The position numbers and the translations under genes were made by a program. DNA of 64,000 nucleotides from contig CP054838.1 in NCBI GenBank assembly GCA_028768545.1, forward strand, positions 4,399,001-4,463,000. Direction: 5' to 3'. The notes beneath the pieces are model-generated. The model was not told the origin of the DNA and searched no databases. It saw only the letters and a program-made list of their open reading frames with translations. Position 1 is the stretch's first letter; each line of letters begins with the position of its first letter. This DNA comes from Desulfobacter sp. GTDB taxonomy: Bacteria; Desulfobacterota; Desulfobacteria; Desulfobacterales; Desulfobacteraceae. Shown here piece after piece: positions 1 through 64,000 of this stretch.

Positions 1-639
1 CAGCTGGGCGCAACCGGGGTTAATGCCAAAGAGGTGAAAGCGCTTTCCAAATTCAGGGTGATATACGGCCCGGTCCGGGCAAAGGATCTGCCCCTTTTTT
101 TAAAGAACAATAAAAAGGCAGACCCTTTTATGCGCCAGGTCACCTTTACCTTTTTAGAACGGCTTATCCTGACCCCTGTTGAGGTTCAAATTCTGTTTAA
201 GCCCGCCATAATCGCAACCGTGGTTCTTTTTATTCTTTCGGGTATCGGCCCTGGAATCTTTTCATTTACCTCGGCCTGGACAAGAACAGGGTATGGTCTA
301 TACGCCCTGGCAGGCGGCATTTTTTCAGGTGCCGTGATCACCCCCATCCTCCTTCCCTGGATCCCGGTAAGGGCCTTTGCCCTCAAAGGAATCCTTCTGG
401 GCAGTGCCGCAGGGGCAGCCCTGGTCTGGAAACTTTGCCCCGAATCAATCTCATTTTCCCGGGCCCTGGCCCTGTTTTTATTCACCACGGCAACCAGCTC
501 TTTTCTGGCCATGAATTTCACCGGCACCACCCCGTTTACCTCACCTTCAGGGGTTGAAAAAGAGATGAAACAATATATTCCCGTCCAGATGATCCTGATG
601 GGATTATCAACCGGACTCTGGATTTACAGCGGGTTTTAA
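1..639 (+). CDS. hgcA: HgcA, C-terminal part (mercury-methylating corrinoid protein), 5'-truncated by window edge
   Basis: The frame is open from base 1 and ends with TAA at 637-639, so about 212 C-terminal residues are visible. HgcA is the corrinoid protein that passes a methyl group to Hg(II) at the inner membrane. Seen here: the motif YGPVRAKDLP, a following LTPVE, then about five hydrophobic segments, which matches the membrane domain of HgcA. The corrinoid-binding domain with its cap-helix cysteine lies upstream of the window and cannot be checked. The gene immediately downstream (27 bp gap) is hgcB, the invariant partner, which makes the call firm. A GTG at 34 is an internal codon, not the start. 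Confidence 0.92.
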   Translation, partial: QLGATGVNAKEVKALSKFRVIYGPVRAKDLPLFLKNNKKADPFMRQVTFTFLERLILTPVEVQILFKPAIIATVVLFILSGIGPGIFSFTSAWTRTGYGLYALAGGIFSGAVITPILLPWIPVRAFALKGILLGSAAGAALVWKLCPESISFSRALALFLFTTATSSFLAMNFTGTTPFTSPSGVEKEMKQYIPVQMILMGLSTGLWIYSGF

Positions 640-665
640 CCTTAACCCTGACAAGGGAAAACAAA

Positions 666-953
666 ATGAAAAAATTTAAACATTATGGGGCCGTTGCCAC
701 CCTGGTCCTGAACCCGGATCAATGCATCGGATGTGCCCTGTGTACCCAGGTCTGCCCCCACCAGGTATTTGAAATGACAGACCGCTCGGCCAGAATTTCT
801 GATCTTGACGCCTGCATGGAATGCGGGGCCTGTGTCACCAACTGCCCCACGAATGCCCTGGGCGTGACCCCGGGTGTGGGCTGAGCCGCCTATATTATCC
901 AGGTCTGGATAAAAGGCAAAGAAAAGGCATCCTGCGGTCCCGGGTGCTGCTGA
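666..953 (+). CDS. hgcB: HgcB ferredoxin with predicted selenocysteine at residue 73 (TGA 882-884 read through)
   Basis: HgcB is the dicluster [4Fe-4S] ferredoxin that supplies electrons to HgcA. Residues 21-31 carry CIGCALCTQVC and residues 51-61 carry the HgcB signature CMECGACVTNC. A conventional reading stops at TGA 882-884 after 72 residues (ending TPGVG). The same frame then continues with 22 codons to TGA 951-953, ending SCGPGCC. With the TGA decoded as Sec the protein is 95 residues, with Sec at 73 and cysteines at 94 and 95. From family knowledge, HgcB of Desulfovibrio ND132 is also 95 residues, with functional Cys73, Cys94 and Cys95, so Sec sits exactly at a conserved cysteine. A hairpin typical of bacterial SECIS elements begins 10 nt after the TGA. 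Start chosen by the AGGGAAAACAAA-ATG context. A real truncation at residue 72 is the alternative. Confidence 0.9.
885..917 (+). promoter_or_regulatory. Bacterial-type SECIS element in hgcB
   Basis: Directly after the in-frame TGA (882-884), TTATCC (895-900) pairs perfectly with GGATAA (907-912) around the six-base loop AGGTCT (901-906). The loop is identical to the SelB-binding apical loop of E. coli fdhF. It begins 16 nt after the TGA, against 17 nt in fdhF. A lower GCC (885-887 or 888-890) can pair with GGC (915-917). The element is itself coding (residues 74-84). Confidence 0.88.
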
Positions 954-986
954 CCGTCCCTTTCTATAATTTTAAAAAAATTATAA

Positions 987-1013
987 TTGACAATTGTGTT
1001 TAGTGTGTATACA
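987..1013 (+). promoter_or_regulatory. Probable sigma-70 promoter and operator of the marR gene
   Basis: TTGACA (987-992) and TATACA (1008-1013) are separated by 15 bp, which is short. The perfect palindrome ACAATTGT (990-997) overlaps the -35 box and is a possible MarR operator. The expected start point lies only a few bases before the GTG/ATG codons at 1025/1028, and no Shine-Dalgarno sequence is visible, so the mRNA may be almost leaderless. Confidence 0.5.
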
Positions 1014-1027
1014 TTTTTAGCATTGTG

Positions 1028-1486
1028 ATGATTGAAAAACAAAAAATACACGGCAAGTTCAGATCCATCATGGAACTGGCATTGGAACTGGAAAAAAAAC
1101 CCAGAAAATTTGGAACAGACAAGGATCTGTCACACTCTGAAATTCACCTCATAGAAATCATTGGGGATCACGAAGGGCTCAGTGTAACAGAGATTTCCAA
1201 GCTCATAGGAGTCACCAAAGGGGCCATTTCCCAAAGCCTTAAACGTCTTGAAAAAAAAGGGCTTACAGCCAAATCCACAGACCCTGATAACCTGTCCAGG
1301 GTTCTGGTGGACCTGACCGCCAAGGGAAAGACTGCCCACTGGGCCCACAAGGACTGGCATGAAAATATGGACGGGGGATTTAATCGGTACCTTGAAGCGC
1401 TGGACATGGAAAAGACCAAATTCATTCTGGAATTTTTAACCCGAACAGAGGATTTTCTGCACCGCAGGTTAAACGCTTCAGAATAA
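1028..1486 (+). CDS. MarR family transcriptional regulator
   Basis: A 152-residue winged-helix regulator. The DNA-binding core is visible at about residues 45-95: LSVTEISKLIGVTKGAISQ is the recognition helix region, followed by LKRLEKKGL and a beta-wing with DNLSRVLVDLT. N- and C-terminal helices form the dimer interface of the family. GTG at 1025 immediately precedes ATG at 1028; either could start translation. It lies 72 bp after hgcB and 51 bp before a methyltransferase gene on the same strand, so it probably controls itself and that gene. Its ligand is not evident. A link to hgcAB is only positional. Confidence 0.85.
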   Translation: MIEKQKIHGKFRSIMELALELEKKPRKFGTDKDLSHSEIHLIEIIGDHEGLSVTEISKLIGVTKGAISQSLKRLEKKGLTAKSTDPDNLSRVLVDLTAKGKTAHWAHKDWHENMDGGFNRYLEALDMEKTKFILEFLTRTEDFLHRRLNASE

Positions 1487-1537
1487 AAAAATTTTAACCC
1501 AAGCGTATAGCAGCTAAACACAAAACAAGGAGAAATC

Positions 1538-2104
1538 ATGTACAATTCATCGTTTAAGGGTGATGTCTGCAGCCATAGTCATTCTTTTGTTCTGGACAAT
1601 TTTATCCGAAAAATTTTTCAAAATCCCAAACGGATCATTGGGCCCTATATCCAGCCCGGAGATACGGTAATCGATCTTGGGTGCGGACCTGGATATTTCT
1701 CCATTGATATGGCAAAAATGGTGGGGGATGACGGCCGGGTCTTTGCCGTGGATATCCAGGAACAAATGCTTTCCAAGGTGGCCCATAAATCGGTATTGAA
1801 CAATCTAACCCAGGTGGTCCGGCTTCACCAGTGCACCCAGGAAGAAATCGGCCTGGACAAAAAAATCAAGGCAAATTTCATCCTGGCCTTTTACATGGTC
1901 CATGAAACCCTGGATCAGGAACGCTTCTTTGCCCAGGTAAAAAACCTGCTCCATCCCCAGGGCAGCTTTCTCATTGTGGAACCCCCGTTTCATGTCTCCC
2001 AAAAGCGGTTTGAAAAAATCACCCAAAATGCGCTTGACCATGGATTTCAAATAAAAGGCACGCCCAGGGGCAAGGGCGGAAAAAGCATTCTTTTGACCCT
2101 GTAA
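1538..2104 (+). CDS. Class I SAM-dependent methyltransferase
   Basis: A 188-residue protein with the class I methyltransferase motif I VIDLGCGPGYFS (about residues 44-55), motif II acid FAVDIQ (about 68-73) and a later FILAFYMVHE segment. It resembles small UbiE/Methyltransf_11-type enzymes. Substrate unknown. Good ribosome binding site AAGGAG 7 bp before ATG. The N-terminus contains C-x-H-x-H (residues 11-15), which could bind metal. It follows the MarR gene closely and probably shares its transcript. Given hgcAB next door, a role in metal(loid) or corrinoid chemistry is possible but not shown. Confidence 0.8.
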   Translation: MYNSSFKGDVCSHSHSFVLDNFIRKIFQNPKRIIGPYIQPGDTVIDLGCGPGYFSIDMAKMVGDDGRVFAVDIQEQMLSKVAHKSVLNNLTQVVRLHQCTQEEIGLDKKIKANFILAFYMVHETLDQERFFAQVKNLLHPQGSFLIVEPPFHVSQKRFEKITQNALDHGFQIKGTPRGKGGKSILLTL

Positions 2105-2239
2105 ACCAGAAACAAAAAGGCCGGCCTTTGCCCAAAAAACCTAAGTCATTGAAAAAACGCAAAAAAAATAATCCTCATTTTTCTTGACACCCATGATAAA
2201 TTATGGTCTTTTGATATAAATTTTAAACAAGGACAATCC

Positions 2240-2314
2240 ATGAACAATCGCAAAACAGACAGATTTTATTTTTTCGGGTATTATTTTTATATCCATCTGC
2301 CTGTATTGCGCTGA
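2240..2314 (+). CDS. Leader peptide of DAHP synthase attenuator, 24 residues, Phe/Tyr-rich
   Basis: An ATG at 2240 preceded by AAGGA (2229-2233) opens a 24-codon frame ending TGA 2312-2314. Residues 9-17 read FYFFGYYFY: eight of nine are phenylalanine or tyrosine (four each). This is the arrangement of an attenuation leader peptide, like PheL or TrpL, here with the two amino acids made downstream of DAHP synthase. The frame ends just before a strong terminator hairpin and 94 bp before aroG. Too short for automatic gene callers. Confidence 0.88.
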   Translation: MNNRKTDRFYFFGYYFYIHLPVLR

Positions 2315-2367
2315 TTTCTTTTTAAACGATCCAAGCCGCAGGCAGACACCGCCTGCGGCTTTTTTTA
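2296..2367 (+). terminator. Attenuator: alternative antiterminator and rho-independent terminator upstream of DAHP synthase
   Basis: Terminator: 2333-2343 pairs perfectly (11 bp) with 2351-2361 around a 7-nt loop, followed by a run of T to 2366. Antiterminator: TCTGCCTG (2296-2303), inside the leader peptide frame, pairs perfectly with CAGGCAGA (2339-2346), which is the 5' arm of the terminator. A ribosome stalled on the Phe/Tyr codons (2264-2290) leaves 2296-2303 free and the gene is read. A ribosome reaching the stop codon at 2312 covers it and the terminator forms. A TTGACA lies at 2184-2189, but no well-spaced -10 box was found. Confidence 0.87.
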
Positions 2368-2407
2368 TTCAAGGTCCCAGGCGACACTCCCTGCAAAGGA
2401 AATTGCC

Positions 2408-3451
2408 ATGAAACAGACCTATGATGTAAATGTCAAAGAATTCAAACCCCTGACCTCTCCGGCCACGATCAAAGACGAACTGCCCGTAACGGACCCCGTA
2501 GCCCAAACCGTTATCCAGGGCCGCAAGGATGTTGAAAATATTCTTAAAGGAAAAGATAAACGCCTTTTGGTCATTGCCGGACCCTGCTCCATCCATGATA
2601 CCCAAGCTGCCCTGGAATATGCCCAGAAGATGAAAGCCTTGAGAGAAGAGGTGGGTGACAAGATAAACCTGATCATGCGGGTCTATTTTGAAAAACCCAG
2701 AACCACGGTGGGGTGGAAAGGCCTGATCAATGATCCCTTTCTGGATTCCACCCACAATATAGACCAGGGGCTTCATTGCGCACGCTCTTTGCTCATTAAT
2801 ATCAATGCCATGGGGCTGCCAACGGCCACGGAAATCCTGGACACCATCACCCCCCAGTATATTGCAGGGTTGCTCACCTGGGTGGCCATAGGTGCTAGGA
2901 CCACAGAATCCCAGTCTCACAGGGAAATGGCTTCGGGACTTTCCATGCCCGTGGGATTTAAAAACGGCACCGACGGCAGCCTCTCAGTGGCTGTCAACGC
3001 CATGCAGGCCTCTGGTGCGCCCCAGCATTTTCTGGGCATTGATCCAAACGGGTCCACGGCAGTGGTCTGCACCAAGGGCAACCCGTACGGCCATATTGTC
3101 CTCAGGGGAGGTCCCACGCCCAATTACGATCCGGTCTCCGTGGGCAAAGCCCAGGATCGGCTCAGGGAAAAAAATCTCATGGATTCAGTGGTGATTGACT
3201 GCTCCCACGACAACTCCGGCCAAAAGTTCAAGGGCCTGGCCTTTGTTTTCAAAAGCGCCGTGGATCAGCGGTTGGACGGCAATGACAAAATTGTGGGCCT
3301 GATGCTGGAAAGCAATCTGTTCGAGGGCAACCAGAAATGCAAGTGCTGCGGAGATGCCTCCACCCTCAAATACGGGGTATCCATCACAGATGAATGCATC
3401 TCCTGGGAGAGCACAGAAAAACTTATCCGGTGTGCCTATGACCGCTTGTAA
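2408..3451 (+). CDS. aroG: 3-deoxy-7-phosphoheptulonate synthase (DAHP synthase, class I AroF/G/H type)
   Basis: Condenses phosphoenolpyruvate and erythrose 4-phosphate, the first step of aromatic amino acid synthesis, in the cytosol. The 347-residue length is typical of the class I alpha (E. coli AroF/G/H) type. Visible family motifs: VIAGPCSIHD (about residues 55-64), MRVYFEKPRTTVGWKGLINDP (about 91-111), GARTTESQSHREMASGLSMP, and the C-terminal VIDCSHDNSGK-like VVIDCSHDNSGQ. An N-terminal regulatory extension is present, so allosteric inhibition by Phe or Tyr is likely. The leader peptide and attenuator upstream indicate transcriptional control by charged tRNA-Phe and tRNA-Tyr. Which isozyme (F, G or H) cannot be told from sequence alone. 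Confidence 0.95.
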   Translation: MKQTYDVNVKEFKPLTSPATIKDELPVTDPVAQTVIQGRKDVENILKGKDKRLLVIAGPCSIHDTQAALEYAQKMKALREEVGDKINLIMRVYFEKPRTTVGWKGLINDPFLDSTHNIDQGLHCARSLLININAMGLPTATEILDTITPQYIAGLLTWVAIGARTTESQSHREMASGLSMPVGFKNGTDGSLSVAVNAMQASGAPQHFLGIDPNGSTAVVCTKGNPYGHIVLRGGPTPNYDPVSVGKAQDRLREKNLMDSVVIDCSHDNSGQKFKGLAFVFKSAVDQRLDGNDKIVGLMLESNLFEGNQKCKCCGDASTLKYGVSITDECISWESTEKLIRCAYDRL

Positions 3452-3490
3452 AAAAAAGTCACCCCATGTTACAGGGGTCTGCCGGCCTAT

Positions 3491-3732
3491 CCCGAATATT
3501 TCACGAACCGATTTTGCTTTAGCTTCAAGGCGCCAGGCCGCGAAGCCTAGTGACGTTACTGCGAACGGTCTGCAACACTGCAGATGAGGTAAAATCGGTT
3601 CGCCCGAAGGGTGACAATTTGTACTGGTGAGGTTGGTTTGGCAAGCAATGATAATTTGCTGTATTTAAAGATATTAATATCCGTTTTCCTCAAGTTGCCA
3701 GTTTCTGACCTTCAGGTTATGAAATATTCGGG
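3491..3732. repeat. MITE-like repeat, copy 1 (242 bp, 13-bp terminal inverted repeats)
   Basis: CCCGAATATTTCA at 3491-3503 is exactly inverted at 3720-3732. A second, nested inverted pair, GAACCGATTTT near the left third and AAAATCGGTTC near the middle, gives an extended fold. No reading frame of note. A diverged second copy in the same orientation lies at 19151-19376. The right end abuts the stop codon (3733-3735) of the last gene of the Hdr operon. No obvious target duplication was found. Confidence 0.8.
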
Positions 3733-4866
3733 TTAGGTGGCGGCAGACAGGGGAAGGCGGATCACAAAGGTTGTTCCTTTTTGAACCCGGGACTCCACCT
3801 CGATACGCCCCTTGTGCTGGGTGATGATGCTGTGGGCGATAAAAAGGCCGAAACCCGTCCCTTTTGAACTTTTGGACGAATAAAAAAGTTCAAATATTTT
3901 TTCCCGGGTGGCCATGTCCATCCCGCATCCATTATCCTGGATCCGGATGGAAAGATGATCTTTTTTCTCTTCAATGCAAAGCGTGATAAGATGGTCTTTT
4001 CCAGAACCGTCTTCTGCACAGGCATCAATGGCATTGTCCAGGATATTAACCAGGGCCGACATCATGAACCCCGGGTCTGCCGCCATGACCTCAGGGGCCT
4101 TGTCCGTGACCAGGCAGAACCGGATGGGCCGGCTGCCTATTTTAACGGCCATGGTTTTAGAAATTTCTTCGGCAAAGGCCTTAACCTTTACCGGTTTGAC
4201 CAGGATCTTGCGCTCCTTGGAATACATGAGGATATCCAGAATCAGTTTTTTGATCCGGTCAATGGCCTGATCCAGCATATCAATGCCCTCTGCCATCCCT
4301 TTTGTGTCTTGCCGGGCCATGGCGGACCGGGCCAGGTAAAGCCCCCCGTCCAGGTTGGTCAGCACCCCTTTAACATCATGGGAAATGGTGCCGATCATCA
4401 GGCCCAAAGAAGAGAGATGACTGGTGAGCTTGGACTTTTCCAGGACTAAAAGTTCCAGGGCCTGGGTATATTCAACCAGTTTCTGCCGGGAAATAATTTT
4501 TTCAACTGCCTTGGATACGGACAGGGAAAGAATATCCACATTCACCGGCTTGGTGATAAAATCCATGGCCCCGAATTTCAGGCTTGAAATGGTCAGGTCC
4601 ATATCCCCATGTCCTGTGATCATGAGCACTTCGGTATCAGGATTTTCCTGCTTGACCTGCCTTAACAGCTCCACCCCGCCCATAACCGGCATTTTAATAT
4701 CCGTAATCACAATCAAAGGCCGCGCTTTATGAAAAAGTTCCAGGGCCTGTTTTCCGTCTTCGGCCAGAATCACCTCATATCCCTCATCTGCCAGTGCAAT
4801 CTCAAGCACCTCCCTGATATCTGCCTCATCATCCACAATCATGATTGAAAATTTTGTTTTATCCAT
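3733..4866 (-). CDS. Receiver-histidine kinase hybrid (REC-HisKA-HATPase)
   Basis: A cytosolic 377-residue signalling protein. N-terminal receiver domain (about residues 7-125) with acidic pair D12/D13 and phospho-acceptor D56 in ITDIKMP, then a linker helix, then a kinase core with H-box GTISHDVKG (about 160) and an ATP-binding domain with NILDNAIDA (N-box), DNGCGM (G1) and GTGFGLFI (G2). No membrane segment. It is the last gene of the nine-gene Hdr operon, 11 bp after the heme-motif kinase, and has a GGAGGGACC ribosome site before ATG. The most economical idea is that the upstream kinase phosphorylates its receiver and this kinase relays further, perhaps to the receiver inside HdrA. That is inference. 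Confidence 0.88.
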   Translation of the reverse strand: MDKTKFSIMIVDDEADIREVLEIALADEGYEVILAEDGKQALELFHKARPLIVITDIKMPVMGGVELLRQVKQENPDTEVLMITGHGDMDLTISSLKFGAMDFITKPVNVDILSLSVSKAVEKIISRQKLVEYTQALELLVLEKSKLTSHLSSLGLMIGTISHDVKGVLTNLDGGLYLARSAMARQDTKGMAEGIDMLDQAIDRIKKLILDILMYSKERKILVKPVKVKAFAEEISKTMAVKIGSRPIRFCLVTDKAPEVMAADPGFMMSALVNILDNAIDACAEDGSGKDHLITLCIEEKKDHLSIRIQDNGCGMDMATREKIFELFYSSKSSKGTGFGLFIAHSIITQHKGRIEVESRVQKGTTFVIRLPLSAAT

Positions 4867-4877
4867 GGTCCCTCCTG

Positions 4878-7217
4878 TCAGGAATAGATAATGTCAAGAT
4901 CCTGGTCATGGTGGGCTGGAAAACGGATCACAAAAAGGGCACCTCCCCCTTTTGCACCGGCCGCCCGGATACTTCCCCCGCAATCTTTGATAATGCCGTA
5001 ACTAATGGAAAGGCCCAGGCCTGTGCCCTTGCCTACTTCCTTGGTGGTAAAAAAAGGTTCAAACAACCGGTCTGCAACCCCGGCAGCAATGCCTGTTCCC
5101 GAATCCTGAATTTCAATCACCAGATACTGCCCTCCCCCCTTGTGAACGGGTCTTAATCCTGAACGGGATTTTCTAACCCGGGTCCTGATGGTGATTTCAT
5201 CCCCGTACCCCGGGGTCTGACCCTCTTGTTTCCACTTGGCTTCAATGGCGTCCCTGGCATTCATGATCAAATTGATAAAGACCTGCTCAAGCCGGTCAGG
5301 ATCGGCCAGAATCATGGGCAGATCCTTTTTTTTGTCCCAGACCACCTCTATACCGTGAATCTTCAGCTGCTGGTTGAACATCTCAAAGGTTCTCTGGAGC
5401 ACGTCATTGATCCTCACCGGTACCAGTTTAATTTCAGACTTCCTGGCAAACTGGCGCATGTGGTGGATAATTTTTTCAGCCCGGTCCACATTGGCATCAA
5501 TCTTTTCCATGAGCCGGTTCAGAATCTCATCTGATATTTTCTCTCTTCTGTGTCTCTTTTTAAGGCAGAAACTTGAAGAGGACTTGATCACGGAAAGCGG
5601 CTGGTTCAGCTCATGGGCTATTCCCGTGGACATCTCACCTAAAGTGGCCATTTTGCTGGCATGAAGCAAATGCTGTTCTGTTTCCAGGCGCTGGGTAATA
5701 TCGTTGATGGTAATCAAAAACACTTTTTGCCCGGAATACTCAGAGGGCGATACCCACATATCCACATCAATCACCCTGTTTTGACTGTCCAAATGCTTGA
5801 TCTTGCTGATCTCATGCCGGCGTCTCACCTGAAGTTCAAGTTCAGATCGGTCTTCGGGTCTGAAAAAATCGGAAAAACACGAAGCCAGCATCTTCTCTTT
5901 TGAGTATTGATAGACCTCAAGAGCTTTGATGTTGCAATCAAGGACCTTAAAGTCCGCCTGGTTGACCACAAAGACGGGGTTGGAAATATTGTTGAATATG
6001 GCATGGTATTTTTCTTCTGACCGGGCAAGATCTTTTTCCAGCCGCCTGCGCCGGGTAATATCAATGCTCATCTCCATGGCGGCCGTGACATTGCCCTGTT
6101 CATCCCAAATGGGGGCTGTAATAAAAATCCAATGGGTGGATTCTCCGTTTTTTCCCATGCCTTCGGCTTCACCATAGTGGGAACGTCCATCCCTGAAAGT
6201 TTTATCCACGGGGCAGTCTTCGCATTTTTCATCCCGGCCCTTGTAGGCGTGATAGCAAAGAGACCCCGGCTTGGGGTCAAACCGGTCCTTGAATACCCGG
6301 TTATACCGAAGCAGCCTGTAATTTTTATCCTGGACCGCAATCATGCATGGGGCCTTGTCAAAAAGGTCCTGGTATTCGTCTTTTTGTTTTCTGAGCTTGG
6401 CCTGATTCTGGCCGATCTCATGACCCATCTGCTCAATGGCCCGGCCCAGAAGATCGATTTCATAATCCCGCCCGATTTGAATCCTGGCATCATACTGGCC
6501 CCTGGCTATTTTCCGGGTCCCGTCAATGAGTTTGATGATCGGTTTTTTTACAAACTGAAGAATGGAAAAAAATAAAATCACGGAAATAATAAAAATAGTG
6601 GACAGGGCCAGTTTGATGATTCCCTTTTCCATTTTTAAAATCTGACGGTCTGCATCGTCCAGGGAAACCACCACATCCAGGGTGCCGAGAATTTTCTGGT
6701 TCTGGGGATGGAAATGGCAGTCGCCTGTGGCACATCCCGGTTCATTGCAGATGGGCTGGACAATGCCCAAAAGCCTGTATCCCTCGGATGAAAAAAAATA
6801 ACGGCTCCGTTCTTTAAGAGAGATCCGGTCCGGGGGCGGAGACGTTTTATGGCAGATATCACAGGCCACCGCCTTGATGTCGGCAAAGGTGTCAACTTCA
6901 CCTTCATGGTTGGTGAATTTGACCTGGCCGTCCTTGTTATAAATCCTGATATTCTCAATCCCGGGCTGGGACGCAATATTATTGATGATCTGGTTGATGT
7001 CGTCCCGGGAGTTGAGCATCATGGCATAGTGGGTGCCAAGCTTTATGGAATTGGTCAGCCGGTCTGTGCTGTCCACCAGGGTTTTCATATTCTGGGTTTT
7101 AAGGTTGTTGATATTGACATAGGCCCAGACGGAAATGGAAAAAATCACGGTCAGGCCGACAATGATGATCAGCTTGGAGACCAGGCTGTACCGGATATAT
7201 GTCAAAAACCGGTTCAT
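4878..7217 (-). CDS. Membrane sensor histidine kinase with periplasmic CxxCH motifs, HAMP and two PAS domains
   Basis: 779 residues. Membrane segments at about 13-33 and 200-220 flank a periplasmic domain. This domain contains CDICH (residues 119-123), a canonical heme c site, and C157, C162 and C167-H168, in which CATGDCH is a wider heme-like spacing. HAMP follows (about 225-275). A first PAS has a cysteine cluster (CYHAYKG...CEDCP), and a second PAS spans about 400-520. The kinase core has H-box [17 protein letters not shown] and the ATP lid motifs DSGTGI and GTGLGLSIS. It sits 0 bp after hdrB in the Hdr operon. The periplasmic cysteines suggest sensing of redox state or a gas through covalent heme, which would need cytochrome c maturation. 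Heme loading is not proven by sequence. Confidence 0.88.
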
Positions 7218-8075
7218 CTATCCTCCTGTGAGTTGAACATTTTCACTCAGGTTCAGTTCAAGACCCAGACGGTCCCTGGCAATGCCCATGGCAAGTCCTA
7301 AAAACTGGGGCAGATACAACACGGGAACGGGATGGGCCTTGTCTTGATAGGTTTCAAGATTCATCTGGCACATGGGGCAGACCGTTACAATGCAATGGGC
7401 ATCTTTTGCATTGTCTAAAATTTTGCCCACAAGATATTGACCCACGTCAGGTTTGGTCGTGGCATTGGAGGCGCCGCAGCATTGAGCCCCCATGTCCCAG
7501 TCCAAAACCTGAGCCCCTGCAGCCTGAATCATCTCATCCATGGAATGGGGGGATTCAGGATTGTCAAAAACGGTAAACGGCCGGAGGCATTGGCATCCGT
7601 AATAGGGCGCAACTTTAATGCCTTCCAGAGGATTTGAAAACGGCAGACCCTTTTTCCAGTCCACATCCAGGGATAAAACATCTAAAAGGTGTCTGACCTT
7701 AAGATGGGTTTGAACTGACAGATTCTCCTTTGAAAGCACCTGGTTGATCCCCTCCCTTTTGGCCTTATCCTTTTCCAGGTCGAACTGGGCTGTTTTCAAA
7801 TTCAAATAGCAGGCCGAACAGGGCACCAGGATGTCCAGAGGCTCTTTTTCCGGATCAGGCCGGCTGTTTTTTTCTGCCAGGGCAAGGTTCCGGGCACCCA
7901 GCGCAAGGCCGATACCTGAATCCACAGCCTGGGCAGCCGTGGCCCCGCAGCAGGTCCAGTCGTCAATCTCAAGCAGATCAGCCCCCAGAGAAGTCATCAG
8001 GGCCGTAACAGAAATATCATACTCCTTTGCCGTGCCTTTTAAAGAGCATCCCGGATAGTATAAATAGGATTTCAT
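7218..8075 (-). CDS. hdrB: Heterodisulfide reductase subunit B homolog (HdrB)
   Basis: 285 residues with two CCG domains, which bind the noncubane [4Fe-4S] clusters that reduce the disulfide substrate in methanogen HdrB. First motif: YYPGCSLKG (residue 10), WTCCGATAAQ and CSACYLN. Second motif: GCQCLRP, AQCCGASNA and CPMCQMN. It overlaps hdrC by 4 bp (ATGA). In a bacterium without coenzyme M and B the natural disulfide or thiol substrate is unknown. The neighbouring hdrA, hdrC and mvhD genes indicate a complete electron-bifurcating module. Confidence 0.92.
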   Translation of the reverse strand: MKSYLYYPGCSLKGTAKEYDISVTALMTSLGADLLEIDDWTCCGATAAQAVDSGIGLALGARNLALAEKNSRPDPEKEPLDILVPCSACYLNLKTAQFDLEKDKAKREGINQVLSKENLSVQTHLKVRHLLDVLSLDVDWKKGLPFSNPLEGIKVAPYYGCQCLRPFTVFDNPESPHSMDEMIQAAGAQVLDWDMGAQCCGASNATTKPDVGQYLVGKILDNAKDAHCIVTVCPMCQMNLETYQDKAHPVPVLYLPQFLGLAMGIARDRLGLELNLSENVQLTGG

Positions 8076-8623
8076 ATCCCCTCCTGATGCTGCACCGCCT
8101 CAAACAGGTCTGCAAGTTTTCCAGGACCCCGGCCGGGCAGTTCGGGTTTAATCTTCCCCTTTTTTAACAGGGAAATGCCCAAAGGGGCATAACTCAGAGG
8201 GGCCATTGGATTTCTCATTCCCAGAAAATACCGGCCCATAAGTTCCACTTCACGGACCCGCCCGTATTGGCGGACATTGTCCAGAAAAAGACGGTAAAAC
8301 AAATCTGACTTTTTTGAATTTCCAAGTTTAAGCCGGGCCCCGATCTGTTTGAGTTCCCCCATGGCCCGGGTCAGTTCAAGCCCCCGGGGACACCTGAGGG
8401 TGCACCAATAGCAGGAGGAACACATGGTAAAACTGCGGCTGGCAAAAAGAAGGTCAAGCCGGTCTGTCAGCACCATCCGCCACATCTGCCGGGGGGTAAT
8501 ATCCATGAATTCGGCATTGGGGCAGGAGGCCGAGCAGGTCCCGCACTGGATACAGGATCTGACCATTTCTTTTACCTTTGCCACTGACGCCTGAATCTCT
8601 TCTGGGCAATCTGTCACAGGCAT
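8072..8623 (-). CDS. hdrC: Heterodisulfide reductase subunit C homolog (HdrC)
   Basis: 183 residues, carrying two [4Fe-4S] sites: CIQCGTCSASCP (about residues 18-29) and CSSCYWCTLRCP (about 68-79). It passes electrons between HdrA and HdrB. No membrane helix, so the complex is predicted to be soluble. It overlaps hdrB by 4 bp and follows the receiver-containing hdrA by 22 bp, consistent with co-translation and complex assembly. Confidence 0.92.
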   Translation of the reverse strand: MPVTDCPEEIQASVAKVKEMVRSCIQCGTCSASCPNAEFMDITPRQMWRMVLTDRLDLLFASRSFTMCSSCYWCTLRCPRGLELTRAMGELKQIGARLKLGNSKKSDLFYRLFLDNVRQYGRVREVELMGRYFLGMRNPMAPLSYAPLGISLLKKGKIKPELPGRGPGKLADLFEAVQHQEGI

Positions 8624-8645
8624 GGGGGTTCTCCTTTTTATCAGG

Positions 8646-11600
8646 TTACAGGGTCAGGACCCCGTCAATTACATTCAGATAATGCTGTTCCTCAATTCCG
8701 TCGACCTGGGCAGCCTTGCTGGGGCAGACGGCCGCACAGATCCCGCATCCCTGGCAGGCCACGGCATCCACCACAATTTTTTTGATTTCAGGATCCACTG
8801 CCCTGGCATTAAAGGGGCAGGCCGAAATACAGGCAAGACACAGACTGCAATAGGCCTGTCGAACCCTTGCCGCAGCCCCGCCAGAAGATCCGGATAAGAT
8901 CCCCACGGCCCTTGCAGCCACAGCCCTTGCCATGGCCACGGCCTCACCCAGAAAACAAGGGCGGATACAAAGACCGCAGGCAAACACCCGGGGATGAAGC
9001 CCATCCACGGGCCTAAATTTGGGATCTGCTGCCTTGAAAAACCCAAACTCATCCTTCTGGGCCGTATACCTCTGGGCCAGCGAAGAAGACAGCTCGGGCA
9101 CCACCCCTATGGCCAGGACCACGGCAGATGCATCAATCTCCAAATCCCTGTCCAGGATGGGATCATGACAGGTCACCCGGGGCAGGCCCTGGTCATCGGC
9201 AAGAATTTGGGGGGCTGTTTCTTTATCATAGGGAATAAATACCACCCCGGCTTCCCTGGCCCGGGTATAATAGGCTTCCAAAAACCCCGGGGTCATCATG
9301 TCCCTGTAAAAAATATAAATTTGAAGATCAGAAAATTTCGTCTTCAAGTCCAGGGCCCGGTCAAGGGAATGGGCGCAGCAGACCCTTGAACAATAATTTT
9401 TGTCTTTTTGTCTGCACCCATGGCATTGAATCATCACAAGACAATCCATTGATTCAGGGTCTATGGTTTGGGCCTCCACCCCCAGATCAAACGCTTTCTG
9501 GGTATACACATCCCCGGGGTATTCTTGGACAGGATCTGCCTCATGCCCGCCCGTGGCAAGGATGGTCACCCCGTGGTCCACCCGGACCGGGGTCTCGTTT
9601 TCATCTTGGACAATGGTGACCCATCGGCCTGAAAGACCTGAACTATCCGTCACTTGAGAGGAAAGATGAATGCTGACCCGATCATGGGCGGTTAAATCCT
9701 CAACCAGGGTATTTAAAAACTGAGAGGTATCGTCTCCCCCCTGGGCCTGACGGATCCAGGACAAATTTCCCCCAAGACGAGGGCTCTTTTCCACCAGATC
9801 CACATGGAATCCGCTGTCTGCAATGGCCTTGGCGCAACTCAGCCCTGCAATCCCCCCCCCGACCACAAGGGCCCGGTCAAAAAAGGGATCGGCCGGGGTT
9901 AAAACCGGATCAGCGGATTTCAGTTGTGAACTAACACGGCAGATCCCACGGGCCAGCTCCGGGTTTAATTTTTGAACCAGTTCATTGGCTTTAATCTTTT
10001 CTTTTGTGGGGCCGAGTCTGCCTGCCATGCCCAGAATGTCCAGCCCTTTGACCAGGTGTAAGGGCAGACCTGCAGCCTGCCCTGCCATGGCCCGTCGCTC
10101 CTTGGAAATCAAAAAAGGACACCCCCCAATCACCAGACGGTTGGCCGAACTTTTTTCAATAGTGGACAAGGCCTTTTCCCAGGCATCAGGACTGCAAAGG
10201 TCATCCATCATCTCAACAGCGTCAATGGCTGTATCCTTTTTGACCCTGGCCAGGATCTCATCCTTGTCCAGATTTTTGCCTAAAAACCTTGTACAGGGGC
10301 ATACCAGGACAAAAATCTTGGGAGCCGACCGTTTAAAATCACCGCTCATAGGGGATTGCCCCTCATCTGCCCGAACCGAAGAATCATCATGAATGGTGGC
10401 TTTTGCCTTTTTGCTTGTCCTGCCGGCACCGGTCATGGTTTCCATGGCAGACATGGCAGCGGCAGAACCCAGGGTCACACTGGTTTCAATATCCTTTAGC
10501 CCGGCAAGGCCGCCGCAGGAAAAAATTCCCGGCCTTGAGGTATGGTCCGGCTCAGACCAGGGCGGGTCAATAAACCCCCATGGGTTGGTCTCAAGACTTA
10601 AGTCATCAATCATCTTCTTTGATCTAAAATCCTGCTTCTGGCCGTTGGCCAAAACCACCATATCAAACTCTTTTTCCAGGATCCGGCCGTCCAATACGGC
10701 ATAACGCACGGTGATGCCGCAGGTGTCGCCCTCCAGACAAGGTGCCACAGAATGGACCCGGGCCCGGATAAACCCCACCCCCTGCTCCAGGGCCGTTTCC
10801 TTATAGGTGTCAAAGTCTTTGCCAAAGGTTCTCAAATCCATATAAAAAATATCAGCCGTTTCAAGGTCAGGATTTTTCTGGAAGGCCAGCAGGGCCTGCT
10901 TGATGGAAATCATACAACAGACACTGGAGCAAAACCCATTTTCCCGGTCTCTTGAGCCCACGCATTGAAACCAGGCAATCCGCTTGACAGGAAGGCGGGC
11001 CGCAGGAAAAACCTCAGGCCCGGTATGACTCAGGCTTCTTTCAAACTCCATGGCTGTCACCACCCCGGGGATAGTCTTGTATCCATAAATATTTTTATCC
11101 TGGTCCGGAGAATAAAACCCTGCACCCATGGCCAAAACCACGGCATCGACCTCTCGTATGGATGCATGGGCCATTCTGAACTTTTCATAGACTTTTTCCA
11201 CCATGGCAATGACCTTTTCCGGTTCAAAGGGCTTGGTCACATAATCCAAAGCCCCCTCTTTCATTGCCGTAACCGCCGAATCCACCTCTGCATAGGCCGT
11301 CATCATGATCACCACAAGTTCGGGCATCATTGTCCGGGCATGTCCAAGAAGCGCCACCCCGTCCATGCCCGGCATCTTGATATCCGTGAGCATGATTTGA
11401 AAGTCCAGGCTCTCCATCAATTCCAGGGCCTGGCGTCCGGACTCGGCACTATGCACATTATACCCTTCAAGGCTGAGCCATTCTGTCATTGAATCCCGGA
11501 CAATGGCCTCGTCATCCACCACCAGGATTCTAAACCCTGCCCTGTCCGGGGCAATGAGATGAATGGCCTGGGTAGGACAGGCCTGTTCACAGGCCCCGCA

Positions 11601-12101
11601 CCGGGTGCAGGCACGAGCATCAATGGTCCAGGCATTGGCAAAGGACTGGGGCAACGGCGGATGTATGGCCTTGCATTGGGTGAACCCCTGGTTAAAGGGG
11701 TCGGCCATGTCCACGGGACAGACTTGCTCACAAATACCGCATCCCATGCATTTTCCAGGATCCACGGACAGGGCGCCCAAATTCAATGCCGCAGTAAAAT
11801 TGCCGGGCTCCCCTTGAAGGGAGATCAAATCACAGGAGAGGCAAACCTCAAGTTTTTCATGGGCGAGCCCCCGTCTCAGGCAGTATTGGGAAGACTTGTC
11901 CCTCTCGGTCATGGGCAGCATCCGGCAGAGTCCGCAGCTGGAGGTGGGAAATTGATAGTCCAGCTGGGTCAACAGTCCGCCCGCATGGTCTGAACGGTCC
12001 ACCAGAATCACGTCAAATCCGGCCTGCGCCAAGTCAAGGGCAGACCGGATACCGCTGACGCCCGCCCCCACAACCATTGTTTTTCCAATCTGGTCTTTCA
12101 T
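8646..12101 (-). CDS. hdrA: Double HdrA flavoprotein with an internal response-regulator receiver domain
   Basis: 1151 residues. Order: FAD motif VVGAGVSG (about 10-17); two [4Fe-4S] sites (C118-C128 and C165-C175); a complete receiver domain (about 190-308) with acidic D196/D197, phospho-acceptor D240 in LTDIKMPGMDG, T268 and K290 in YVTKP; the rest of the first HdrA module with FCSSVCCM; a linker of low complexity (about 585-615); a second HdrA module with VVGGGIAGLS and NYCSRVCCAHS; and two C-terminal ferredoxin sites (CSLCLACISACP, CQGCGICAAVCP). HdrA is the flavin centre that bifurcates electrons. All receiver catalytic residues are present, so phosphorylation could gate electron flow. 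The usual N-terminal HdrA cysteine domain is missing here but present in the HdrA-GltD partner (13818-17246). No stop or frameshift separates the parts, so the fusion is real in this sequence. Confidence 0.93.
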   Translation of the reverse strand: MKDQIGKTMVVGAGVSGIRSALDLAQAGFDVILVDRSDHAGGLLTQLDYQFPTSSCGLCRMLPMTERDKSSQYCLRRGLAHEKLEVCLSCDLISLQGEPGNFTAALNLGALSVDPGKCMGCGICEQVCPVDMADPFNQGFTQCKAIHPPLPQSFANAWTIDARACTRCGACEQACPTQAIHLIAPDRAGFRILVVDDEAIVRDSMTEWLSLEGYNVHSAESGRQALELMESLDFQIMLTDIKMPGMDGVALLGHARTMMPELVVIMMTAYAEVDSAVTAMKEGALDYVTKPFEPEKVIAMVEKVYEKFRMAHASIREVDAVVLAMGAGFYSPDQDKNIYGYKTIPGVVTAMEFERSLSHTGPEVFPAARLPVKRIAWFQCVGSRDRENGFCSSVCCMISIKQALLAFQKNPDLETADIFYMDLRTFGKDFDTYKETALEQGVGFIRARVHSVAPCLEGDTCGITVRYAVLDGRILEKEFDMVVLANGQKQDFRSKKMIDDLSLETNPWGFIDPPWSEPDHTSRPGIFSCGGLAGLKDIETSVTLGSAAAMSAMETMTGAGRTSKKAKATIHDDSSVRADEGQSPMSGDFKRSAPKIFVLVCPCTRFLGKNLDKDEILARVKKDTAIDAVEMMDDLCSPDAWEKALSTIEKSSANRLVIGGCPFLISKERRAMAGQAAGLPLHLVKGLDILGMAGRLGPTKEKIKANELVQKLNPELARGICRVSSQLKSADPVLTPADPFFDRALVVGGGIAGLSCAKAIADSGFHVDLVEKSPRLGGNLSWIRQAQGGDDTSQFLNTLVEDLTAHDRVSIHLSSQVTDSSGLSGRWVTIVQDENETPVRVDHGVTILATGGHEADPVQEYPGDVYTQKAFDLGVEAQTIDPESMDCLVMIQCHGCRQKDKNYCSRVCCAHSLDRALDLKTKFSDLQIYIFYRDMMTPGFLEAYYTRAREAGVVFIPYDKETAPQILADDQGLPRVTCHDPILDRDLEIDASAVVLAIGVVPELSSSLAQRYTAQKDEFGFFKAADPKFRPVDGLHPRVFACGLCIRPCFLGEAVAMARAVAARAVGILSGSSGGAAARVRQAYCSLCLACISACPFNARAVDPEIKKIVVDAVACQGCGICAAVCPSKAAQVDGIEEQHYLNVIDGVLTL

Positions 12102-12225
12102 AGGACCTCCATGGTTATTTTACTTACCCCCCAGACAAATTATTGAAATCATGGGGATTTGTTTTTCATTTTGGCCAGACGTAAATACCATGCGTGGCCA
12201 GTTTCTGCCCTATAGGCTCTGCCGG

Positions 12226-13347
12226 TTATTGAATGCCGACCACTTCAGGATACTCCTGGGCGTTAAACACGGAAAAAGGAGGTGGATCATCGCTTCCGGG
12301 ATGATAATCAAAGGCCTTTTGAACCTGCTTTGCCACGGTGGAGAATAAGGTTGCCACAGGGATATTGGCAGGACATGCCTGGGTGCACTGACCGCAGCCC
12401 ACACAGGCATGGCTCATATGGGCAAGGCGGGTAAGATGATAAAACAGGGTATCTGACGGCAGCTTAATCTTCCCCCACTTGTCTGCCCATTGGTGGTATT
12501 GAATGGGCTCATGGGAAAACACATCCGTGTTGAACACGCATTCCCGGCAATAACAGACCGGACAGACATTGCAGCAATTGTAGCAGTTGATGCAAGCCCC
12601 GAAAAACTGCCCAAGCTTGTCCAGAGAGTCTGTCTCCTGGGTCACCTTTTCAGCCATGGATTCAAAGGCCGCCTCACGGGTTTTGATCAATTGAGCGACC
12701 ATGGGTTCCCTTTCCCCGGGCAGACTGGCCTCTTTTAAGGCACATTTTTCCAGGACCTCTTCGCCTTTTGGGGTGGCGCCCTCAATCACAAGGCCCTTTT
12801 CCCCTGAATTTGCGTAAAAAAAGAATCCCAAGTCCGCATGGTCAGGCAGAGGGGAGGTACAGACCGAACAGCTCCGGGCAGGGGCAAGGTCCGGATTGCA
12901 AGGATCGGCAAAGACCCTGGCGGCCCAGTCATTTTCTTTAGCCCCCCCATTTTTCATATAGGTTTGAAAGGCGTCGCGCTCCAGGGCCATGGGGCAGTCC
13001 ATACCCATGATGATCAGCTCTTCCCGGCTGGCCTGGTTCAGTTTTTCAAGTTCGATAAAGGCAGAAATTTCACAGGGCCGAAGCCACACAGCCGTCTTTT
13101 TCCCGGCTTTTTTAAAGGAAAGCCTTGAGACCATCCGGGCCGCATTGATATAAAAACAAGGGCTTAAAAAAACCGCATCATCAATTTCTTCCGGCGATGC
13201 AATCAATGACGGCATCACAGAGATCTTGTCCGGCTGCCTCACCGGAAGAACCAGGGCATCCACAATTTTCTTTTCCATCATGGTTTTCATCAGGATTTTA
13301 AGATCCGCTTCCATGCCCTTTTTAGACGGTTCAATACTTGCTATCAT
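12226..13347 (-). CDS. FrhB/FdhB-like iron-sulfur flavoprotein (F420 hydrogenase/formate dehydrogenase beta family)
   Basis: 373 residues. The central part has CSVCTSPLPDHADLGF, a pattern of the FrhB/FdhB C-terminal domain, after FADPCNPDLAPARS. The C-terminal third carries cysteine-rich CINCYNCCNVCPVCYC and CVGCGQCTQACPANIP, that is, two ferredoxin-type clusters. In the family such subunits pass electrons between a flavin or deazaflavin donor and iron-sulfur partners. Within this operon it lies between mvhD (29 bp) and the receiver-HdrA gene (124 bp downstream). It probably docks a hydride donor or ferredoxin to HdrA. Exact donor unknown. Confidence 0.8.
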   Translation of the reverse strand: MIASIEPSKKGMEADLKILMKTMMEKKIVDALVLPVRQPDKISVMPSLIASPEEIDDAVFLSPCFYINAARMVSRLSFKKAGKKTAVWLRPCEISAFIELEKLNQASREELIIMGMDCPMALERDAFQTYMKNGGAKENDWAARVFADPCNPDLAPARSCSVCTSPLPDHADLGFFFYANSGEKGLVIEGATPKGEEVLEKCALKEASLPGEREPMVAQLIKTREAAFESMAEKVTQETDSLDKLGQFFGACINCYNCCNVCPVCYCRECVFNTDVFSHEPIQYHQWADKWGKIKLPSDTLFYHLTRLAHMSHACVGCGQCTQACPANIPVATLFSTVAKQVQKAFDYHPGSDDPPPFSVFNAQEYPEVVGIQ

Positions 13348-13376
13348 GGGTCACCCCTTTTTGATAATAATTGATC

Positions 13377-13802
13377 TTAGGATACTCTTTTTTGCCTGGG
13401 CGACTGGCAAGGGCCAAGTTCCCTGATCTGATCCGTGAACCGGGTCATGATTTTTGCAAATTCAATCCCGTCACTGGCCCCGATCCAGGTCAGGCGAATC
13501 CGTTCCCTGTCAATGCCGAATTTAGGAAGGATCTCCTTGAGCAGTTTCATCCGCCTTCTGGCCTTGAAATTTCCGTTAATATAGTGGCAGTCTCCTGGGT
13601 GGCAGCCGGATACCACCACGGCATCCGCACCTTCAAGAAAGGCCTTGATCACATATTGAGAATCCACCATCCCCGTGCACATCACCCTGACCAAACGAAC
13701 GTTTTCAGGATAGGTCAGCCGTGAAGTTCCGGCCAGATCCGCAGCCGTATAGGTGCACCAATTGCAGACAAAAGCAATAATGACCGGTTCATAATTTTCC
13801 AT
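13377..13802 (-). CDS. mvhD: MvhD-type hydrogenase/HdrA-linking iron-sulfur subunit
   Basis: 141 residues. MvhD links a hydrogenase or other electron donor to HdrA through a [2Fe-2S] cluster. Seen here: FVCNWCTYTAADLAGTSR near the N-terminus and GCHPGDCHYINGN at about residues 68-80, the cysteine sites of the family, plus the conserved VRVMCTGMV. It sits 15 bp after the HdrA-GltD gene and 29 bp before the FrhB-like gene. No hydrogenase large or small subunit is present in the window, so electrons probably enter by the GltD-like or FrhB-like parts. Confidence 0.92.
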   Translation of the reverse strand: MENYEPVIIAFVCNWCTYTAADLAGTSRLTYPENVRLVRVMCTGMVDSQYVIKAFLEGADAVVVSGCHPGDCHYINGNFKARRRMKLLKEILPKFGIDRERIRLTWIGASDGIEFAKIMTRFTDQIRELGPCQSPRQKRVS

Positions 13803-13817
13803 TCTTCCTCCTTAGGT

Positions 13818-16800
13818 CTAAGGGTTGGCCATGATGGTCGGGGCAAGGACCCCGCTGATTTCGGCAAACATCTGTTTTTTCATAAAATGACGGCTTGTGG
13901 CAGCGCCTGAGGGACAAAACCCTGAACAGCTCCCGCATCCTTTGCACAATGTCGTATTCACCACAGCCACATTAAGGCGATAGTCAAAATCAATGGCCGA
14001 ATAGGGACACAAATTGATACAGGTCTGGCACCCGGCACAAATGTCCGGGTCAATGTATGAGGTGGTGGGAGAAATTTGAACCTCTCCTTTTGCCGCCAGA
14101 GCCAATGCCTTGGCAGCGGCACCCGAGGCCTGGGAGACCGTGTCCGGTATATCCATGGGCTTTTGGCAGCACCCGCTTAAAAACAGGCCGTCAGTCGCTG
14201 TGTTCACAGGTGCAAGCTTTGGATGTTCCTCTAAAAAGAATCCGTCTGCGCCCTGGTTTACGCCCATGATCCGCCCAAATGCCTCGGCATCGGATCTTGC
14301 CTCCATGGCCGTGCAGAGAATCACCATGTCCACAGGCACCCGGATCACTTTTGATATGAGAGTGTCTTCGGCAACAGCCACAAGCTTGCCCTCTTCCTCA
14401 GGTGCCTGGGCCCGGTCAGATACGCTGGCCACTTTTCCCCGGATAAAGATGGTGCCCTCTTCCTGGCACCGGCGATAAAACTCTTCATACCCTTCCCCGA
14501 AACAGCGCATATCAATATAAAAATCAAATACCTGGGTATCATGGCCCACCTTTTCCTTGATCAGATGGGTATATTTAAGGGCATACATGCAGCAAACCCT
14601 GGAACAATACTCATGGTGGTTCACATCCCTGGACCCGATACAATGGACAATGGCCACGCTTTGGGGCGGTGTGAGAAAACCGCCCTCCTTATCCCGCATG
14701 AGGATCTGCCCCCCTGTGGGTCCGGTGGCATTGGAAAGCCGCTCAAACTCTAGGGAGGTAAAGACATTGGGATACTTTCCATACCCGTACTGGGGCATGA
14801 CTGACGGATCAAGCGTGTCGTACCCGGTTGCCATGATAATGGACCCCACCGTAAGAGAGCGGTGTTCAGGTGTCATGGAATGATCAATGGCATTGGCCTC
14901 GCAGGCATCTGCACAGGCCATGCATTCACAGCAGATCCCGCAGTTCAGGCACCGGCCGGCCTCTGCCAGGGCCTGGTCCTGACCAAACCCTGCCTCAACC
15001 TCACAAAAATCTGCCACCCTTGTCCGGACAGATTCATGATCCGTCTTGGCCCTTTCCAGGACCTGGATATTTTTTGGAATGGGGCCGTATTCAGGGACCT
15101 GGGGAGCTAAAGTCTCAAACAATGAATCCCTGGATTCAAAATCCTCACCCGCCTTTTTTTGGGCAAGCCGTTCATGGATATGGCCGGCCGCCCTTCTGCC
15201 CTGGGCAATGGCCTCCACAACCGTGGCAGGCCCCAACACCATATCCCCGCCTAAAAAAATCAACGGCTGAGATATTTCCAAGGTGTCAGGACAGACAGAG
15301 ACCAGGTTTTTAGCATCAATTTCAAGGTCTTTTGTTTCAAGGCCTTCAAGATCAGGGTATTGGCCGATGGCTGAAATAAAGGTATCACAGTCCATGGCAA
15401 ACTCACTGTTTTCAATTATCACCGGCCGGCACCTGCCGGATTCATCAGGTTCTCCCAGCTGGTTTCTGGAACAGACAAGACTTGACACCCGCTCATTTTC
15501 CCCTTCAAGCCTGACCGGGTTGGTCAGGCATTCCAGCACAATCCCCTCTTCAACGGCCTGGACAATTTCCTCTTCATAGGCCGGCATCTCATTCTGGGTT
15601 CGGCGATAGACCAGGGTGACCTGGCACCCTTTGATCCGCCGGGCAGATCGTGCCGCGTCAATGGCCACATTGCCGCCGCCCACCACCACCACCTTTTTTT
15701 CGCAGCCCGTATCACGCCCAAGGTTGATATCCCTTAAAAAAGACAGGGCATCCATGGCACCTTTAAACTCGTCTTCACCCTGAATGTTGAGCTTGAGCGG
15801 TGCCTGGGCCCCCAGGCCCAGGAAAACAGCGTCAAATCCCCGGGATTTAAGGGAATCTAAATTGATATCCCTTCCCAGTCGTGAGTTGGGGACAAACTCA
15901 ATGCCATGGGCAAAAATATAATCGATCTCTTTGTCCAGAATTTCAGGCGGAAGCCTGTAATCGGGTATCCCGGTCCTGAGCATGCCCCCGGGCTTTTTTT
16001 GAGAATCAAAAAGACTCACCTGGTATCCCTCAAGTCTCAGATAATAGGCGGCCGTCAATCCGGCAGGACCTGCACCGACCACGGCCACCTTTTCCTCTCT
16101 GTCGCAAATTTCAGGAACCGGCAAAGGATCTGCCATGTCGGCTGCAAAGCGTTTAAGCTGACGGATGGCCAAAGGCTGGTCCACCTCTTTGCGCCGGCAG
16201 CATCCTTCGCAGGGATGGGGACAGACCCGGCCCAGCACCCCGGGAAGGGGGGCTCGTTCCATGATCAGTTCAAGGGCCCGGGTATATTTTTTCTGATTGA
16301 TGAGCTGGATATATCCCTGGACATTGATCCCGGCAGGACAGGCGGTCACGCAGGGGGCCCGGTCTGCCTTTTCTATATTATAGGTAATGGGAATGGCCTG
16401 GGGAAAAGACCTGCCAATGGCCTTGCGCTGGGCCATGCCCATGTCCCAGGCATTGGGAATGGAGACAGGACACACCTTGGCGCATTCCCCGCACCCTGTG
16501 CACAAGGACTCGTTCACATACCGTGGAGACCTTGTGACCTCCAGGGTAAAATTACCCACAAATCCTGAGACCTGGGTGACCTGGCTCATGGACAAAAGTT
16601 CAATATTGGGATTCTGGGCCACCTCCACCATTTTAGGGGTGCCGATACAGGCGGCACAGTCCAGGGTGGGAAAGGTCTTGTCAAACTGGAGCATATGCCC
16701 GCCAATGGTGGTATCTTTTTCAATGAGATAAACATGGTACCCGGCATTGCCCATGTCTATGGCCGCCTGCATCCCGGCAATGCCCCCGCCGATCACGGCC

Positions 16801-17246
16801 ATTTCAGGATGGACCTTGGACATGCCTGCAATCAAGGGGGTGTGAAACTTTACCCGGTGGACGGCTGCCGTGACCAGGTATTTGGCCTTGGTCGTGGCCT
16901 GGTCCGTATCTTCAGTGACCCAGGAGACCTGCTCCCTTACCGATGCCATCTGAAAATAATAGGGGTTGAGGCCTGACCGCTCACAAACCGCCATAAAGGT
17001 GTTCCCGTGAAGCCTGGGAGAACAGGAGGCCACCACCACCCGGTTGAGCCGGTAGTTGCTGATATCGGATTCAATCATGGCCTGGCCCGGCTCCGAACAC
17101 ATGAACTTATAATCCCTGGCCACGGCCACGTGGTCAAGGGTCTGGGCATATGCCTGAACTGCAGAGACATCCACACGGCCTGCGATATTCACCCCGCAGT
17201 GACAGATATACACCCCGATCCGCAATCCATCCGGCTGGTCAGTCAT
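13818..17246 (-). CDS. HdrA fused to a GltD-like NAD(P)H oxidoreductase (HdrA-NfnB/GltD fusion)
   Basis: 1142 residues. N-terminal HdrA part: ICHCGVNIAG cysteine motif, FAD motif VIGGGIAGMQ, DCAACIGTPKM and one [4Fe-4S] site CTGCGECAKVC. An inserted glutamate-synthase-small-subunit-like module (about 320-780) has CVTACPAGINVQGYI, CPHPCEGCCRR, FAD motif VVGAGPAGLTAAYY and NAD(P) motif VVVGGGNVAIDAAR, then RTQNEMPAYEEE. HdrA then resumes with CLNCGICCECMACADAC, YCSRVCCMYA and two terminal ferredoxin sites. The role expected is to bring NAD(P)H electrons to the Hdr flavin. Start set at 17246 by the AGGGAGGGAAAAT-ATG site; a longer frame to 17363 would only overlap the kinase gene. It overlaps that gene by 8 bp. 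Confidence 0.92.
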   Translation of the reverse strand: MTDQPDGLRIGVYICHCGVNIAGRVDVSAVQAYAQTLDHVAVARDYKFMCSEPGQAMIESDISNYRLNRVVVASCSPRLHGNTFMAVCERSGLNPYYFQMASVREQVSWVTEDTDQATTKAKYLVTAAVHRVKFHTPLIAGMSKVHPEMAVIGGGIAGMQAAIDMGNAGYHVYLIEKDTTIGGHMLQFDKTFPTLDCAACIGTPKMVEVAQNPNIELLSMSQVTQVSGFVGNFTLEVTRSPRYVNESLCTGCGECAKVCPVSIPNAWDMGMAQRKAIGRSFPQAIPITYNIEKADRAPCVTACPAGINVQGYIQLINQKKYTRALELIMERAPLPGVLGRVCPHPCEGCCRRKEVDQPLAIRQLKRFAADMADPLPVPEICDREEKVAVVGAGPAGLTAAYYLRLEGYQVSLFDSQKKPGGMLRTGIPDYRLPPEILDKEIDYIFAHGIEFVPNSRLGRDINLDSLKSRGFDAVFLGLGAQAPLKLNIQGEDEFKGAMDALSFLRDINLGRDTGCEKKVVVVGGGNVAIDAARSARRIKGCQVTLVYRRTQNEMPAYEEEIVQAVEEGIVLECLTNPVRLEGENERVSSLVCSRNQLGEPDESGRCRPVIIENSEFAMDCDTFISAIGQYPDLEGLETKDLEIDAKNLVSVCPDTLEISQPLIFLGGDMVLGPATVVEAIAQGRRAAGHIHERLAQKKAGEDFESRDSLFETLAPQVPEYGPIPKNIQVLERAKTDHESVRTRVADFCEVEAGFGQDQALAEAGRCLNCGICCECMACADACEANAIDHSMTPEHRSLTVGSIIMATGYDTLDPSVMPQYGYGKYPNVFTSLEFERLSNATGPTGGQILMRDKEGGFLTPPQSVAIVHCIGSRDVNHHEYCSRVCCMYALKYTHLIKEKVGHDTQVFDFYIDMRCFGEGYEEFYRRCQEEGTIFIRGKVASVSDRAQAPEEEGKLVAVAEDTLISKVIRVPVDMVILCTAMEARSDAEAFGRIMGVNQGADGFFLEEHPKLAPVNTATDGLFLSGCCQKPMDIPDTVSQASGAAAKALALAAKGEVQISPTTSYIDPDICAGCQTCINLCPYSAIDFDYRLNVAVVNTTLCKGCGSCSGFCPSGAATSRHFMKKQMFAEISGVLAPTIMANP

Positions 17247-18972
17247 ATTTTCCCTCCCTTGGGTTATCATTTTCACGGTCTGTTCCATTTTCCCGGTCTG
17301 TTTCAATGGGCGGCAGCTTGATCTGAAAACAGGTGCCCTTTCCTTCCAGGCTTTCCACCTCAATGGTTCCCTTGTGCCGCTCTATGATGCCGTAGGCTGT
17401 GGACAGGCCTAAGCCCACCCCATAGCCCTGGTTTTTGGTGGTAAAAAAAGGTTCAAATATATAGGGAAGGTCAGAAGAAGAAATCCCCTTGCCGTCGTCC
17501 CTCACCCGAAGAGATACCCGGTTTAGTTCAGTATCGTAGAGGGCATCCACCCGGATGTGGCCGGCAATCTGCCCGGAGTCTTCCGAAGCTGATTCTTTCC
17601 GGCCGGATCTTCCCGGGCTTAGGGCCACGGCGTCTATGGCGGAAATGGCGTTGAACACCAGATTAATCACACATTGCTGAAGCTGATTAAAATCGCCGTA
17701 TACCCTTGGCAGGTCAGAATCATAGGAGGATTTAAGATCAATATTACTCAGTTCAATCTTATGGTTGCACAGCATCAGGCTGTATTGGACGAGTTCTGCC
17801 ACATCCACGCTGGAAAACTCCAGTTTTGATTTTCTGGAAAATTTGAGCAGGCCTGACACAAGTTCGGAGCACCGATAGGTTTCCCGGTCAACCATTTCAA
17901 GGTAATCCCTGAACCGGTTCTGATTCTCCAAAGTTAAAGGCCCCTGGTCCACAAGCCGGATCATCAGCCGGATATAGTTTAAAATCCCGGACAAAGGATT
18001 GTTGATCTCATGGACAATGCTGGCGGACAATCGCCCTAAAGACATCATCTTTTCCTGGTGGAGCACCTTTTCCTGGCCCTGAATGGTCTGTTCCAAATCC
18101 CGGATTTTCTGGAGATCCCGGATAAAAAGGACCAGGCCCCGGGTCTGGCCCTCCTGGATCACAAGAGACCCTGAAATCTGCACCGGAATCCGCTCCTGCT
18201 CTTTTCCTTTCATCATGGTCTCATAAAGAAAGAGCCGGTCTTTTCCCCCGTACCCCTGGCGCACCAAATTCTGTTTTAAAGCCATAAAATCATTGTGAAC
18301 AAAAAAATCGGCCAGTTTTCGGGTGTGAATCACCTGGGATTTAGGATAGCCCAGAAGAGATTCCATGGCATTATTGTAGGTTATGACTTGGTCATTCTTG
18401 TTGCATCCCAAAATCCCGTCCATTGAATTTTCAATGAGACGGCGCTGGTAATTTACATTTTGGATCAGCTCTGCAGAAGTTTTTAAATTTTCCTTTTCAA
18501 GAAGGCAGGTATAATCTGAAAGGGCTTTTTTATCCTGGTATCTGCCCATTGCCCGTTCCAAAGCCAGGTGAAGCCTGGCATCATCCACAGGCTTTGTGAT
18601 AAAATCAGAGGCGTCCTGCTGAAGGGCAATGGTGGCCTTCTCAAGATCGGCAAATCCCGTGGTGACGATCACCTCGGTTTCAGGATAAAGGGCCTTTGTT
18701 TTTTCAAGGACCTCAAGCCCGCTAAGCCCGGGCATTTTGATGTCGGTGATGAGAATCTGGGGACGGTGGGCGCAGAGAAGCTCCAGGCCCTGGGTACCAT
18801 TGGAAGCACAAATCACCTCATAGCCGGCATCGGTGAGGCTTAAATTCATGATCTCCCGGATATCGGGTTCATCATCTATGAGCAGTACCTTCCAATCCGA
18901 CCTGGCATCCAGCAATACATTGGTGGTCCGTTTGGCCTGCCTTTTTGATGGTAAATCAAAAACAGTGGGCAT
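17239..18972 (-). CDS. Receiver-PAS-histidine kinase, first gene of the Hdr operon
   Basis: 577 residues, soluble. Receiver domain about 28-145 with acidic D33/D34 and phospho-acceptor D77 in ITDIKMPGLSG. PAS about 180-290 (MDGILGCNKNDQVITYNNAM). Kinase core with H-box LSASIVHEINNPLSGILNY, N-box INLVFNAISAID, then DDGKGI and GVGLGLSTAYGIIE. Strong ribosome site AAGGAGGTGCCCC-ATG. It is the promoter-proximal gene downstream of the sigma-54 promoter at 19005-19020. It overlaps the HdrA-GltD start, which suggests translational coupling of a signalling protein to a redox enzyme. Confidence 0.9.
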   Translation of the reverse strand: MPTVFDLPSKRQAKRTTNVLLDARSDWKVLLIDDEPDIREIMNLSLTDAGYEVICASNGTQGLELLCAHRPQILITDIKMPGLSGLEVLEKTKALYPETEVIVTTGFADLEKATIALQQDASDFITKPVDDARLHLALERAMGRYQDKKALSDYTCLLEKENLKTSAELIQNVNYQRRLIENSMDGILGCNKNDQVITYNNAMESLLGYPKSQVIHTRKLADFFVHNDFMALKQNLVRQGYGGKDRLFLYETMMKGKEQERIPVQISGSLVIQEGQTRGLVLFIRDLQKIRDLEQTIQGQEKVLHQEKMMSLGRLSASIVHEINNPLSGILNYIRLMIRLVDQGPLTLENQNRFRDYLEMVDRETYRCSELVSGLLKFSRKSKLEFSSVDVAELVQYSLMLCNHKIELSNIDLKSSYDSDLPRVYGDFNQLQQCVINLVFNAISAIDAVALSPGRSGRKESASEDSGQIAGHIRVDALYDTELNRVSLRVRDDGKGISSSDLPYIFEPFFTTKNQGYGVGLGLSTAYGIIERHKGTIEVESLEGKGTCFQIKLPPIETDRENGTDRENDNPREGKYD

Positions 18973-19004
18973 GGGGCACCTCCTTGGCGTATTATCTATT
19001 TCAG

Positions 19005-19020
19005 AGCAAGCAGTGTGCCA
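19005..19020 (-). promoter_or_regulatory. Sigma-54 promoter of the Hdr operon
   Basis: On the minus strand TGGCAC (19020-19015) and TTGCT (19009-19005) are separated by exactly 5 bp, a perfect -24/-12 match. The first gene starts about 33 bp downstream of the -12 box. A sigma-54 activator gene lies close by (20237-21625). Confidence 0.85.
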
Positions 19021-19106
19021 GGGGCTGAAAAACGAGGTGCTTTGACTTAAGCTACTGGTATCAATAAAAAAACTAAAACATCAAAAAAAGGGCTAAAAGC
19101 ATAGTG

Positions 19107-19136
19107 TTGCAAATTTGCAATCTTATAAATTTGCAA
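19107..19136. promoter_or_regulatory. Probable activator binding sites upstream of the Hdr sigma-54 promoter
   Basis: The perfect 14-bp palindrome TTGCAAATTTGCAA (19107-19120) is followed by a second AAATTTGCAA (19127-19136), about 90-115 bp upstream of the -24 box, which is the usual place for enhancer sites. Confidence 0.55.
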
Positions 19137-19150
19137 TTTGGCTAAGTTAG

Positions 19151-19376
19151 TCCGCATATTTCACGAATGGATTTTGCTTTAGCTACAAGGCGTCAGGCCG
19201 TGAAGCCTTAAACGGTCAACAACCACGCAGATGAGGTAAAATCGGTTCGCCCGAAGGATGACAATTTCCACCTTAAAATTAATTTGGCAAACGATTATAA
19301 CCTGCTGTATTTAAAATTTATTATCAGATTTTATCAACTTATCAGTTTCTGACCTTCAGGTTATGACATATTCGGG
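19151..19376. repeat. MITE-like repeat, copy 2 (about 226 bp)
   Basis: A diverged copy of the element at 3491-3732 in the same orientation. Shared blocks include GATTTTGCTTTAGCT near the left end, GTAAAATCGGTTCGCCCGAA in the middle and CAGTTTCTGACCTTCAGG near the right end. Terminal repeats are degraded (CCGCATATTTCA against TGACATATTCGG). It is about 16 bp shorter. It lies just upstream of the Hdr operon promoter region. Confidence 0.75.
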
Positions 19377-19395
19377 GTCAGGTGTCCCATGTGCA

Positions 19396-19429
19396 TGAAG
19401 AAAAAGGGACCTGGAGATGACCAGGTCCC
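19396..19429 (-). terminator. Rho-independent terminator of the mrp pseudogene
   Basis: GGGACCTGG (19406-19414) pairs perfectly with CCAGGTCCC (19421-19429) around a 6-nt loop. Read on the minus strand it is followed by TTTTTCTTC. It lies 36 bp after the stop codon of the Mrp gene. Confidence 0.85.
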
Positions 19430-19464
19430 AGGGCAACGGTCGAATACCTAAAGACAGGCTCGAA

Positions 19465-20101
19465 TCAAGAAAGGGCTGCGACCTTTTTGGCCAGGGATTT
19501 AAAGGCCTTTGACACGGGTGAAGACGGAATTTCTGCCTGGATAGACCGTCCTTTATCCTCCATGGTCACCAGGGCCGGATCCAGAGGGATCTTGCCCAGA
19601 AAATCAATCCCCTCACTCTCGGCGGTGCGCATTCCCCCTCCGCTCCCGAAAATATCCAGCACATCTCCGCAGGTGGGACAGGTATATCCGCTCATATTTT
19701 CAACCAAACCGAAAATATCCATTTTGACCTGATGACAGAACCGGATGGATTTTCTCACATCAGCCAGGGCCACTTCCTGTGGGGTGGTCACAATGATGGC
19801 TCTGGCATCTTTGATGAGCTGGGGTGATCTTTTTGTCTTCATTGACCTCAAGCCGCTCTTCAAGGCCAAGCATTCTGGGGATATCCGGTCCGTGTATGTC
19901 GATATCCATAAGCCCCACATTAAATCCCATGGTGGCCAGGGCTGTGGCAAGGTTGACCGATACGCTGGATTTTCCCACCCCGCCTTTGCCGCTCATGACC
20001 ATAAACTTATGTTTGATTTTACTTAAGGCCTTTTGGACAAGGGGATCAGAATCCGGTTTGGGCGCATGCCCCATGATTTTATTTTTAGGTTTTACTTTCA
20101 T
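19465..20101 (-). pseudogene. Mrp/NBP35-type iron-sulfur carrier ATPase, broken by an internal out-of-frame deletion
   Basis: N-terminal part in one frame (to about 19815): Walker [15 protein letters not shown] and [17 protein letters not shown]-terminal part in another frame: [30 protein letters not shown] with the CxxC of the family, and FGSGGG. The join lies in AAGATCACCCCAGCTCATC. Compared with intact Mrp proteins, about 60 residues are missing between them, including the DxPPGTGD segment, and the frame shifts. The product could not be functional as encoded. Mrp proteins carry [4Fe-4S] clusters to apo-enzymes. An assembly or sequencing deletion is the alternative. It keeps a promoter-like site and a terminator. 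Confidence 0.85.
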
Positions 20102-20207
20102 GACACTCTCCTTGATGGTCTCCGGGCAATCATTTGCATATTCATATCAGAATCGCCGGGTCCCGGAACCCGGCAGGTGATGTACAAAACAAACCCGAAA
20201 AAGTATA

Positions 20208-20223
20208 AGCAAGGAGCATGCCA
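20208..20223 (-). promoter_or_regulatory. Candidate sigma-54 promoter upstream of mrp
   Basis: On the minus strand TGGCAT (20223-20218), 5 bp, TTGCT (20212-20208): one mismatch to consensus in the -24 box. The expected leader contains a hairpin, GCCGGGT (20155-20161) with ACCCGGC (20168-20174). Confidence 0.6.
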
Positions 20224-20236
20224 AAGATTTAGGAAA

Positions 20237-21625
20237 TTAGATAAGATCTGTTTTTCGACGGTGACGGCCATCGATTTTGGGAAGGACAATGCCCAGTTTT
20301 TCAATTTTTCTGAACAGGGTGGTCTTATGGATACCCAGGTCCCGGGCGGCGGCCTGGCGGTCATAGTGATTTTTCTGGAGCACCGCCAGTATCACTTCCA
20401 CCTCGGCTGCTTTCAGGGGGTCTTTTGAGGCCAGATGATCCAGGGCTTTCCTGGAATGCCGGACCAGGTGGGCAGGCAGGTGATCCGGAAGAATGTTGCC
20501 CTGATCGCAGAGGACAAAGGCATGTTCGATAATATTTTCCAACTCCCTGACATTGCCGGGGAATTCATGGGTCATGAGAATGGCCAGGGCATCCTGGCTG
20601 ATCCCCCGGACCCTTTTGCCCCGGATACGGTTAAGCTTGTGGATGAAATGATCCGTTAAAAGGGGCAGATCTTCCATGCGCTGGCGAAGGGGAGGCAGAT
20701 GGATGTCCACCACATTGATCCTGTAAAAAAGATCCTGCCTGAATTTTTCATCCATAACAAGGGTTGAAAGATCTTTGTTGGTGGCGGCAATGATCCGGAC
20801 ATCGGATTTTTCTTTTTTAATGCCGCCCAGAGGCTGAAACTCTTTGGTTTCAATCACCTTGAGCAGTCTGACCTGGAAGGCCGGACTGGTGTCCCCGATT
20901 TCATCGAGCAAAATAGAGCCCTGGTCAGCCAGGGCAAAAAATCCAGGCTTGTCCTTTACGGCATGGGTAAAGGCACCGGCCTTGTACCCAAAGAGTTCTG
21001 ATTCCAAAAGGGTGTCTGGCAGAGCACCGCAGTTGAGCGCCCAATAGGGTCCTTTTTTCCGGGCGCTTAAATTGTGAATGGCCCGGGCCAGCAGGCCTTT
21101 TCCCGTACCGGTCTCACCGGATATCAATACGGTGGAGTCGCTCTGGGCAATCTGGGGTAGAAGCTGGAAGATCTTGATCATGGCGGCACTGTTGGCAATG
21201 ATATCCCCCATTTTGTAATCTTCGTAAATATGCTTGCGCAGCTCTTCTATCTGACTGTAATCCCTGAAAATTTCCACCCCCCCCTTAACACGCCCCTGGC
21301 TGTCCTTTAATAAGGAGGTGGAAAGGCTGATGGGTATTTTTTTTTGATCGGCACTGATGATATAGGCGGAGGTGATGGAAAAGGGCCGGCCCTCTTTCAT
21401 TGTCTTTTTCAGAGCACAATTATCCTTGCACATATTGGAACGAAAGATTTGATGGCAGGGTCGGCCGATGGCCTTTTGCCTTGGAATGCCGGTAATGGAC
21501 TCCGCAGCCTTGTTAAAGGTCATGATCCGCCATTCATGATCAACGGTGAACACACCGTCGGATATACTGTCAATAATGATCTCAAATGTCTTTGGATCCA
21601 TAAGATCCACATCCAGATATGACAT
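20237..21625 (-). CDS. Sigma-54-dependent transcriptional activator with PAS sensor domain
   Basis: 462 residues. N-terminal PAS (about 10-125) with a CKDNC cysteine pair. AAA+ domain (about 140-370) with Walker A GETGTGKG, Walker B GSILLDEIGD, sensor RIIAATNKDL and arginine-finger region FRQDLFYRINV. C-terminal Fis-type helix-turn-helix DRQAAARDLGIHKTTLFRKIEKLG. The sigma-54 contact loop reads GAFTHA instead of GAFTGA. The cysteine pair in PAS could sense redox state. It is flanked by three sigma-54 promoters (19005, 20208, 21893), so it probably controls the Hdr operon, mrp and the divergent MinD/NifX operon. That is inferred from position. Confidence 0.92.
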   Translation of the reverse strand: MSYLDVDLMDPKTFEIIIDSISDGVFTVDHEWRIMTFNKAAESITGIPRQKAIGRPCHQIFRSNMCKDNCALKKTMKEGRPFSITSAYIISADQKKIPISLSTSLLKDSQGRVKGGVEIFRDYSQIEELRKHIYEDYKMGDIIANSAAMIKIFQLLPQIAQSDSTVLISGETGTGKGLLARAIHNLSARKKGPYWALNCGALPDTLLESELFGYKAGAFTHAVKDKPGFFALADQGSILLDEIGDTSPAFQVRLLKVIETKEFQPLGGIKKEKSDVRIIAATNKDLSTLVMDEKFRQDLFYRINVVDIHLPPLRQRMEDLPLLTDHFIHKLNRIRGKRVRGISQDALAILMTHEFPGNVRELENIIEHAFVLCDQGNILPDHLPAHLVRHSRKALDHLASKDPLKAAEVEVILAVLQKNHYDRQAAARDLGIHKTTLFRKIEKLGIVLPKIDGRHRRKTDLI

Positions 21626-21750
21626 ATTCCCCCGCCTTTTTGAATACCCCCTTATCCCATACCCTAGCGGTCAAATCAAGTGGATGAATCAGGATCTTTT
21701 TATTTATCTACTGACCTGTCCGTAGTAAATTTTAAAACGGTCTTAAGATT

Positions 21751-21791
21751 GCGCCCCCGCCAATGCAACTGCAATGCGGGGTCGCTTTTTT
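21751..21791 (+). terminator. Rho-independent terminator in the leader region, possible end of a small RNA
   Basis: GCGCCCCCGC (21751-21760) pairs with GCGGGGTCGC (21776-21785) with one mismatch, followed by a run of T. It lies between two divergent genes, reads towards the plus strand, and ends no annotated gene. The loop contains TGCAACTGCA, similar to the half sites near 19107. Confidence 0.6.
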
Positions 21792-21834
21792 GCTTCCAGA
21801 CCCTTGACCTCGCGGTATACCCCAGGAAAAGATC

Positions 21835-21849
21835 AAGCATATTATGCTT
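21835..21849. promoter_or_regulatory. Palindrome upstream of sigma-54 promoter
   Basis: AAGCATATTATGCTT is a 7+1+7 perfect palindrome 44 bp upstream of the -24 box at 21893. It may bind an activator or repressor. The rest of 21626-21987 shows only the terminator at 21751 and the promoter. Confidence 0.4.
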
Positions 21850-21892
21850 TAATTTCAAGTGTTTAAAAAATAAAGTTTAAATATTTTTGTTA

Positions 21893-21908
21893 TGGCACAG
21901 GCTTTGCT
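21893..21908 (+). promoter_or_regulatory. Sigma-54 promoter of the MinD/NifX operon
   Basis: TGGCAC (21893-21898), 5 bp AGGCT, TTGCT (21904-21908): a perfect -24/-12 match about 80 bp upstream of the first gene of the operon. Confidence 0.85.
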
Positions 21909-21987
21909 TTGCTTTAGATTCCCGGAAGATCAAACAAAGTTGATTTTCCCTAAATAAATATAAATACATGATGTGGAGATCCATCAG

Positions 21988-22371
21988 ATGAAACGAGTTG
22001 TGTTCGTAAGCAGGGATAAAGATCAATTTGCAGTTGTTGAACAGATGCTGACCAGGAAAAATATGCGTGCTGAGTGGAGCGGAACCGGTAAAGATCTGTT
22101 GTCCCTGCTTTCGAATACCCCCAAGGGAGAATGGATAGACCTGGTGATCATGGATCAGACCCTGCCGGATATGGGTTCAAGACCCCTGGTTGAAGCCGTT
22201 ATCGCCCAAAGCCCCATGACCAATTGCGTTGTGGCCGGTACCATGGAAAAAAAAGAATTTCACGATACCTTTGAAGGATACGGGGTACTCATGCAGATCC
22301 CGCAACACCCAAAAGAGGCTGATGCCCGAGACCTTGAGGCCCACTTAGACAAAATCGGGGCTCTGAGCTGA
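21988..22371 (+). CDS. Receiver-like protein (degenerate response regulator fold)
   Basis: 127 residues. The start is set at ATG 21988, placed 9 bp after GGAG, rather than an upstream in-frame GTG at 21973. The fold looks like a receiver domain: RVVFVSRDKDQFAVVEQML, then LVIMDQTLPDM with a candidate acceptor aspartate, and a hydrophobic VVAG strand. The usual acidic pair after the first strand is replaced by SRDKD and the lysine near the end is not clear, so it may be a pseudo-receiver. First gene of the sigma-54 operon with two MinD-like ATPases. Function unknown. Confidence 0.7.
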   Translation: MKRVVFVSRDKDQFAVVEQMLTRKNMRAEWSGTGKDLLSLLSNTPKGEWIDLVIMDQTLPDMGSRPLVEAVIAQSPMTNCVVAGTMEKKEFHDTFEGYGVLMQIPQHPKEADARDLEAHLDKIGALS

Positions 22372-22402
22372 TGATGACATCTTTGCCAAGGAGAATCACC
22401 CC

Positions 22403-23263
22403 ATGATTATCAGCATAGCCAGCGGAAAAGGGGGAACGGGAAAAACCACGGTGGCCACAAATTTAACTGCCAGCCTTGACCGGGAACTGACCCTGTTAGA
22501 CTGTGACGTGGAAGAACCCAATGCCCATCTTTTTTTAAACCCCAATATCACGGCCAAAGACAAGGTCAATGCTCCGGTGCCCGAAGTTGACGAGTCGCTT
22601 TGTACCTATTGTAAAAAATGCATGGAAATATGCAGGTTCGGCGCCATTGCCGTGGCCGGCAAAAAAGTTGTTACCTTTCCCGAACTTTGCCACTCCTGCG
22701 GCGGATGCGCCATTGTCTGCCCTGAAAAAGCCATTAAAGAGGCAGACCGGTCCCTGGGATTTGTGGAAACCGGGGTGCTTGACCCTTTGGACCAGGTAAA
22801 ATTCGGCAGGGGCCTTTTAGATATCGGCCAGGTCATGGCCCCCCCTGTGATCAAACAGGTCAGAACCCATCAGGCCGATACGTGCCTGACCATTATTGAT
22901 GCCCCCCCGGGCACCTCCTGTCCGGTCATTGCCTCCATGAAGGGAACTGATTTTGTGGTTCTGGTCACAGAGCCCACCCCTTTCGGGCTCCACGACCTGA
23001 TTTTAGCCGTGGAAGCGGTTAAACTCTTGAAAATTCCCCACGGCCTTGTCATTAACCGGGCCGGCATGGGCAACGACGATGTAAAAGAGTATGCGGCCAA
23101 GGAAAACCTGCCCATTATCATGGAAATCCCGTTTGATAAAAAAATTGCCGTGGCCTATTCAAAGGGGCAATTATTGGTAGACGCCCTGCCGGAATACAAG
23201 GAAAAGTTCGTCTCCTTGTATGAAAAGATCAAAGCGTTGTTAAGTGAAGGGAGGGCTGCCTGA
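22403..23263 (+). CDS. MinD/NBP35-like ATPase with inserted ferredoxin domain (first of pair)
   Basis: 286 residues. Deviant Walker A GKGGTGKTTVATN at the N-terminus, switch-type LLDCDVEEPNAH, then a two-cluster ferredoxin insert CTYCKKCMEICRFGAI and CHSCGGCAIVCPEKAI (about residues 65-112), then IIDAPPGTSCPVIAS and the nucleotide-base region VINRAG. Such proteins of the SIMIBI class pair with NifX-like proteins in anaerobes and are thought to take part in iron-sulfur cluster handling. It overlaps the next gene by 1 bp (TGATG) and shares its architecture, so the two probably form a heterodimer. Confidence 0.9.
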   Translation: MIISIASGKGGTGKTTVATNLTASLDRELTLLDCDVEEPNAHLFLNPNITAKDKVNAPVPEVDESLCTYCKKCMEICRFGAIAVAGKKVVTFPELCHSCGGCAIVCPEKAIKEADRSLGFVETGVLDPLDQVKFGRGLLDIGQVMAPPVIKQVRTHQADTCLTIIDAPPGTSCPVIASMKGTDFVVLVTEPTPFGLHDLILAVEAVKLLKIPHGLVINRAGMGNDDVKEYAAKENLPIIMEIPFDKKIAVAYSKGQLLVDALPEYKEKFVSLYEKIKALLSEGRAA

Positions 23264-24162
23264 TGAAAGAACTTGTTATTTTAAGTGGAAAGGGCGGTAC
23301 CGGTAAAACAAGTGTAACAGCGGCATTTGCCAGTCTTGCCCAGAATATGATGCTCTGTGATGCAGATGTGGACGCAGCCGATCTTCATTTGATCATGTCA
23401 CCTGATATCCAGGAAACCCATGATTTTTCAGGGGGAAATGAGGCCATCATCAATCCTGAGGCCTGTGTCGGATGCGGTCTCTGCCTTGAGCTTTGCAGGT
23501 TTGATGCCGTAAGCCAGGTGCCTGGCGAAGAGGTCTTTACCGTTGATCCCATCGACTGTGAAGGCTGCGGGGTCTGTGTGGACCTCTGTCCTGAAAAGGC
23601 CATTGATTTTCCCACCAAGATCTGCGGCCAGTGGTTTGATTCAAAGACCCGGTTCGGGGATATGATTCACGCCCGTTTAGGCATTGCAGAAGAAAATTCC
23701 GGACGCCTGGTGGCCCTGGTCAGGGACGAGGCCAGAAAAAGGGTAATGAAACAGCATTTAGACCTGCTGCTCACAGACGGCCCTCCCGGCATCGGCTGCC
23801 CTGTCATTGCCTCCATCGGACATGCCAATGCCGTTTTGATCGTGGCAGAGCCCACGGTATCGGGCATTCATGACATGGAGCGGGTGGCTCAACTGGCCGC
23901 TCATTTTAAAATTGCAGCCATGGTCTGCGTGAACAAATATGACCTGAATCCGGACCAGGCAGACGCCATTGAAGCCATTGCCAAAGAAAAAAATCTGGAA
24001 ATGGTGGGAAGAATCCCCTTTGACCCGGCATTTACCCAGGCCATGATCCAGGGGAAATCCATTGTGGAGACCCATGGAGACTCACCGGCCGGAACGGCCA
24101 TCAAAGAAATATGGAAGAGGGTGATTGCAAATCCGGCCATGACGCTGGACCGGCTTTGCTGA
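23263..24162 (+). CDS. MinD/NBP35-like ATPase with inserted ferredoxin domain (second of pair)
   Basis: 299 residues. Walker A GKGGTGKTSVTAAF, CDADVDAADLHL, ferredoxin insert CVGCGLCLELCRFDAV and CEGCGVCVDLCPEKAI (about 65-112), LLTDGPPGIGCPVIAS and CVNKYDLNPDQ. It is a paralogue of the preceding gene and is translationally coupled to it by a 1-bp overlap. The most likely role is ATP-driven redox or cluster transfer with its partner and the two NifX-like proteins downstream. Target enzyme not known; the Hdr proteins nearby, rich in iron-sulfur clusters, are possible clients. Confidence 0.9.
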   Translation: MKELVILSGKGGTGKTSVTAAFASLAQNMMLCDADVDAADLHLIMSPDIQETHDFSGGNEAIINPEACVGCGLCLELCRFDAVSQVPGEEVFTVDPIDCEGCGVCVDLCPEKAIDFPTKICGQWFDSKTRFGDMIHARLGIAEENSGRLVALVRDEARKRVMKQHLDLLLTDGPPGIGCPVIASIGHANAVLIVAEPTVSGIHDMERVAQLAAHFKIAAMVCVNKYDLNPDQADAIEAIAKEKNLEMVGRIPFDPAFTQAMIQGKSIVETHGDSPAGTAIKEIWKRVIANPAMTLDRLC

Positions 24163-24211
24163 TCCTTTAAAACCTTAAGTTTAATATACAGAACAAGGAG
24201 TTTATCTCACT

Positions 24212-24589
24212 ATGGAAAACGGTAGAATTGCAATCCCCTCAAACGGAGAAGGGGGCCTTAACGGAACCCGGGCAGGCCATTTCGGACACTGCGATGTATT
24301 TACATTCGTGGATGTCAAAGATGGAGAAATTGAAAAAGTCACCACCCTGCCCAACCAAGAGCACGTACAGGGCGGTTGCATGGTTCCTGTCAACCTGCTG
24401 GCCGAACACCGGGTCAACGCTCTGATCGTGGGCGGTATCGGCATGCGTCCCCTCATGGGATTCCGCCAGGTCGGCATTGATGTATTCCACGATGACCAGC
24501 GCCCGGACATCGAGCCTGTGGTCATGGACCTGATCCAGGGCAAGCTCACTGAAATCCGTAATGACCAGGTCTGCGGCGGCGGTCAATAA
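24212..24589 (+). CDS. NifX/NifB-type dinitrogenase cofactor-like domain protein (first)
   Basis: 125 residues of the NifX/NifY/NafY small domain: RIAIPSNGEGGLNGTRAGHFGHCDVF with GHFGHC at the usual ligand position, LPNQEHVQGGCMVPVNLL, and LIVGGIGMRPLMGF. C-terminal CGGG. These domains bind iron-sulfur or molybdenum-iron precursors, but most copies outside nif clusters have unknown function. Ribosome site AAGGAG is 12 bp before the start. It lies 49 bp after the second ATPase in the same operon. Confidence 0.88.
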   Translation: MENGRIAIPSNGEGGLNGTRAGHFGHCDVFTFVDVKDGEIEKVTTLPNQEHVQGGCMVPVNLLAEHRVNALIVGGIGMRPLMGFRQVGIDVFHDDQRPDIEPVVMDLIQGKLTEIRNDQVCGGGQ

Positions 24590-24614
24590 ACTCTTCTGCA
24601 CTTAGGATATAAAA

Positions 24615-24974
24615 ATGAAAATAGCTATCACATCCCAGGGCCAGGACCTGGACGCCCAGGTAGACCCCAGGTTTGGACGGGCCGCCTATATCATTGTGGT
24701 GGATACCGAAAGCCTCGAATTTGAAGTCATAGACAATGAAGAGAATAAAAATGCCTTCAAAGGTGCCGGTATCCAGGCGGCAGCATCCATCAGCGACCAT
24801 GGTGCAAAAGTGCTGCTCACCGGTTTTTGCGGACCCAATGCCTATAAAACCCTGGCAGCTGCAGAGGTAAAAGTGGCCAATGATGCAAAGGGAACGATCA
24901 GAGAGGTCATTGAAGACTTTAAAGCAGACAAATTTGAATATGCCGACCAAGCCAACGCAGAGGGTCACTGGTAA
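24615..24974 (+). CDS. NifX-type dinitrogenase cofactor-like domain protein (second)
   Basis: 119 residues: MKIAITSQGQDLDAQVDPRFGRAAYI with DPRFGRA, the characteristic turn of the family, then IQAAASISDHGAKVLLTGFCGPNAYKTL. It differs from the preceding paralogue by lacking the GHFGHC motif, so the two may bind different ligands or one may be a carrier and the other a scaffold. It begins 25 bp after the preceding gene. Last clear member of the sigma-54 operon. Confidence 0.88.
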   Translation: MKIAITSQGQDLDAQVDPRFGRAAYIIVVDTESLEFEVIDNEENKNAFKGAGIQAAASISDHGAKVLLTGFCGPNAYKTLAAAEVKVANDAKGTIREVIEDFKADKFEYADQANAEGHW

Positions 24975-25058
24975 GACAACCCACCTCAAGGGGCACAGAG
25001 TCAACCCCTTTGGGAGCGAACGCTTAATTGTTTGATTCAAAATTGCACACCTTGATAG

Positions 25059-25134
25059 AGCCCTGTTCTGGTGGCACCTTTTTACCCCTATCTTACACCC
25101 GTCTCATTAAAAAAGGTGTCATCAGTACAGGGCT
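25059..25134. repeat. Long hairpin in the NifX-FmdB intergenic region
   Basis: 25059-25083 pairs with 25110-25134 over 25 positions with a single mismatch (25067/25126) and two G-T pairs. The outer arm is AGCCCTGT with ACAGGGCT. The loop is 26 nt. There is no T-run after it, so a simple terminator is unlikely. It may be an mRNA processing or stability element, or a mobile palindromic unit. Confidence 0.7.
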
Positions 25135-25162
25135 TTATCCTATACGTGTTTAAGGAGGTTCC

Positions 25163-25417
25163 ATGCCTTTGTATGATTTTCAATGTCTTGACTGCAGCAA
25201 AACCTGTGAAATTCTTTTGGTTTCCCAGAAGGATAGTCCCGTATGCACCCATTGCGGAAGCAGCAACTTAAAAAAACTTATGGCAGCCCACTCCAGTATG
25301 TCCGGAACCAGCAGATCTAAATTTCCGGGTCCCAATGATACCACCTGCTGCGGCTCTGCCCCGGGGGAAAAATCAGGATGTGCAGGTCCAGGCTCCTGTT
25401 GCGGAAAAACGTTTTAA
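25163..25417 (+). CDS. FmdB-family zinc-ribbon protein
   Basis: 84 residues. MPLYDFQCLDC...CTHCGSS at the N-terminus is the FmdB/CxxC zinc ribbon, a small putative regulatory or assembly domain. The C-terminus is unusually cysteine-rich (TCCGSAPGEKSGCAGPGSCCGKTF), which may bind metal. Ribosome site AAGGAGG 6 bp before ATG. It follows the NifX-like genes after the long hairpin at 25059-25134. Confidence 0.85.
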   Translation: MPLYDFQCLDCSKTCEILLVSQKDSPVCTHCGSSNLKKLMAAHSSMSGTSRSKFPGPNDTTCCGSAPGEKSGCAGPGSCCGKTF

Positions 25418-25472
25418 TTCGTATTAAACTCCCCCCCCTGTTGAACCAGCCGAAATGAGAACGGCACTCTTG

Positions 25473-25510
25473 TTGACTAAATTTTTAATGCCGTGCTAAA
25501 GTAACGGCAT
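25473..25510 (+). promoter_or_regulatory. Promoter with palindromic operator before the PocR-domain gene
   Basis: TTGACT (25473-25478), 18 bp, TAAAGT (25497-25502). The -10 box lies between ATGCCGT (25488-25494) and ACGGCAT (25504-25510), a perfect inverted repeat suitable for a repressor. A further half site ACGGCA is at 25461-25466. A strong GC-rich hairpin (about 25527-25557) follows in the leader. Confidence 0.55.
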
Positions 25511-25575
25511 GAATAGCGGATAAAAATTTTGGCTTGGGCCAGGGGCCCAGCCAAACCTAAAAAGGGGAAATGTAC

Positions 25576-26097
25576 ATGGAATTAACAGATATCTGCTCTC
25601 TGTCCAGATGGGAAAAATTAGAAAACGACATTTTTGAAAAATTCAACTTCCAAGGCTCTGTATTCAACCCTTCAGGCATACGGATAACCGAGGTCAAAAA
25701 CTGGAGCAATACCCTTTGCCCTGCCATCAAGGCCACGGAAAAAGGCCAGAGCTATATCTGTTCCATGGCCCATATGAACATGACGGCCATTGCCAAAAAG
25801 ACAAAGGTCCAGGTGGTTGAAGAATGTGATGCCGGATTTTCCAAGATCGTGATCCCCATCTACCTTGGAGATGAATTTTTAGGGGTGGCCGGAGGCTGCG
25901 GCCTGGTTGCTCAGGACGGAGAGGTTGATACCTTTGCCGTGACCAAAATAACGGAAATGGACGAGGCAAAAGTAGAGGACCTGGCAAAGGATATGCCCAC
26001 AATTTCAAAAGAAGAGATGACAGCGGCGGGTGATTTTATAGAAAGCCAGCTGACCCTTATCCTGTCAGAATCTGACAAAGGACGCCCTTCCAATTAA
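25576..26097 (+). CDS. Stand-alone PocR sensory domain protein
   Basis: 173 residues from ATG 25576, which is better spaced from GGGG (25564-25567) than the ATG at 25570. The sequence matches the PocR ligand-binding domain: WSNTLCPAIKATEKGQSYICSMAHMNM, then VEECDAGFSKIVIPIYLGDEFLGVAGGCGLV, with conserved cysteines C51, C64, C89 and C110 (approximate). PocR domains are PAS-like sensors for small hydrocarbon ligands or redox state. No output domain is attached, so it must act through a partner. It has its own promoter and operator. Confidence 0.82.
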   Translation: MELTDICSLSRWEKLENDIFEKFNFQGSVFNPSGIRITEVKNWSNTLCPAIKATEKGQSYICSMAHMNMTAIAKKTKVQVVEECDAGFSKIVIPIYLGDEFLGVAGGCGLVAQDGEVDTFAVTKITEMDEAKVEDLAKDMPTISKEEMTAAGDFIESQLTLILSESDKGRPSN

Positions 26098-26185
26098 AAA
26101 AAACGCGGCAACTGCCTTTGAAAAGCGGGTAAAACGGAGGGTATCTGGCCGGGATCATGAATTTTTCGCCGTATGCCCCCCAAGG

Positions 26186-27301
26186 ATGAGGGGGGTCTGC
26201 CAAAAGGAATTGGCAGCGTTGCCCCAAAGACTTGAACCGCTCTTACCCGCGGGTGCAGACATCTCAAACACCAGCCTGGTTCCCGGGGGAATCTCTTTTG
26301 TCACCCGGTTGTCCACCGCCTGTCTGGCCAATCTTTTCCTCGGCAGCCCCACCCGGATCCTCATGCGGGTGGCCAGCTTCAAGGCAGACCAGTTTTCCCT
26401 TATAGAAAAAAAAATCAAGGCCGTTGACTGGGAGCTGTTCCTGCCCGAACATACCCGTCTGGACATAAAGGTCTCCACAAAAAAATCAAGACTGTTTCAT
26501 TCTGATGCCATTGCAGATCGGTGCCTGCCCTTGATTCTGGACCGGATTTCAGGCAACCAAACCCCAAAAGCGCCTTATTCCCAGACCCTGATGATCAGGG
26601 CGGACCATGATCGGTTTGAACTTTCCCTGGACATGTCAGGCATCCCCTTGTTCAAACGGGGAATCAAACAAAGGGTGGTCCAGGCCCCGTTGCGGGAAAC
26701 CCTGGCCTTTGCCGTTTTAAAGGCCTTGGATTTTTCCCGGGATGATATTCTAGTGGATCCCATGTGCGGATCAGGCACCTTTTCCCTGGAAGGAGCCATG
26801 ATTCAATCGGCCCTGCCCCCGGGGTTTTTCCGGCATTTTGCCTTTGAGGCCTGGCCCGGGTTTGGCCCCAAGGGGTTTGCCCATGTTTTATCAAAGATTA
26901 AACACAAGATCATCCTGACCGACGGCCCGAGTATCTTTGCCTCAGACATTGATCGAACAGCTGTTGAGAATTTAAACGCCGTAGCTCACACCCACAAGGC
27001 CCTGGAAAGAATCCAGGCTGCACCGCAGGATTTTTTCCAGATCATCCCGCCCAAAACTAAGAGAGGCAAAGGCGTGGTGGTTCTAAACCCGCCCTATGGC
27101 CGCAGGCTATGCAAAGGCCTTGACATGAAACTTTTTTTCAAAGAAATCGGGCAGAAACTGGCCAAAGATTTTTCAGGATGGCGGGCCGGCATTATCCTGC
27201 CGGACAGGCATTCGGCTGCGGCCTTAAATCTTCCCCTGACTCCCATGCCCATTTTCCACGGCGGTTTGGATCTTTATGCGGGCATAGGAAAAATCCCCTA
27301 A
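26186..27301 (+). CDS. rlmL: 23S rRNA guanine-N2 methyltransferase, RlmL type (THUMP plus class I methyltransferase)
   Basis: About 371 residues. N-terminal THUMP-like part, then VDPMCGSGTFSLEGAMI (motif I, about 190-206), ASDIDRTAVENLN and the catalytic VVLNPPYGRRL. In E. coli this activity (m2G2445) is the N-terminal half of the fused RlmKL protein; here the RlmK half is a separate gene at 34488-35444. The start is uncertain: the frame continues upstream with HEFFAVCPPR, which looks like the real N-terminus of the family, but it contains no ATG, GTG or TTG before an in-frame stop at 26051. ATG 26186 is therefore formal only. Confidence 0.85.
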   Translation: MRGVCQKELAALPQRLEPLLPAGADISNTSLVPGGISFVTRLSTACLANLFLGSPTRILMRVASFKADQFSLIEKKIKAVDWELFLPEHTRLDIKVSTKKSRLFHSDAIADRCLPLILDRISGNQTPKAPYSQTLMIRADHDRFELSLDMSGIPLFKRGIKQRVVQAPLRETLAFAVLKALDFSRDDILVDPMCGSGTFSLEGAMIQSALPPGFFRHFAFEAWPGFGPKGFAHVLSKIKHKIILTDGPSIFASDIDRTAVENLNAVAHTHKALERIQAAPQDFFQIIPPKTKRGKGVVVLNPPYGRRLCKGLDMKLFFKEIGQKLAKDFSGWRAGIILPDRHSAAALNLPLTPMPIFHGGLDLYAGIGKIP

Positions 27302-27393
27302 AAAATTTCCTATAGAAAATATCTATACAAACTGCCGCGGCCATTCAAATTTTCATTTTGATTTAAAGCACAGGTTTCCTATATTTTGTCCCG

Positions 27394-28212
27394 ATGATTA
27401 AAGTTGACCACATATTGGAAAAAGGATCCGGCAAAATAAATGAAGACCGTCTGGTCATGGGTGAAAACCTGTTCGGGGTCTTTGACGGCGCCACAAGTCT
27501 TGATCCGGAATTGTCTTCCAAGAGCCGGGCAGACCGGAAAACCGGAGGCAGTCAGGCCGCCAGCATTGCAAGGGATGTATTTGCCCGAAACCATCATCCC
27601 CTGACCTGCCTGGGCCAATCCGCAAACCAAGCCATTTTCAACCGGATGATGGATTCAGGGGTGAACCTGGACCAGCCCGAACAATTCTGGAGCACCAGTG
27701 CCGCTGTGGTCAGGCTGAAAAACAACACCCTGGAATGGTTCCAGACCGGAGATGCCCAGATCCTGCTTCTCGGCAAAGACGGAACCATGGAGGTGCTGGC
27801 AGACCGCCCGGACCATGATTACCCCACCCTTGTGATGCTTAAAAACTCAGATGACAAGAGCCTGTCCAACCCGACACTCAAAACCCAGGTGCTCAAGGTC
27901 AGGTCCCTTATGAATAAACGATACGGGGTACTCAACGGAGATCCCAAGGCCATGGAATTTACCCTGAGCGGCACGGCCTGCCTTGACCGGGTAAAGACCA
28001 TTTTATTGTTCACCGACGGACTGGCCCTGCCCAATCCATTGCCCAAACCCAAAAAAAACTTTGACGATCTGGCCGAAGATTTCAGGCAACTGGGACTCAA
28101 AGGGCTGCACAAAAAAATCAGAACCATTGAAAAACAGGACCCCAACCGCCACAAATTTCCCAGGTTCAAATGCCACGACGATATTGCCGCCATTTCAATT
28201 GACCTTGAATAA
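27394..28212 (+). CDS. PP2C-like serine/threonine protein phosphatase
   Basis: 272 residues. The PP2C metal-binding motifs are recognisable in a shortened form: KINEDRLVMGENLFGVFDGATS near the N-terminus (the aspartates bind Mn or Mg), QTGDAQILLL in the middle, LLFTDGL (about 205-211) and a C-terminal CHDDIAAISIDL with the final metal-binding aspartate. No signal peptide or other domain. Probably a cytosolic regulatory phosphatase. Neighbours give no clear hint of its target. Confidence 0.82.
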   Translation: MIKVDHILEKGSGKINEDRLVMGENLFGVFDGATSLDPELSSKSRADRKTGGSQAASIARDVFARNHHPLTCLGQSANQAIFNRMMDSGVNLDQPEQFWSTSAAVVRLKNNTLEWFQTGDAQILLLGKDGTMEVLADRPDHDYPTLVMLKNSDDKSLSNPTLKTQVLKVRSLMNKRYGVLNGDPKAMEFTLSGTACLDRVKTILLFTDGLALPNPLPKPKKNFDDLAEDFRQLGLKGLHKKIRTIEKQDPNRHKFPRFKCHDDIAAISIDLE

Positions 28213-28290
28213 AGGCCGGCGCCGGAATCCAAATATAAAATTCATTTTAATTCACCCTTTCCCATGTTAGAAAGAAAAAGGGAGAAGGCA

Positions 28291-29031
28291 ATGAAATTAA
28301 AAATAATATTCTTGTTCATGGTGATTTTTATCGGTGGCCAGGACCCAGGCCTGGCCCTGGGGGTGGACAATCAAATTTACGAAACCTTGTTGAGCCACCA
28401 CGTTAAAAACAACCGGGTCGACTATGACGGGTTTAAAAAAGATGAGGCCCTATTAGATCAATACCTTGCCGTCTTAAGTGCGGTTGATCCAAAAGCCCTG
28501 GACCCGGACCATGAACTGGCCTTTTATATCAACACCTACAATGCCTTTACCATCAAGCTGGTTCTGACACGCTACCCCGAAATCAACTCCATCAAGGAGA
28601 TCTCTTCTTTTTTTTCAAGTCCCTGGAGCAAAAAATTCATTCCCATCAACGGCTGGACCGTCTCCCTGGACCATATTGAGCACAAGGTGCTAAGACCCGA
28701 ATTCAAGGATCCCAGGATCCATTTTGCCATTAATTGCGCATCCAAAAGCTGCCCGCCCCTGTTCAACCGGCCCTTTGAAGGGGATGAGATTCACACCCAG
28801 CTTGACCTTGTCACCCAAACCTTTATCAACACGCCTAAAACCACTTTTGTCAAAGACAATACCCTGTATCTGAGTAAACTCTTTGACTGGTTTGAAACGG
28901 ATTTCAACAATAATGTGCTGGGATTTGTCCGCAGATTTGCCCAAGAGCCCCTTAAATCAGAACTGGACCGGGCAGGCAGCAAAATCAAAATCTCCTACCT
29001 TTACTATGACTGGACCCTCAACCGGCATTGA
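28291..29031 (+). CDS. DUF547 family exported protein
   Basis: 246 residues from ATG 28291, chosen for the GGGAGAAGGCA ribosome site. A signal peptide covers about residues 1-22 (KLKIIFLFMVIFIGGQDPGLALG). The body matches DUF547: AFYINTYNAFTIKLVLTRYP, INCASKSCPPLFNRPF and LYLSKLFDWFETDF. The conserved N-x-Y-N and cysteine motif suggest a papain-like or transglutaminase-like fold, but no activity is established for the family. The 3' end overlaps the convergent amidotransferase gene by 28 bp. Confidence 0.88.
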   Translation: MKLKIIFLFMVIFIGGQDPGLALGVDNQIYETLLSHHVKNNRVDYDGFKKDEALLDQYLAVLSAVDPKALDPDHELAFYINTYNAFTIKLVLTRYPEINSIKEISSFFSSPWSKKFIPINGWTVSLDHIEHKVLRPEFKDPRIHFAINCASKSCPPLFNRPFEGDEIHTQLDLVTQTFINTPKTTFVKDNTLYLSKLFDWFETDFNNNVLGFVRRFAQEPLKSELDRAGSKIKISYLYYDWTLNRH

Positions 29032-29753
29032 TCGTCCATGACAAGGTCCCCGAAACGCTTGAGCAGGGCAGCGGCATAGGGGGTTTGTCCAAGGGTGTCA
29101 ATCAATTGGTTCGGGTTCTGACCCTCTTTTTCCAGATCGGGTGTTAAATTTTCAATATATCCCCGGGTCACTGCGGCATCTGCCTCGGGATGAAATTGAA
29201 CTCCCCAGGCCGTTTTTTTGATGCAAAAGGCCTGGTATGGGTCAAAATCATTTTTGGCCAGGACCTCGGCTGCGGCCGGCAAATGAGTCACGGATTGGGA
29301 ATGAAAAAGATGAACCATGAAATTTTCAGGCAACTCCCTGAACAGGACATCTTTTTTTGCAGCAGGCAGACAATGGATCCGTCTGGTGCCGACCTCACTG
29401 CCCCGGGGATGGAAATCCACCCTGCCGCCCATGGCTTTGGCAATAATCTGGTGGCCGTAACAAATACCCAGCAGCGGAACCCTGGCCGCCACCATTTCCC
29501 GGGTCCAGGCCTCCAGGGCAAGGCTCCAATCCAGGTCCTGGGTAACCATGGCATGGGCCCCTGAGATAACCGCCCCTGCAATGGTCTCAGGATCAGGCAG
29601 GGGATGAGACTTTTCTGCGTTAACCACCTGGATCCGGTCCCTGTCCTGGCCAAGCCCCTTGATGATCCAGTCTTCAAAGTCCCCATACGCCTTGACCAGA
29701 TCAGGAAAGCTGTCCCCGGCCTTGACCACCAGCAAATTTGACTTTACGCTCAT
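29004..29753 (-). CDS. Class I glutamine amidotransferase-like protein (GMP synthase-type domain)
   Basis: 249 residues. Nucleophile elbow GICYGHQ (about 95-101) and catalytic VQFHPEAD (about 185-192) complete the Cys-His-Glu triad of class I amidotransferases. There is no synthetase domain, so it resembles the stand-alone YfeJ-type proteins rather than GuaA. It may hydrolyse gamma-glutamyl bonds. It overlaps cbiX by 4 bp (29750-29753) and converges on the DUF547 gene. Substrate unknown. Confidence 0.85.
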   Translation of the reverse strand: MSVKSNLLVVKAGDSFPDLVKAYGDFEDWIIKGLGQDRDRIQVVNAEKSHPLPDPETIAGAVISGAHAMVTQDLDWSLALEAWTREMVAARVPLLGICYGHQIIAKAMGGRVDFHPRGSEVGTRRIHCLPAAKKDVLFRELPENFMVHLFHSQSVTHLPAAAEVLAKNDFDPYQAFCIKKTAWGVQFHPEADAAVTRGYIENLTPDLEKEGQNPNQLIDTLGQTPYAAALLKRFGDLVMDDQCRLRVQS

Positions 29754-30142
29754 TTGGCTGTTCCTTTATCCAGGTAGGAGACCATTTCGTCCAGAATCAG
29801 ATCCTCAACAGAGGCCATGGCCCCCAAATGGCGGGTCAGGCAGAAATCAACCTCGGGATAGGCCTGAGCCACGGCGTTGACCAGCTCGGGCATATCGTTG
29901 AGAATATGGCTGCCCGCTGAAATAAAAAAGGGAAAAACCACAATCTGGCTGGCCCCACAGGAGACCTGGGTCTCTATCACCTCGGGCAGCAGGGGATCGG
30001 AAAATTGTAAAAAACCGTGCACCACCCGGTCAAACAAAGGTGAGGCCTTGGCAGCCAATTTTTCGACAAAGGCGGCCACTTCTGCAACTGACTCTTTTTT
30101 CCGGCTGCCATGGGCGGCCACAACAAGGACTTTCAATATCAT
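29750..30142 (-). CDS. cbiX: CbiX/SirB-type sirohydrochlorin chelatase
   Basis: 130 residues, the length of the small CbiX form. VVAAHGSRKKES near the N-terminus holds the metal-binding histidine (about residue 10), and FPFFISAGSHILNDMPELV holds the second (about 78). These enzymes insert Co or Fe into sirohydrochlorin for cobalamin, siroheme or heme d1. In this window the products would serve HgcA (corrinoid) and the small sulfite reductase (siroheme), a functional link only. It overlaps the downstream amidotransferase gene by 4 bp. Confidence 0.85.
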   Translation of the reverse strand: MILKVLVVAAHGSRKKESVAEVAAFVEKLAAKASPLFDRVVHGFLQFSDPLLPEVIETQVSCGASQIVVFPFFISAGSHILNDMPELVNAVAQAYPEVDFCLTRHLGAMASVEDLILDEMVSYLDKGTAK

Positions 30143-30223
30143 TCTCCATAATAGTAAACCAATTTAATTAGAATAACACCCCAACCGCATTTGGCAAGCC
30201 AGGCCGGGAAAAAAATTTATTGC

Positions 30224-31798
30224 TCAATACAGGGATGGTCCCGGGGGGTATCCGCCATCAGATTCTGAGCCCTGGATTGCCCTTCTGCCCCCCGAAGTGT
30301 TCCTGCCCCTCACCCGTATGGCAGCCTCTCCGGGCACAGGACAGACATGTTCACAGATCCCGCACCCAATGCAGCGATCCGCTATCACATAGGGCTGCTT
30401 GAGCTTACGGGTCTGCCCTGATCTTGCCGCAATCTGAACCGCTTTAAACAGAATGGCTTTGTTGTGGGTGGGACAATGCTCTTCACAGACAAGACAATCC
30501 TGGCCGTCAACCCAGGGAAGGCAGCGGTTTTTATCAAAAAAAGCCTTGCCCATGACATGGGCCTGTTTTTCAGGCCGGGACAGCCCTTTAATGGCCTGGG
30601 TAGGACAGACAGAGGAACACAGGGTACAATTGAACTCGCAATGGCCAATCCTTGGCACCAGCACCGGAGTAAACATGGCATCAAGCCCCGTATCAAGCCC
30701 TAAGGGCTGAAGCCCCTGGGTAATGCAAACCTTCATGCATTCTCCGCACCTGACACAGACAGCCAGAAAATCCCTCTCATCCAGGGCCCCGGGGGGCCGG
30801 ATCAGATCTGATTTTCCAGGGCCTGCCCCAAGCCTTGTCATCACAGGAACGGTCACCCCCATCACGGCGGCGCCCAGAATTTTCCGCCGGGACAAATCCA
30901 CCGGCCGAGCCGGTCCAAGCCGGAACCTTGTGATTTGCTGGGGGCAATAGGCAAGACAATTGGTGTACAAATGACATTCTTGGCCCAGAAACTGATTTTC
31001 TTTGTCAAAGGAACCCATGGGACAAAGGGTGTTGCAAAGGCCGCACCCTTTGCACGTTTTTGGGGGCATCCGTTTTAAAATCGATGTGGAGGCGGCCAGA
31101 CCTAAAAGTGCGCCCAAGGGGCAGATTGTTCTGCACCAGAACCGCCGGCCCAAAAACTCCAAACCCAAAATTCCTGCCAAAAGACAAAAGGAGACCAGAG
31201 AGAGATAATAAAAAGATTGTTTATGGGGCAAAAGATAGGCCTTGAACAGATCAAAAACAGGCTCAGTCAGCTGAGAGAGCCAGGCCGGCCCGGACAAATA
31301 AATTTGGTTAAATCCACTGGTCACAAGAAAATTAAACACAGGGTCCAGACTGAATGCCATGGCCCGGACCAGGAGGGCAAAAGGGTCAAAAAAACCCAGA
31401 AACTGAACGGAAAAAACAGAGGAAAGAACCAAAAAGATAAGGATTCCGTACTTCAGGTGCCGCCAGGCTGAAAAGGCCATGGGCGAATATTTGGGGCGGA
31501 TCACCCGGGCCGCAATATCCGTCAGGGTGCCCAAAGGGCAAACCCAGCCGCAAAACCAGCGGCCAAAAACCATGGTCAGGCCCAGAACCAGAACACAGGG
31601 CCAGAGCAGAACAATCAGGGTCCGGGTGGCCAGGGTTACACAGACGCCCACCAAAGGGTCCAGCCTGAACCAGAGGTTAACGGCCAGATCAATCTTATCT
31701 GAACCTGAATATTCCGTAAGCCTAAAGAGCATTAAAAAAACAAAGAGGCAGGCCAGTTGGCTTGTTTGTCTCAGCCGCTTCCAATATTTTTTTTTCAT
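30224..31798 (-). CDS. Membrane-bound polyferredoxin (NapH/NosR-like 4Fe-4S protein)
   Basis: 524 residues from ATG 31798. About five membrane segments in the N-terminal half with two cytoplasmic-side CP motifs (FCGWVCPLG and WCRTICPLG), as in NapH/CcoG-type proteins. Then ferredoxin sites: CKGCGLCNTLCP, CVRCGECMKVC, CEFNCTLCSSVCP, CLVCEEHCP and CIGCGICEHVCP. An RRKILG near residue 310 precedes a hydrophobic stretch and may be an internal Tat-like anchor. Predicted to carry electrons between the quinone pool and an iron-sulfur partner. It lies 16 bp after the broken DUF362 gene, which often accompanies such proteins. Its C-terminal 25 residues are low-complexity. Confidence 0.85.
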   Translation of the reverse strand: MKKKYWKRLRQTSQLACLFVFLMLFRLTEYSGSDKIDLAVNLWFRLDPLVGVCVTLATRTLIVLLWPCVLVLGLTMVFGRWFCGWVCPLGTLTDIAARVIRPKYSPMAFSAWRHLKYGILIFLVLSSVFSVQFLGFFDPFALLVRAMAFSLDPVFNFLVTSGFNQIYLSGPAWLSQLTEPVFDLFKAYLLPHKQSFYYLSLVSFCLLAGILGLEFLGRRFWCRTICPLGALLGLAASTSILKRMPPKTCKGCGLCNTLCPMGSFDKENQFLGQECHLYTNCLAYCPQQITRFRLGPARPVDLSRRKILGAAVMGVTVPVMTRLGAGPGKSDLIRPPGALDERDFLAVCVRCGECMKVCITQGLQPLGLDTGLDAMFTPVLVPRIGHCEFNCTLCSSVCPTQAIKGLSRPEKQAHVMGKAFFDKNRCLPWVDGQDCLVCEEHCPTHNKAILFKAVQIAARSGQTRKLKQPYVIADRCIGCGICEHVCPVPGEAAIRVRGRNTSGGRRAIQGSESDGGYPPGPSLY

Positions 31799-31814
31799 GG
31801 CCAATCCAAAGAAC

Positions 31815-32770
31815 TCATGTCTCAACCGCCATGACCTTCCATTGGTCCGGGTTCATTTGCCCAAGACCGAGAGCGGCCCCCTTTACCGTGGATTCAAGAT
31901 CTTCAGGCGCCATGCCGAACAAGGTGGTGGCATAGCCGTCCACAGCCACGGGATCCAAGCCCAGGACCGTGGTGTCCATGGCTTTAACATCCTAAAGGCT
32001 CCCTCCTGAAGGCCCGTTCCGGACAATCACCCGGGTGGCGTCCACCAGGGTAAAATCAGGCTGGATCACCAGATTCAAATCAGCTATCCTTGCGGCCAAA
32101 TCATAGTGCAGACGCCCCCGTGGTCCTCCGATCACGCCCATGGCGTTTTTGAGCCCGATACTAAGGCCTGCGCTGCTGTGGTGTTTGGCCACCGGCACAT
32201 TAATATAAACATCTGCCTCAAGGGCGTCCCTGTAAAAGGACCATTCCTTTAGGGAATGACCCTTTTTGATCTGAACGGGCAGATATTTTCGTTCATCCAT
32301 ATACCGGCATTGAATCTTTTTTCCCCCAGAACTTCAAGGGCCGGTTTAATCCCGGAGTTCTGGTAGCACCTGCGCTCTTCATTGCAGGTTCTGTCAAAGA
32401 CCTTTACCTTCAAGGCCCCTGCCTCCACAGCCATGAGGGCAAGTTCAGCCACGATCACCGGATGGGTGTTGGCCCCCTGTTCCACGGTTCTGTCCCAGCC
32501 GATATTGGGTTTTACCACCACGGTGTCACCTTGTTTTACAAAGGATTCCATGCCCCCGGCCCGGGTGACCAATGCCCGGGTCATGGCTGAAACGTCTCGG
32601 CCCCTGGCCACCCAAAGTTTGGAGACACCAGGTTGGGCGACACCCGTTTCCCTGATATCAAAAACAGGGGGTCCCAGGATCAGGCCGGCAGACCACAAAG
32701 AGACCTGTTTTAAAAATCGCCGCCTGGATGAATCCTGCCTGTCTGGATTGGTTTTGGTCCGTTTTTTCAT
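31815..32770 (-). pseudogene. DUF362 iron-sulfur-associated protein, Tat-exported, broken by a frameshift and an amber codon
   Basis: The N-terminal frame starts at ATG 32770 after AGGAGGACC and has the twin-arginine signal SSRRRFLKQ. It runs to VLGEKRFNAG and then goes out of frame near 32305. The family sequence resumes in another frame with YMDERKYLPVQIKKGHSL and VPVAKHHSSAGLSIGLKNAMG. A second lesion is an in-frame TAG (31992-31994) after GPSGGSL. Past it the frame continues with DVKAMDTTVLGLDPVAVDG and ends TGA at 31815. A missing single base around GCCGGTATATGG explains the shift. DUF362 proteins work with membrane ferredoxins like the one downstream. Confidence 0.85.
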
Positions 32771-32872
32771 GGCAAAGGTCCTCCTTTTGAACCAAAGGAT
32801 TAAAACCATTTAATGGCCAGCCAATATACAGAATCGAGTCAACCCTGTACCGAACAAATTAATGAAAAGGCT

Positions 32873-32901
32873 TTGACGCCAGCCCCTGGATACTATATAG
32901 T
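32873..32901 (+). promoter_or_regulatory. Sigma-70 promoter of the GAF-domain gene
   Basis: TTGACG (32873-32878), 17 bp, TATAGT (32896-32901). The leader of about 170 bp holds a hairpin (33018-33030 with 33035-33046, one bulge) shortly before the gene at 33080. Confidence 0.6.
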
Positions 32902-33079
32902 AAAAATGCGTTTAAATCACACTCTTTTCAACAGCGTCGTTCTGACCTGGCATATCGATTTTGCTTCTGAGTTTAGTTCCTGGATTTGTTTTCTGCACCT
33001 CCCATAAGGGGTTTTTTGCATTCCAGGCAGATAACTGCCTGAATGCCGTCCTTATAATTACAAATCAAAGGAGGCAAAA

Positions 33080-33697
33080 ATGGAGAATCACACCATGTAT
33101 TACGACACCATCATCAAACTGACCACTGCCATATCCCAGTGTAAGGATCCCGAGGAAGTGGCTTTAATAACTGCGGAAAGTGTTAAAACCGCATTCAGGG
33201 CAAAGGGATGTTCTGTCTTTCTGGTGGACAAAACAACGCGGGAACTTGGCCTTGTGGCCTCATCCGGTCTGAGCCGGGAATACCTGGACAAGGGCCCGAT
33301 TCATTTTATGCAGACCATCAAAGAGGCCAGGGACGCGGTCCCCATTGCCATTTATGATGTGTTTGACGACCCGAGGATTGAATATCCCGAAGCCGCTCAA
33401 AAAGAAGGGATTTCCTCATTGTTGGGGGTTCCCATTATCAGTCACAACAAAATCCTGGGCGCCTTGAGGGTCTACACCTCAGACCCCTGGGAATTTTCTT
33501 TTAATGACATCACCCTGGTCCAGGCCGTGGCCCTGATCTGCGGGATGGCCATGGACATGTGCCGGATGTACAAAGGCTTCAAAACCAGTATTGAAATCCT
33601 TAAAAACATGAGAAAAGACGATTCTTACAAATCCCACAAATGGACACCCTACGAAGGGGTGCCCACCTCTGTGGACCAGTCCATATGTGACTATTAA
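33080..33697 (+). CDS. GAF-domain protein
   Basis: 205 residues that are almost entirely one GAF domain (about 15-155): EVALITAESVKTAFRAKGCSVFLVDKTTRELGLVASSGL, then ISSLLGVPIISHNKILGALRVYTSDPWEF and a final helix. No catalytic or DNA-binding output is attached, so it acts as a ligand or redox sensor for a partner. Ribosome site AAAGGAGG precedes ATG. Its stop overlaps the convergent sulfite reductase gene by 4 bp. Confidence 0.88.
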   Translation: MENHTMYYDTIIKLTTAISQCKDPEEVALITAESVKTAFRAKGCSVFLVDKTTRELGLVASSGLSREYLDKGPIHFMQTIKEARDAVPIAIYDVFDDPRIEYPEAAQKEGISSLLGVPIISHNKILGALRVYTSDPWEFSFNDITLVQAVALICGMAMDMCRMYKGFKTSIEILKNMRKDDSYKSHKWTPYEGVPTSVDQSICDY

Positions 33698-34359
33698 GAG
33701 GCCAGCAGGGCCTGTTTTACCGTATCAAGCCCCATGCGGTCGATCATCCGGCCCGTGCGTTCGCGCTTTGAGTGTTCCTTGTAATACGCGACCACCTTTG
33801 CCACCATGTTCTGGGCATCCGGGTCACTGAGGTTTTCAACCAGAATATCTGCCAGCCTGGGCCGTGCTGATCCGTTTCCCCCGATCATCACGGTCCAGCC
33901 TTTTGGGGTGCCGTAGAGGGAAATATCCTTGATACAATTTTCAGCGCACTGAATCTTGCATCCAGAGACCCCCATCTTCATCTTGCTGGGCAGGTTCATG
34001 CCGTGGTAAATCTGGTCAAGTGCCATTCCCATTTCAAGGCTGTCCTGGTTTGCCAGCCGGCAGTACTGGATGCCCGGGCAGACCTTGATGCTTCTCACAC
34101 AAAGCCCTGTGGCATGCCCCGGATCCATGCCAAGATCCTTCCATACCCCGTCCACCTGGTCTTCTTCAATACCGATGATGGCAATTCTGGCGGCACTGGT
34201 AATTTTTAATTCAGAGACCTTGTATTTATCTGCCACATCAGCCAGGGTACGAAGGGTATCAGGTTTTACCACACCGCAGGGCATATGCGGGGCAATGGCA
34301 TAGGAGGGATCATTTTTCCCCCGCTGACGAATCACCCCTTTTTCTCCATCCTTAAGCAT
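33694..34359 (-). CDS. Small siroheme/[4Fe-4S] sulfite-nitrite reductase-like protein
   Basis: 221 residues, about the size of the low-molecular-weight assimilatory-type sulfite reductase of Desulfovibrio. It has a ferredoxin-like half (residues about 15-75) and a siroheme-FeS half with CVRSIKVCPGIQYC (about 87-100) and the cluster-siroheme motif GCKIQCAENC (about 129-138). It would reduce sulfite or nitrite, or serve in siroheme-linked redox chemistry. Monocistronic; the ribosome site AAGGAGAAC precedes ATG. Physiological role of the family is unsettled. Confidence 0.85.
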   Translation of the reverse strand: MLKDGEKGVIRQRGKNDPSYAIAPHMPCGVVKPDTLRTLADVADKYKVSELKITSAARIAIIGIEEDQVDGVWKDLGMDPGHATGLCVRSIKVCPGIQYCRLANQDSLEMGMALDQIYHGMNLPSKMKMGVSGCKIQCAENCIKDISLYGTPKGWTVMIGGNGSARPRLADILVENLSDPDAQNMVAKVVAYYKEHSKRERTGRMIDRMGLDTVKQALLAS

Positions 34360-34487
34360 TATGTTCTCCTTGAAATTCTCTTTATTTCAGGTTCTTCATC
34401 CTGTTATCCTATGCTTGTATTATTGATAAAAACAGATGTCAATGCCATCCTTGCCTTCCCCGGGGCAATGGTGTATGAACCTATGCC

Positions 34488-35444
34488 ATGGACGCCTGTA
34501 AAAAAAATCAAGACCAGGCCACGATGCTGGCCAACCGGGTTAAAAAACGATACAAGCATTTGTACAAAAGATATAAACGCCAAGGACTTGAGGTCTTTCG
34601 CCTCTATGACTGGGATATCCCTGAAATAAGGGCGGTGGTGGACTGGTATGGCGGCCATCTGGTCATCGGGGAATACAGCCGGGAACAGTCAAGACCGGAC
34701 TGGCTTCCCATGATGGGAGATGCCGTGGCAAAGGCCTTGAATGTACCCCAAGAAAACCTTCACCTGAAAATCAGAAAAGCCGGCATAAAAGAGGGGACCC
34801 GGTATCAACGCATAGACACCACCGACCAGAAAATTGCCATGGGAGAAAGGGATCTTCAATTCTTCATCAACCCCAGCGATTACGTGGATACAGGCCTTTT
34901 TTCAGACCATAGAAACACAAGGCAGCGGGTAAGAAAAATGTCTAAAGGAAAAGATTTTTTAAACCTCTACTGCTATACCGGTGCCTTTACCTGTTATGCG
35001 GCCAAGGGCGGTGCCCGGTCCACCCTGTCCGTGGACCGGTCTGAAACCGCCATCACCTGGGTAAAACAAAACCTGGCCCTGAACGAATTGTCCGGGCCTG
35101 AACATTGCCAGGTCCAAAAAGACACCCTTGATTTTTTAGATCAAGCCGTCCGTGAAAACCGCTCGTTTGATCTGGCAGTGGTGGATCCTCCGTCCTATTC
35201 CACCACCAAGCGCACTGAACAGCACTTTGACATTGCAAAAGACCATGTATTGCTCCTCAACCAGGTCTTTTTGCTCATGCGGCCCAAAGCAACCTTGTTT
35301 TTCTCAACCAACCACCAGAATTTTGATTTAAAAACAGATCAGCTCAATGTGGATCAAATCAGGGAAATCACAGACCAGACCATTCCTGAAGACTATGTCA
35401 ACAAACGCAAAAAAATCCATCGATGCTGGGAGATCCAATTCTGA
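34488..35444 (+). CDS. rlmK: 23S rRNA guanine-N7 methyltransferase, RlmK type
   Basis: 318 residues. It matches the C-terminal half of E. coli RlmKL: MLANRVKKRYKHL, VFRLYDWDIPEIRAVVDWY, FINPSDYVDTGLFSDHRNTR, motif I FLNLYCYTGAFTCYAA, SVDRSETAITWVKQNL, catalytic VVDPPSY and FSTNHQNF. The m7G2069 activity is therefore encoded apart from RlmL (26186-27301). No clear ribosome site before ATG 34488. Its stop overlaps the next gene start (TGATG). Confidence 0.88.
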   Translation: MDACKKNQDQATMLANRVKKRYKHLYKRYKRQGLEVFRLYDWDIPEIRAVVDWYGGHLVIGEYSREQSRPDWLPMMGDAVAKALNVPQENLHLKIRKAGIKEGTRYQRIDTTDQKIAMGERDLQFFINPSDYVDTGLFSDHRNTRQRVRKMSKGKDFLNLYCYTGAFTCYAAKGGARSTLSVDRSETAITWVKQNLALNELSGPEHCQVQKDTLDFLDQAVRENRSFDLAVVDPPSYSTTKRTEQHFDIAKDHVLLLNQVFLLMRPKATLFFSTNHQNFDLKTDQLNVDQIREITDQTIPEDYVNKRKKIHRCWEIQF

Positions 35445-35947
35445 TGTTTGATCCCTTTGAAAAACGGGTTTCCCGGGATATCAGAAATCAACTCTGCCAA
35501 AGCTTTCTGGACGCGCTGTCCCAAAAAGACTGGACCATATTTGAAAAGACAGCCTGCCTGCTCGTCAAAACAGCCCCTGACAAAGACCATATTGATTTTA
35601 TCCATTCCAGGATGACACCCTATAAACTCGTATTTGAAAAGATTTTTCCTGTTGAAGCAGACCCCCTGAAAACCGCCTGGCTGCTCTGGGACAACGCCTT
35701 GTTTTTTGAATGCCACGAATGGGTCGAAGAGCTATGGCTCAAGGCCGGGGGCAGATCGAAAAAAGCCCTCCAGGCAATCATACGAACCAACGGGGCCCAT
35801 GCCCTTGATGAGGCCGGGCGCAGGCAGGCCGCCATATCCTCGGCCCAAAAGGCCATGGCCCTGGTCAAAGAATTTAGAGCGCAACTGCCCTCCCCCTTTC
35901 ATCCCGACGAATTGATCACCTCTTTGACCTCTCTTCTGGCAAAATAA
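35444..35947 (+). CDS. DUF309 family protein
   Basis: 167 residues from ATG 35444, which overlaps the rlmK stop (TGATG), although an in-frame start at 35423 is possible. The DUF309 motif ALFFECHEWVEELWLKAGGRSKKALQAIIRTNGAHAL is at about residues 85-120. It is a helical domain of unknown function with a conserved His-Glu pair. Translational coupling to rlmK suggests a related function, but none is known. Confidence 0.82.
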   Translation: MFDPFEKRVSRDIRNQLCQSFLDALSQKDWTIFEKTACLLVKTAPDKDHIDFIHSRMTPYKLVFEKIFPVEADPLKTAWLLWDNALFFECHEWVEELWLKAGGRSKKALQAIIRTNGAHALDEAGRRQAAISSAQKAMALVKEFRAQLPSPFHPDELITSLTSLLAK

Positions 35948-36013
35948 AATCCCAGCCTTTGATCTGGTTTGGCTATATTTTAGGTTTTCGAATACTCATA
36001 TTTTTTATAAGAT

Positions 36014-36266
36014 TTGACACCGGATTGGCTTTTGCAATAAAATGATCACCAGATCATTTATCTGAATCTAAGATCTCCTTTAATGGGAGCGTTTGCCCAA
36101 AAATATCAAATAAATTCAAAAAATGGTCATTTGACCTCTTTTGAATAATTGCTGAAGATACCCGCTATAAAGGTAAAAAAGATATCTCCATTCAAGGCGT
36201 TGCATTGATCATCATCTTTTTTTTCGCCTCTTTTTGGGTATCAAAACAGTATAACCGCTGTTTTGA
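36014..36266 (+). promoter_or_regulatory. Promoter and two palindromes before the PLP decarboxylase gene
   Basis: TTGACA (36014-36019), 18 bp, TAAAAT (36038-36043). The palindrome AAATGATC-ACCA-GATCATTT (36040-36059) covers the expected start point. Closer to the gene, TCAAAACAG (36241-36249) is inverted at 36258-36266 with an 8-bp spacer. Both could be operators or mRNA hairpins. The rest of the 380-bp gap shows nothing else. Confidence 0.5.
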
Positions 36267-36327
36267 ATATTTTTTCAACTGACCGAGGCAGAACCCCCAG
36301 GCAATTTCAAACCAAAGAGGAGGAGAC

Positions 36328-37821
36328 ATGGTGGCAGAAAAAAAGATTGACGATTGTTTGAGCACCCGGAATGGACATTTGTTTATCGAGCAATTGGATA
36401 CCATTGATATTGCAGAACAATACAAAACTCCGGTCTTTGTAATTTCAGAAAACCAGCTTCGCCGTAATATCCGCCGCTTTCAAAAAGGATTTGAATCCAA
36501 TTGGACGGACGGGCCGGTAAAGATCATGCCGGCAGCCAAAGCAAACTGGATTTTTGCAATCCAGAAAATAATTGCAAATGAAAACTGCGGCTGCGATATA
36601 TATTCTGCAGATGAATTTTCAGTTGCCCTCAAATCCGGGTTTGACCCCCGATTCATTTCCGTCAATGGTGTTCCCAAGGAAAGAGACCACATATTCAGGG
36701 CCTTAAAAGAAGGGGCAAGGATTACCATCGACGGTATTGAAGAAATGGATGCCATTGAAGATGCCGCCCAAAAATCAGACAGGGTTGCAAAGGTCAGGGT
36801 CAGGCCGGCCATGGACGGGTTCACCAAATTCAGTGATTTTGTGCCGTCAGGACCGATATCAACCGATCTTGCCGCCCTGGTCTATAAAGGCGGGCTGTCC
36901 AGGGATGCTGTGATTTCAATTGGAAAGCGAATCATGAAATCCGACCGAGTGGAGCTTGTGGGGTTTCACGAACACCATGGCCGGCATGATGCCTCCACCA
37001 GATACTGGAAAGAGCAGATGAAAGCCTATGCCAGGGAAATGGGCATTATCAGCAAGGCCTTGGGCAATTTTCAACCCCGGGAGATTAGTATCGGCGGGGG
37101 ATTTGCCTGCCCAAGAGATCCTTTTGCCTCAGAAGTTAAATTTTCCGAACCCTATGAGTATCTTTTGCTTCACATCCTATCCAAGGCCTTGACCCCTTTT
37201 CCCAAATTAAGATATCCCATCCTCTCCAAAATTCTGGAAAAAGCAGTGGTCTTCAAGCCAAAGGGGAAACCTGCCCCTTCAATTGAAAACTATGCTGCAG
37301 CTTGCTCAAAGACCCTTCAAGCTCATCTTCCTGAAAACGGTATTAATACCAAGGGGCTGATGCTCCAGGTTGAACCTGGCAGAAGCCTCCATGGAGACAC
37401 AGGTATCCATTTAACTAAAATCATGAGCATGAAACATATGGAAACCCCCATCAAGTGGAGCCAGGCAGCAGTTGATACCACTGAATTCTGGTTTACCGGA
37501 GGCAGGTACGAGCATCATGTCTATGACTATATTTTTGCAAATAAAACAGACCGGCCGCTGGTGAAAAAAATGGATATCCTGGGCAGAAGCTGTTATGGCG
37601 ACAGATTATTCCCGGCGGTCAAGGTACCTGCTGATCTCAAGACAGGAGATATTATGGCGATGTTAGACGTCGGGGCTTACCAGGAGGTTTCCATGAGTAA
37701 TTTCAATGCGATTCCCCGGCCAGGCACCCTGCTGGTAAATGAGGACAAAATTTCAGTTATCCGCCAACCAGAGACCCAAGCAGATGTGTTCCGCCGTGAC
37801 ATGATTCCTGATTATCTATAG
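36328..37821 (+). CDS. Fold-type III PLP-dependent decarboxylase (diaminopimelate/ornithine decarboxylase family)
   Basis: 497 residues, longer than LysA (about 420). PLP-binding lysine in PAAKANWIF (about residue 69), CGCDIYSADEFSVAL, GFHEHHGRH for the ring-stacking histidine, EISIGGGFACP for phosphate binding, VEPGRSLHGD, and the C-terminal GAYQEV for substrate contact. The decarboxylase cysteine is likely in GRSCYGDRL. A 60-residue insertion sits before VEPGRS. Substrate is not certain; amino acid decarboxylation is safe. Strong ribosome site GAGGAGGAGAC-ATG. Palindromes lie upstream. It is transcribed towards the damaged hydrolase fragment and IS4 copy. Confidence 0.85.
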   Translation: MVAEKKIDDCLSTRNGHLFIEQLDTIDIAEQYKTPVFVISENQLRRNIRRFQKGFESNWTDGPVKIMPAAKANWIFAIQKIIANENCGCDIYSADEFSVALKSGFDPRFISVNGVPKERDHIFRALKEGARITIDGIEEMDAIEDAAQKSDRVAKVRVRPAMDGFTKFSDFVPSGPISTDLAALVYKGGLSRDAVISIGKRIMKSDRVELVGFHEHHGRHDASTRYWKEQMKAYAREMGIISKALGNFQPREISIGGGFACPRDPFASEVKFSEPYEYLLLHILSKALTPFPKLRYPILSKILEKAVVFKPKGKPAPSIENYAAACSKTLQAHLPENGINTKGLMLQVEPGRSLHGDTGIHLTKIMSMKHMETPIKWSQAAVDTTEFWFTGGRYEHHVYDYIFANKTDRPLVKKMDILGRSCYGDRLFPAVKVPADLKTGDIMAMLDVGAYQEVSMSNFNAIPRPGTLLVNEDKISVIRQPETQADVFRRDMIPDYL

Positions 37822-37836
37822 CCAGAAAATCAGGTG

Positions 37837-38177
37837 TCATGGCAAAAGGGTGAATCCTTCCGGGGTGTACTCTGCTTTAATCTGCTCCAGCACCCCTTGG
37901 AATGCGTCCATAATCTCTTTTGAAAACCTATGGCTGGCCCAGTATTTCTGGCAGCAGGCCCCGGAGGTAAGATACTGGCAGGGCCGGGCCAAATATATTT
38001 TCCAGGGGGCAGGGTCTTTTAAAAAAAGCTTGAGCCCCACAGGGGTCAGGGGGGTGGGGTTGTCCGAGGGCATAGACGAGGTGATCCAGGCCAGGCCGTC
38101 CCCTTCTATATAAACATGAATCTTTTTGTTTTGGCTCCCCTCCTCTAGGGATTGAAAGGCAAATATCTGGAATTTCC
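37837..38177 (-). pseudogene. Alpha/beta-hydrolase fragment cut by the IS4 element
   Basis: On the minus strand the frame enters directly from the IS end at 38177: FQIFAFQSLEEGSQ, then KKIHVYIEGDGLAW, then NPTPLTPVGLKLFL and YLARPCQYL. These match the N-terminal third of a family of alpha/beta hydrolases. The start codon and signal region are lost to the IS, and the frame stops at FTLLP, before any nucleophile elbow. It is a remnant truncated at both ends. Confidence 0.75.
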
Positions 38178-39488
38178 CAGTGATGTCCGGTTAGGCTTTT
38201 GCTTGCTCAATAATTTTTTGATCTTTGACAATATTGTCCCTGTTTGAACTATGAGAGCCCTGCTCCTCGCAGCCAAACAGGTCATTTAGAATGGCGGTTC
38301 GCAGCTGCCGAACTCTTTTGATCGTGACCTTTTCGTTAAACTGTTTTTGGCAATGGATTGCCAGTAACAGGTAAGTGATAAGGCCGCCAAGAATCTGAAC
38401 CATAAGGCCGTATTCACTGCGGGCAATGAGATGATATACCTTCAGATGTTCTTTCCACCATTTGAAAAAATCCTCAATGGTCCACCGGAGTTTATAAATT
38501 GTTGCTATTTGTTCCGCTGTTAAATCATGCCTGTCAGTTGCCACATAGTATTTGACGCCAGCAATTTTATAGCCAACAACCCGAACAGGCCTTTTCGTCT
38601 GGTTTTGATTCGGAGTACCAAGTTTAACCAGTGCATCATAAAAAATGTAGCTGTCGGAAGGGGTCTCGTGGTTATCAATAATTGTTCTTGTTGTCCTGGT
38701 TTTTATACGGCAGACAAAATGTTTGCCTTGCTCCTGAAGCAGGTCAAATTCTTTATGGGATTGATATCCACGATCCATAACACCTGTTTGCCCCTTGGAA
38801 AGTATTTTGGGAACAAAAGTGCGTTCAGCGCCGTTGCCTTCAGTCAAAAAGATTTTGTTTGGGATTCCGTGATTAATGTCAAATCCGCAATGTACTTTGG
38901 CTTTTTTACTTCCTTTTCTGTAGTTCGCCCAGTGCATTGAAAGGACTGCATTTATGAGACTACCGTCAATGGAAACCAACTCTCCTAACTCGGCGTGTTC
39001 ACCCGGATGACACTCAAGAGCCTGTTTATAAAGATCCTCAAAGATAAATTGCAGTTGTTCGAGTCCCCTGTGATTGATGGCTTCACAGAAACTACTACGG
39101 CTGATACCACCGTCTGGCGCAATATTTTCTTTAGCAAAAACATTCTCCTTGAGATCCTGAATTAAATGTCGGGCAGACTTGTGCTCCTGAAGATGGAAAT
39201 AAACCAAAGCATTTATCTGGTCTTCGAATGTCATTTTTAAAGGGCGGTCTCCTCGAGATTGTAATTCCGGTGCTTTTGAAAGTGACTTTATCAGAGGGCA
39301 CCTGAAATTGTCAAAGTTCAGGGACCGTAGTTGTTTTTTAGGGACTGAGATGTGCGTCATTTGAGCTCCTTGAGTTAAATTTTCAAGGCGCACAAAAATT
39401 TTTACGCACATTTGTCAACACAAAACCGACTGTTTTTTCAATGATTTTAGATGCTTTTTATATGCAACAACCTAACCGGACACTACTG
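38178..39488 (-). mobile_element. IS4-family insertion sequence, copy 1 (1311 bp)
   Basis: Ends are an imperfect 18-bp inverted pair starting CAGTGATGTCCGGTTAGG / CAGTAGTGTCCGGTTAGG. The length equals that of copy 2 (46811-48121), in the opposite orientation. The encoded transposases differ only in the last residue. No matching target duplication flanks it (GGAATTTCC against ATTTTGAAT), so an adjacent deletion or rearrangement followed insertion. Confidence 0.93.
38191..39360 (-). CDS. IS4-family transposase (copy 1)
   Basis: 390 residues from ATG 39360, preceded by AAGGAGCTCAA; the frame extends upstream to 39411 without a ribosome site. DDE transposase with SIDGSLINAV (first Asp), VMDRGYQSHKEFD (second Asp) and the IS4 YREK signature in YKLRWTIEDFFKWWK. 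Intact. It catalyses cut-and-paste movement of the element. The C-terminus ends QAKA. Confidence 0.93.
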   Translation of the reverse strand: MTHISVPKKQLRSLNFDNFRCPLIKSLSKAPELQSRGDRPLKMTFEDQINALVYFHLQEHKSARHLIQDLKENVFAKENIAPDGGISRSSFCEAINHRGLEQLQFIFEDLYKQALECHPGEHAELGELVSIDGSLINAVLSMHWANYRKGSKKAKVHCGFDINHGIPNKIFLTEGNGAERTFVPKILSKGQTGVMDRGYQSHKEFDLLQEQGKHFVCRIKTRTTRTIIDNHETPSDSYIFYDALVKLGTPNQNQTKRPVRVVGYKIAGVKYYVATDRHDLTAEQIATIYKLRWTIEDFFKWWKEHLKVYHLIARSEYGLMVQILGGLITYLLLAIHCQKQFNEKVTIKRVRQLRTAILNDLFGCEEQGSHSSNRDNIVKDQKIIEQAKA

Positions 39489-39688
39489 ATTTTGAATAGT
39501 AGTCCCGGAATTGTTCTCTTTTTTTTTAATTCCTGCCAGAATAATTCATAGGAGGTCTGAATGGGATTCTTCATTTCAAAGGGCTGAATAGAGGACATTT
39601 TATCCGTTTTCCTTAAGATCCAATATACCCATGGCACACGAGGGTAGCGCAAATCATCCCAAAACGGATGATCGCTGATAATCATCAA
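39489..39688 (-). pseudogene. N-terminal gene fragment adjoining IS4 copy 1
   Basis: About 66 residues from ATG 39688 (IISDHPFWDDLRYPRVPWVY, then SYELFWQELKKKRTIPG) run directly into the IS end. The family was not recognised. It is probably the surviving 5' part of a gene whose remainder was deleted. The 224 bp to the next gene show nothing. Confidence 0.45.
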
Positions 39689-39912
39689 AAATTGTTTTAT
39701 AATTTTTAGCCGGATACCATCTGAGCTTGAATGATATATGAATAAGATAATTGAAAGATTCGATCATGGGCTCATCCCCAGTTTGAAATTTTGAAAGGCA
39801 GATCCAATCATCCGCCTGGTTGGAACTAAGCACTCCCGGAAAAAAAATGCACCCTAATCCTGCCTGGAAATCATTCTTTTAAAAATTGTGGGGATGCGCT
39901 ATGGACAGCTTT

Positions 39913-41922
39913 TCAGACAAAATGACATGCCACCCAATGATCCGCATCAATCATCTTGAGCAAAGGTGCTTTCTTTTCGCAGCGGTCTACTGCCTTTGGA
40001 CAGCGGGTTTTAAACCGGCAACCCCAAACAAATGAAACCTTTGAGGGCATCTCATCTGACATCAGAGGCGCATTGGATGAGGGTTTAAAGGGATCCGGGC
40101 TGGGGATCGCGTTTAAAAGCGCCCGGGTGTAGGGGTGGATGGGGGTGCGATAGAGGGTTTCACAAGGGGCGATCTCGCAGAGTTTTCCCAAGTACATGAC
40201 CGCCACCCTGTCGCATGCATTTTTGACAACCGACAGATCATGGGAGATAAAAAGCAGGGTCAGGTCATATTGTTTCCTTAAATTTTCAAGAAGGTTTAAA
40301 ATCTGAGCCTGAATTGAAACATCTATGGATGATACGGGCTCGTCAAGAATTAACAAAGAAGGTTTTGTCATCAAGGCCCGGGCAATCTGCACCCGTTGAC
40401 ATTGCCCGCCGGACAATTCACAGGGCCTTCTGTCAAAAAGGTCAGGATCAATACCTGCCTGGTCCATTATTTCCAGAACCCTTTGTTTTTTTTGGGAGGC
40501 CTTTTCCTGGGGTATCATATGAAGGGGGTGGGTGATGGCCTCTCCGATTTTTCTTCTTGGATTCAATGCTGCCACAGCATCCTGGAACACGATCTGAAAA
40601 TTGGGGCGAAGCTGTCTTAACCGCCGGTTTGAAACCTGGGTAAGATCTTCGCCCCAAAAAAGCACCCTGCCGGATGTGGGCTTGGGAAGCTGGATAATGG
40701 CCCGGGCCACAGAGGTTTTTCCGCACCCTGACTCTCCCACCAGTCCAAGGGTTTCTCCTTTAAAAATGTTAAAGCTGACATCGATGACCGCAGGCAGAAC
40801 TTTTTTACGGCTCAAGGGATAATCCACCATGAGATTTTGAACATCCAGTACAGGGGTATTGTCTTTTTTCTTATCCATTTTATTCAATACCCAATGCCGC
40901 TTGTTTTTAATGGGATCTTGTTCAGACCCTTTGCCGGGAGAGGTCAGCGGATACCAGCACGCGGTCTTGTAGGCTTTATCATCCCCGCACAAAAAAGGCG
41001 GCTTTTTTTCATGGCAAAGCTGAGCCGCACAGGCGCAACGGGGGGCAAAGCAGCATCCCCGGGGCGGGGATATAAGGTTGGGCGGCCGACCGTCTATGGG
41101 GTTCAGCTTTGAATGAACCGGGTTTTCCAGGCGCGGTAAAGACTCAAAAAGGGCGCGGGTATAGGGCATTTTCATACGGGAAAAAAATGTTTTTGCAGGG
41201 GCGGTTTCAACCAGTTTGCCTCCGTACATGACCGCAATGTCCTGGCATCTTGCCGTGGCCACACTCAGATCATGGGTGACCAGAATGACGGCCATGTTCT
41301 GTTCTTTGCCCAGCCGGTCCAGAAGGTCTAAAATTTCTGCCTGAACCGTGACATCCAGGGCGGTTGTGGGTTCATCCGCAATCAATAATTGGGGATTGCA
41401 GGCAAGGGCCATGGCAATGACCACCCGCTGGCAAAGTCCCCCGGATAATTGATGGGGATATTGATCCAGACGCATCCCGGGTTTGGGTATTCCGGCTAAG
41501 GCCATTAATTCAACTGATTTTTTCAATGCCTTTTTGCGCCCCATTCCCAGGTGGTGCACCAGGGGTTCTGCAATCTGCCTGCCGATTTTCATTACCGGAT
41601 TTAAGGCGGTCATGGGATCCTGAAAAACCATGGCGACCTGCCGGCCCCGGATTTTATTCAGCTCATTTTCAGGCAATGTGTTCAAGACGTTACCCTTGAA
41701 CATTATTTTGGATTTTTCTGAAATCACGGCCCCCTTGGGCAATAATCCCAAAATGGATTTGCATAAAATACTTTTCCCGCAGCCCGATTCCCCCACAAGT
41801 CCGAGGATTTTTCCCTTTTCCACAGAGAGGCTCACCCGGTCAACCGCATGCACCACCCCCCTTGGGGTGGGAATCTTCACCCGGAGCTGGTCAATTAAAA
41901 GCAGGGGGCTCTTTGGTTTCAA
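39913..41922 (-). CDS. Fused double ATP-binding protein of a peptide/nickel ABC transporter (OppD-OppF/NikD-NikE type)
   Basis: 669 residues holding two complete ABC ATPases. First: Walker [10 protein letters not shown] (about 44-52), signature LSGGLCQRV, Walker [14 protein letters not shown], and the Opp-type C-terminal cluster ending [14 protein letters not shown]. Second (from about 350): [32 protein letters not shown]-terminal [15 protein letters not shown]. The cysteine pairs are typical of the oligo-HPY extension. It powers import through the two permeases upstream. It overlaps the permease gene by 4 bp. Although intact, its partner genes are broken, so the transporter is probably inactive. 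Confidence 0.93.
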
Positions 41923-42854
41923 AGCTGCCCCTCCCTGCCGTCCACAAGCCCTCTTATGGCGTCACCGATGATATTAAAACAGAGCACCGTAACAAACATA
42001 ATGCCGGCCGGTATCAAACTGACATGGGCGGCCTCGTCCAGAACTTCCTTGCCGTCTGCGATCATACCGCCCCAGCTGGGCATTGGCGGGGGAACCCCCA
42101 GGCCTAAAAATCCCAAGGTGCCTTCAGCCACGATCATATAAGAGACAACCAAAAGGGCATATATCAACAGGGGCATCATAATATTGGGCAAAATCTCTTG
42201 AACCAGGATATGAAGATCATTTTGCCCCAAAGCCCGTGCAGCCATGACAAACTCCCGTTTGGCAAAGGCCAGGGTATTGGCCCTGGCCACCCGTGTAAAT
42301 GCCGGAATCGTCAAAAAACCCAAGGCCAGTATGAGGTTCTTTAAGCTGGGGCCCAGGTGAAAGACCACGAGCAATAAAAGCACCAGGCCGGGAAAGGCCA
42401 GGATTGCATCCATGACAGACATGATAAATCCTTCCATCTTGCCTCTGTAAAACCCTGCCGCCATCCCGAGGATGCCTCCGATGATCAGCCCGACCAGGGG
42501 GGTTAACAGGCCGATGGTCAAAGACACCCGAGCACCGAAAATAAGCCGGGTAAAAATATCACGGCCCAGGGTGTCGGTTCCGAAAATATAGACGGATGGT
42601 ACGCTGAGGTATTGGCCGTTTGCATGCCGAACCGGCATCTCACAAGGGGTGCCAGGAGGCGATGTTGGATTCTCCCAGTCCATATGACCATATTCGGGCA
42701 GAGGAAAATAATCGGCAAACAAGGCGCAGCCCAATACAATAAAAACCCAGCCCATAGAAAGCCAGAACCTTGCCCCAAGCTTTTCAGACAGGGACATGGG
42801 GGCCAAAACGATGAATTTATTATTGAGGTTATCGTCTCCCATAAATTCCGTCAA
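41919..42854 (-). CDS. ABC transporter permease, OppC/DppC/NikC type
   Basis: 311 residues with an N-terminal membrane anchor, then FGTDTLGRDIFTRLIFGARVSL at the start of the permease domain, and the EAA loop AARALGQNDLHILVQEILPNIM (about 225-245). About six membrane segments. It overlaps the double ATPase gene and lies 4 bp into the damaged permease gene. Substrate class (peptide, nickel chelate or other) cannot be told from the permease. Confidence 0.93.
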   Translation of the reverse strand: MTEFMGDDNLNNKFIVLAPMSLSEKLGARFWLSMGWVFIVLGCALFADYFPLPEYGHMDWENPTSPPGTPCEMPVRHANGQYLSVPSVYIFGTDTLGRDIFTRLIFGARVSLTIGLLTPLVGLIIGGILGMAAGFYRGKMEGFIMSVMDAILAFPGLVLLLLVVFHLGPSLKNLILALGFLTIPAFTRVARANTLAFAKREFVMAARALGQNDLHILVQEILPNIMMPLLIYALLVVSYMIVAEGTLGFLGLGVPPPMPSWGGMIADGKEVLDEAAHVSLIPAGIMFVTVLCFNIIGDAIRGLVDGREGQL

Positions 42855-43734
42855 TAGGGTTGCATCCGTATTCTGGGGTCAAGAATCGAATACACGGCAT
42901 CCACGCAAAAATTTATGCCGACATAGGCCAGGGTGATAAACAGGATGCATCCTTGAACCATGAAAATATCCCTGCCGTAAATTGCGCCCACAAGAAGCCG
43001 GCCCACCCCGGGCAGGGCAAAGATGATCTCCACGATGAGGGCCCCGCCGACAAGATGTCCGATTTGAATTCCCAAGATGGTGATCAAGGTAAATGATGAG
43101 GGCTTTAAGGCATGGCTGAACAAAATTTTATAGGCGGGAATGCCCTTGGCCCGGGCCAGAAGGATATAATCTTCTTTTAAGGTGGCAATCATGTCACTTC
43201 TCAACACCCGCATTAAAGGCACCCACTCCACCAGGGCAATGCTCAATCCCGGCAGGATAAAAGACTGAATATTTTTTAAAAATCCCTGGGAGAGCGGCAC
43301 ATACCCTGTGGCCGGCAACCATCCCAGTTTTAATGAAAAAAAAATAGATGAACATGATGGACATGACAAAGACAGGGGTGGACATGAATCCAAATGCAAG
43401 TCCGGCGAGAAGATCATCAAAGCCGGAATTGGCCTTGTAGGCGCTTATTATCCCAAGGGGAACGGCCAGAAAAAGTGCAAAGAACTGGGCCACCAGCATG
43501 AGTTCAATTGTTACGGGCAGCCGTGCTAAAATCGCTTCAGCAACGACTTCCTGGGTGATGCTTGACACCCCGAGATCGCCTTGGAACACCCGTGCAACCC
43601 ATCGAAAATACCGGGCAATGATATTTTTATTCAGCCCGAGCTGCTCTTGGATTTCGCTGACCTCTTCAATGGATGCATTTTCACCTGCGATCTCATGGGC
43701 GGCATCACCCGGCAGAAGATCTATCATCAAAAAG

Positions 43735-45100
43735 GGTTCATCCGATTAATGCGTACCTTTTATTGTGAAGGTCCAAAAGTTTCAACCTGAAAAACTCCGA
43801 ATCCCTGTATCCATAAGCTTTCCGTTTCATGGTTTTTATCTTGTTATTTGTCCCTTCTAAAGGACCTGTAGATATCCTGTAATCATAGTATGAAAGGATT
43901 CTTTGCCTGTGCACAGCCAAGGTCTTGGCAAATTTCATCAACATTGGAATTTTGGAAATATTGGCCAGATTGATCCAATTGCTGACTATCTTTTCAGCTG
44001 TTTCTTTTTTCTTTTGATTCCATATTTGCCTGAGTTCCTCTTTCATGTAGTAGACTACCAATAGCGGCTGATTTATTTTCAATGCTTCTTCTAACCGTTG
44101 GGCCTCCTTCTTGTCATCACTGAGGTTTTCGGGATTTTTTAACAAAAGCCACCGGACTCCCTTCAGAAGTTTTTGTTGCCCGGTATTGGCAAGAAGGTTG
44201 TAGAGCTTTCGCCTGAAATCCGACAGTTTCTCATTGAACAATTTAACAACATGAAATCTGTCAAAGACAATTGCTGAACCAGAAAGATTTTCAATAACAG
44301 CACTCAAGTATGCCGGGGACATATCGATGCTGACGGCTTTGATTTTTGCTTTCGATATTTTCACTTTTGTCCAAAAAGATTTCAAAGCTTCACCACCTTT
44401 TCCTTCTCCCACGTGCAGAATTCTACCGGATTCCAGATCCATCACGATGGTCAAGTATTTATGCCCTTTCCCTATGGAAATTTCATCTATGGCAATCTGC
44501 CGGACTTTCTCAAGGGGGATATTTCGATAACGCCTCAGCAGGTCTTCTTTCTGGATCTGCTTTATCGTATCCCAGCTGATCCTTAAATGGATGGCAATAT
44601 CTTTGATTGTCATGAACTGAGACAACTCCAAGACATACCGTTCAAAAGCCCGGGTATAGCTTTTCCCCTCCTGGGCAAAGGATAGTTTGATTTGCCGGAC
44701 AAATTGACAGAACGAACACCAAATTCTCTGGATAGCCGTCCTGAGAATCACGGGTTTTGAACCTACCGGTATTGTTCTGAGATCTCTTGTCACAATCCCT
44801 TTCCTGGTGACGGACCTGGAATTACATTCCGGGCATTTTACCGCCTCCGGTTTTGGTATGAGTTCAAAAGTGATTATTCCACCGATGAAACGCGTTGTTT
44901 TATAAAAGTAGTCACGAAGGCCAAAGGCATGGTATATGAAGCTTGTGGACATTAATTCATTCTCCGATTTTGTGCGAATAACACAAAAAAATTAGAACAT
45001 GATCATGTTCACACCATCATTTCAAGCATAAAAATCCTTACTGTGTTATTGCCTTCCCAGTGATGTTTCTCAGTCCAGGTACGCGATTTTCTGATGAACC
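43735..45100 (-). mobile_element. ISL3-family insertion sequence (1366 bp) with 8-bp target duplication
   Basis: Ends GGTTCATC (43735-43742) and GATGAACC (45093-45100) are inverted. The 8-bp TCAAAAAG is duplicated at 43727-43734 and 45101-45108. An 8-bp duplication and a GG start are typical of ISL3. It interrupts the oppB-like permease gene. Confidence 0.93.
43738..44952 (-). CDS. ISL3-family transposase
   Basis: 404 residues. N-terminal zinc-finger part CPECNSRSVTRKGI, helix-turn-helix region, then the DDE domain: VRQIAIDEISIGKGHKYLTIVMDLESGRILH, VKAVSIDMSPAYLSAV, AIVFDRFHVVKLFNEKL, and the C-terminal GTNNKIKTMKRKAYGYRD with the final Glu in LEGTNN. Apparently intact, so the element may still be mobile. 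Its stop codon lies within the left terminal repeat. Confidence 0.93.
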   Translation of the reverse strand: MSTSFIYHAFGLRDYFYKTTRFIGGIITFELIPKPEAVKCPECNSRSVTRKGIVTRDLRTIPVGSKPVILRTAIQRIWCSFCQFVRQIKLSFAQEGKSYTRAFERYVLELSQFMTIKDIAIHLRISWDTIKQIQKEDLLRRYRNIPLEKVRQIAIDEISIGKGHKYLTIVMDLESGRILHVGEGKGGEALKSFWTKVKISKAKIKAVSIDMSPAYLSAVIENLSGSAIVFDRFHVVKLFNEKLSDFRRKLYNLLANTGQQKLLKGVRWLLLKNPENLSDDKKEAQRLEEALKINQPLLVVYYMKEELRQIWNQKKKETAEKIVSNWINLANISKIPMLMKFAKTLAVHRQRILSYYDYRISTGPLEGTNNKIKTMKRKAYGYRDSEFFRLKLLDLHNKRYALIG

Positions 45101-45165
45101 TCAAAAAGGTAAACCAGGTGACACAGAGGACCACCAATAAAAGTTTTAATAGTTTTTTTAAAAAT

Positions 45166-45276
45166 CTATTCATTGTTCAGCTCATATTTGAAAACGTACA
45201 TGATCCGGGCAATACAGCACAGAGAAAAGGCGGTGCTGAGTGAAAGAAGAAAAATCAGGGGCTTATCAAAAATCAC
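45166..45276 (-). CDS. Possible small membrane protein between methyltransferase and permease genes
   Basis: A frame on the minus strand starting GTG 45276 reads VIFDKPLIFLLSLSTAFSLC, then IARIMYVFKYELNNE, and ends TAG 45166-45168, overlapping the permease start (ATGAATAG). It has one hydrophobic helix. The same frame is open further upstream with a second hydrophobic stretch but no usual start codon. The overlap with the next gene is the only argument for translation. Confidence 0.3.
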   Translation of the reverse strand: MIFDKPLIFLLSLSTAFSLCCIARIMYVFKYELNNE

Positions 45277-45347
45277 CCCATCAAAGATACCGGCTGTTTT
45301 TTTGCCTCTGACGTTTTTCTTATCAGAGAAGAGAAAAACAATACAGA

Positions 45348-46652
45348 TTAAAAAACGGACAAGGGGTTCACCGCAATATCACCCACTGGATTTTTCCATG
45401 CCTCATACCCTGCCTTGTTAAGGACCTCAACAGCACCGTCAACATAGCCTTTTGAGTCCAGTTCCTGCAATATGGCAGCCCCTCTTGCCATATATTCACG
45501 GGGCAACAACTCTTGGGCCGGGACTTGAAAAAAATGATCCCCTCTCCGCCGGCATATCCCCTTTTCGGCCAGCAACCTGTCCACGGCATTGCTAAACTCG
45601 GGCCAAAAGGTTTCATGGGACCGGATGATTCGCGATAACCGGCTCAAAGCCAGGGCTTCAGGATCATTTTCATGGAGTGTAAACCAGGGCATAAACGAGA
45701 TGGGACCCAGGTTATCAGGGCTGAAGGCAAACGCTTTGCAGGCCAGGCCCTCCTTTTTTTTCTCATAAACAAAATAACGGGCCTGAATGGCAAGACCGTT
45801 TGTCCCCACAATCATGAGTCCGTCACGCTCAAGAAATTTTCCTGCCTGGGCCACCATTTTTTTCCGGGTGTCTGGATCAAAGTAAACATGTACATTCATG
45901 CATCGAATCACCATAACAGGGGGAAGGCGGATATCTTTGATATCCGATTTGATCAGGCAAAGATTTTCTGACTCAAAGTTAAGCACATGATTGCGTATGA
46001 GGCGGCATCCGTCCTTTTCAAAAAGTTTCAGGGTCTTGCCAGGAAAAGGAACCCCCTGGTCTTTGAGGGTTGAAAAAAGCCGGGTAAAATATTTTCGGGT
46101 GGCTGTGGGATCCTGGTATAAGGCGCGGCCGTTCCGGCTCATCAAAGCCTGAAAATATTGATACCTCCCGCTTTTGTCAAAGCAGGCATAATGCCCCTCT
46201 TTATCGTAAACAATATAATCCGGAAACGAATAGTCCACCCCATAGACCTGCCAGTCAGTCAGGGCCTTGGCAGTATCAGATGCGGTTATGGGGGGAAACC
46301 CGCATCCCATGTCCAGAAAAACCAAGGCCTTTTTTCCCTTAAACCGGGTTTGATTTTTTATGTAGGCATCAAGCTTTCTGTGGCGATCGGGCAGCGTGAT
46401 GGGAGGGATTTGTCCGCCCCATGCACTTGGCAGTATGGTCTTGATCGTGGAAAGCCAATGGATAAAATAAGGGGAAAGCGAGGTGATTGGATAATTGGAC
46501 CGGTTCATGAGTTTCAGCGCCCGCACAATAAATTTTTTTGCCTCGGCCGGGTGTTCTGACATGGAAATACGATCTGTCATATCCCGGGGAAGCGGACCTC
46601 CCAGATATTTTTCCACAAGTTCATTAAATGAGGCCTCAGCTGTATTTTGCAT
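45348..46652 (-). CDS. SAM-dependent methyltransferase-like protein in the ABC transporter operon
   Basis: 434 residues from ATG 46652 after GGAGGAACCC. A Rossmann-type methyltransferase core is visible: VFLDMGCGFPPITASDTAKAL (motif I), VYGVDYS (motif II), and VMVIRCMNVHVYFDPDTRKKMV, which resembles the CheR-like motif IV-V region. The C-terminal 130 residues are unrecognised. It sits 18 bp after the stop of the binding-protein gene and upstream of the permeases, an unusual place for a methyltransferase. It may modify the transported compound. Specific function unknown. Confidence 0.7.
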   Translation of the reverse strand: MQNTAEASFNELVEKYLGGPLPRDMTDRISMSEHPAEAKKFIVRALKLMNRSNYPITSLSPYFIHWLSTIKTILPSAWGGQIPPITLPDRHRKLDAYIKNQTRFKGKKALVFLDMGCGFPPITASDTAKALTDWQVYGVDYSFPDYIVYDKEGHYACFDKSGRYQYFQALMSRNGRALYQDPTATRKYFTRLFSTLKDQGVPFPGKTLKLFEKDGCRLIRNHVLNFESENLCLIKSDIKDIRLPPVMVIRCMNVHVYFDPDTRKKMVAQAGKFLERDGLMIVGTNGLAIQARYFVYEKKKEGLACKAFAFSPDNLGPISFMPWFTLHENDPEALALSRLSRIIRSHETFWPEFSNAVDRLLAEKGICRRRGDHFFQVPAQELLPREYMARGAAILQELDSKGYVDGAVEVLNKAGYEAWKNPVGDIAVNPLSVF

Positions 46653-46810
46653 GGGTTCCTCCAAAAAATTTTAATGGCCGTTTGACAGCCAGGCTTCGGA
46701 TATGTTGAGGCCTTCTTCACCCAGTATGGGAAGGGCAATATTCCGGATATTTTTCTTTGCAAAAACATAATAGGTCCTGCCGAAGATAAATAAAAAAGGC
46801 TTTTCTGAAT

Positions 46811-48121
46811 CAGTAGTGTCCGGTTAGGTTGTTGCATATAAAAAGCATCTAAAATCATTGAAAAAACAGTCGGTTTTGTGTTGACAAATGTGCGTAAAAA
46901 TTTTTGTGCGCCTTGAAAATTTAACTCAAGGAGCTCAAATGACGCACATCTCAGTCCCTAAAAAACAACTACGGTCCCTGAACTTTGACAATTTCAGGTG
47001 CCCTCTGATAAAGTCACTTTCAAAAGCACCGGAATTACAATCTCGAGGAGACCGCCCTTTAAAAATGACATTCGAAGACCAGATAAATGCTTTGGTTTAT
47101 TTCCATCTTCAGGAGCACAAGTCTGCCCGACATTTAATTCAGGATCTCAAGGAGAATGTTTTTGCTAAAGAAAATATTGCGCCAGACGGTGGTATCAGCC
47201 GTAGTAGTTTCTGTGAAGCCATCAATCACAGGGGACTCGAACAACTGCAATTTATCTTTGAGGATCTTTATAAACAGGCTCTTGAGTGTCATCCGGGTGA
47301 ACACGCCGAGTTAGGAGAGTTGGTTTCCATTGACGGTAGTCTCATAAATGCAGTCCTTTCAATGCACTGGGCGAACTACAGAAAAGGAAGTAAAAAAGCC
47401 AAAGTACATTGCGGATTTGACATTAATCACGGAATCCCAAACAAAATCTTTTTGACTGAAGGCAACGGCGCTGAACGCACTTTTGTTCCCAAAATACTTT
47501 CCAAGGGGCAAACAGGTGTTATGGATCGTGGATATCAATCCCATAAAGAATTTGACCTGCTTCAGGAGCAAGGCAAACATTTTGTCTGCCGTATAAAAAC
47601 CAGGACAACAAGAACAATTATTGATAACCACGAGACCCCTTCCGACAGCTACATTTTTTATGATGCACTGGTTAAACTTGGTACTCCGAATCAAAACCAG
47701 ACGAAAAGGCCTGTTCGGGTTGTTGGCTATAAAATTGCTGGCGTCAAATACTATGTGGCAACTGACAGGCATGATTTAACAGCGGAACAAATAGCAACAA
47801 TTTATAAACTCCGGTGGACCATTGAGGATTTTTTCAAATGGTGGAAAGAACATCTGAAGGTATATCATCTCATTGCCCGCAGTGAATACGGCCTTATGGT
47901 TCAGATTCTTGGCGGCCTTATCACTTACCTGTTACTGGCAATCCATTGCCAAAAACAGTTTAATGAAAAGGTCACGATCAAAAGAGTTCGGCAGCTGCGA
48001 ACCGCCATTCTAAATGACCTGTTTGGCTGCGAGGAGCAGGGCTCTCATAGTTCAAACAGGGACAATATTGTCAAAGATCAAAAAATTATTGAGCAAGCAA
48101 AAACCTAACCGGACATCACTG
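46811..48121 (+). mobile_element. IS4-family insertion sequence, copy 2 (1311 bp) with 9-bp target duplication
   Basis: Ends CAGTAGTGTCCGGTTAGG (46811-46828) and its near-inverse at 48104-48121. TTTCTGAAT is duplicated at 46802-46810 and 48122-48130. It is inverted relative to copy 1 (38178-39488) and nearly identical to it, which indicates recent transposition. Confidence 0.95.
46939..48108 (+). CDS. IS4-family transposase (copy 2)
   Basis: 390 residues from ATG 46939 after AAGGAGCTC. The sequence equals copy 1 (38191-39360) except for a terminal T instead of A, caused by one base change at the end. DDE motifs and the YREK signature are intact. Confidence 0.94.
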   Translation: MTHISVPKKQLRSLNFDNFRCPLIKSLSKAPELQSRGDRPLKMTFEDQINALVYFHLQEHKSARHLIQDLKENVFAKENIAPDGGISRSSFCEAINHRGLEQLQFIFEDLYKQALECHPGEHAELGELVSIDGSLINAVLSMHWANYRKGSKKAKVHCGFDINHGIPNKIFLTEGNGAERTFVPKILSKGQTGVMDRGYQSHKEFDLLQEQGKHFVCRIKTRTTRTIIDNHETPSDSYIFYDALVKLGTPNQNQTKRPVRVVGYKIAGVKYYVATDRHDLTAEQIATIYKLRWTIEDFFKWWKEHLKVYHLIARSEYGLMVQILGGLITYLLLAIHCQKQFNEKVTIKRVRQLRTAILNDLFGCEEQGSHSSNRDNIVKDQKIIEQAKT

Positions 48122-49673
48122 TTTCTGAATTAACCTTGCGGGCAATGCGGCACATGATCTTTTCTCTTTGACCCGGATCCGTTGTCCTCCGCAGTTCCAT
48201 GAGGGTCTTGTCCATCTCCTGACTGGTGTACCGAGATACATTCCACGGACTTTTGGAGTGGAGGACTGCCGTGGTGATCGGCCCCATATCATACGCCCCG
48301 GGGATACCCCAGGAGGTCATGTCAAATTTTTTGCTGACCAGCCGCTTGATGAGTCCGGGATAATCCGAAGGCACCGGGGTGATTTTAACCCCGATTTTTT
48401 TCATCATCTGCTGCATGATGACCCCGGCCTCTTTTCCCCTGTTGGTGGCCGTGTGAATATATTCCAGGGCCACAGGTTTTCCATAGTCTTGAATCAACTG
48501 CCTGGCTTTTTCCAGATCAGGGGCAGGATACCCCACATCCTTGCAATTGATCGCATCCCCAAACCAATGTTCCGCATGGGGCACGATATCCTTGAAACTC
48601 ATGCGGATATATTGTTTCTGATCCCACCCCAGAGCAATGGCCCGGCGTACCCGAACATCATCTAAAGGGGGCTTCATATTGTTCATGGTAATGATACTTG
48701 CGCCCCGCCATTTGAGGAGATAGGTGGTGAATTCAGGATTTTTTTCCAGCTTTTTTACATGCATTGCCCTGTCGGTGATCATCAAATCTGCCTGTCCCGA
48801 CGCCAGGGTGGCATATCGGGCGCCATGGTCGGGTATGGCCTTAAAAACCACTTCATCCAGATAAGGTTTGCCCTTTTGCCAATAGGCTGAATTCTTGGCA
48901 ACAAGAAGATAATCCCCCCGTTTCCATTCTTTGAAAACAAAGGGACCCGTGCCCACCGGCGACAGGTTGTGGGTCCCGTTTTCAACTGCCGTGGGCGACG
49001 GGATAAGTGCGGAAAAACCTGAAGGGTTGGTCAGAAAGGCAGTAAAGGGCGTCCATGCATGTTTCAGATGAAACCGTACCTCAAATTCCTTGGTTTTTTC
49101 AACCGAGACAATGGGCTGGATAAGCAAAAGCCCTCTAAATCGATTTTCAGGATTCAGGATCCGTTTCCAGTGATGGACCACGGCATCGACGTTAAACGGG
49201 GTGTTATCGTGAAACTTCACCCCCTGGCGAAGTACGATGGTCCATGTTTTTCCATCTTTTGAGTTAACGGCAGACAGCCCCAGCCCTGGCAGCAATTCGC
49301 CGTTTTCTCCACGGCTGAAGAGTTTATCCATAACCAGACGTGCCACGATTCTTCCGCCGCCAACCAGGGACCGGGTCTTGATGGCATCAAATCCCCTGAC
49401 ATCCACTTCCCCTAAAAAGGTTAATCTGCCCCCGTATTCAGGGCCAGCTGCCTGGGCATGGGTGAAAAAAAACAAATTGCCGAATAAAATAAAGAATATA
49501 AAAAAAGAACTGAACAAACGGGTAAAAGACCTAAATGCTTTAACCCCTGTTGAATGAATCTTTTTCATGCGCACCTCTCCCATCAATGAGATTACAGACG
49601 ATAATCTCCTGGTTTAATGAAAATAAAAGCCAGCGCGCTAAAGCCAACCGGTGGTATGGATCACCTTATAAAA

Positions 49674-50333
49674 TTATTCTTTTTCATGATCCGGTTCAAG
49701 TTTACCTGCTTTAAACATCTTTTTGATTTCTTTGTCTATAAATCCGATATTTTCATTTTCACAATCGTAGGTGAGTTTGTATCCTTCTAATATGGAACGG
49801 CTCATGGCCACCACAAGGTTTTCCACCATCCCGTCGACTTCCAGCAGCTTACCCCAGTTTGAAATAACCGAGGTGGCCAGTCCGTGGGTATACATCCCCC
49901 GCGAATACCGGATCAAAAACATCTGTTCGCTTTCAAGTCCCTTAAAGGCTTCATACCCCCTAAGGGCTCTGGTCAGGCGGTTCCAGTGGACAACACGCAT
50001 CTTGAGCTGAAGCGGGTTGTTCCTGCCGTCAAACATACAATGAAATAAATTATTCTCTGCCATGGCAAACCGGATATATCCCATGGACTGATCCACCCAG
50101 GCATCCCCGGTATAATGCCTGGTTTCATATTCCATGAGCAGATGCCAGGCCTTTACGACCACGGCATCCTTTAATTTTTCCAGGTTGTCGAAATAAGAAT
50201 ATACAGGCATGGTGGAACTGCCGATTTTCTTTGCAACAGCGGTAACGGACAGCCCGTCCCACCCGTTTTCCCGGGCAAGTGCATAGGCGGTTTCAACGAT
50301 TTTTTCAGCAGTGAACTGCGATTTTCTCGGCAT
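49674..50333 (-). CDS. TetR/AcrR family regulator
   Basis: 219 residues. N-terminal helix-turn-helix TAEKIVETAYALARENGWDGLSVTAVAKKIGSSTMPVYSYFDNLEKL (about residues 7-52) is typical of TetR. The ligand-binding C-terminal domain is unrecognised. It lies upstream of the ABC transporter operon on the same strand and next to a palindromic operator (50355-50388), so it probably represses itself and possibly the transporter. The ligand is unknown. Confidence 0.9.
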   Translation of the reverse strand: MPRKSQFTAEKIVETAYALARENGWDGLSVTAVAKKIGSSTMPVYSYFDNLEKLKDAVVVKAWHLLMEYETRHYTGDAWVDQSMGYIRFAMAENNLFHCMFDGRNNPLQLKMRVVHWNRLTRALRGYEAFKGLESEQMFLIRYSRGMYTHGLATSVISNWGKLLEVDGMVENLVVAMSRSILEGYKLTYDCENENIGFIDKEIKKMFKAGKLEPDHEKE

Positions 50334-50354
50334 GGGATAATGTCCTGAATTAAA

Positions 50355-50388
50355 TTATATAGATCCTATATATAAAGGGTCTATATAA
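50355..50388 (-). promoter_or_regulatory. TetR operator and promoter
   Basis: TTATATAGATCC (50355-50366) is inverted at 50377-50388 with one mismatch. On the minus strand TTGACT and TATATA lie about 18 bp apart across the palindrome, 22 bp upstream of the regulator start. A dimeric repressor bound here would block transcription. Confidence 0.6.
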
Positions 50389-50535
50389 TAAGTCAAGTTA
50401 TTTTTCAACCTTGAATAAACCCCAAACATCTAAAAATACAATACCTTATATTTGGACCCTCAATTTTTCCCCGGCATTCGGGATGTAACAATCATGTCTT
50501 TGGCTGTTGAACCCCAGGCTCAAAAACCTGGTCCT

Positions 50536-51633
50536 TTAAACCTGGGATTTCCCTGTGGAAGATAGAGAACTTTTTTCCATAAGTTTTTTCCACCAGGATT
50601 CATGGTCAAGATACCAGTCAATGGTGGTTTCAATGGCAGACTCAAAACAAAAAGAGGGGGCATACCCAAGCTGGGATTGAATTTTTCCAGGATCAATGGC
50701 ATACCGCCGGTCATGGCCTGCCCGGTCCTTGACATGGGTGATCAAAGAGGCTGAAGGCTCTCCTTTTGCAGGCGGGGCTTTGGCAAACCGTCTCCCCAGT
50801 TCTGAATCCTGATCAAACCGTTGGTCAATGCATTGGCAGATGGTGTTCACAATCTCCACATTGGTCTTTTCGTTATTGCCCCCGATATTATAGGTCTGGC
50901 CGATCTTTCCATGGTTGAGGATCAGATCAACCCCGATGTTGTGGTCATCCACATAGAGCCAGTCCCGGATCTGCCTGCCGTCCCCGTATACCGGCAGGGG
51001 CTTTTGGTTTAAAATATTGGCAATACAGAGGGGGATCAGTTTTTCAGGAAATTGAAACGGGCCGAAATTATTGGAACAGTTGGAGGTGGTCACTCCAAGC
51101 CCGTAAGTCTCGTGATAGGCCCTGACCAGATGATCCGATGCTGCCTTGCTGGCCGCATAGGGCGAGTTGGGCGCATAGGGGGTGGTTTCACAAAAGGGGG
51201 ATTCGGTCTTGCCCAGGGTGCCGTAAACCTCGTCCGTGGACACATGATGAAACCTGTGGGGCTGTCCCGTTCCCCGGTCCAGCCAGCATGATTTTGCCGC
51301 TTTGAGCAGGGAATGGGTGCCCACAATATTGGTCTGGATAAATTCGTCCGGCCCGAGAATAGACCGGTCCACATGGGATTCGGCAGCAAAATGAACCATG
51401 GTGTCAATACCATGGTCCTTGATCAGCGTTTCCACCATTGCCTGGTCAAGGATATTGCCGTGGACAAAATAAAATCCAGGGCGGTCTTTTATCTTTTCTA
51501 AATTATCCGGATTACCGGCATAGGTCAGGGCATCCAGAACCACCACCCGGTCGTCTGGATATTTTTTCTTCCAATAATACACAAAATTGGTGCCGATGAA
51601 CCCGGCCCCTCCGGTAACAAGCAGATTGGGCAT
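50536..51633 (-). CDS. rfbB: dTDP-glucose 4,6-dehydratase
   Basis: 365 residues. NAD-binding TGGAGFIGTNFVYYW at the N-terminus, FAAESHVDRSI, HVSTDEVYGTLG with the catalytic Thr-Asp-Glu triad, YAASKAASDHLVRAY with catalytic Tyr-x3-Lys, and NNFGPFQFPEKLIPL. Converts dTDP-glucose to the 4-keto-6-deoxy sugar for surface polysaccharide. No other rml/rfb genes are present in the window, so the pathway must be completed elsewhere. Confidence 0.95.
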   Translation of the reverse strand: MPNLLVTGGAGFIGTNFVYYWKKKYPDDRVVVLDALTYAGNPDNLEKIKDRPGFYFVHGNILDQAMVETLIKDHGIDTMVHFAAESHVDRSILGPDEFIQTNIVGTHSLLKAAKSCWLDRGTGQPHRFHHVSTDEVYGTLGKTESPFCETTPYAPNSPYAASKAASDHLVRAYHETYGLGVTTSNCSNNFGPFQFPEKLIPLCIANILNQKPLPVYGDGRQIRDWLYVDDHNIGVDLILNHGKIGQTYNIGGNNEKTNVEIVNTICQCIDQRFDQDSELGRRFAKAPPAKGEPSASLITHVKDRAGHDRRYAIDPGKIQSQLGYAPSFCFESAIETTIDWYLDHESWWKKLMEKSSLSSTGKSQV

Positions 51634-51646
51634 TCAATACATCCTT

Positions 51647-52189
51647 TTAATATACTTTTGCTTGCTCATTTAAATGGGCGTCCACGTACCGGGCCAGGAT
51701 TTCCGCCGTGGCTCTGGGGGGACGGGCCTCAAGATAATGGTCAATAACGGCATGGGCAATTTCATGGGCAAGCATGCCTGAAAAAAGATCATCCACATTC
51801 ACATAAATGGTATTGTACTCGTATAAATACCAGGCCCTCATGGCCCGGCCCTTTTTATATAAATTTAAATGGGCATTTTGCAAGGCCTGTCTGTCCGGAT
51901 AAATACGGATGTTCACTTGCATGGGTTTTCTCATGTCTAAAATCAGCTGAACTTTTTCAACTAAACTATCCATTTTTTTGACCAGGTCTGCATATTTCCC
52001 CGGATCAGGACGGTCCAGAGCCGCCTTTTTAAACCCTGCAATATGTTTAACAGGTTCGATTTTCCGGTCAAATTTTTCAAGGTCTGAATCCCTTTGAAAA
52101 TGCAGGATTAAATATCGGGTCTCAAGGGTCTGCCATACAAATTTGGCTGCAGCACCTGATCCTGGCCAGGCCAGAAAACAAAAAGCCAC
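51647..52189 (-). CDS. Exported HExxH zinc metallopeptidase-like protein
   Basis: 180 residues. A short hydrophobic N-terminus ending GSGAAA suggests export. The zinc motif is LAHEIAHAVIDHY (about residues 139-151), a peptidase MA-like arrangement, after IYVNVDDLFSGM. The start is GTG 52189, 11 bp after the stop of the HAMP protein gene. Probably cell-envelope proteolysis; target unknown. It is followed by rfbB 14 bp downstream. Confidence 0.78.
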   Translation of the reverse strand: MAFCFLAWPGSGAAAKFVWQTLETRYLILHFQRDSDLEKFDRKIEPVKHIAGFKKAALDRPDPGKYADLVKKMDSLVEKVQLILDMRKPMQVNIRIYPDRQALQNAHLNLYKKGRAMRAWYLYEYNTIYVNVDDLFSGMLAHEIAHAVIDHYLEARPPRATAEILARYVDAHLNEQAKVY

Positions 52190-52199
52190 GCCATTTTAA

Positions 52200-52733
52200 T
52201 CAAAGTTTAAAATGTTCATCTAATAATTTCCCCATCCGGCTAGATGCCTGACCATCCCCGTCAATATTGTGAATCTCTTTTTTCAAAATCAGAACTTTAA
52301 GATGCAGGGCCTTGATCATCTGGTTCAGGGAAACGGCCAGATCCTGGAACTGGTCTTTTTCCCGGATCTGAATCCGGAATTTAAGATCTCCTCAGGCCAC
52401 CCTTTGAATATCGGCTTCAAACCGGTACATGGGGCCTGCAATCTTGTGGGAGACCAAAAGGGTGACAAGCCCCCCTAAAACTCCGATCAAAACAGTGGTG
52501 ATCAGGGTGGTATACACCACCGAGGGCAGGATGGCCAAAGAGGTGTTTTCAATGACCAGCCTGGACCCCACATAGGTTGAGGTCAAAGAGTCTTTGGTAT
52601 TAAACAGGGTCAGCCCGACACTGATGATTCCGCCCAGCAAGAGAATCAAAATAAATTGAGCCATGAAACGAACTTGAAACCCCTTGTTTATATAGTGCTG
52701 ACTTCTTTTTTTTTCGGTTTTTTTTCGGGCCAT
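52200..52733 (-). CDS. Membrane HAMP-domain protein interrupted by an in-frame TGA (52392-52394)
   Basis: Two membrane segments (about 25-45 and 72-95) flank a short external loop, then a HAMP domain starts at SHKIAGPMYRFEADIQRVA. At that point TGA (52392-52394) occurs in frame. Past it the frame continues in good agreement with a HAMP second helix, GDLKFRIQIREKDQFQDLAV, to HFKL and TGA at 52200. With the codon read through the protein has about 177 residues. The position (RVA-x-GDL) is not a known conserved cysteine, and the downstream hairpin loop is TCAG, so Sec is less likely than a nonsense mutation or error. Ribosome and neighbour spacing are normal. Confidence 0.75.
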
Positions 52734-52746
52734 GGCGGCACCTTCC

Positions 52747-53319
52747 TTATTTGTCTTTCACAATGGACGTGTTGATGGAAATATCGGCAGATTCCCTGAG
52801 TTGTCTTGTCCATGCGGCAAGTTTGTCTTCAAGGGTCCTGGCCAAAAGAATGCGTTTGATCTTTTCTCGAACGCTCTCGTAGGGTTGGCCCAACTCATCC
52901 TTGTTTTTCAGATAATAGGCTCGCATATCTTCTTGGGTCACAAGGATCTGAGCTTTGAACTGAGCGGTTTTCAGATCTAAAAGGGTGCGGATCAGGGTGG
53001 ATTCCCAATATTTTTCAATGGTGCAAATAAAATCTTCCCGCTGGTCCAGGTTCAGGCTCACAGCCTCCTGGATCATCAATTCCTTTTGAACAAGATAGTC
53101 TGCAAACCGGGCCTTGTTTTCCCGGGTAATTTCAAGTTCAGGATCTGTATAGGCCTGGCGCTTGATCAGTTCGTTGAACCGGGCAAAGGAAATCCTTGTG
53201 TTGTTTACCTTTATGGCCTGGTCTTTTGAATCTGCCGAACGGTCCTGGCCGCAGGAGGTGAGCCCTGAAAGGCTCAGCCCCATGAAACCCGTAAAAATAA
53301 TCCAGATAAACGTTTTCAT
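52747..53319 (-). CDS. SurA-like lipoprotein (peptidyl-prolyl isomerase N-terminal type)
   Basis: 190 residues. Lipoprotein signal with lipobox LTSC (Cys at about 23). The body has the SurA N-terminal helical type: IKVNNTRISFARFNELIKR and FADYLVQKELMIQEAVSLNL, then YYLKNKDEL and a coiled tail. No parvulin domain is visible, so it is likely a periplasmic chaperone-like protein. It is immediately upstream of the HAMP protein gene, within the same run of minus-strand genes. Confidence 0.72.
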   Translation of the reverse strand: MKTFIWIIFTGFMGLSLSGLTSCGQDRSADSKDQAIKVNNTRISFARFNELIKRQAYTDPELEITRENKARFADYLVQKELMIQEAVSLNLDQREDFICTIEKYWESTLIRTLLDLKTAQFKAQILVTQEDMRAYYLKNKDELGQPYESVREKIKRILLARTLEDKLAAWTRQLRESADISINTSIVKDK

Positions 53320-53456
53320 CCCCCCCCCTTTGTTGATTTGCCGGCCGAATCTTAACTTCTGGCCAGACCCAATGCGGGGGGGTGATAAACAGGCTTAGGC
53401 TCCAAGGACGTTAAAAAGGCCCCCTGAAAATTTTCAGCTAAACAATACGGACACGG

Positions 53457-53789
53457 TTAAATCGTTTTTTCGTATTCGTTAAATATTTGAGGTTTTCCTG
53501 TGGCGTAATAGTTGACGGGGTCGTCTTGATCATTGACCACGGTGACATTGACCAGACAGCCCTCCTCAAGGCCCTGATCACCCGGCCGGGTGGCCATGGC
53601 AAGCTTCCACCCGTACCGCCAGGTGGTCACGTCGGAATCCAGTGGATTGTCCTCTTTGGGCGGAGAATAGCCCAAGATCAGCTCACCGTCTGTCATCTGC
53701 TCGAACCTGACCCGGAACCCCTTGGGTTTGACAATCCAGCCCTCGGCAATCTTTTTCATTCCTTTGGCAAGTTTCATCTTATGCGTCAC
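53457..53789 (-). CDS. Conserved hypothetical protein downstream of mscS
   Basis: 110 residues, soluble, unrecognised. Notable parts: KGMKKIAEGWIVKPKGFRVRFEQ, LGYSPPKEDNPLDSDVTTWRYGWKLA and VNVTVVNDQDDPVNYYATG. It overlaps the mechanosensitive channel gene by 11 bp, so it is translationally coupled to it. No domain assignment is offered. Confidence 0.65.
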   Translation of the reverse strand: MTHKMKLAKGMKKIAEGWIVKPKGFRVRFEQMTDGELILGYSPPKEDNPLDSDVTTWRYGWKLAMATRPGDQGLEEGCLVNVTVVNDQDDPVNYYATGKPQIFNEYEKTI

Positions 53790-54630
53790 CCTCCCCCATG
53801 GACATCTCCATGGCCATATCCATATCCAGGTTATCCATGGCCCGTCTGTGGGTTATATCCACCTGATGGTAGGCAAAATCAATACCCTCGGCATCAAAGC
53901 GAAGCTTTACCTTTTCAAGCATCTCGCATTTGGTCACCCAGTATTTTATGTTGTTCACCCAGCAGCGTCCTCCAATCTTTACCCCGTTGGACCCCAGTTC
54001 CAGCACATAAACCTGGGGATTGGGTTTGGCAAGTATCCTGGCATCCTCGATCATCAAGGCTTCAAGCACCCGTTTGGCCAGAGTCAGGTCCTGGTCATAG
54101 CGAATGGTCACATCCAGCTTTACCCGCCGTGTCCGGGTAAAATGGTAGTTGATCACAATATCGTTGAGAATCTGGCGGTTGGGAACAAAAAAAGTCTTGC
54201 CGTCAAAGGTCCGTAAACGGGTGTTCAATACGGTGGTGACTTCAACCTTGCCCAGAAGATTGCCTGCCTTGACCGTATTGCCCACCTTAAACGGCAGGGT
54301 GGGAATCAAAGGCCTGAAAATAACGATAATCCCAATGGCCGCCAGGACAACGATCATCATCAGGGCCACCAAAGGTCCCGGCTTAACGCCGATATTCATG
54401 GCCGAGGCAATGATGACCACCCCTAAAAGCAATACGCCTGTGCTGTTGGCCACAATGGAACCGACAGCAGCATTTTTAAAGACTTTGTCCATCAAAATTT
54501 TGATGGTTTTTATTGCCCATTTGGTGATAAAAAGCCCGATGATCAATATGATCAAGGCTGTTATCAACTCAAGGCCACGGTCCTGCATGAGCCTGCCCAG
54601 TTCCTGTAATCGTGTGACCTGATCTTCCAT
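53779..54630 (-). CDS. mscS: MscS family mechanosensitive channel
   Basis: 283 residues. Three hydrophobic segments (about 18-36, 60-85, 90-115) with the pore helix region LVALMMIVVLAAIGIIVIF and the conserved post-pore segment FKVGNTVKAGNLLGKVEVTTVLNTRLRTFDGKTFFVPNRQI. It is an osmotic safety valve in the inner membrane. Own sigma-70 promoter at 54687-54716. Confidence 0.9.
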   Translation of the reverse strand: MEDQVTRLQELGRLMQDRGLELITALIILIIGLFITKWAIKTIKILMDKVFKNAAVGSIVANSTGVLLLGVVIIASAMNIGVKPGPLVALMMIVVLAAIGIIVIFRPLIPTLPFKVGNTVKAGNLLGKVEVTTVLNTRLRTFDGKTFFVPNRQILNDIVINYHFTRTRRVKLDVTIRYDQDLTLAKRVLEALMIEDARILAKPNPQVYVLELGSNGVKIGGRCWVNNIKYWVTKCEMLEKVKLRFDAEGIDFAYHQVDITHRRAMDNLDMDMAMEMSMGEGDA

Positions 54631-54686
54631 AACCTATCCTTCAAGTTTGAGTTCCACCCAAATCTGATACGAATCGTCTTTATGCC

Positions 54687-54716
54687 CCTATAACCAAAAA
54701 CCAAGACCGGTGTCAA
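54687..54716 (-). promoter_or_regulatory. Sigma-70 promoter of mscS
   Basis: On the minus strand TTGACA (54716-54711), 18 bp, TATAGG (54692-54687), about 57 bp upstream of mscS. It starts just after the acs terminator. Confidence 0.6.
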
Positions 54717-54756
54717 GAAAAAGTAAAAGGCCGGAAGATGTGGGCTTCCGGCCTTT
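54716..54756 (-). terminator. Rho-independent terminator of acs
   Basis: AAAGGCCGGAAG (54726-54737) pairs perfectly (12 bp) with CTTCCGGCCTTT (54745-54756) around a 7-nt loop. Read on the minus strand it is followed by TTTTACTTTTTCTT. It lies 54 bp after the acs stop. Confidence 0.88.
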
Positions 54757-54810
54757 GGAGGAAAAATCATAAAATGGAGAACATCCGATCATGACTTTAT
54801 GAAAAAAATA

Positions 54811-56775
54811 TTATTGGGTCAGCTCCTTGTGACTGTCAATGAGGTTGCCCACCACTTCAAGATCTGCCAGGGTGGAAATATCGCCAAGCTGATCAAACTC
54901 ATCCGTGGCAATTTTCCTTAAAATCCGGCGCATGATCTTGCCCGAGCGGGTCTTGGGCAGGGCCGGGGCAAAATTAATGATATCCGGGGTGGCAATGGGC
55001 CCGATCTCCTGACGAACATGGGCCTTTAACCGGGCCAAAAGGTCATCCGAGGGCGCAGCACTCACCTTAAGGGTCACAAAGGCATAGATTCCCTGACCTT
55101 TGATGTCGTGGGGAAACCCGATCACTGCTGCCTCGGCCACCAGGGGGTGGCTGACCAGGGCTGATTCCACCTCGGCTGTGCCCATGCGGTGGCCGGAGAC
55201 GTTGATCACATCATCCACCCGCCCTGTGATCCAGAAATATCCGTCTTCATCCCTGCGGCACCCGTCCCCGGCAAAATAATACCCGTCAAACATCTGGAAA
55301 TACACCTTTTCAAACCGGTCATGGTTATTGTACACCGTGCGCATCTGGCCGGGCCAGGGTTCTTTTAAGGCCAGTATCCCGTCGCAGGCCCCCTCAAGCT
55401 CCTTGCCCGCTTCGTTGAGCAGCACCGGATTGACGCTGAAAAAGGGCAGGGTGGCACTGCCGGGTTTCTGGTCAATGGCGTAAGGCAAAGGCGAAATCAT
55501 GATTCCGCCGGTCTCGGTCTGCCACCAGGTATCCACGATGGGGCAGTTCTCTTTGCCCACATATTTATGATACCAGCGCCAGGCTTCGGGATTGATGGGC
55601 TCGCCCACAGATCCTAAAAGACGCAGGGAGGACAGATCGTATTTTTCCACCCATTCTTCCCCCTGGGCCATGAGCGCCCTTATGGCCGTGGGTGCCGTAT
55701 AAAACTGGTTGACCTTCCACTTGTCCACCGTGGCCCAGAACCGGCCCGGGTCCGGATAGGTGGGCACCCCTTCAAACATGAGGCTTGTGGCACCCTGGGA
55801 AAGGGGGCCGTAAACAATATAGGAATGGCCGGTGACCCAGCCGATATCAGCGGTGCACCAATAGATGTCCCCGTCATGGTAGTCAAAAATATATTTAAAG
55901 GTGGTGCCGGTATAGACCATATACCCGCCCACATTATGCTGAACCCCCTTGGGGGTGCCGGTGGACCCTGAGGTATACAGAATAAAAAGCGGATCTTCGG
56001 CATCCATCCATTCCACAGGACAGTCGGCAGACTGGGCATCGACAGCATCATGCCACCAGAGATCCCGGCCGGGACGCATTTCAACCTCTGAGTTGGTCCT
56101 CCGCACCACAAAACAGGTTTCCACTTCATGGCCCTGGGCCCGGCAATGGTCCAGGGCGGAATCTGCATTACCTTTCAAGTGAACGGCCTTGGCCCCGCGC
56201 ATCACACCGTCCGTGGTGACCAGCACCTTGCAATAAGAGTCCATGATCCGATTGCCCAGGGCTTCGGAAGAAAATCCCCCAAACACAATGGAATGGATGG
56301 CACCGATCCGGGCGCAGGCCAGCATGGTCACGGCAAGTTCAGGAATCATGGGCATATAAATGGCCACCCGGTCCCCTTTGCCCACCCCTTTTGCCTTTAA
56401 GGCATTGGCAAATTGGCATACTTTTTCATGGAGCTGGCCATAGGAAATCGTAAGGTCCTCGCCCGGGTTATTTCCCTCCCAGATCAAAGCGGTCTGATCC
56501 CTCCGGGTTTCCAGATGGCGGTCCAGGCAGTTGTAAGTAATATTGGTTTTCCCGTTCTTAAACCATTCAATAAATACAGGGCCCTTGGAAATGGAATAAT
56601 TATAATCCCTGACCTTGTCCCATTTTTTTTCCCAGTAAAACTGGTCTGCAATCTCAGCCCAGAATGTATCCGGGTCTTCAATGGAAGCCTTGTACATTTT
56701 TTCGTACTGGTCCATGGTTTTGATCCAGGCATTTTCGCGATGCTGATCTGGTGCATGAAATTTGAATTCGGTCAT
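54811..56775 (-). CDS. acs: Acetyl-CoA synthetase (AMP-forming)
   Basis: 654 residues from ATG 56775 (after GAGGAGAGGCTT; an upstream frame to 56802 lacks a site). Adenylation domain with [17 protein letters not shown] (P-loop), [46 protein letters not shown] and the acetylatable lysine in [15 protein letters not shown] near the C-terminus. Activates acetate with ATP. It follows an OFA-type transporter gene by 71 bp, and both lie behind a sigma-54 promoter at 58189. This suggests acetate (or another short acid) uptake and activation under NtrC-type control. Confidence 0.95.
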
Positions 56776-56846
56776 AAGCCTCTCCTCGTGGATATAGAAC
56801 ATTCAATGGGGAAAGGCCGGGCAGGCAATCAAAACGGCCCGGACAA

Positions 56847-58118
56847 TCAGTTTTCTTCGCAAACAGGTTTACCGATAAAGCCGGTCTCTTCCCGGACTTC
56901 AGGGGCACGGGTCAAAAGCGCCAGCACTGCACCGGCAAGAAGCAGGCCTGCGGCCAGAATATAGGCCATCCTCGGACTGTGGGTATAGGCCACGATCATC
57001 TGACAAACCCTGGGGAAAACAAATCCCCCGATGCCCCAGGCTGAAAAGACAAGGCCGTAGTTGACCCCGAAATTTTTCAACCCGAAATAATCCTTGGTAG
57101 CCGAAGGAAACAAGGAAAGGTTGGTCCCGTAATTAAACCCGATAAAAGAGGCGGCCATCACCAGAAGGACCACCTGGCCCGGGGTAATAAATAAAAGGGA
57201 AAAAATGACAAAGGCCTGGAAAACCAGCATGATAAACAAGGTATTGGTCCGTCCGATTTTATCCGAAAGGATGCCGGCCACCACCCTGCCCCCGGCATTG
57301 CCCACGGCCATGAGGGCAACCACGACCCAGGCCATGGAGCCCATGCCGGACTTGGCCATGCCGGCCACCCCGCCGATGATCATGAGGCCTGCGCCCGAGG
57401 CCACACAAAAGATGATCCACAGCTTATAAAAAGAGGCGGTTTTCATCATTTCAGAAGGCGAATAGTCAATGCCTGGGGCTGTGCCAGGCGATGTGGCCGT
57501 GGCCCTGGCATGGGGATGAACATATCCCTGGGGCGGGTTGACAAGGAACTGGGCCAAAACAGAGACAATGACCAGAAAGGCAATGCCGAAAATCATCATG
57601 GACTGGCTCAGCCCGAATTGGTTGATCAAAAAGGTGCCCAAAGGGGCAATATAAACAGAGGCTATACCGAATCCGGCCACGACAATGCCTGCAATCATAC
57701 CGGTTTTGGCCGGGGGAAACCACTTAATGGCCGGCGGGGTTGCAGAGGCATACCCAAACCCCAGGCCCAGGCCCATGAGCACCCCGAATCCCAGGATCCA
57801 GACAATCCAGGAAGTGGACAATGCAATGAGAATCAAGCCCGCACCGGTCAACACCCCTCCGATTACCGCGGTCACCTTAGGACTGGTTCTGTCCTGAACC
57901 CTTCCGGCAAATATCATGGCAAAGGCAAAGACCAGGCAGCAGACCGCGTACGGATCATTCAAAGAGGCCAGACTCCAGTTAAACACCCCGTCCCCTGCGG
58001 TAATGGACTCTTTGATGGACATTTTAAATATGGACCAGGCATACAAAATTCCCAGGGCCAGATTAATTCCCAACCCGGCAAATGTGACCCGCCATCCAAG
58101 ATTTTTGATCTCTTTCAT
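56847..58118 (-). CDS. MFS transporter, oxalate/formate antiporter (OFA) family
   Basis: 423 residues with about 12 membrane segments. The N-terminus GLGINLALGILYAWSIFKMSI is characteristic of the OFA subfamily (G-x-L-Y-A-W-S), with the family loop FGYASATPPAIKWFPPAKTGMIAGIVVAGFG. Transports small organic acids; next to acs, acetate or formate is likely. First gene after the sigma-54 promoter at 58189-58204. Confidence 0.9.
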   Translation of the reverse strand: MKEIKNLGWRVTFAGLGINLALGILYAWSIFKMSIKESITAGDGVFNWSLASLNDPYAVCCLVFAFAMIFAGRVQDRTSPKVTAVIGGVLTGAGLILIALSTSWIVWILGFGVLMGLGLGFGYASATPPAIKWFPPAKTGMIAGIVVAGFGIASVYIAPLGTFLINQFGLSQSMMIFGIAFLVIVSVLAQFLVNPPQGYVHPHARATATSPGTAPGIDYSPSEMMKTASFYKLWIIFCVASGAGLMIIGGVAGMAKSGMGSMAWVVVALMAVGNAGGRVVAGILSDKIGRTNTLFIMLVFQAFVIFSLLFITPGQVVLLVMAASFIGFNYGTNLSLFPSATKDYFGLKNFGVNYGLVFSAWGIGGFVFPRVCQMIVAYTHSPRMAYILAAGLLLAGAVLALLTRAPEVREETGFIGKPVCEEN

Positions 58119-58188
58119 AATGCATCTCCTTTAGCTAAGCGCTGACCTGATTTTTGCCACATACTGATTCCCATTCATTTTTTATAAG

Positions 58189-58204
58189 GGCAATCAGCGT
58201 GCCT
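58189..58204 (-). promoter_or_regulatory. Sigma-54 promoter of the OFA transporter-acs operon
   Basis: On the minus strand AGGCAC (58204-58199), 5 bp, TTGCC (58193-58189). Each box has one mismatch from TGGCAC/TTGCT; the GG and GC cores and their spacing are exact. About 70 bp upstream of the transporter start. Confidence 0.72.
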
Positions 58205-58281
58205 AAGGTGAAAATTTAATTTAATAGACTGATTTTAAAAGAAATTTATTAAAAACAGGAGATTTATATTTTCCATGGAAA

Positions 58282-58370
58282 TTACAATAAAAGTTGTAAG
58301 TTTTAACGGACAGACCATCAGATATGGGGAAAAGAGAATCCTTTCCCGGATTTTACAATAAAAGTTGTGA
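58282..58370. promoter_or_regulatory. Two upstream activator palindromes for the acs operon
   Basis: TTACAA-TAAAAG-TTGTAA (58282-58299) and TTACAA-TAAAAG-TTGTGA (58353-58370) are nearly identical 18-bp palindromic sites 71 bp apart, about 80 and 150 bp upstream of the -24 box. They are the likely binding sites of the NtrC-type regulator encoded next to them. Confidence 0.7.
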
Positions 58371-58400
58371 CGGATTTATCCCACGCTTGAAACCGCAAAA

Positions 58401-59780
58401 TTATTTTTGTTCTTTGAGTTTTTGCAGCCGTTTGCTCAGGGCCTGCTGGGAGATGCCCAGAATTTTTGCGGCAGCAGACTGATTTCCCCCGCTCTTTTCC
58501 ATGGCTTTTTCCACCAGATCGGCCGAGGCCTGTTTCAGGGTGGGTAAAGCGGCGGTTTTCCGGTCAGGTATGCCCGGCTTCGGATCATCCAGCCCCTTGA
58601 AAAGATCAGCTGAAATGGGACCTTTTTCATATCTTGACAGGGCATCATGGACCATGGATTTAAGCTCCCTGATATTCCCTTTAAAAGGATAGGTCTCCAT
58701 GGTTTCGATGAGACGTTTGGGGATATCCGGAACGGGCTTGTCCAGGTCATTGGCGGCCTGGCAGACAAAACGGTCCAAAAGCAGGGGTAAATCCACCAGC
58801 CGTTCCCTGAGGGGAGGCAGGGTCAAGGTGTGGGTGGAAAGCCGGTAAATCAGGTCTTTTCTAAACACCTTTTTTTTCTCAAGGATCCAGAGGTCCTGGT
58901 TGGTCGAGGCGATTATTCTGACGTCTGAATGACGGATCTTGTCAGAGCCCAGTGCCATGTAATCCCCCTCCTGGAGCAGACGGAGAAGCTTGACCTGGGA
59001 GGAAAGTGCAAGGTCGCCGATCTCATCTAAAACCAGGGTTCCCCCGTTTGCCTGTTCGATCAGACCGGGCCGGGCCTTGTCTGCTCCGGTATAGGCCCCT
59101 GGCACATGGCCGAACAAGGTATCTGAAAACACATTGTCATCCAGTCCTGCCACATTCACCTTGACCAGCTTGCCCCTGCGCCCGCTCAAGGTATGGATGC
59201 ACTGGCCGATAAGCTCCTTGCCCACCCCGGTCTCCCCAAATACCAGCACAGGCTTGGATGAAGGGGCAACAGCTTCCACATAATGAAAAATGGAATGCAT
59301 CTGCTTGTCCTGGGTAATGATATGGGAAAAGGCTTTGGGATTTTTGATCTGGGCAAACAGGTCCTGGTGCAGGGGCTTGGTTTGATCTGTACGGGTTTCA
59401 TTCCAGTCCAGGGCCTGGTTGACGGCCTTGAGCAGCCGATCCTGCTCAACCGGCTTGAGCAGATAATCCATGGCCCCGATTTTCATGCATTTGACTGCCG
59501 TATCCACCTCTATGGTTCCGGTGAGCACAATCACAGGAATCCTGGGCCAGGTTTTGCGGATGATTTTTAAAAGACGGCCCCCGTTGATATGAGGCATGTT
59601 CAAATCCAGGAGGATGAGGGCGGGAACCTGCCGTTCCATCTGACGAATCACATCCCTGGAATCACCAATGGTCGTGATATTGTCAAACCCTGCCATTCGC
59701 AGTGTGGTATCCACAGCCACCAGGATCTCTGGTTCATCATCAACAATGAATATGGGTCTGTCAAGGCCTGGGGTTTCCAC
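58401..59780 (-). CDS. NtrC-family sigma-54 response regulator
   Basis: 459 residues. Receiver domain (about 8-125) with D14/D15 and acceptor D59 in LLDLNMPHINGG; AAA+ domain with GETGVGKEL, contact loop GAYTGA, GGTLVLDEIGD and FRKDLIYRL; Fis-type C-terminus SAAAKILGISQQALSKRLQKL. It is encoded 77 bp after the Cache kinase, its probable partner, and 282 bp upstream of the transporter-acs operon with its palindromic sites. Confidence 0.93.
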   Translation of the reverse strand: METPGLDRPIFIVDDEPEILVAVDTTLRMAGFDNITTIGDSRDVIRQMERQVPALILLDLNMPHINGGRLLKIIRKTWPRIPVIVLTGTIEVDTAVKCMKIGAMDYLLKPVEQDRLLKAVNQALDWNETRTDQTKPLHQDLFAQIKNPKAFSHIITQDKQMHSIFHYVEAVAPSSKPVLVFGETGVGKELIGQCIHTLSGRRGKLVKVNVAGLDDNVFSDTLFGHVPGAYTGADKARPGLIEQANGGTLVLDEIGDLALSSQVKLLRLLQEGDYMALGSDKIRHSDVRIIASTNQDLWILEKKKVFRKDLIYRLSTHTLTLPPLRERLVDLPLLLDRFVCQAANDLDKPVPDIPKRLIETMETYPFKGNIRELKSMVHDALSRYEKGPISADLFKGLDDPKPGIPDRKTAALPTLKQASADLVEKAMEKSGGNQSAAAKILGISQQALSKRLQKLKEQK

Positions 59781-59857
59781 AGCTTATCCTCCAAAGATGT
59801 TTTGAACCCGGTGCAAAAATACCTGCATATTGGTGTCATGCCTTGGGTATCTATAAA

Positions 59858-61399
59858 TTATTTGGGGGTGCAGGGCAAGAAAATCCTGGCCAAAAAACCT
59901 TTGCCCTTTTCCGACTCAAATTCCAATATCCCCTGATGATCACTGACAATCTTTTCTGAAATAGAGAGCCCAAGTCCTGTCCCCCCCTCGTCCCTGCGGG
60001 TGGTAAAAAAAGGATCTTTGATCATTTTAAGATCTTCAGGCCCCACCCCGGGCCCGGTATCGCTGACCTGGATGATAATAAATGTCTTTTCCCGGTTTAA
60101 ACAGGTTGATACGCTGATGGACTGGTCGTAATTTTCCAATGCCTGGCCTGCATTCACCAGCAGGTTGATGATCACCTGCTCTATTTTTTGAAAATCCCCT
60201 GTGACCATGGGCAGATTTTCTCCATAGGAGACAGAGATTTGCCGGGTTATTTTTTTTAACACCGTATGGGTCAAGTCCATGGATTTTTCAACCACCTGGT
60301 TAATATCAATTTTACCGTCCTTTTCCCGGGTTTCAGACGGCCTTGAAAAATCTTTAAGCTCGGAAATAATCCCTTTGATCCTTGTGGCCCCGTCCTCAAT
60401 CGCTGCGAGCATCAATTCAATGCGGTGGCGCAAATCAGGATACTTCATATTGCAAACCCGGGCGTCCGGCGACAGTTCAAAATGCCGGTCCAGCACAGGT
60501 AAAAAGGATTTAAATGCCTTGGTCAGATTGGGGGCGTTGAGCATCAGCGAGGTGGCAGGATTGTTGATCTCATGTGCCACCCCGGCCACCAGGATGCCAA
60601 GGGATGTCATCTTATCGGCCTGGACAAGCTGTTTTTCCCTCAGCCTTGACTGGGCAAGGGCCGCAAGCCTTGCCCGTTTGGCCATGGCCCCGGCCCAGAT
60701 AATATAGGCAGAGAGCAGCAAGACCACCCCCATGATCCCGAAACAGGCCAGGCTTAATTTTTGGGTCACCGCTGAAATCTCGGCCCGGACATCTTCCACA
60801 TAAATCCCGGTGCCGATCACCCATCCCCAGGGCTCAAATCCTTTAACATAGGAAATTTTAGGCACGATCCGGTCTGAATTTTCCTGCCACTGCCAAAGAT
60901 AATCCACAAACCCTGCCCCTGATTTTTCAACGGTTTTAACCATTTGTGCAAATAGTCTTTTCTCGGCAGGATCCTCAAATTCACCCACATGTTTCCCCAC
61001 CAGGTCCGGTCTATAGGGATGCATGATCATCACAGGGGTATAATCATTGATCCAGAAATAATCTTTAAGATCCGGCCCGTACCGGAGGTGCTCAATATGG
61101 GCCATGGCCATTTTCCGGGCCTCTTCCATGGTCATCAGGCCCTGGTCGACCTGGTCATGGTAAAGGGCCAGACTGGACCAGGCGCTCTCGGTGAGATGAA
61201 GAATCCCCTCCCGCTTTCCATCCATCATATACTGATCCATCATGGGTATGATCAGCAGAAAAATGGTCAGAATAAACAGGCTGATGGTCAGGACCACCGG
61301 AATAATAATTCTTACGGGCAGGGCCTGCCAAGAGGAAAATTGAGAACGGGTATCAGACAAAAAAACCTTCCTTGATCTAGGGGGTGTTCTTGGATTCAT
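59858..61399 (-). CDS. Sensor histidine kinase with periplasmic single-Cache domain
   Basis: 513 residues. Membrane segments about 28-52 and 218-240 flank an sCache_2 domain (about 55-210) with LKDYFWINDYTPVMIMHPYRPDLVGK and GWVIGTGIYVEDV, a type that binds small carboxylates. Kinase core with H-box ILVAGVAHEINNPATSL, N-box INLLVNAGQALE, DTGPGV and [13 protein letters not shown]. Together with the adjacent NtrC-type regulator it likely senses acetate or a related acid outside the cell and controls transporter and acs. That is inferred from position and domain type. Confidence 0.92.
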   Translation of the reverse strand: MNPRTPPRSRKVFLSDTRSQFSSWQALPVRIIIPVVLTISLFILTIFLLIIPMMDQYMMDGKREGILHLTESAWSSLALYHDQVDQGLMTMEEARKMAMAHIEHLRYGPDLKDYFWINDYTPVMIMHPYRPDLVGKHVGEFEDPAEKRLFAQMVKTVEKSGAGFVDYLWQWQENSDRIVPKISYVKGFEPWGWVIGTGIYVEDVRAEISAVTQKLSLACFGIMGVVLLLSAYIIWAGAMAKRARLAALAQSRLREKQLVQADKMTSLGILVAGVAHEINNPATSLMLNAPNLTKAFKSFLPVLDRHFELSPDARVCNMKYPDLRHRIELMLAAIEDGATRIKGIISELKDFSRPSETREKDGKIDINQVVEKSMDLTHTVLKKITRQISVSYGENLPMVTGDFQKIEQVIINLLVNAGQALENYDQSISVSTCLNREKTFIIIQVSDTGPGVGPEDLKMIKDPFFTTRRDEGGTGLGLSISEKIVSDHQGILEFESEKGKGFLARIFLPCTPK

Positions 61400-61604
61400 A
61401 TCTTGAGATCCCCCATTATGAAACGCTGGCAGATCCTTTAAACATATAAAATGTTTCTTTAAATATTGATAGTTTTTTTTCGCACAGGTAAGACAGGGTT
61501 GACCTGCCTGGGTGTTTTTATCCCCCTAAAAAAAGCATTGAATCCCAAACCGTTTCCAATATAGAATCAATTAAAAATATTCGTAAGATTCAAAGGGGCG
61601 AAAA

Positions 61605-62048
61605 ATGAAACCCATCTTAACGTGCGCAGGGGTATTGGCGGCAGCGGCTGTGTTCTGCCTGTCCACAGAGTCTTTGGCCCGGGCAGGGGAAACCATCACC
61701 CTGAACAAGGCAAAGGGCGGCACCTATATGGTCATGGCCTATAATTGGGCCACCCGAACCTATTATTATCTCCATGGAAATATAGAGTCTGACAGCCAGA
61801 AAATAATGATCCCCCAGGGGTATGGGTCCACTATCAACCTGACAAAAGGCCGGGCAATCGGATCCCGTAATATGTACGAAAAAAACGACCCCGTGAACCC
61901 TGTTTTTGAACTCAAAAAAAAATCCAGCCGTGTTTTAAAAATAATGTATCAGGGCAAGGGGCATTCTATTATCCCCTCATCAAATCTAAACCCCATGATT
62001 CTGGGGGAGATGCCCGGTAAACCATTTAAACGGATGTCTCCTCCCTAA
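61605..62048 (+). CDS. Exported hypothetical protein
   Basis: 147 residues with a Sec signal peptide (about 1-27, ending LARAG). The mature part, GGTYMVMAYNWATRTYYYLHGNI, is rich in tyrosine and likely beta-sheet. Family not recognised. Ribosome site AGGGGCG precedes ATG. Single gene facing convergent neighbours; AAGGGA/TCCCTT with T-run after the stop may be its weak terminator. Confidence 0.65.
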   Translation: MKPILTCAGVLAAAAVFCLSTESLARAGETITLNKAKGGTYMVMAYNWATRTYYYLHGNIESDSQKIMIPQGYGSTINLTKGRAIGSRNMYEKNDPVNPVFELKKKSSRVLKIMYQGKGHSIIPSSNLNPMILGEMPGKPFKRMSPP

Positions 62049-62088
62049 GCCCAAGGGAAAAAAGTGTTGTATCCCTTTTAAAACCCAG

Positions 62089-62340
62089 TCAGGAAAAAGA
62101 CGGCCCCTCCAGGGCCAGGCCTGCCATTTCCACGTTGGTTCTCCAATCAGATGCGGAAAGCCCCCACTTACGGCAATCTTCCGGATCTGCATCCCGGTTA
62201 AAGGCCGCTTTCAGCCAGACCCCGTCCCGATTGTCATAGCAGAAGGCGGCAAAGGAATCATCCATGAGAAAGGTGGACGGAGAGGTGCTAGGATTCTGCC
62301 TCATCATCTCCCTGAGTTCATCAGCAGTTTTTGCAAACAT
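62089..62340 (-). CDS. Small conserved hypothetical protein
   Basis: 83 residues, soluble, unrecognised. It reads FLMDDSFAAFCYDNRDGVWL in the middle. It lies 3 bp after the YaeQ gene, so it is co-transcribed and probably functionally linked, but no domain is visible. Confidence 0.55.
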   Translation of the reverse strand: MFAKTADELREMMRQNPSTSPSTFLMDDSFAAFCYDNRDGVWLKAAFNRDADPEDCRKWGLSASDWRTNVEMAGLALEGPSFS

Positions 62341-62343
62341 AAT

Positions 62344-62907
62344 TTACCTTTTGGCTGGTCGCCCGATATCCAATGGTTTCTGCAATATTGACCAGGCCAC
62401 TTCGCATCCGCCCTGGTCACAAGAGACATAGATTATTTCGTCTGAAACAGTGACGGAAAGATCCATGGTCCGTTTCACAAGACCTGCCAAGGCCTGTATG
62501 CCCTTCCATTCAAATTGAAAAACCCCGGCGTTTAAGGTTCTGAATCGTTCAAGTTCCTTTGCCCACCAGGCATCTGACTTATAATTAAAAGAATAGACCC
62601 TGACCTCACGGGACCGCCGGGCTGCTTTTTTGATCCGGTCAAAAGACGGCTCCCCAATATCAATCCACAAAGAAATCTGGTCATCCAAGGTGCGCTCCCA
62701 GATATCAGGTTCTTCCACAGAGGAGAGGCCTTTGGTTAAACTTAAAGATTTTTCAGCATTCATGCAAAAGGCCAGAATCCTTGCCATCATGCGTTCCACC
62801 GTCTCCGAAGGATGCTGAGCAAGGGTCAGGTTCAAGGTATCATAATGATTGGCCTCAATATGGGCCAATGAAATTTTTGCCTTATAAATCCGTGGTTTTA
62901 ATGCCAC
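62344..62907 (-). CDS. yaeQ: YaeQ family protein
   Basis: 187 residues starting at GTG 62907, chosen because it gives the family N-terminus VALKPRIYKAKISLAHIEAN after an AAAGGATG site; upstream sequence in frame to 62958 is not family-like. HYDTLNLTLAQHPSETVERMMARILAF, KGLSSVEEPDIWERTLDDQISLWIDIGEP and WWAKELERF are diagnostic for YaeQ, a nuclease-fold protein with no proven activity. Co-transcribed with the 83-residue gene downstream. Confidence 0.85.
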   Translation of the reverse strand: MALKPRIYKAKISLAHIEANHYDTLNLTLAQHPSETVERMMARILAFCMNAEKSLSLTKGLSSVEEPDIWERTLDDQISLWIDIGEPSFDRIKKAARRSREVRVYSFNYKSDAWWAKELERFRTLNAGVFQFEWKGIQALAGLVKRTMDLSVTVSDEIIYVSCDQGGCEVAWSILQKPLDIGRPAKR

Positions 62908-63010
62908 AAAACATCCTTTATCTTTATGTCGTTCCCAAACCATTGGGGTTAAAAACAAAGGACGAATAACCGAATACGCCCGGATCTGTCAACCCCTCTT
63001 TACAATCTTT

Positions 63011-64000
63011 TTACCGGCAACGTTCCAGGCGGAACTCTGGTGCAGGATCGTCCATCTGCCTTAAAATCTGCCCCAGGGCAGAGCGTAATGCTTCCTCGGG
63101 CACGGGATGGTAAAAGGGCATGGTCAAGGCCTGGGCCGCAGTCAGTTTCGCACCCACGGCCCAGGACAACAGATGGGCCATGTGTTCGCCAGCAGGTGCC
63201 ATGAGCTCTGCCCCCAAAAGCCTGCCGTCCTTTTTATCAGCGTAAATCCGGGCAATGCCCGCAGCCTTGCCTAAAATCATCCGGGCCCGCCCCAGTTTCT
63301 CCCATGAGGCCCTGCCCGTCACAAATTGAATTTTCCGGGCGGTGAGAGCTTTGTGGGAAAGCCCTGCAATGGCGATATCCGGGGATGAAAAAGTGATGGT
63401 CAAAGGGATGCGTTTTTTAAAACAGGAAAATTGCTCGGCCGTAGCGTTATACCCGGCAACAATGCCATCATCCGCGGCTTCGTGGAGAATGGGCTTTTGC
63501 CCGTTGACATCTCCTGCCAGAAATACGGGCAGTCCCTTGATCTGAAGGGTGGTTGGATCAAATTCCGGCATTCCCCTGTCATCCAGTTCAACCCCGAGAT
63601 TTCCCAGGCCAAGGCCCTGGATAGCAGGCCGACGTCCTGTGGCCAGCAAAATCCGGTCAACTGTCCATTCTCGATTTTCGCACCCCACAACAATTTTACC
63701 CCCCGACCTGCGGCGGATCTCGGCTGTACCCAGATGGATGGTCATTTCCTTTGAAAAATGGTCAAAGGCATAGGTCTGAAGGTCAGGGTCGGTAAGCCCG
63801 CCGCAGGTTTTACGCCGGGAAAAGGCAATGATCTCCACCCCCAGGCGGTGCAGGGCCTGGCCCAGTTCAATGCCAATGGGGCCCAGACCAAACACCGCCA
63901 TTTTTTGGGGCAGATCCGGCAGTTCAAAAAACTGGTCCGTATCAATGATCATATCTTTGTAGGGCTGCCATTTTTCAGGGATCCACGGTTTTGAGCCTGT
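63011..64000 (-). CDS. Flavin disulfide reductase (dihydrolipoamide dehydrogenase-like), 5' end beyond window
   Basis: The frame is open to the right edge (first visible codons give TGSKPWIPEKW); about 329 residues are visible. NAD-binding GLGPIGIELGQALHRLG, LLATGRRPAIQGLGLGNLGVELDDRG, FAD-binding VFLAGDVNGQKPILHEAADDG and the C-terminal dimerisation domain with HPVPEEALRSAL (His-x4-Glu catalytic pair). The redox cysteine pair lies outside the window. The C-terminus lacks the Cys-Cys of mercuric reductase. Closest to Lpd-like or soluble transhydrogenase-like enzymes; exact type is open. Confidence 0.88.
   Translation of the reverse strand, partial: TGSKPWIPEKWQPYKDMIIDTDQFFELPDLPQKMAVFGLGPIGIELGQALHRLGVEIIAFSRRKTCGGLTDPDLQTYAFDHFSKEMTIHLGTAEIRRRSGGKIVVGCENREWTVDRILLATGRRPAIQGLGLGNLGVELDDRGMPEFDPTTLQIKGLPVFLAGDVNGQKPILHEAADDGIVAGYNATAEQFSCFKKRIPLTITFSSPDIAIAGLSHKALTARKIQFVTGRASWEKLGRARMILGKAAGIARIYADKKDGRLLGAELMAPAGEHMAHLLSWAVGAKLTAAQALTMPFYHPVPEEALRSALGQILRQMDDPAPEFRLERCR

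Follow-up and report, generated by a model that had tools for sequence, protein, structure and literature searches.

Why should an Hdr redox enzyme be encoded in one operon with three histidine kinases, and in which direction would signals pass between them? This question is raised by a nine-gene operon of Desulfobacter sp., located in the 64,000-nucleotide stretch of DNA analyzed here (the window). How much energy many anaerobes have at their disposal depends on electron-bifurcating enzymes, and to our knowledge none of these has been reported to be under two-component phosphorylation control. Among the matches listed in our searches of an open-access library there was likewise no such enzyme, and no description of a receiver-bearing HdrA with kinases. 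We give a probability of about one half to the reading that the activity of the Hdr complex is set by phosphorylation of a receiver domain inside HdrA via the kinases K2, K3, and K1, with K2 serving as a periplasmic heme sensor.

A preliminary description had listed nine operon genes, and all nine ORFs are present on the minus strand with their coordinates unchanged (Table 1). Its statement that the genes overlap or are tightly spaced is borne out as well. Taking ATG 17246 as the start of HdrL (its ORF opens at 17363), K1 and HdrL overlap by ~8 nt; HdrC and HdrB overlap by 4 nt, and the gaps are 15 nt (HdrL-MvhD), 29 nt (MvhD-FrhB), 22 nt (HdrA-HdrC), 0 nt (HdrB-K2), and 11 nt (K2-K3), leaving the 124 nt between FrhB and HdrA as the one loose joint. 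Pfam recovered the domains that had been proposed, namely FlpD/MvhD, CCG in HdrB, Response_reg in K1, K3, and HdrA, and HATPase_c in all three kinases. Terminator-like hairpins lie on both sides of the operon, but a single one is weak evidence because the scan returned 29 sites against 21.8 expected. A plasmid-borne origin was set aside because tblastn against the plasmid collection gave nothing at E<=1e-100.

Table 1. Operon genes and associated features, in window positions
Feature	Positions	Strand	Basis
Terminator-like hairpin 3' of K3	3461..3478	-	Hairpin scan
K3, REC-HisKA-like-HATPase_c, 377 aa	3733..4866	-	Pfam, alignment
K2, TM-periplasmic heme-c-motif Cache/PAS-like sensor-TM-HAMP-PAS-PAS-HisKA-HATPase_c, 779 aa	4878..7217	-	Pfam, predicted model, Foldseek
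Four invariant Cys in first cytoplasmic PAS of K2 (C291, C321, C332, C335)	6213..6347	-	26/26 rows
K2 second heme-like motif, C162-X4-C167-H168	6714..6734	-	K2-like alignment
K2 heme-c motif CDICH, residues 119-123	6849..6863	-	K2-like alignment
HdrB, two CCG domains	7218..8075	-	Pfam; cysteine motifs align with 8rvv_B, 5odc_B
HdrC, two [4Fe-4S] motifs	8072..8623	-	Pfam; NCBIfam HdrC models below cut-off
REC-HdrA, tandem HdrA (two FAD units) with internal receiver, 1151 aa	8646..12101	-	Pfam, alignment, phmmer, Foldseek
Receiver domain within HdrA, residues 190-306	11184..11534	-	Pfam Response_reg 6.6e-30
FrhB/FdhB-like iron-sulfur subunit, 373 aa	12226..13347	-	FrhB_FdhB_C below cut-off
MvhD/FlpD electron-transfer subunit	13377..13802	-	Pfam PF02662 2.8e-54
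HdrL, HdrA-GltD fusion	13818..17246	-	Pfam, NCBIfam; likely start ATG 17246
K1, cytoplasmic REC-PAS-HisKA-HATPase_c kinase, 577 aa	17239..18972	-	ORF, Pfam, alignment
Sigma-54 (-24/-12) promoter motif, TGGCACACTGCTTGCT	19005..19020	-	Exact match, before K1
TTGCAAATTTGCAA palindrome plus second 2-mismatch copy, candidate activator site	19107..19136	-	Motif search
Terminator-like hairpin between mrp and operon	19406..19429	-	Hairpin scan

To call the enzyme a complete Hdr/Mvh module, as was done at first, is an overstatement because neither MvhA nor MvhG is among the operon ORFs. For the same reason, an H2-dependent Mvh-Hdr complex (MvhADG-HdrABC) encoded by the operon was rejected. The parts of an HdrABC-type enzyme are present: HdrA combines an FAD/TrxR-like unit with ferredoxin units (Pfam, phmmer, and Foldseek, with the HdrA model matching 5odi_A at E=1.4e-33), MvhD is encoded, and HdrB carries cysteine motifs that align with those of known structures (Table 1). 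These aligned cysteines are presumably the ligands of two noncubane clusters. In common with the HdrABC-MvhD(AG) complexes (5odc, 7bkb, 8rvu), the operon has the FAD/ferredoxin arrangement of HdrA, the double-CCG motifs of HdrB, HdrC, and MvhD. It differs from them in lacking MvhAG, with the HdrA-GltD fusion and the FrhB-like subunit as likely donors, and in having both a tandem-fused HdrA with an internal receiver and kinases in the operon.

HdrL scores 768.6 bits with the NCBIfam HdrA2 model and 499.6 bits with PRK12771, both below cut-off, and its GltD part is likely an NAD(P)H-oxidizing module. The FrhB-like subunit reaches 21.2 bits with FrhB_FdhB_C (Pfam cut-off 23.3) and has no NCBIfam match at E<=1e-5; its relatives occur in 86 of 194 genomes (E<=1e-50). 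Judged from sequence, HdrL-MvhD-FrhB-like-REC-HdrA-HdrC-HdrB probably constitutes a cytoplasmic, NAD(P)H-linked, electron-bifurcating (or confurcating) disulfide reductase. By analogy with the respective families, NAD(P)H or another donor would enter via the GltD unit of HdrL or via the FrhB-like subunit. Electrons would then move via MvhD to the FAD centers of HdrA, and onward to ferredoxin and through HdrC-HdrB to a disulfide, a route for which the domains and cysteine motifs are in place.

The receiver is located at the end of the inserted ferredoxin of HdrA, where the ferredoxin rejoins the FAD domain. HdrA residues 7-181 match 5odc_A 145-309 and residues 317-487 match 320-494 (phmmer), with the receiver between them, a placement that favors regulation through phosphorylation. 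Its phospho-site consists of the acidic pair D196 and D197, D240, T268, and K290. In an alignment of 79 rows, D240, T268, and K290 are kept in 79/79, and D196 and D197 in all 78 rows that cover them (one row is without these first two columns), as expected for a two-component receiver. Because these residues are invariant, the original proposal that the HdrA receiver is a phosphorylation target is supported. Given the position of the receiver at the junction between ferredoxin arm and FAD domain, phosphorylation might open or close the electron path through that arm. The predicted HdrA model (16 sequences, pTM 0.70) does not fix the interdomain contacts.

The candidate sensor is K2. C119, C122, and H123 are present in 28/28 K2-like rows, some of them near-copies, which again favors phosphorylation control; in the second motif, C162 is kept in 27/28 rows, C167 in 28/28, and H168 in 27/27. 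The transmembrane stretches were read off long helices of the predicted model, which resembles the heme-c sensor 3b42 (Foldseek E=1.5e-4, rank 8). As in sCache_heme, CXXCH occurs in an extracytoplasmic Cache-like domain, according to all 28 rows and the predicted fold, and we infer that this periplasmic domain binds heme c. K2 is not a standard PF11845 (DUF3365) sensor, as that profile is absent at E<=0.01. PF21563 gives 24.3 bits (cut-off 27) and matched in 12/13 members at E<=0.01, and a single-sequence phmmer search of the sensor against PDB sequences had a best E of only 0.13. As far as the available parts of the sources go, GSU0582 and GSU0935 (3b47, 3b42; PMC3460858) and sCache_heme (PMC12889525, a preprint) similarly place a periplasmic Cache/PAS-like domain with CXXCH before HAMP and a transmitter, whereas in K2 a further C-X3-4-CH motif is conserved and PF11845 is not matched in the scans made.

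Both K1 and K2 have the phospho-His and ATP-binding motifs of orthodox histidine kinases. H321 of K1 and its receiver residues D33, D34, D77, T105, and K127 are found in 16/16 aligned REC-PAS-type kinases. The HisKA match of K3 is 16.9 bits (Pfam cut-off 26.9), and among 37 aligned K3-type kinases H163, D12, D13, D56, and K106 are kept in all and T84 in 36. The acid after the His, D164 here, is Gly in 26/37, and this counts against the proposed phosphorylation.

We suggest that K2 would read the periplasm with its putative heme-c Cache/PAS-like domain, plausibly sensing either NO or how reduced the cytochrome pool is. Together with K3 and K1, acting as cytoplasmic relays or phosphatases, it would set phosphorylation of the HdrA receiver, as the invariant phospho-site and the gene linkage described below would have it. 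A more specific proposal, whose chances we put somewhat below even, is that a kinase with a periplasmic, possibly diheme, c-type-heme sensor, of a family common to Hmc/Tmc, phosphorylates the HdrA receiver at the ferredoxin-arm joint, switching the bifurcating Hdr directly and making ferredoxin/disulfide chemistry in the cytoplasm responsive to the redox state of the cytochrome pool in the periplasm. In many sulfate-reducing bacteria HdrA has such an internal receiver, mostly with a heme-motif membrane kinase nearby, which suggests that the cell may turn an energy-conserving enzyme up or down directly, and not via genes alone. The enzyme itself contains the presumed control element, at the joint of an electron-carrying arm. 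Gating of this arm by phosphorylation, if it occurs, would give direct access to the steering of bifurcation and would provide a path for signals from the periplasmic cytochrome network to ferredoxin and thiol metabolism in the cytoplasm.

The preliminary description spoke instead of a sensory electron-bifurcating complex. Its Hdr, kinase, and receiver parts are all there, but the anatomy better fits the reverse of an Hdr sensor, with the periplasmic heme-motif domain of K2 as sensor and HdrA as output. Were Hdr the sensor, electron flow or the flavin state of HdrA would alter the shape or phosphatase rate of the receiver, and the change would be fed back to K1-K3 and the cell. In favor of this, K1 and K3 are soluble and have receivers, so that a cytoplasmic phospho-network exists, and receivers can serve as phosphate sinks. 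However, in receivers the signal normally runs from a kinase to the output domain joined to the receiver, K2 already possesses a sensor domain whose heme motifs are invariant, and the operon encodes no output that reads the network, so we regard an Hdr sensor as quite unlikely.

Of 194 genomes from the order, 73 contain a match to the operon's HdrA, and the matches come from 51 of the 120 genera sampled. The locus set comprised 78 receiver-HdrA loci, from which 25 with <6.5 kb and 21 with <5 kb downstream were left out of the respective counts. Conservation of the kinases with the Hdr genes in relatives, on which the original interpretation had been staked, holds for two of the three. With at least 6.5 kb downstream, a K2-type kinase is found at 42/53 receiver-HdrA loci, which favors phosphorylation control, a K3-type kinase at 32/53, and any kinase at 48/53, whereas the REC-PAS type of K1 is found at only 12/53. 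At 20 other HdrA loci, hand-picked for contig room, there is no K2-type kinase (p=2e-10) and any kinase at seven. Receiver-less sister operons gave 0/11 for K2 (p=9e-7 on 45/57 versus 0/11) and 1/11 for any kinase, this one being on the opposite strand (L246). In the majority of the relatives examined, kinases adjoin receiver-HdrA, and this goes beyond chance, although the co-occurrence may reflect few events because the receiver and the kinases may each have been gained once.

The scope of these counts is as follows. The distance between the end of HdrA and the start of K2 reaches 6.7 kb (49/52 within 5.3 kb), and a few K2 genes may therefore escape the sets defined by 5 kb. G136, G191, and G206 (3/73 matched genomes) stand outside the locus counts; G243, G280, and G526, whose matches start after the receiver, were left out; L131, its HdrA start cut by a contig end, was not counted as receiver-bearing; and L184 and L126 were kept with broken HdrA frames. 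L252 was scored as kinase-free, but a K2 fragment is present at its contig edge. From 20 sister loci, four were skipped (L232, which has a REC-PAS-type kinase; L233, a receiver-bearing fragment; L234; and L239) and five were removed for having <5 kb downstream (L235, where a REC-PAS-type kinase lies upstream, L236, L241, L247, and L248), while L249, of rearranged type, was kept.

Exceptions also occur. Eleven of the 53 loci are without a K2-type kinase and five without any kinase, yet their receivers keep the phospho-site, which counts against gating by adjacent kinases. Four relatives, none with K2 or K3 beside the operon, either have lost the receiver or carry a degenerate one. In three relatives from the phylum the receiver is degenerate and the fetched stretch is without K2/K3, as phosphorylation control would have it; on the opposing side, D240 persists in all three, other kinases are nearby, and one of these genomes (G262) has a full-length K2 elsewhere. 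In an HdrA tree made by a quick method (rows of at least 1050 aa if receiver-bearing, 840-1100 aa if receiver-less), receiver-bearing proteins form one group, in support of our proposal. The single receiver-less row inside it (L130) is sister to a receiver-bearing locus without kinases.

The linkage might also be simple drift of gene neighbors, in which a generic redox-locus kinase cassette has come to lie next to numerous redox operons without any relation to the receiver fusion. The K2 family is indeed common (112/194 genomes at E<=1e-100) and also lies by Hmc/Tmc. Drift is very improbable, and disfavored, in view of the absence of K2 from the control and sister sets (which have L218 in common) and of three loci (L116-L118) where K2/K3 remain beside REC-HdrA although HdrBC has moved or K2 is inverted.

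Hmc/Tmc loci account for 14 of 20 K2 loci away from receiver-HdrA (hand-picked from K2 matches, with L190/L191 excluded), a point in favor of phosphorylation control. ORFs there that consist of a receiver only have a length of just 117-283 aa, and none of the enzyme subunits is labelled as receiver-fused, so that the usual target of the K2 family may be a free receiver or regulator. At one K2 locus (L197) a receiver-less HdrA is present in the stretch as well, which points against gating. Genome G045 is presumably the D. multivorans strain of a published hmc study. In D. multivorans, four histidine kinases lie beside hmc, according to the accessible part of that study (PMC5109826). The regulatory genes of Hmc/Tmc loci belong to the same K2, K3, and REC-PAS-kinase families as those of the operon; at those loci the kinases accompany a membrane cytochrome complex, whereas in the operon they accompany a soluble Hdr complex that contains a receiver of its own.

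Locus L123 of genome G033, which we take to be the hdrL/hdrA4 locus VIII of Desulfobacterium autotrophicum HRM2, has a receiver in its HdrA, and the fetched stretch surrounding the locus contains no kinase. The K2 of this genome adjoins an HmcF/TmcB-family gene that scores below the HmcF cut-off. Locus VIII is reported to hold hdrL, mvhD, an FdhB-type gene, hdrA4, hdrC, and hdrB together, and the accessible part of the report does not mention a receiver in HdrA4 (PMC2702500). The accessible parts of PMC11887813, PMC6491731, PMC4046663, and PMC4641369 are likewise without mention of a receiver in HdrA. Among response regulators with enzyme outputs, a type called Mycobacterium-like, combining REC with thioredoxin reductase, also joins a receiver to a flavoprotein of the thioredoxin-reductase fold; the domain combination is only named in the part of the source available (PMC5847659), whereas here the receiver is inserted within the HdrA FAD unit.

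Transcription of the operon would be set separately, probably by sigma-54. The earlier remark that no DNA-binding regulator is encoded stands for the operon itself, but the promoter motif TGGCACACTGCTTGCT and an OrpR-like sigma-54 activator gene (20237-21625), which has a PAS domain and not a receiver (Pfam), lie upstream. Exact sigma-54 matches number two in the window against 0.49 expected, and 7/100 shuffles reach two. The same layout recurs in the nearest relative under a looser pattern; the strict pattern is not general, with two operon-strand matches in 1.27 Mb over the 78 loci, one of them near a labelled gene.

These elements bear on another explanation, that the kinases control transcription in trans through sigma-54 activators or other response regulators, with the HdrA receiver mainly a docking site or structural insert. 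The promoter motif, the sigma-54 regulators at 20/53 loci (REC-bearing ones included, some as kinase plus REC-S54 pairs), and the degenerate receivers retained in three genomes speak for it. The sigma-54 regulators, like small receiver genes at 24/53 loci, also count against direct gating. A phospho-site kept in all 79 rows at covered columns exceeds the needs of docking, however, and neither the operon nor the upstream activator supplies a receiver-type DNA-binding regulator. We consider control in trans rather unlikely.

Control of the operon by the OrpR-like activator was entertained as possible and not adopted: the TTGCAAATTTGCAA box has no other match in the window at <=2 mismatches, so orp-type promoters are without it. 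By itself the box is not beyond chance (29/100 shuffles reach two matches). A related box lies at the same place in locus L110.

Reading frames and Pfam matches bore out the preliminary description of a nine-gene minus-strand operon, which runs from 18972 to 3733 in the order K1, HdrL, MvhD, FrhB-like, REC-HdrA, HdrC, HdrB, K2, and K3 (K1 to K3 are histidine kinases). Adjacent genes overlap or are separated by 0-29 nt, except for 124 nt between the FrhB-like and REC-HdrA genes. The same description had called the Hdr/Mvh module complete, but MvhA and MvhG are both absent from the operon genes.

Features of the operon and of other parts of the window
Feature	Position	Strand	Remark
K1, REC-PAS-kinase	first operon gene, 18972 end	-	Pfam
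HdrL, HdrA-GltD	second gene	-	Pfam
K2, membrane kinase	eighth gene	-	Pfam
K3, REC-kinase	last gene, 3733 end	-	Pfam
Terminator-like hairpin ahead of operon	19429-19406		hairpin type frequent by chance
Terminator-like hairpin past operon	3478-3461		hairpin type frequent by chance
Sigma-54 promoter motif TGGCACACTGCTTGCT, exact	19005-19020		32 nt upstream of K1 start codon
Second exact sigma-54 promoter motif	21893-21908		inside orp-like neighbourhood
mrp/NBP35-type gene	19465-20101	-	upstream of operon
orp-like neighbourhood	20237-24162
Inverted copies of 1322 nt	38178-39499 and 46800-48121		100% identical

The exact sigma-54 motif occurs twice in the window versus 0.49 expected, and at least two matches arose in 7 of 100 shuffles. 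In the nearest relative (genome G008, locus L110), TGGCATAATGCTTGCT occupies the equivalent position; both the window and L110 have a TTGCAAATTT-type box upstream.

REC-HdrA is a tandem HdrA in which residues 7-181 and 317-487 match residues 145-309 and 320-494 of solved HdrA (5odc_A) in a sequence search, and residues 994-1147 match 489-648. The receiver (residues 190-306) fills the joint between solved-HdrA residues 309 and 320, the place at which the inserted ferredoxin leads back into the FAD unit. A moderate predicted model of REC-HdrA (pLDDT 72.8, pTM 0.70, 16 sequences) placed HdrA structures on top in Foldseek (5odi_A, E=1.4e-33). The cysteine motifs of HdrB are in place on alignment with solved HdrB, MvhD is a clear family match (Pfam, 2.8e-54), and the GltD unit points to NAD(P)H as a putative input of HdrL. 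Several HdrA-type matches elsewhere in the same genome (e.g., G000:C1:2499451, 1933198, and 2113394) are broken by a single TGA, which would fit selenocysteine HdrA.

All 79 aligned sequences carry receiver residues D240, T268, and K290; D196 and D197 occur in 78 of 78, the remaining row being truncated at that point. All of these are also invariant in a 16-sequence alignment (A1) of named contigs and the window. As judged by its residues, the HdrA receiver is probably kept as a working phospho-acceptor.

In a search of 59 genomes, own included, matches spanning the receiver came from 20 relatives and from the window's own genome; G038, where a contig end truncates the match, and G025, which turned out to be receiver-less, also matched. 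Across the order, 73 of 194 genomes (own included) and 51 of 120 genera hold a REC-HdrA match at E<=1e-150, and the matched range spans the receiver fully or partly in 72 of these 73 genomes, G038 being the exception. From other genomes, 78 receiver-HdrA loci were fetched and annotated; their 52 K2-type genes include 48 on the operon strand. At the 53 loci with at least 6.5 kb downstream, the kinase count took in the entire fetched stretch and both strands. Full K2 is found at 37 of these loci, K2 lacking its sensor part (K2b) at five, K3-type kinases at 32, K1-like REC-PAS-type kinases at 12, small receiver genes at 24, and sigma-54 regulators, REC-bearing ones included, at 20. At L116 and L117, HdrBC is absent after REC-HdrA and a protein of ~770 aa with two HdrC-like matches precedes HdrL; REC-HdrA is still adjoined by K2 and K3.

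Two control sets were compared: 20 other HdrA loci, hand-picked from the list of the 59-genome search, and 11 sister operons that have no receiver and encode subunits of matching kinds, for which 9 of 20 candidate loci had been set aside (L218 is common to both sets). By Fisher tests, whose p values overstate independence because rows share descent, K2-type kinases are enriched at receiver-HdrA loci over other HdrA loci (42/53 versus 0/20, p=2e-10) and, at loci with at least 5 kb downstream, over sister operons (45/57 versus 0/11, p=9e-7), as are kinases of any type (48/53 versus 7/20, p=4e-6; 52/57 versus 1/11, p=1e-7). Counted per genome (n=194; K2 at E<=1e-100, matches without the sensor part included), 67 hold both the K2 family and receiver-HdrA, 6 receiver-HdrA alone, 45 K2 alone, and 76 neither. 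L212, L216, and L226 represent a different HdrA-MvhD-FrhB locus type, with a kinase, small receivers, and a REC-sigma-54 regulator.

In a quick-method HdrA tree (88 rows, receiver removed), receiver-bearing rows form one group with L130 as the sole receiver-less row inside it. Its sister L123 (G033), which we take to be D. autotrophicum HRM2, has a receiver, but its fetched stretch holds no kinase. At E<=1e-150, 19 of 395 genomes of the phylum (own included) matched; 11 of these lie outside the order, where profile scores indicate a receiver in five genomes (G256, G559, G597, G354, and G264); at two of these loci, L250 and L253, receivers are intact residue by residue. In a single family, HdrA of three genomes (G490, G598, and G262; loci L255, L256, and L257) holds a degenerate receiver, inserted at the same point. 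All three have lost T268 together with at least one residue of the acidic pair, and retain D240; K290 is retained in G262 and gone in the other two. Their loci lack K2 and K3 and have other kinases. A close K2 is present elsewhere in G262 and absent from the other two genomes, where only kinase-part matches of ~240 bits occur. Receiver loss or decay goes with missing K2/K3 beside the operon, over few events and with G262 and L253 as exceptions, the latter combining an intact receiver and a kinase-free stretch with K2-family genes elsewhere in its genome.

The periplasmic domain of K2 lies between two predicted membrane helices and carries heme-binding motifs: CDICH in 28 of 28 K2-like rows and a second motif, C-X3-4-CH, in 27-28 of 28. 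Four Cys are conserved across 26 of 26 rows in the first cytoplasmic PAS. The best Foldseek matches to the predicted sensor domain (pLDDT 79.9) are WalK-type extracellular domains; the sensor GSU0935 (3b42), which carries one c-type heme according to PMC3460858, ranks eighth (E=1.5e-4). The matching chemoreceptor sensor family, PF21563, is found in 12 of 13 K2 members at E<=0.01, the window K2 scoring 24.3 bits against a cut-off of 27. A preprint (PMC12889525) describes Cache domains that bind NO and carry c-type heme; the profile of that family, PF11845, gives no match to K2. Because Gly follows the phospho-site His in 26 of 37 K3-type relatives, K3 might act as a relay or phosphatase instead of an orthodox kinase.

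Away from receiver-HdrA, at least two Hmc/Tmc subunits occur at 14 of 20 K2 loci hand-picked from K2 family matches, compared with 4 of 78 receiver-HdrA loci in the fetched stretch. Subunit names follow the NCBIfam equivalogs that family representatives matched above cut-off (HmcA, B, C, E, F; TmcA, TmcD). At several of these K2 loci, K2 and K3 occur together with a REC-PAS-type kinase, and in G033 and G025, without K2 at the Hdr operon, a K2 gene adjoins an HmcF/TmcB-family gene that does not pass the HmcF cut-off. Because of this recurrence, K2-K3 looks like a control cassette of periplasm-linked electron-transfer complexes that is joined also to this Hdr operon. A protein family of ~180 aa (c2; no Pfam match at E<=1e-5, no NCBIfam match at E<=1e-10) recurs at K2 loci L190, L193-L197, L202-L206, L208, and L211, nearly all Hmc/Tmc, accompanied by a double universal-stress protein.

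The sequences directly show the order of the genes, their domains, the position of the receiver and conservation of its phospho-site, the linkage to K2/K3, the heme-binding motifs, and the sigma-54 promoter motif. In the mechanism we propose, K2 would attach heme and might respond to NO or to the redox state of cytochromes; phosphotransfer to the HdrA receiver could then gate the ferredoxin arm of HdrA. The electron donor and acceptor of the Hdr complex are likewise putative assignments. Passages of PMC2702500 describe an HRM2 hdrL/hdrA4 locus with FdhB, HdrB, and HdrC genes, and these passages do not mention a receiver. PMC5847659 names REC-thioredoxin reductase proteins, a precedent for joining a receiver to a flavoprotein of this fold. 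The Hdr complex and the two-component parts are each known; among the matches listed from the open-access literature, we found neither a receiver inside HdrA nor the joining of the two systems.

Upstream of the operon, the mrp/NBP35-type gene has an out-of-frame internal deletion of ~60 codons relative to the intact L110 copy and is either a pseudogene or an assembly error. The orp-like neighbourhood encodes a PAS-sigma-54 activator and MinD/ParA-type ATPases with ferredoxin motifs, and we take it to resemble D. vulgaris DVU2103-2109 (cf. PMC3897727). Elsewhere in the window, the 1322-nt copies each contain a DDE transposase gene, and the 7.3 kb between them holds an ISL3 transposase and genes for peptide ABC transport; the whole looks like a composite transposon.
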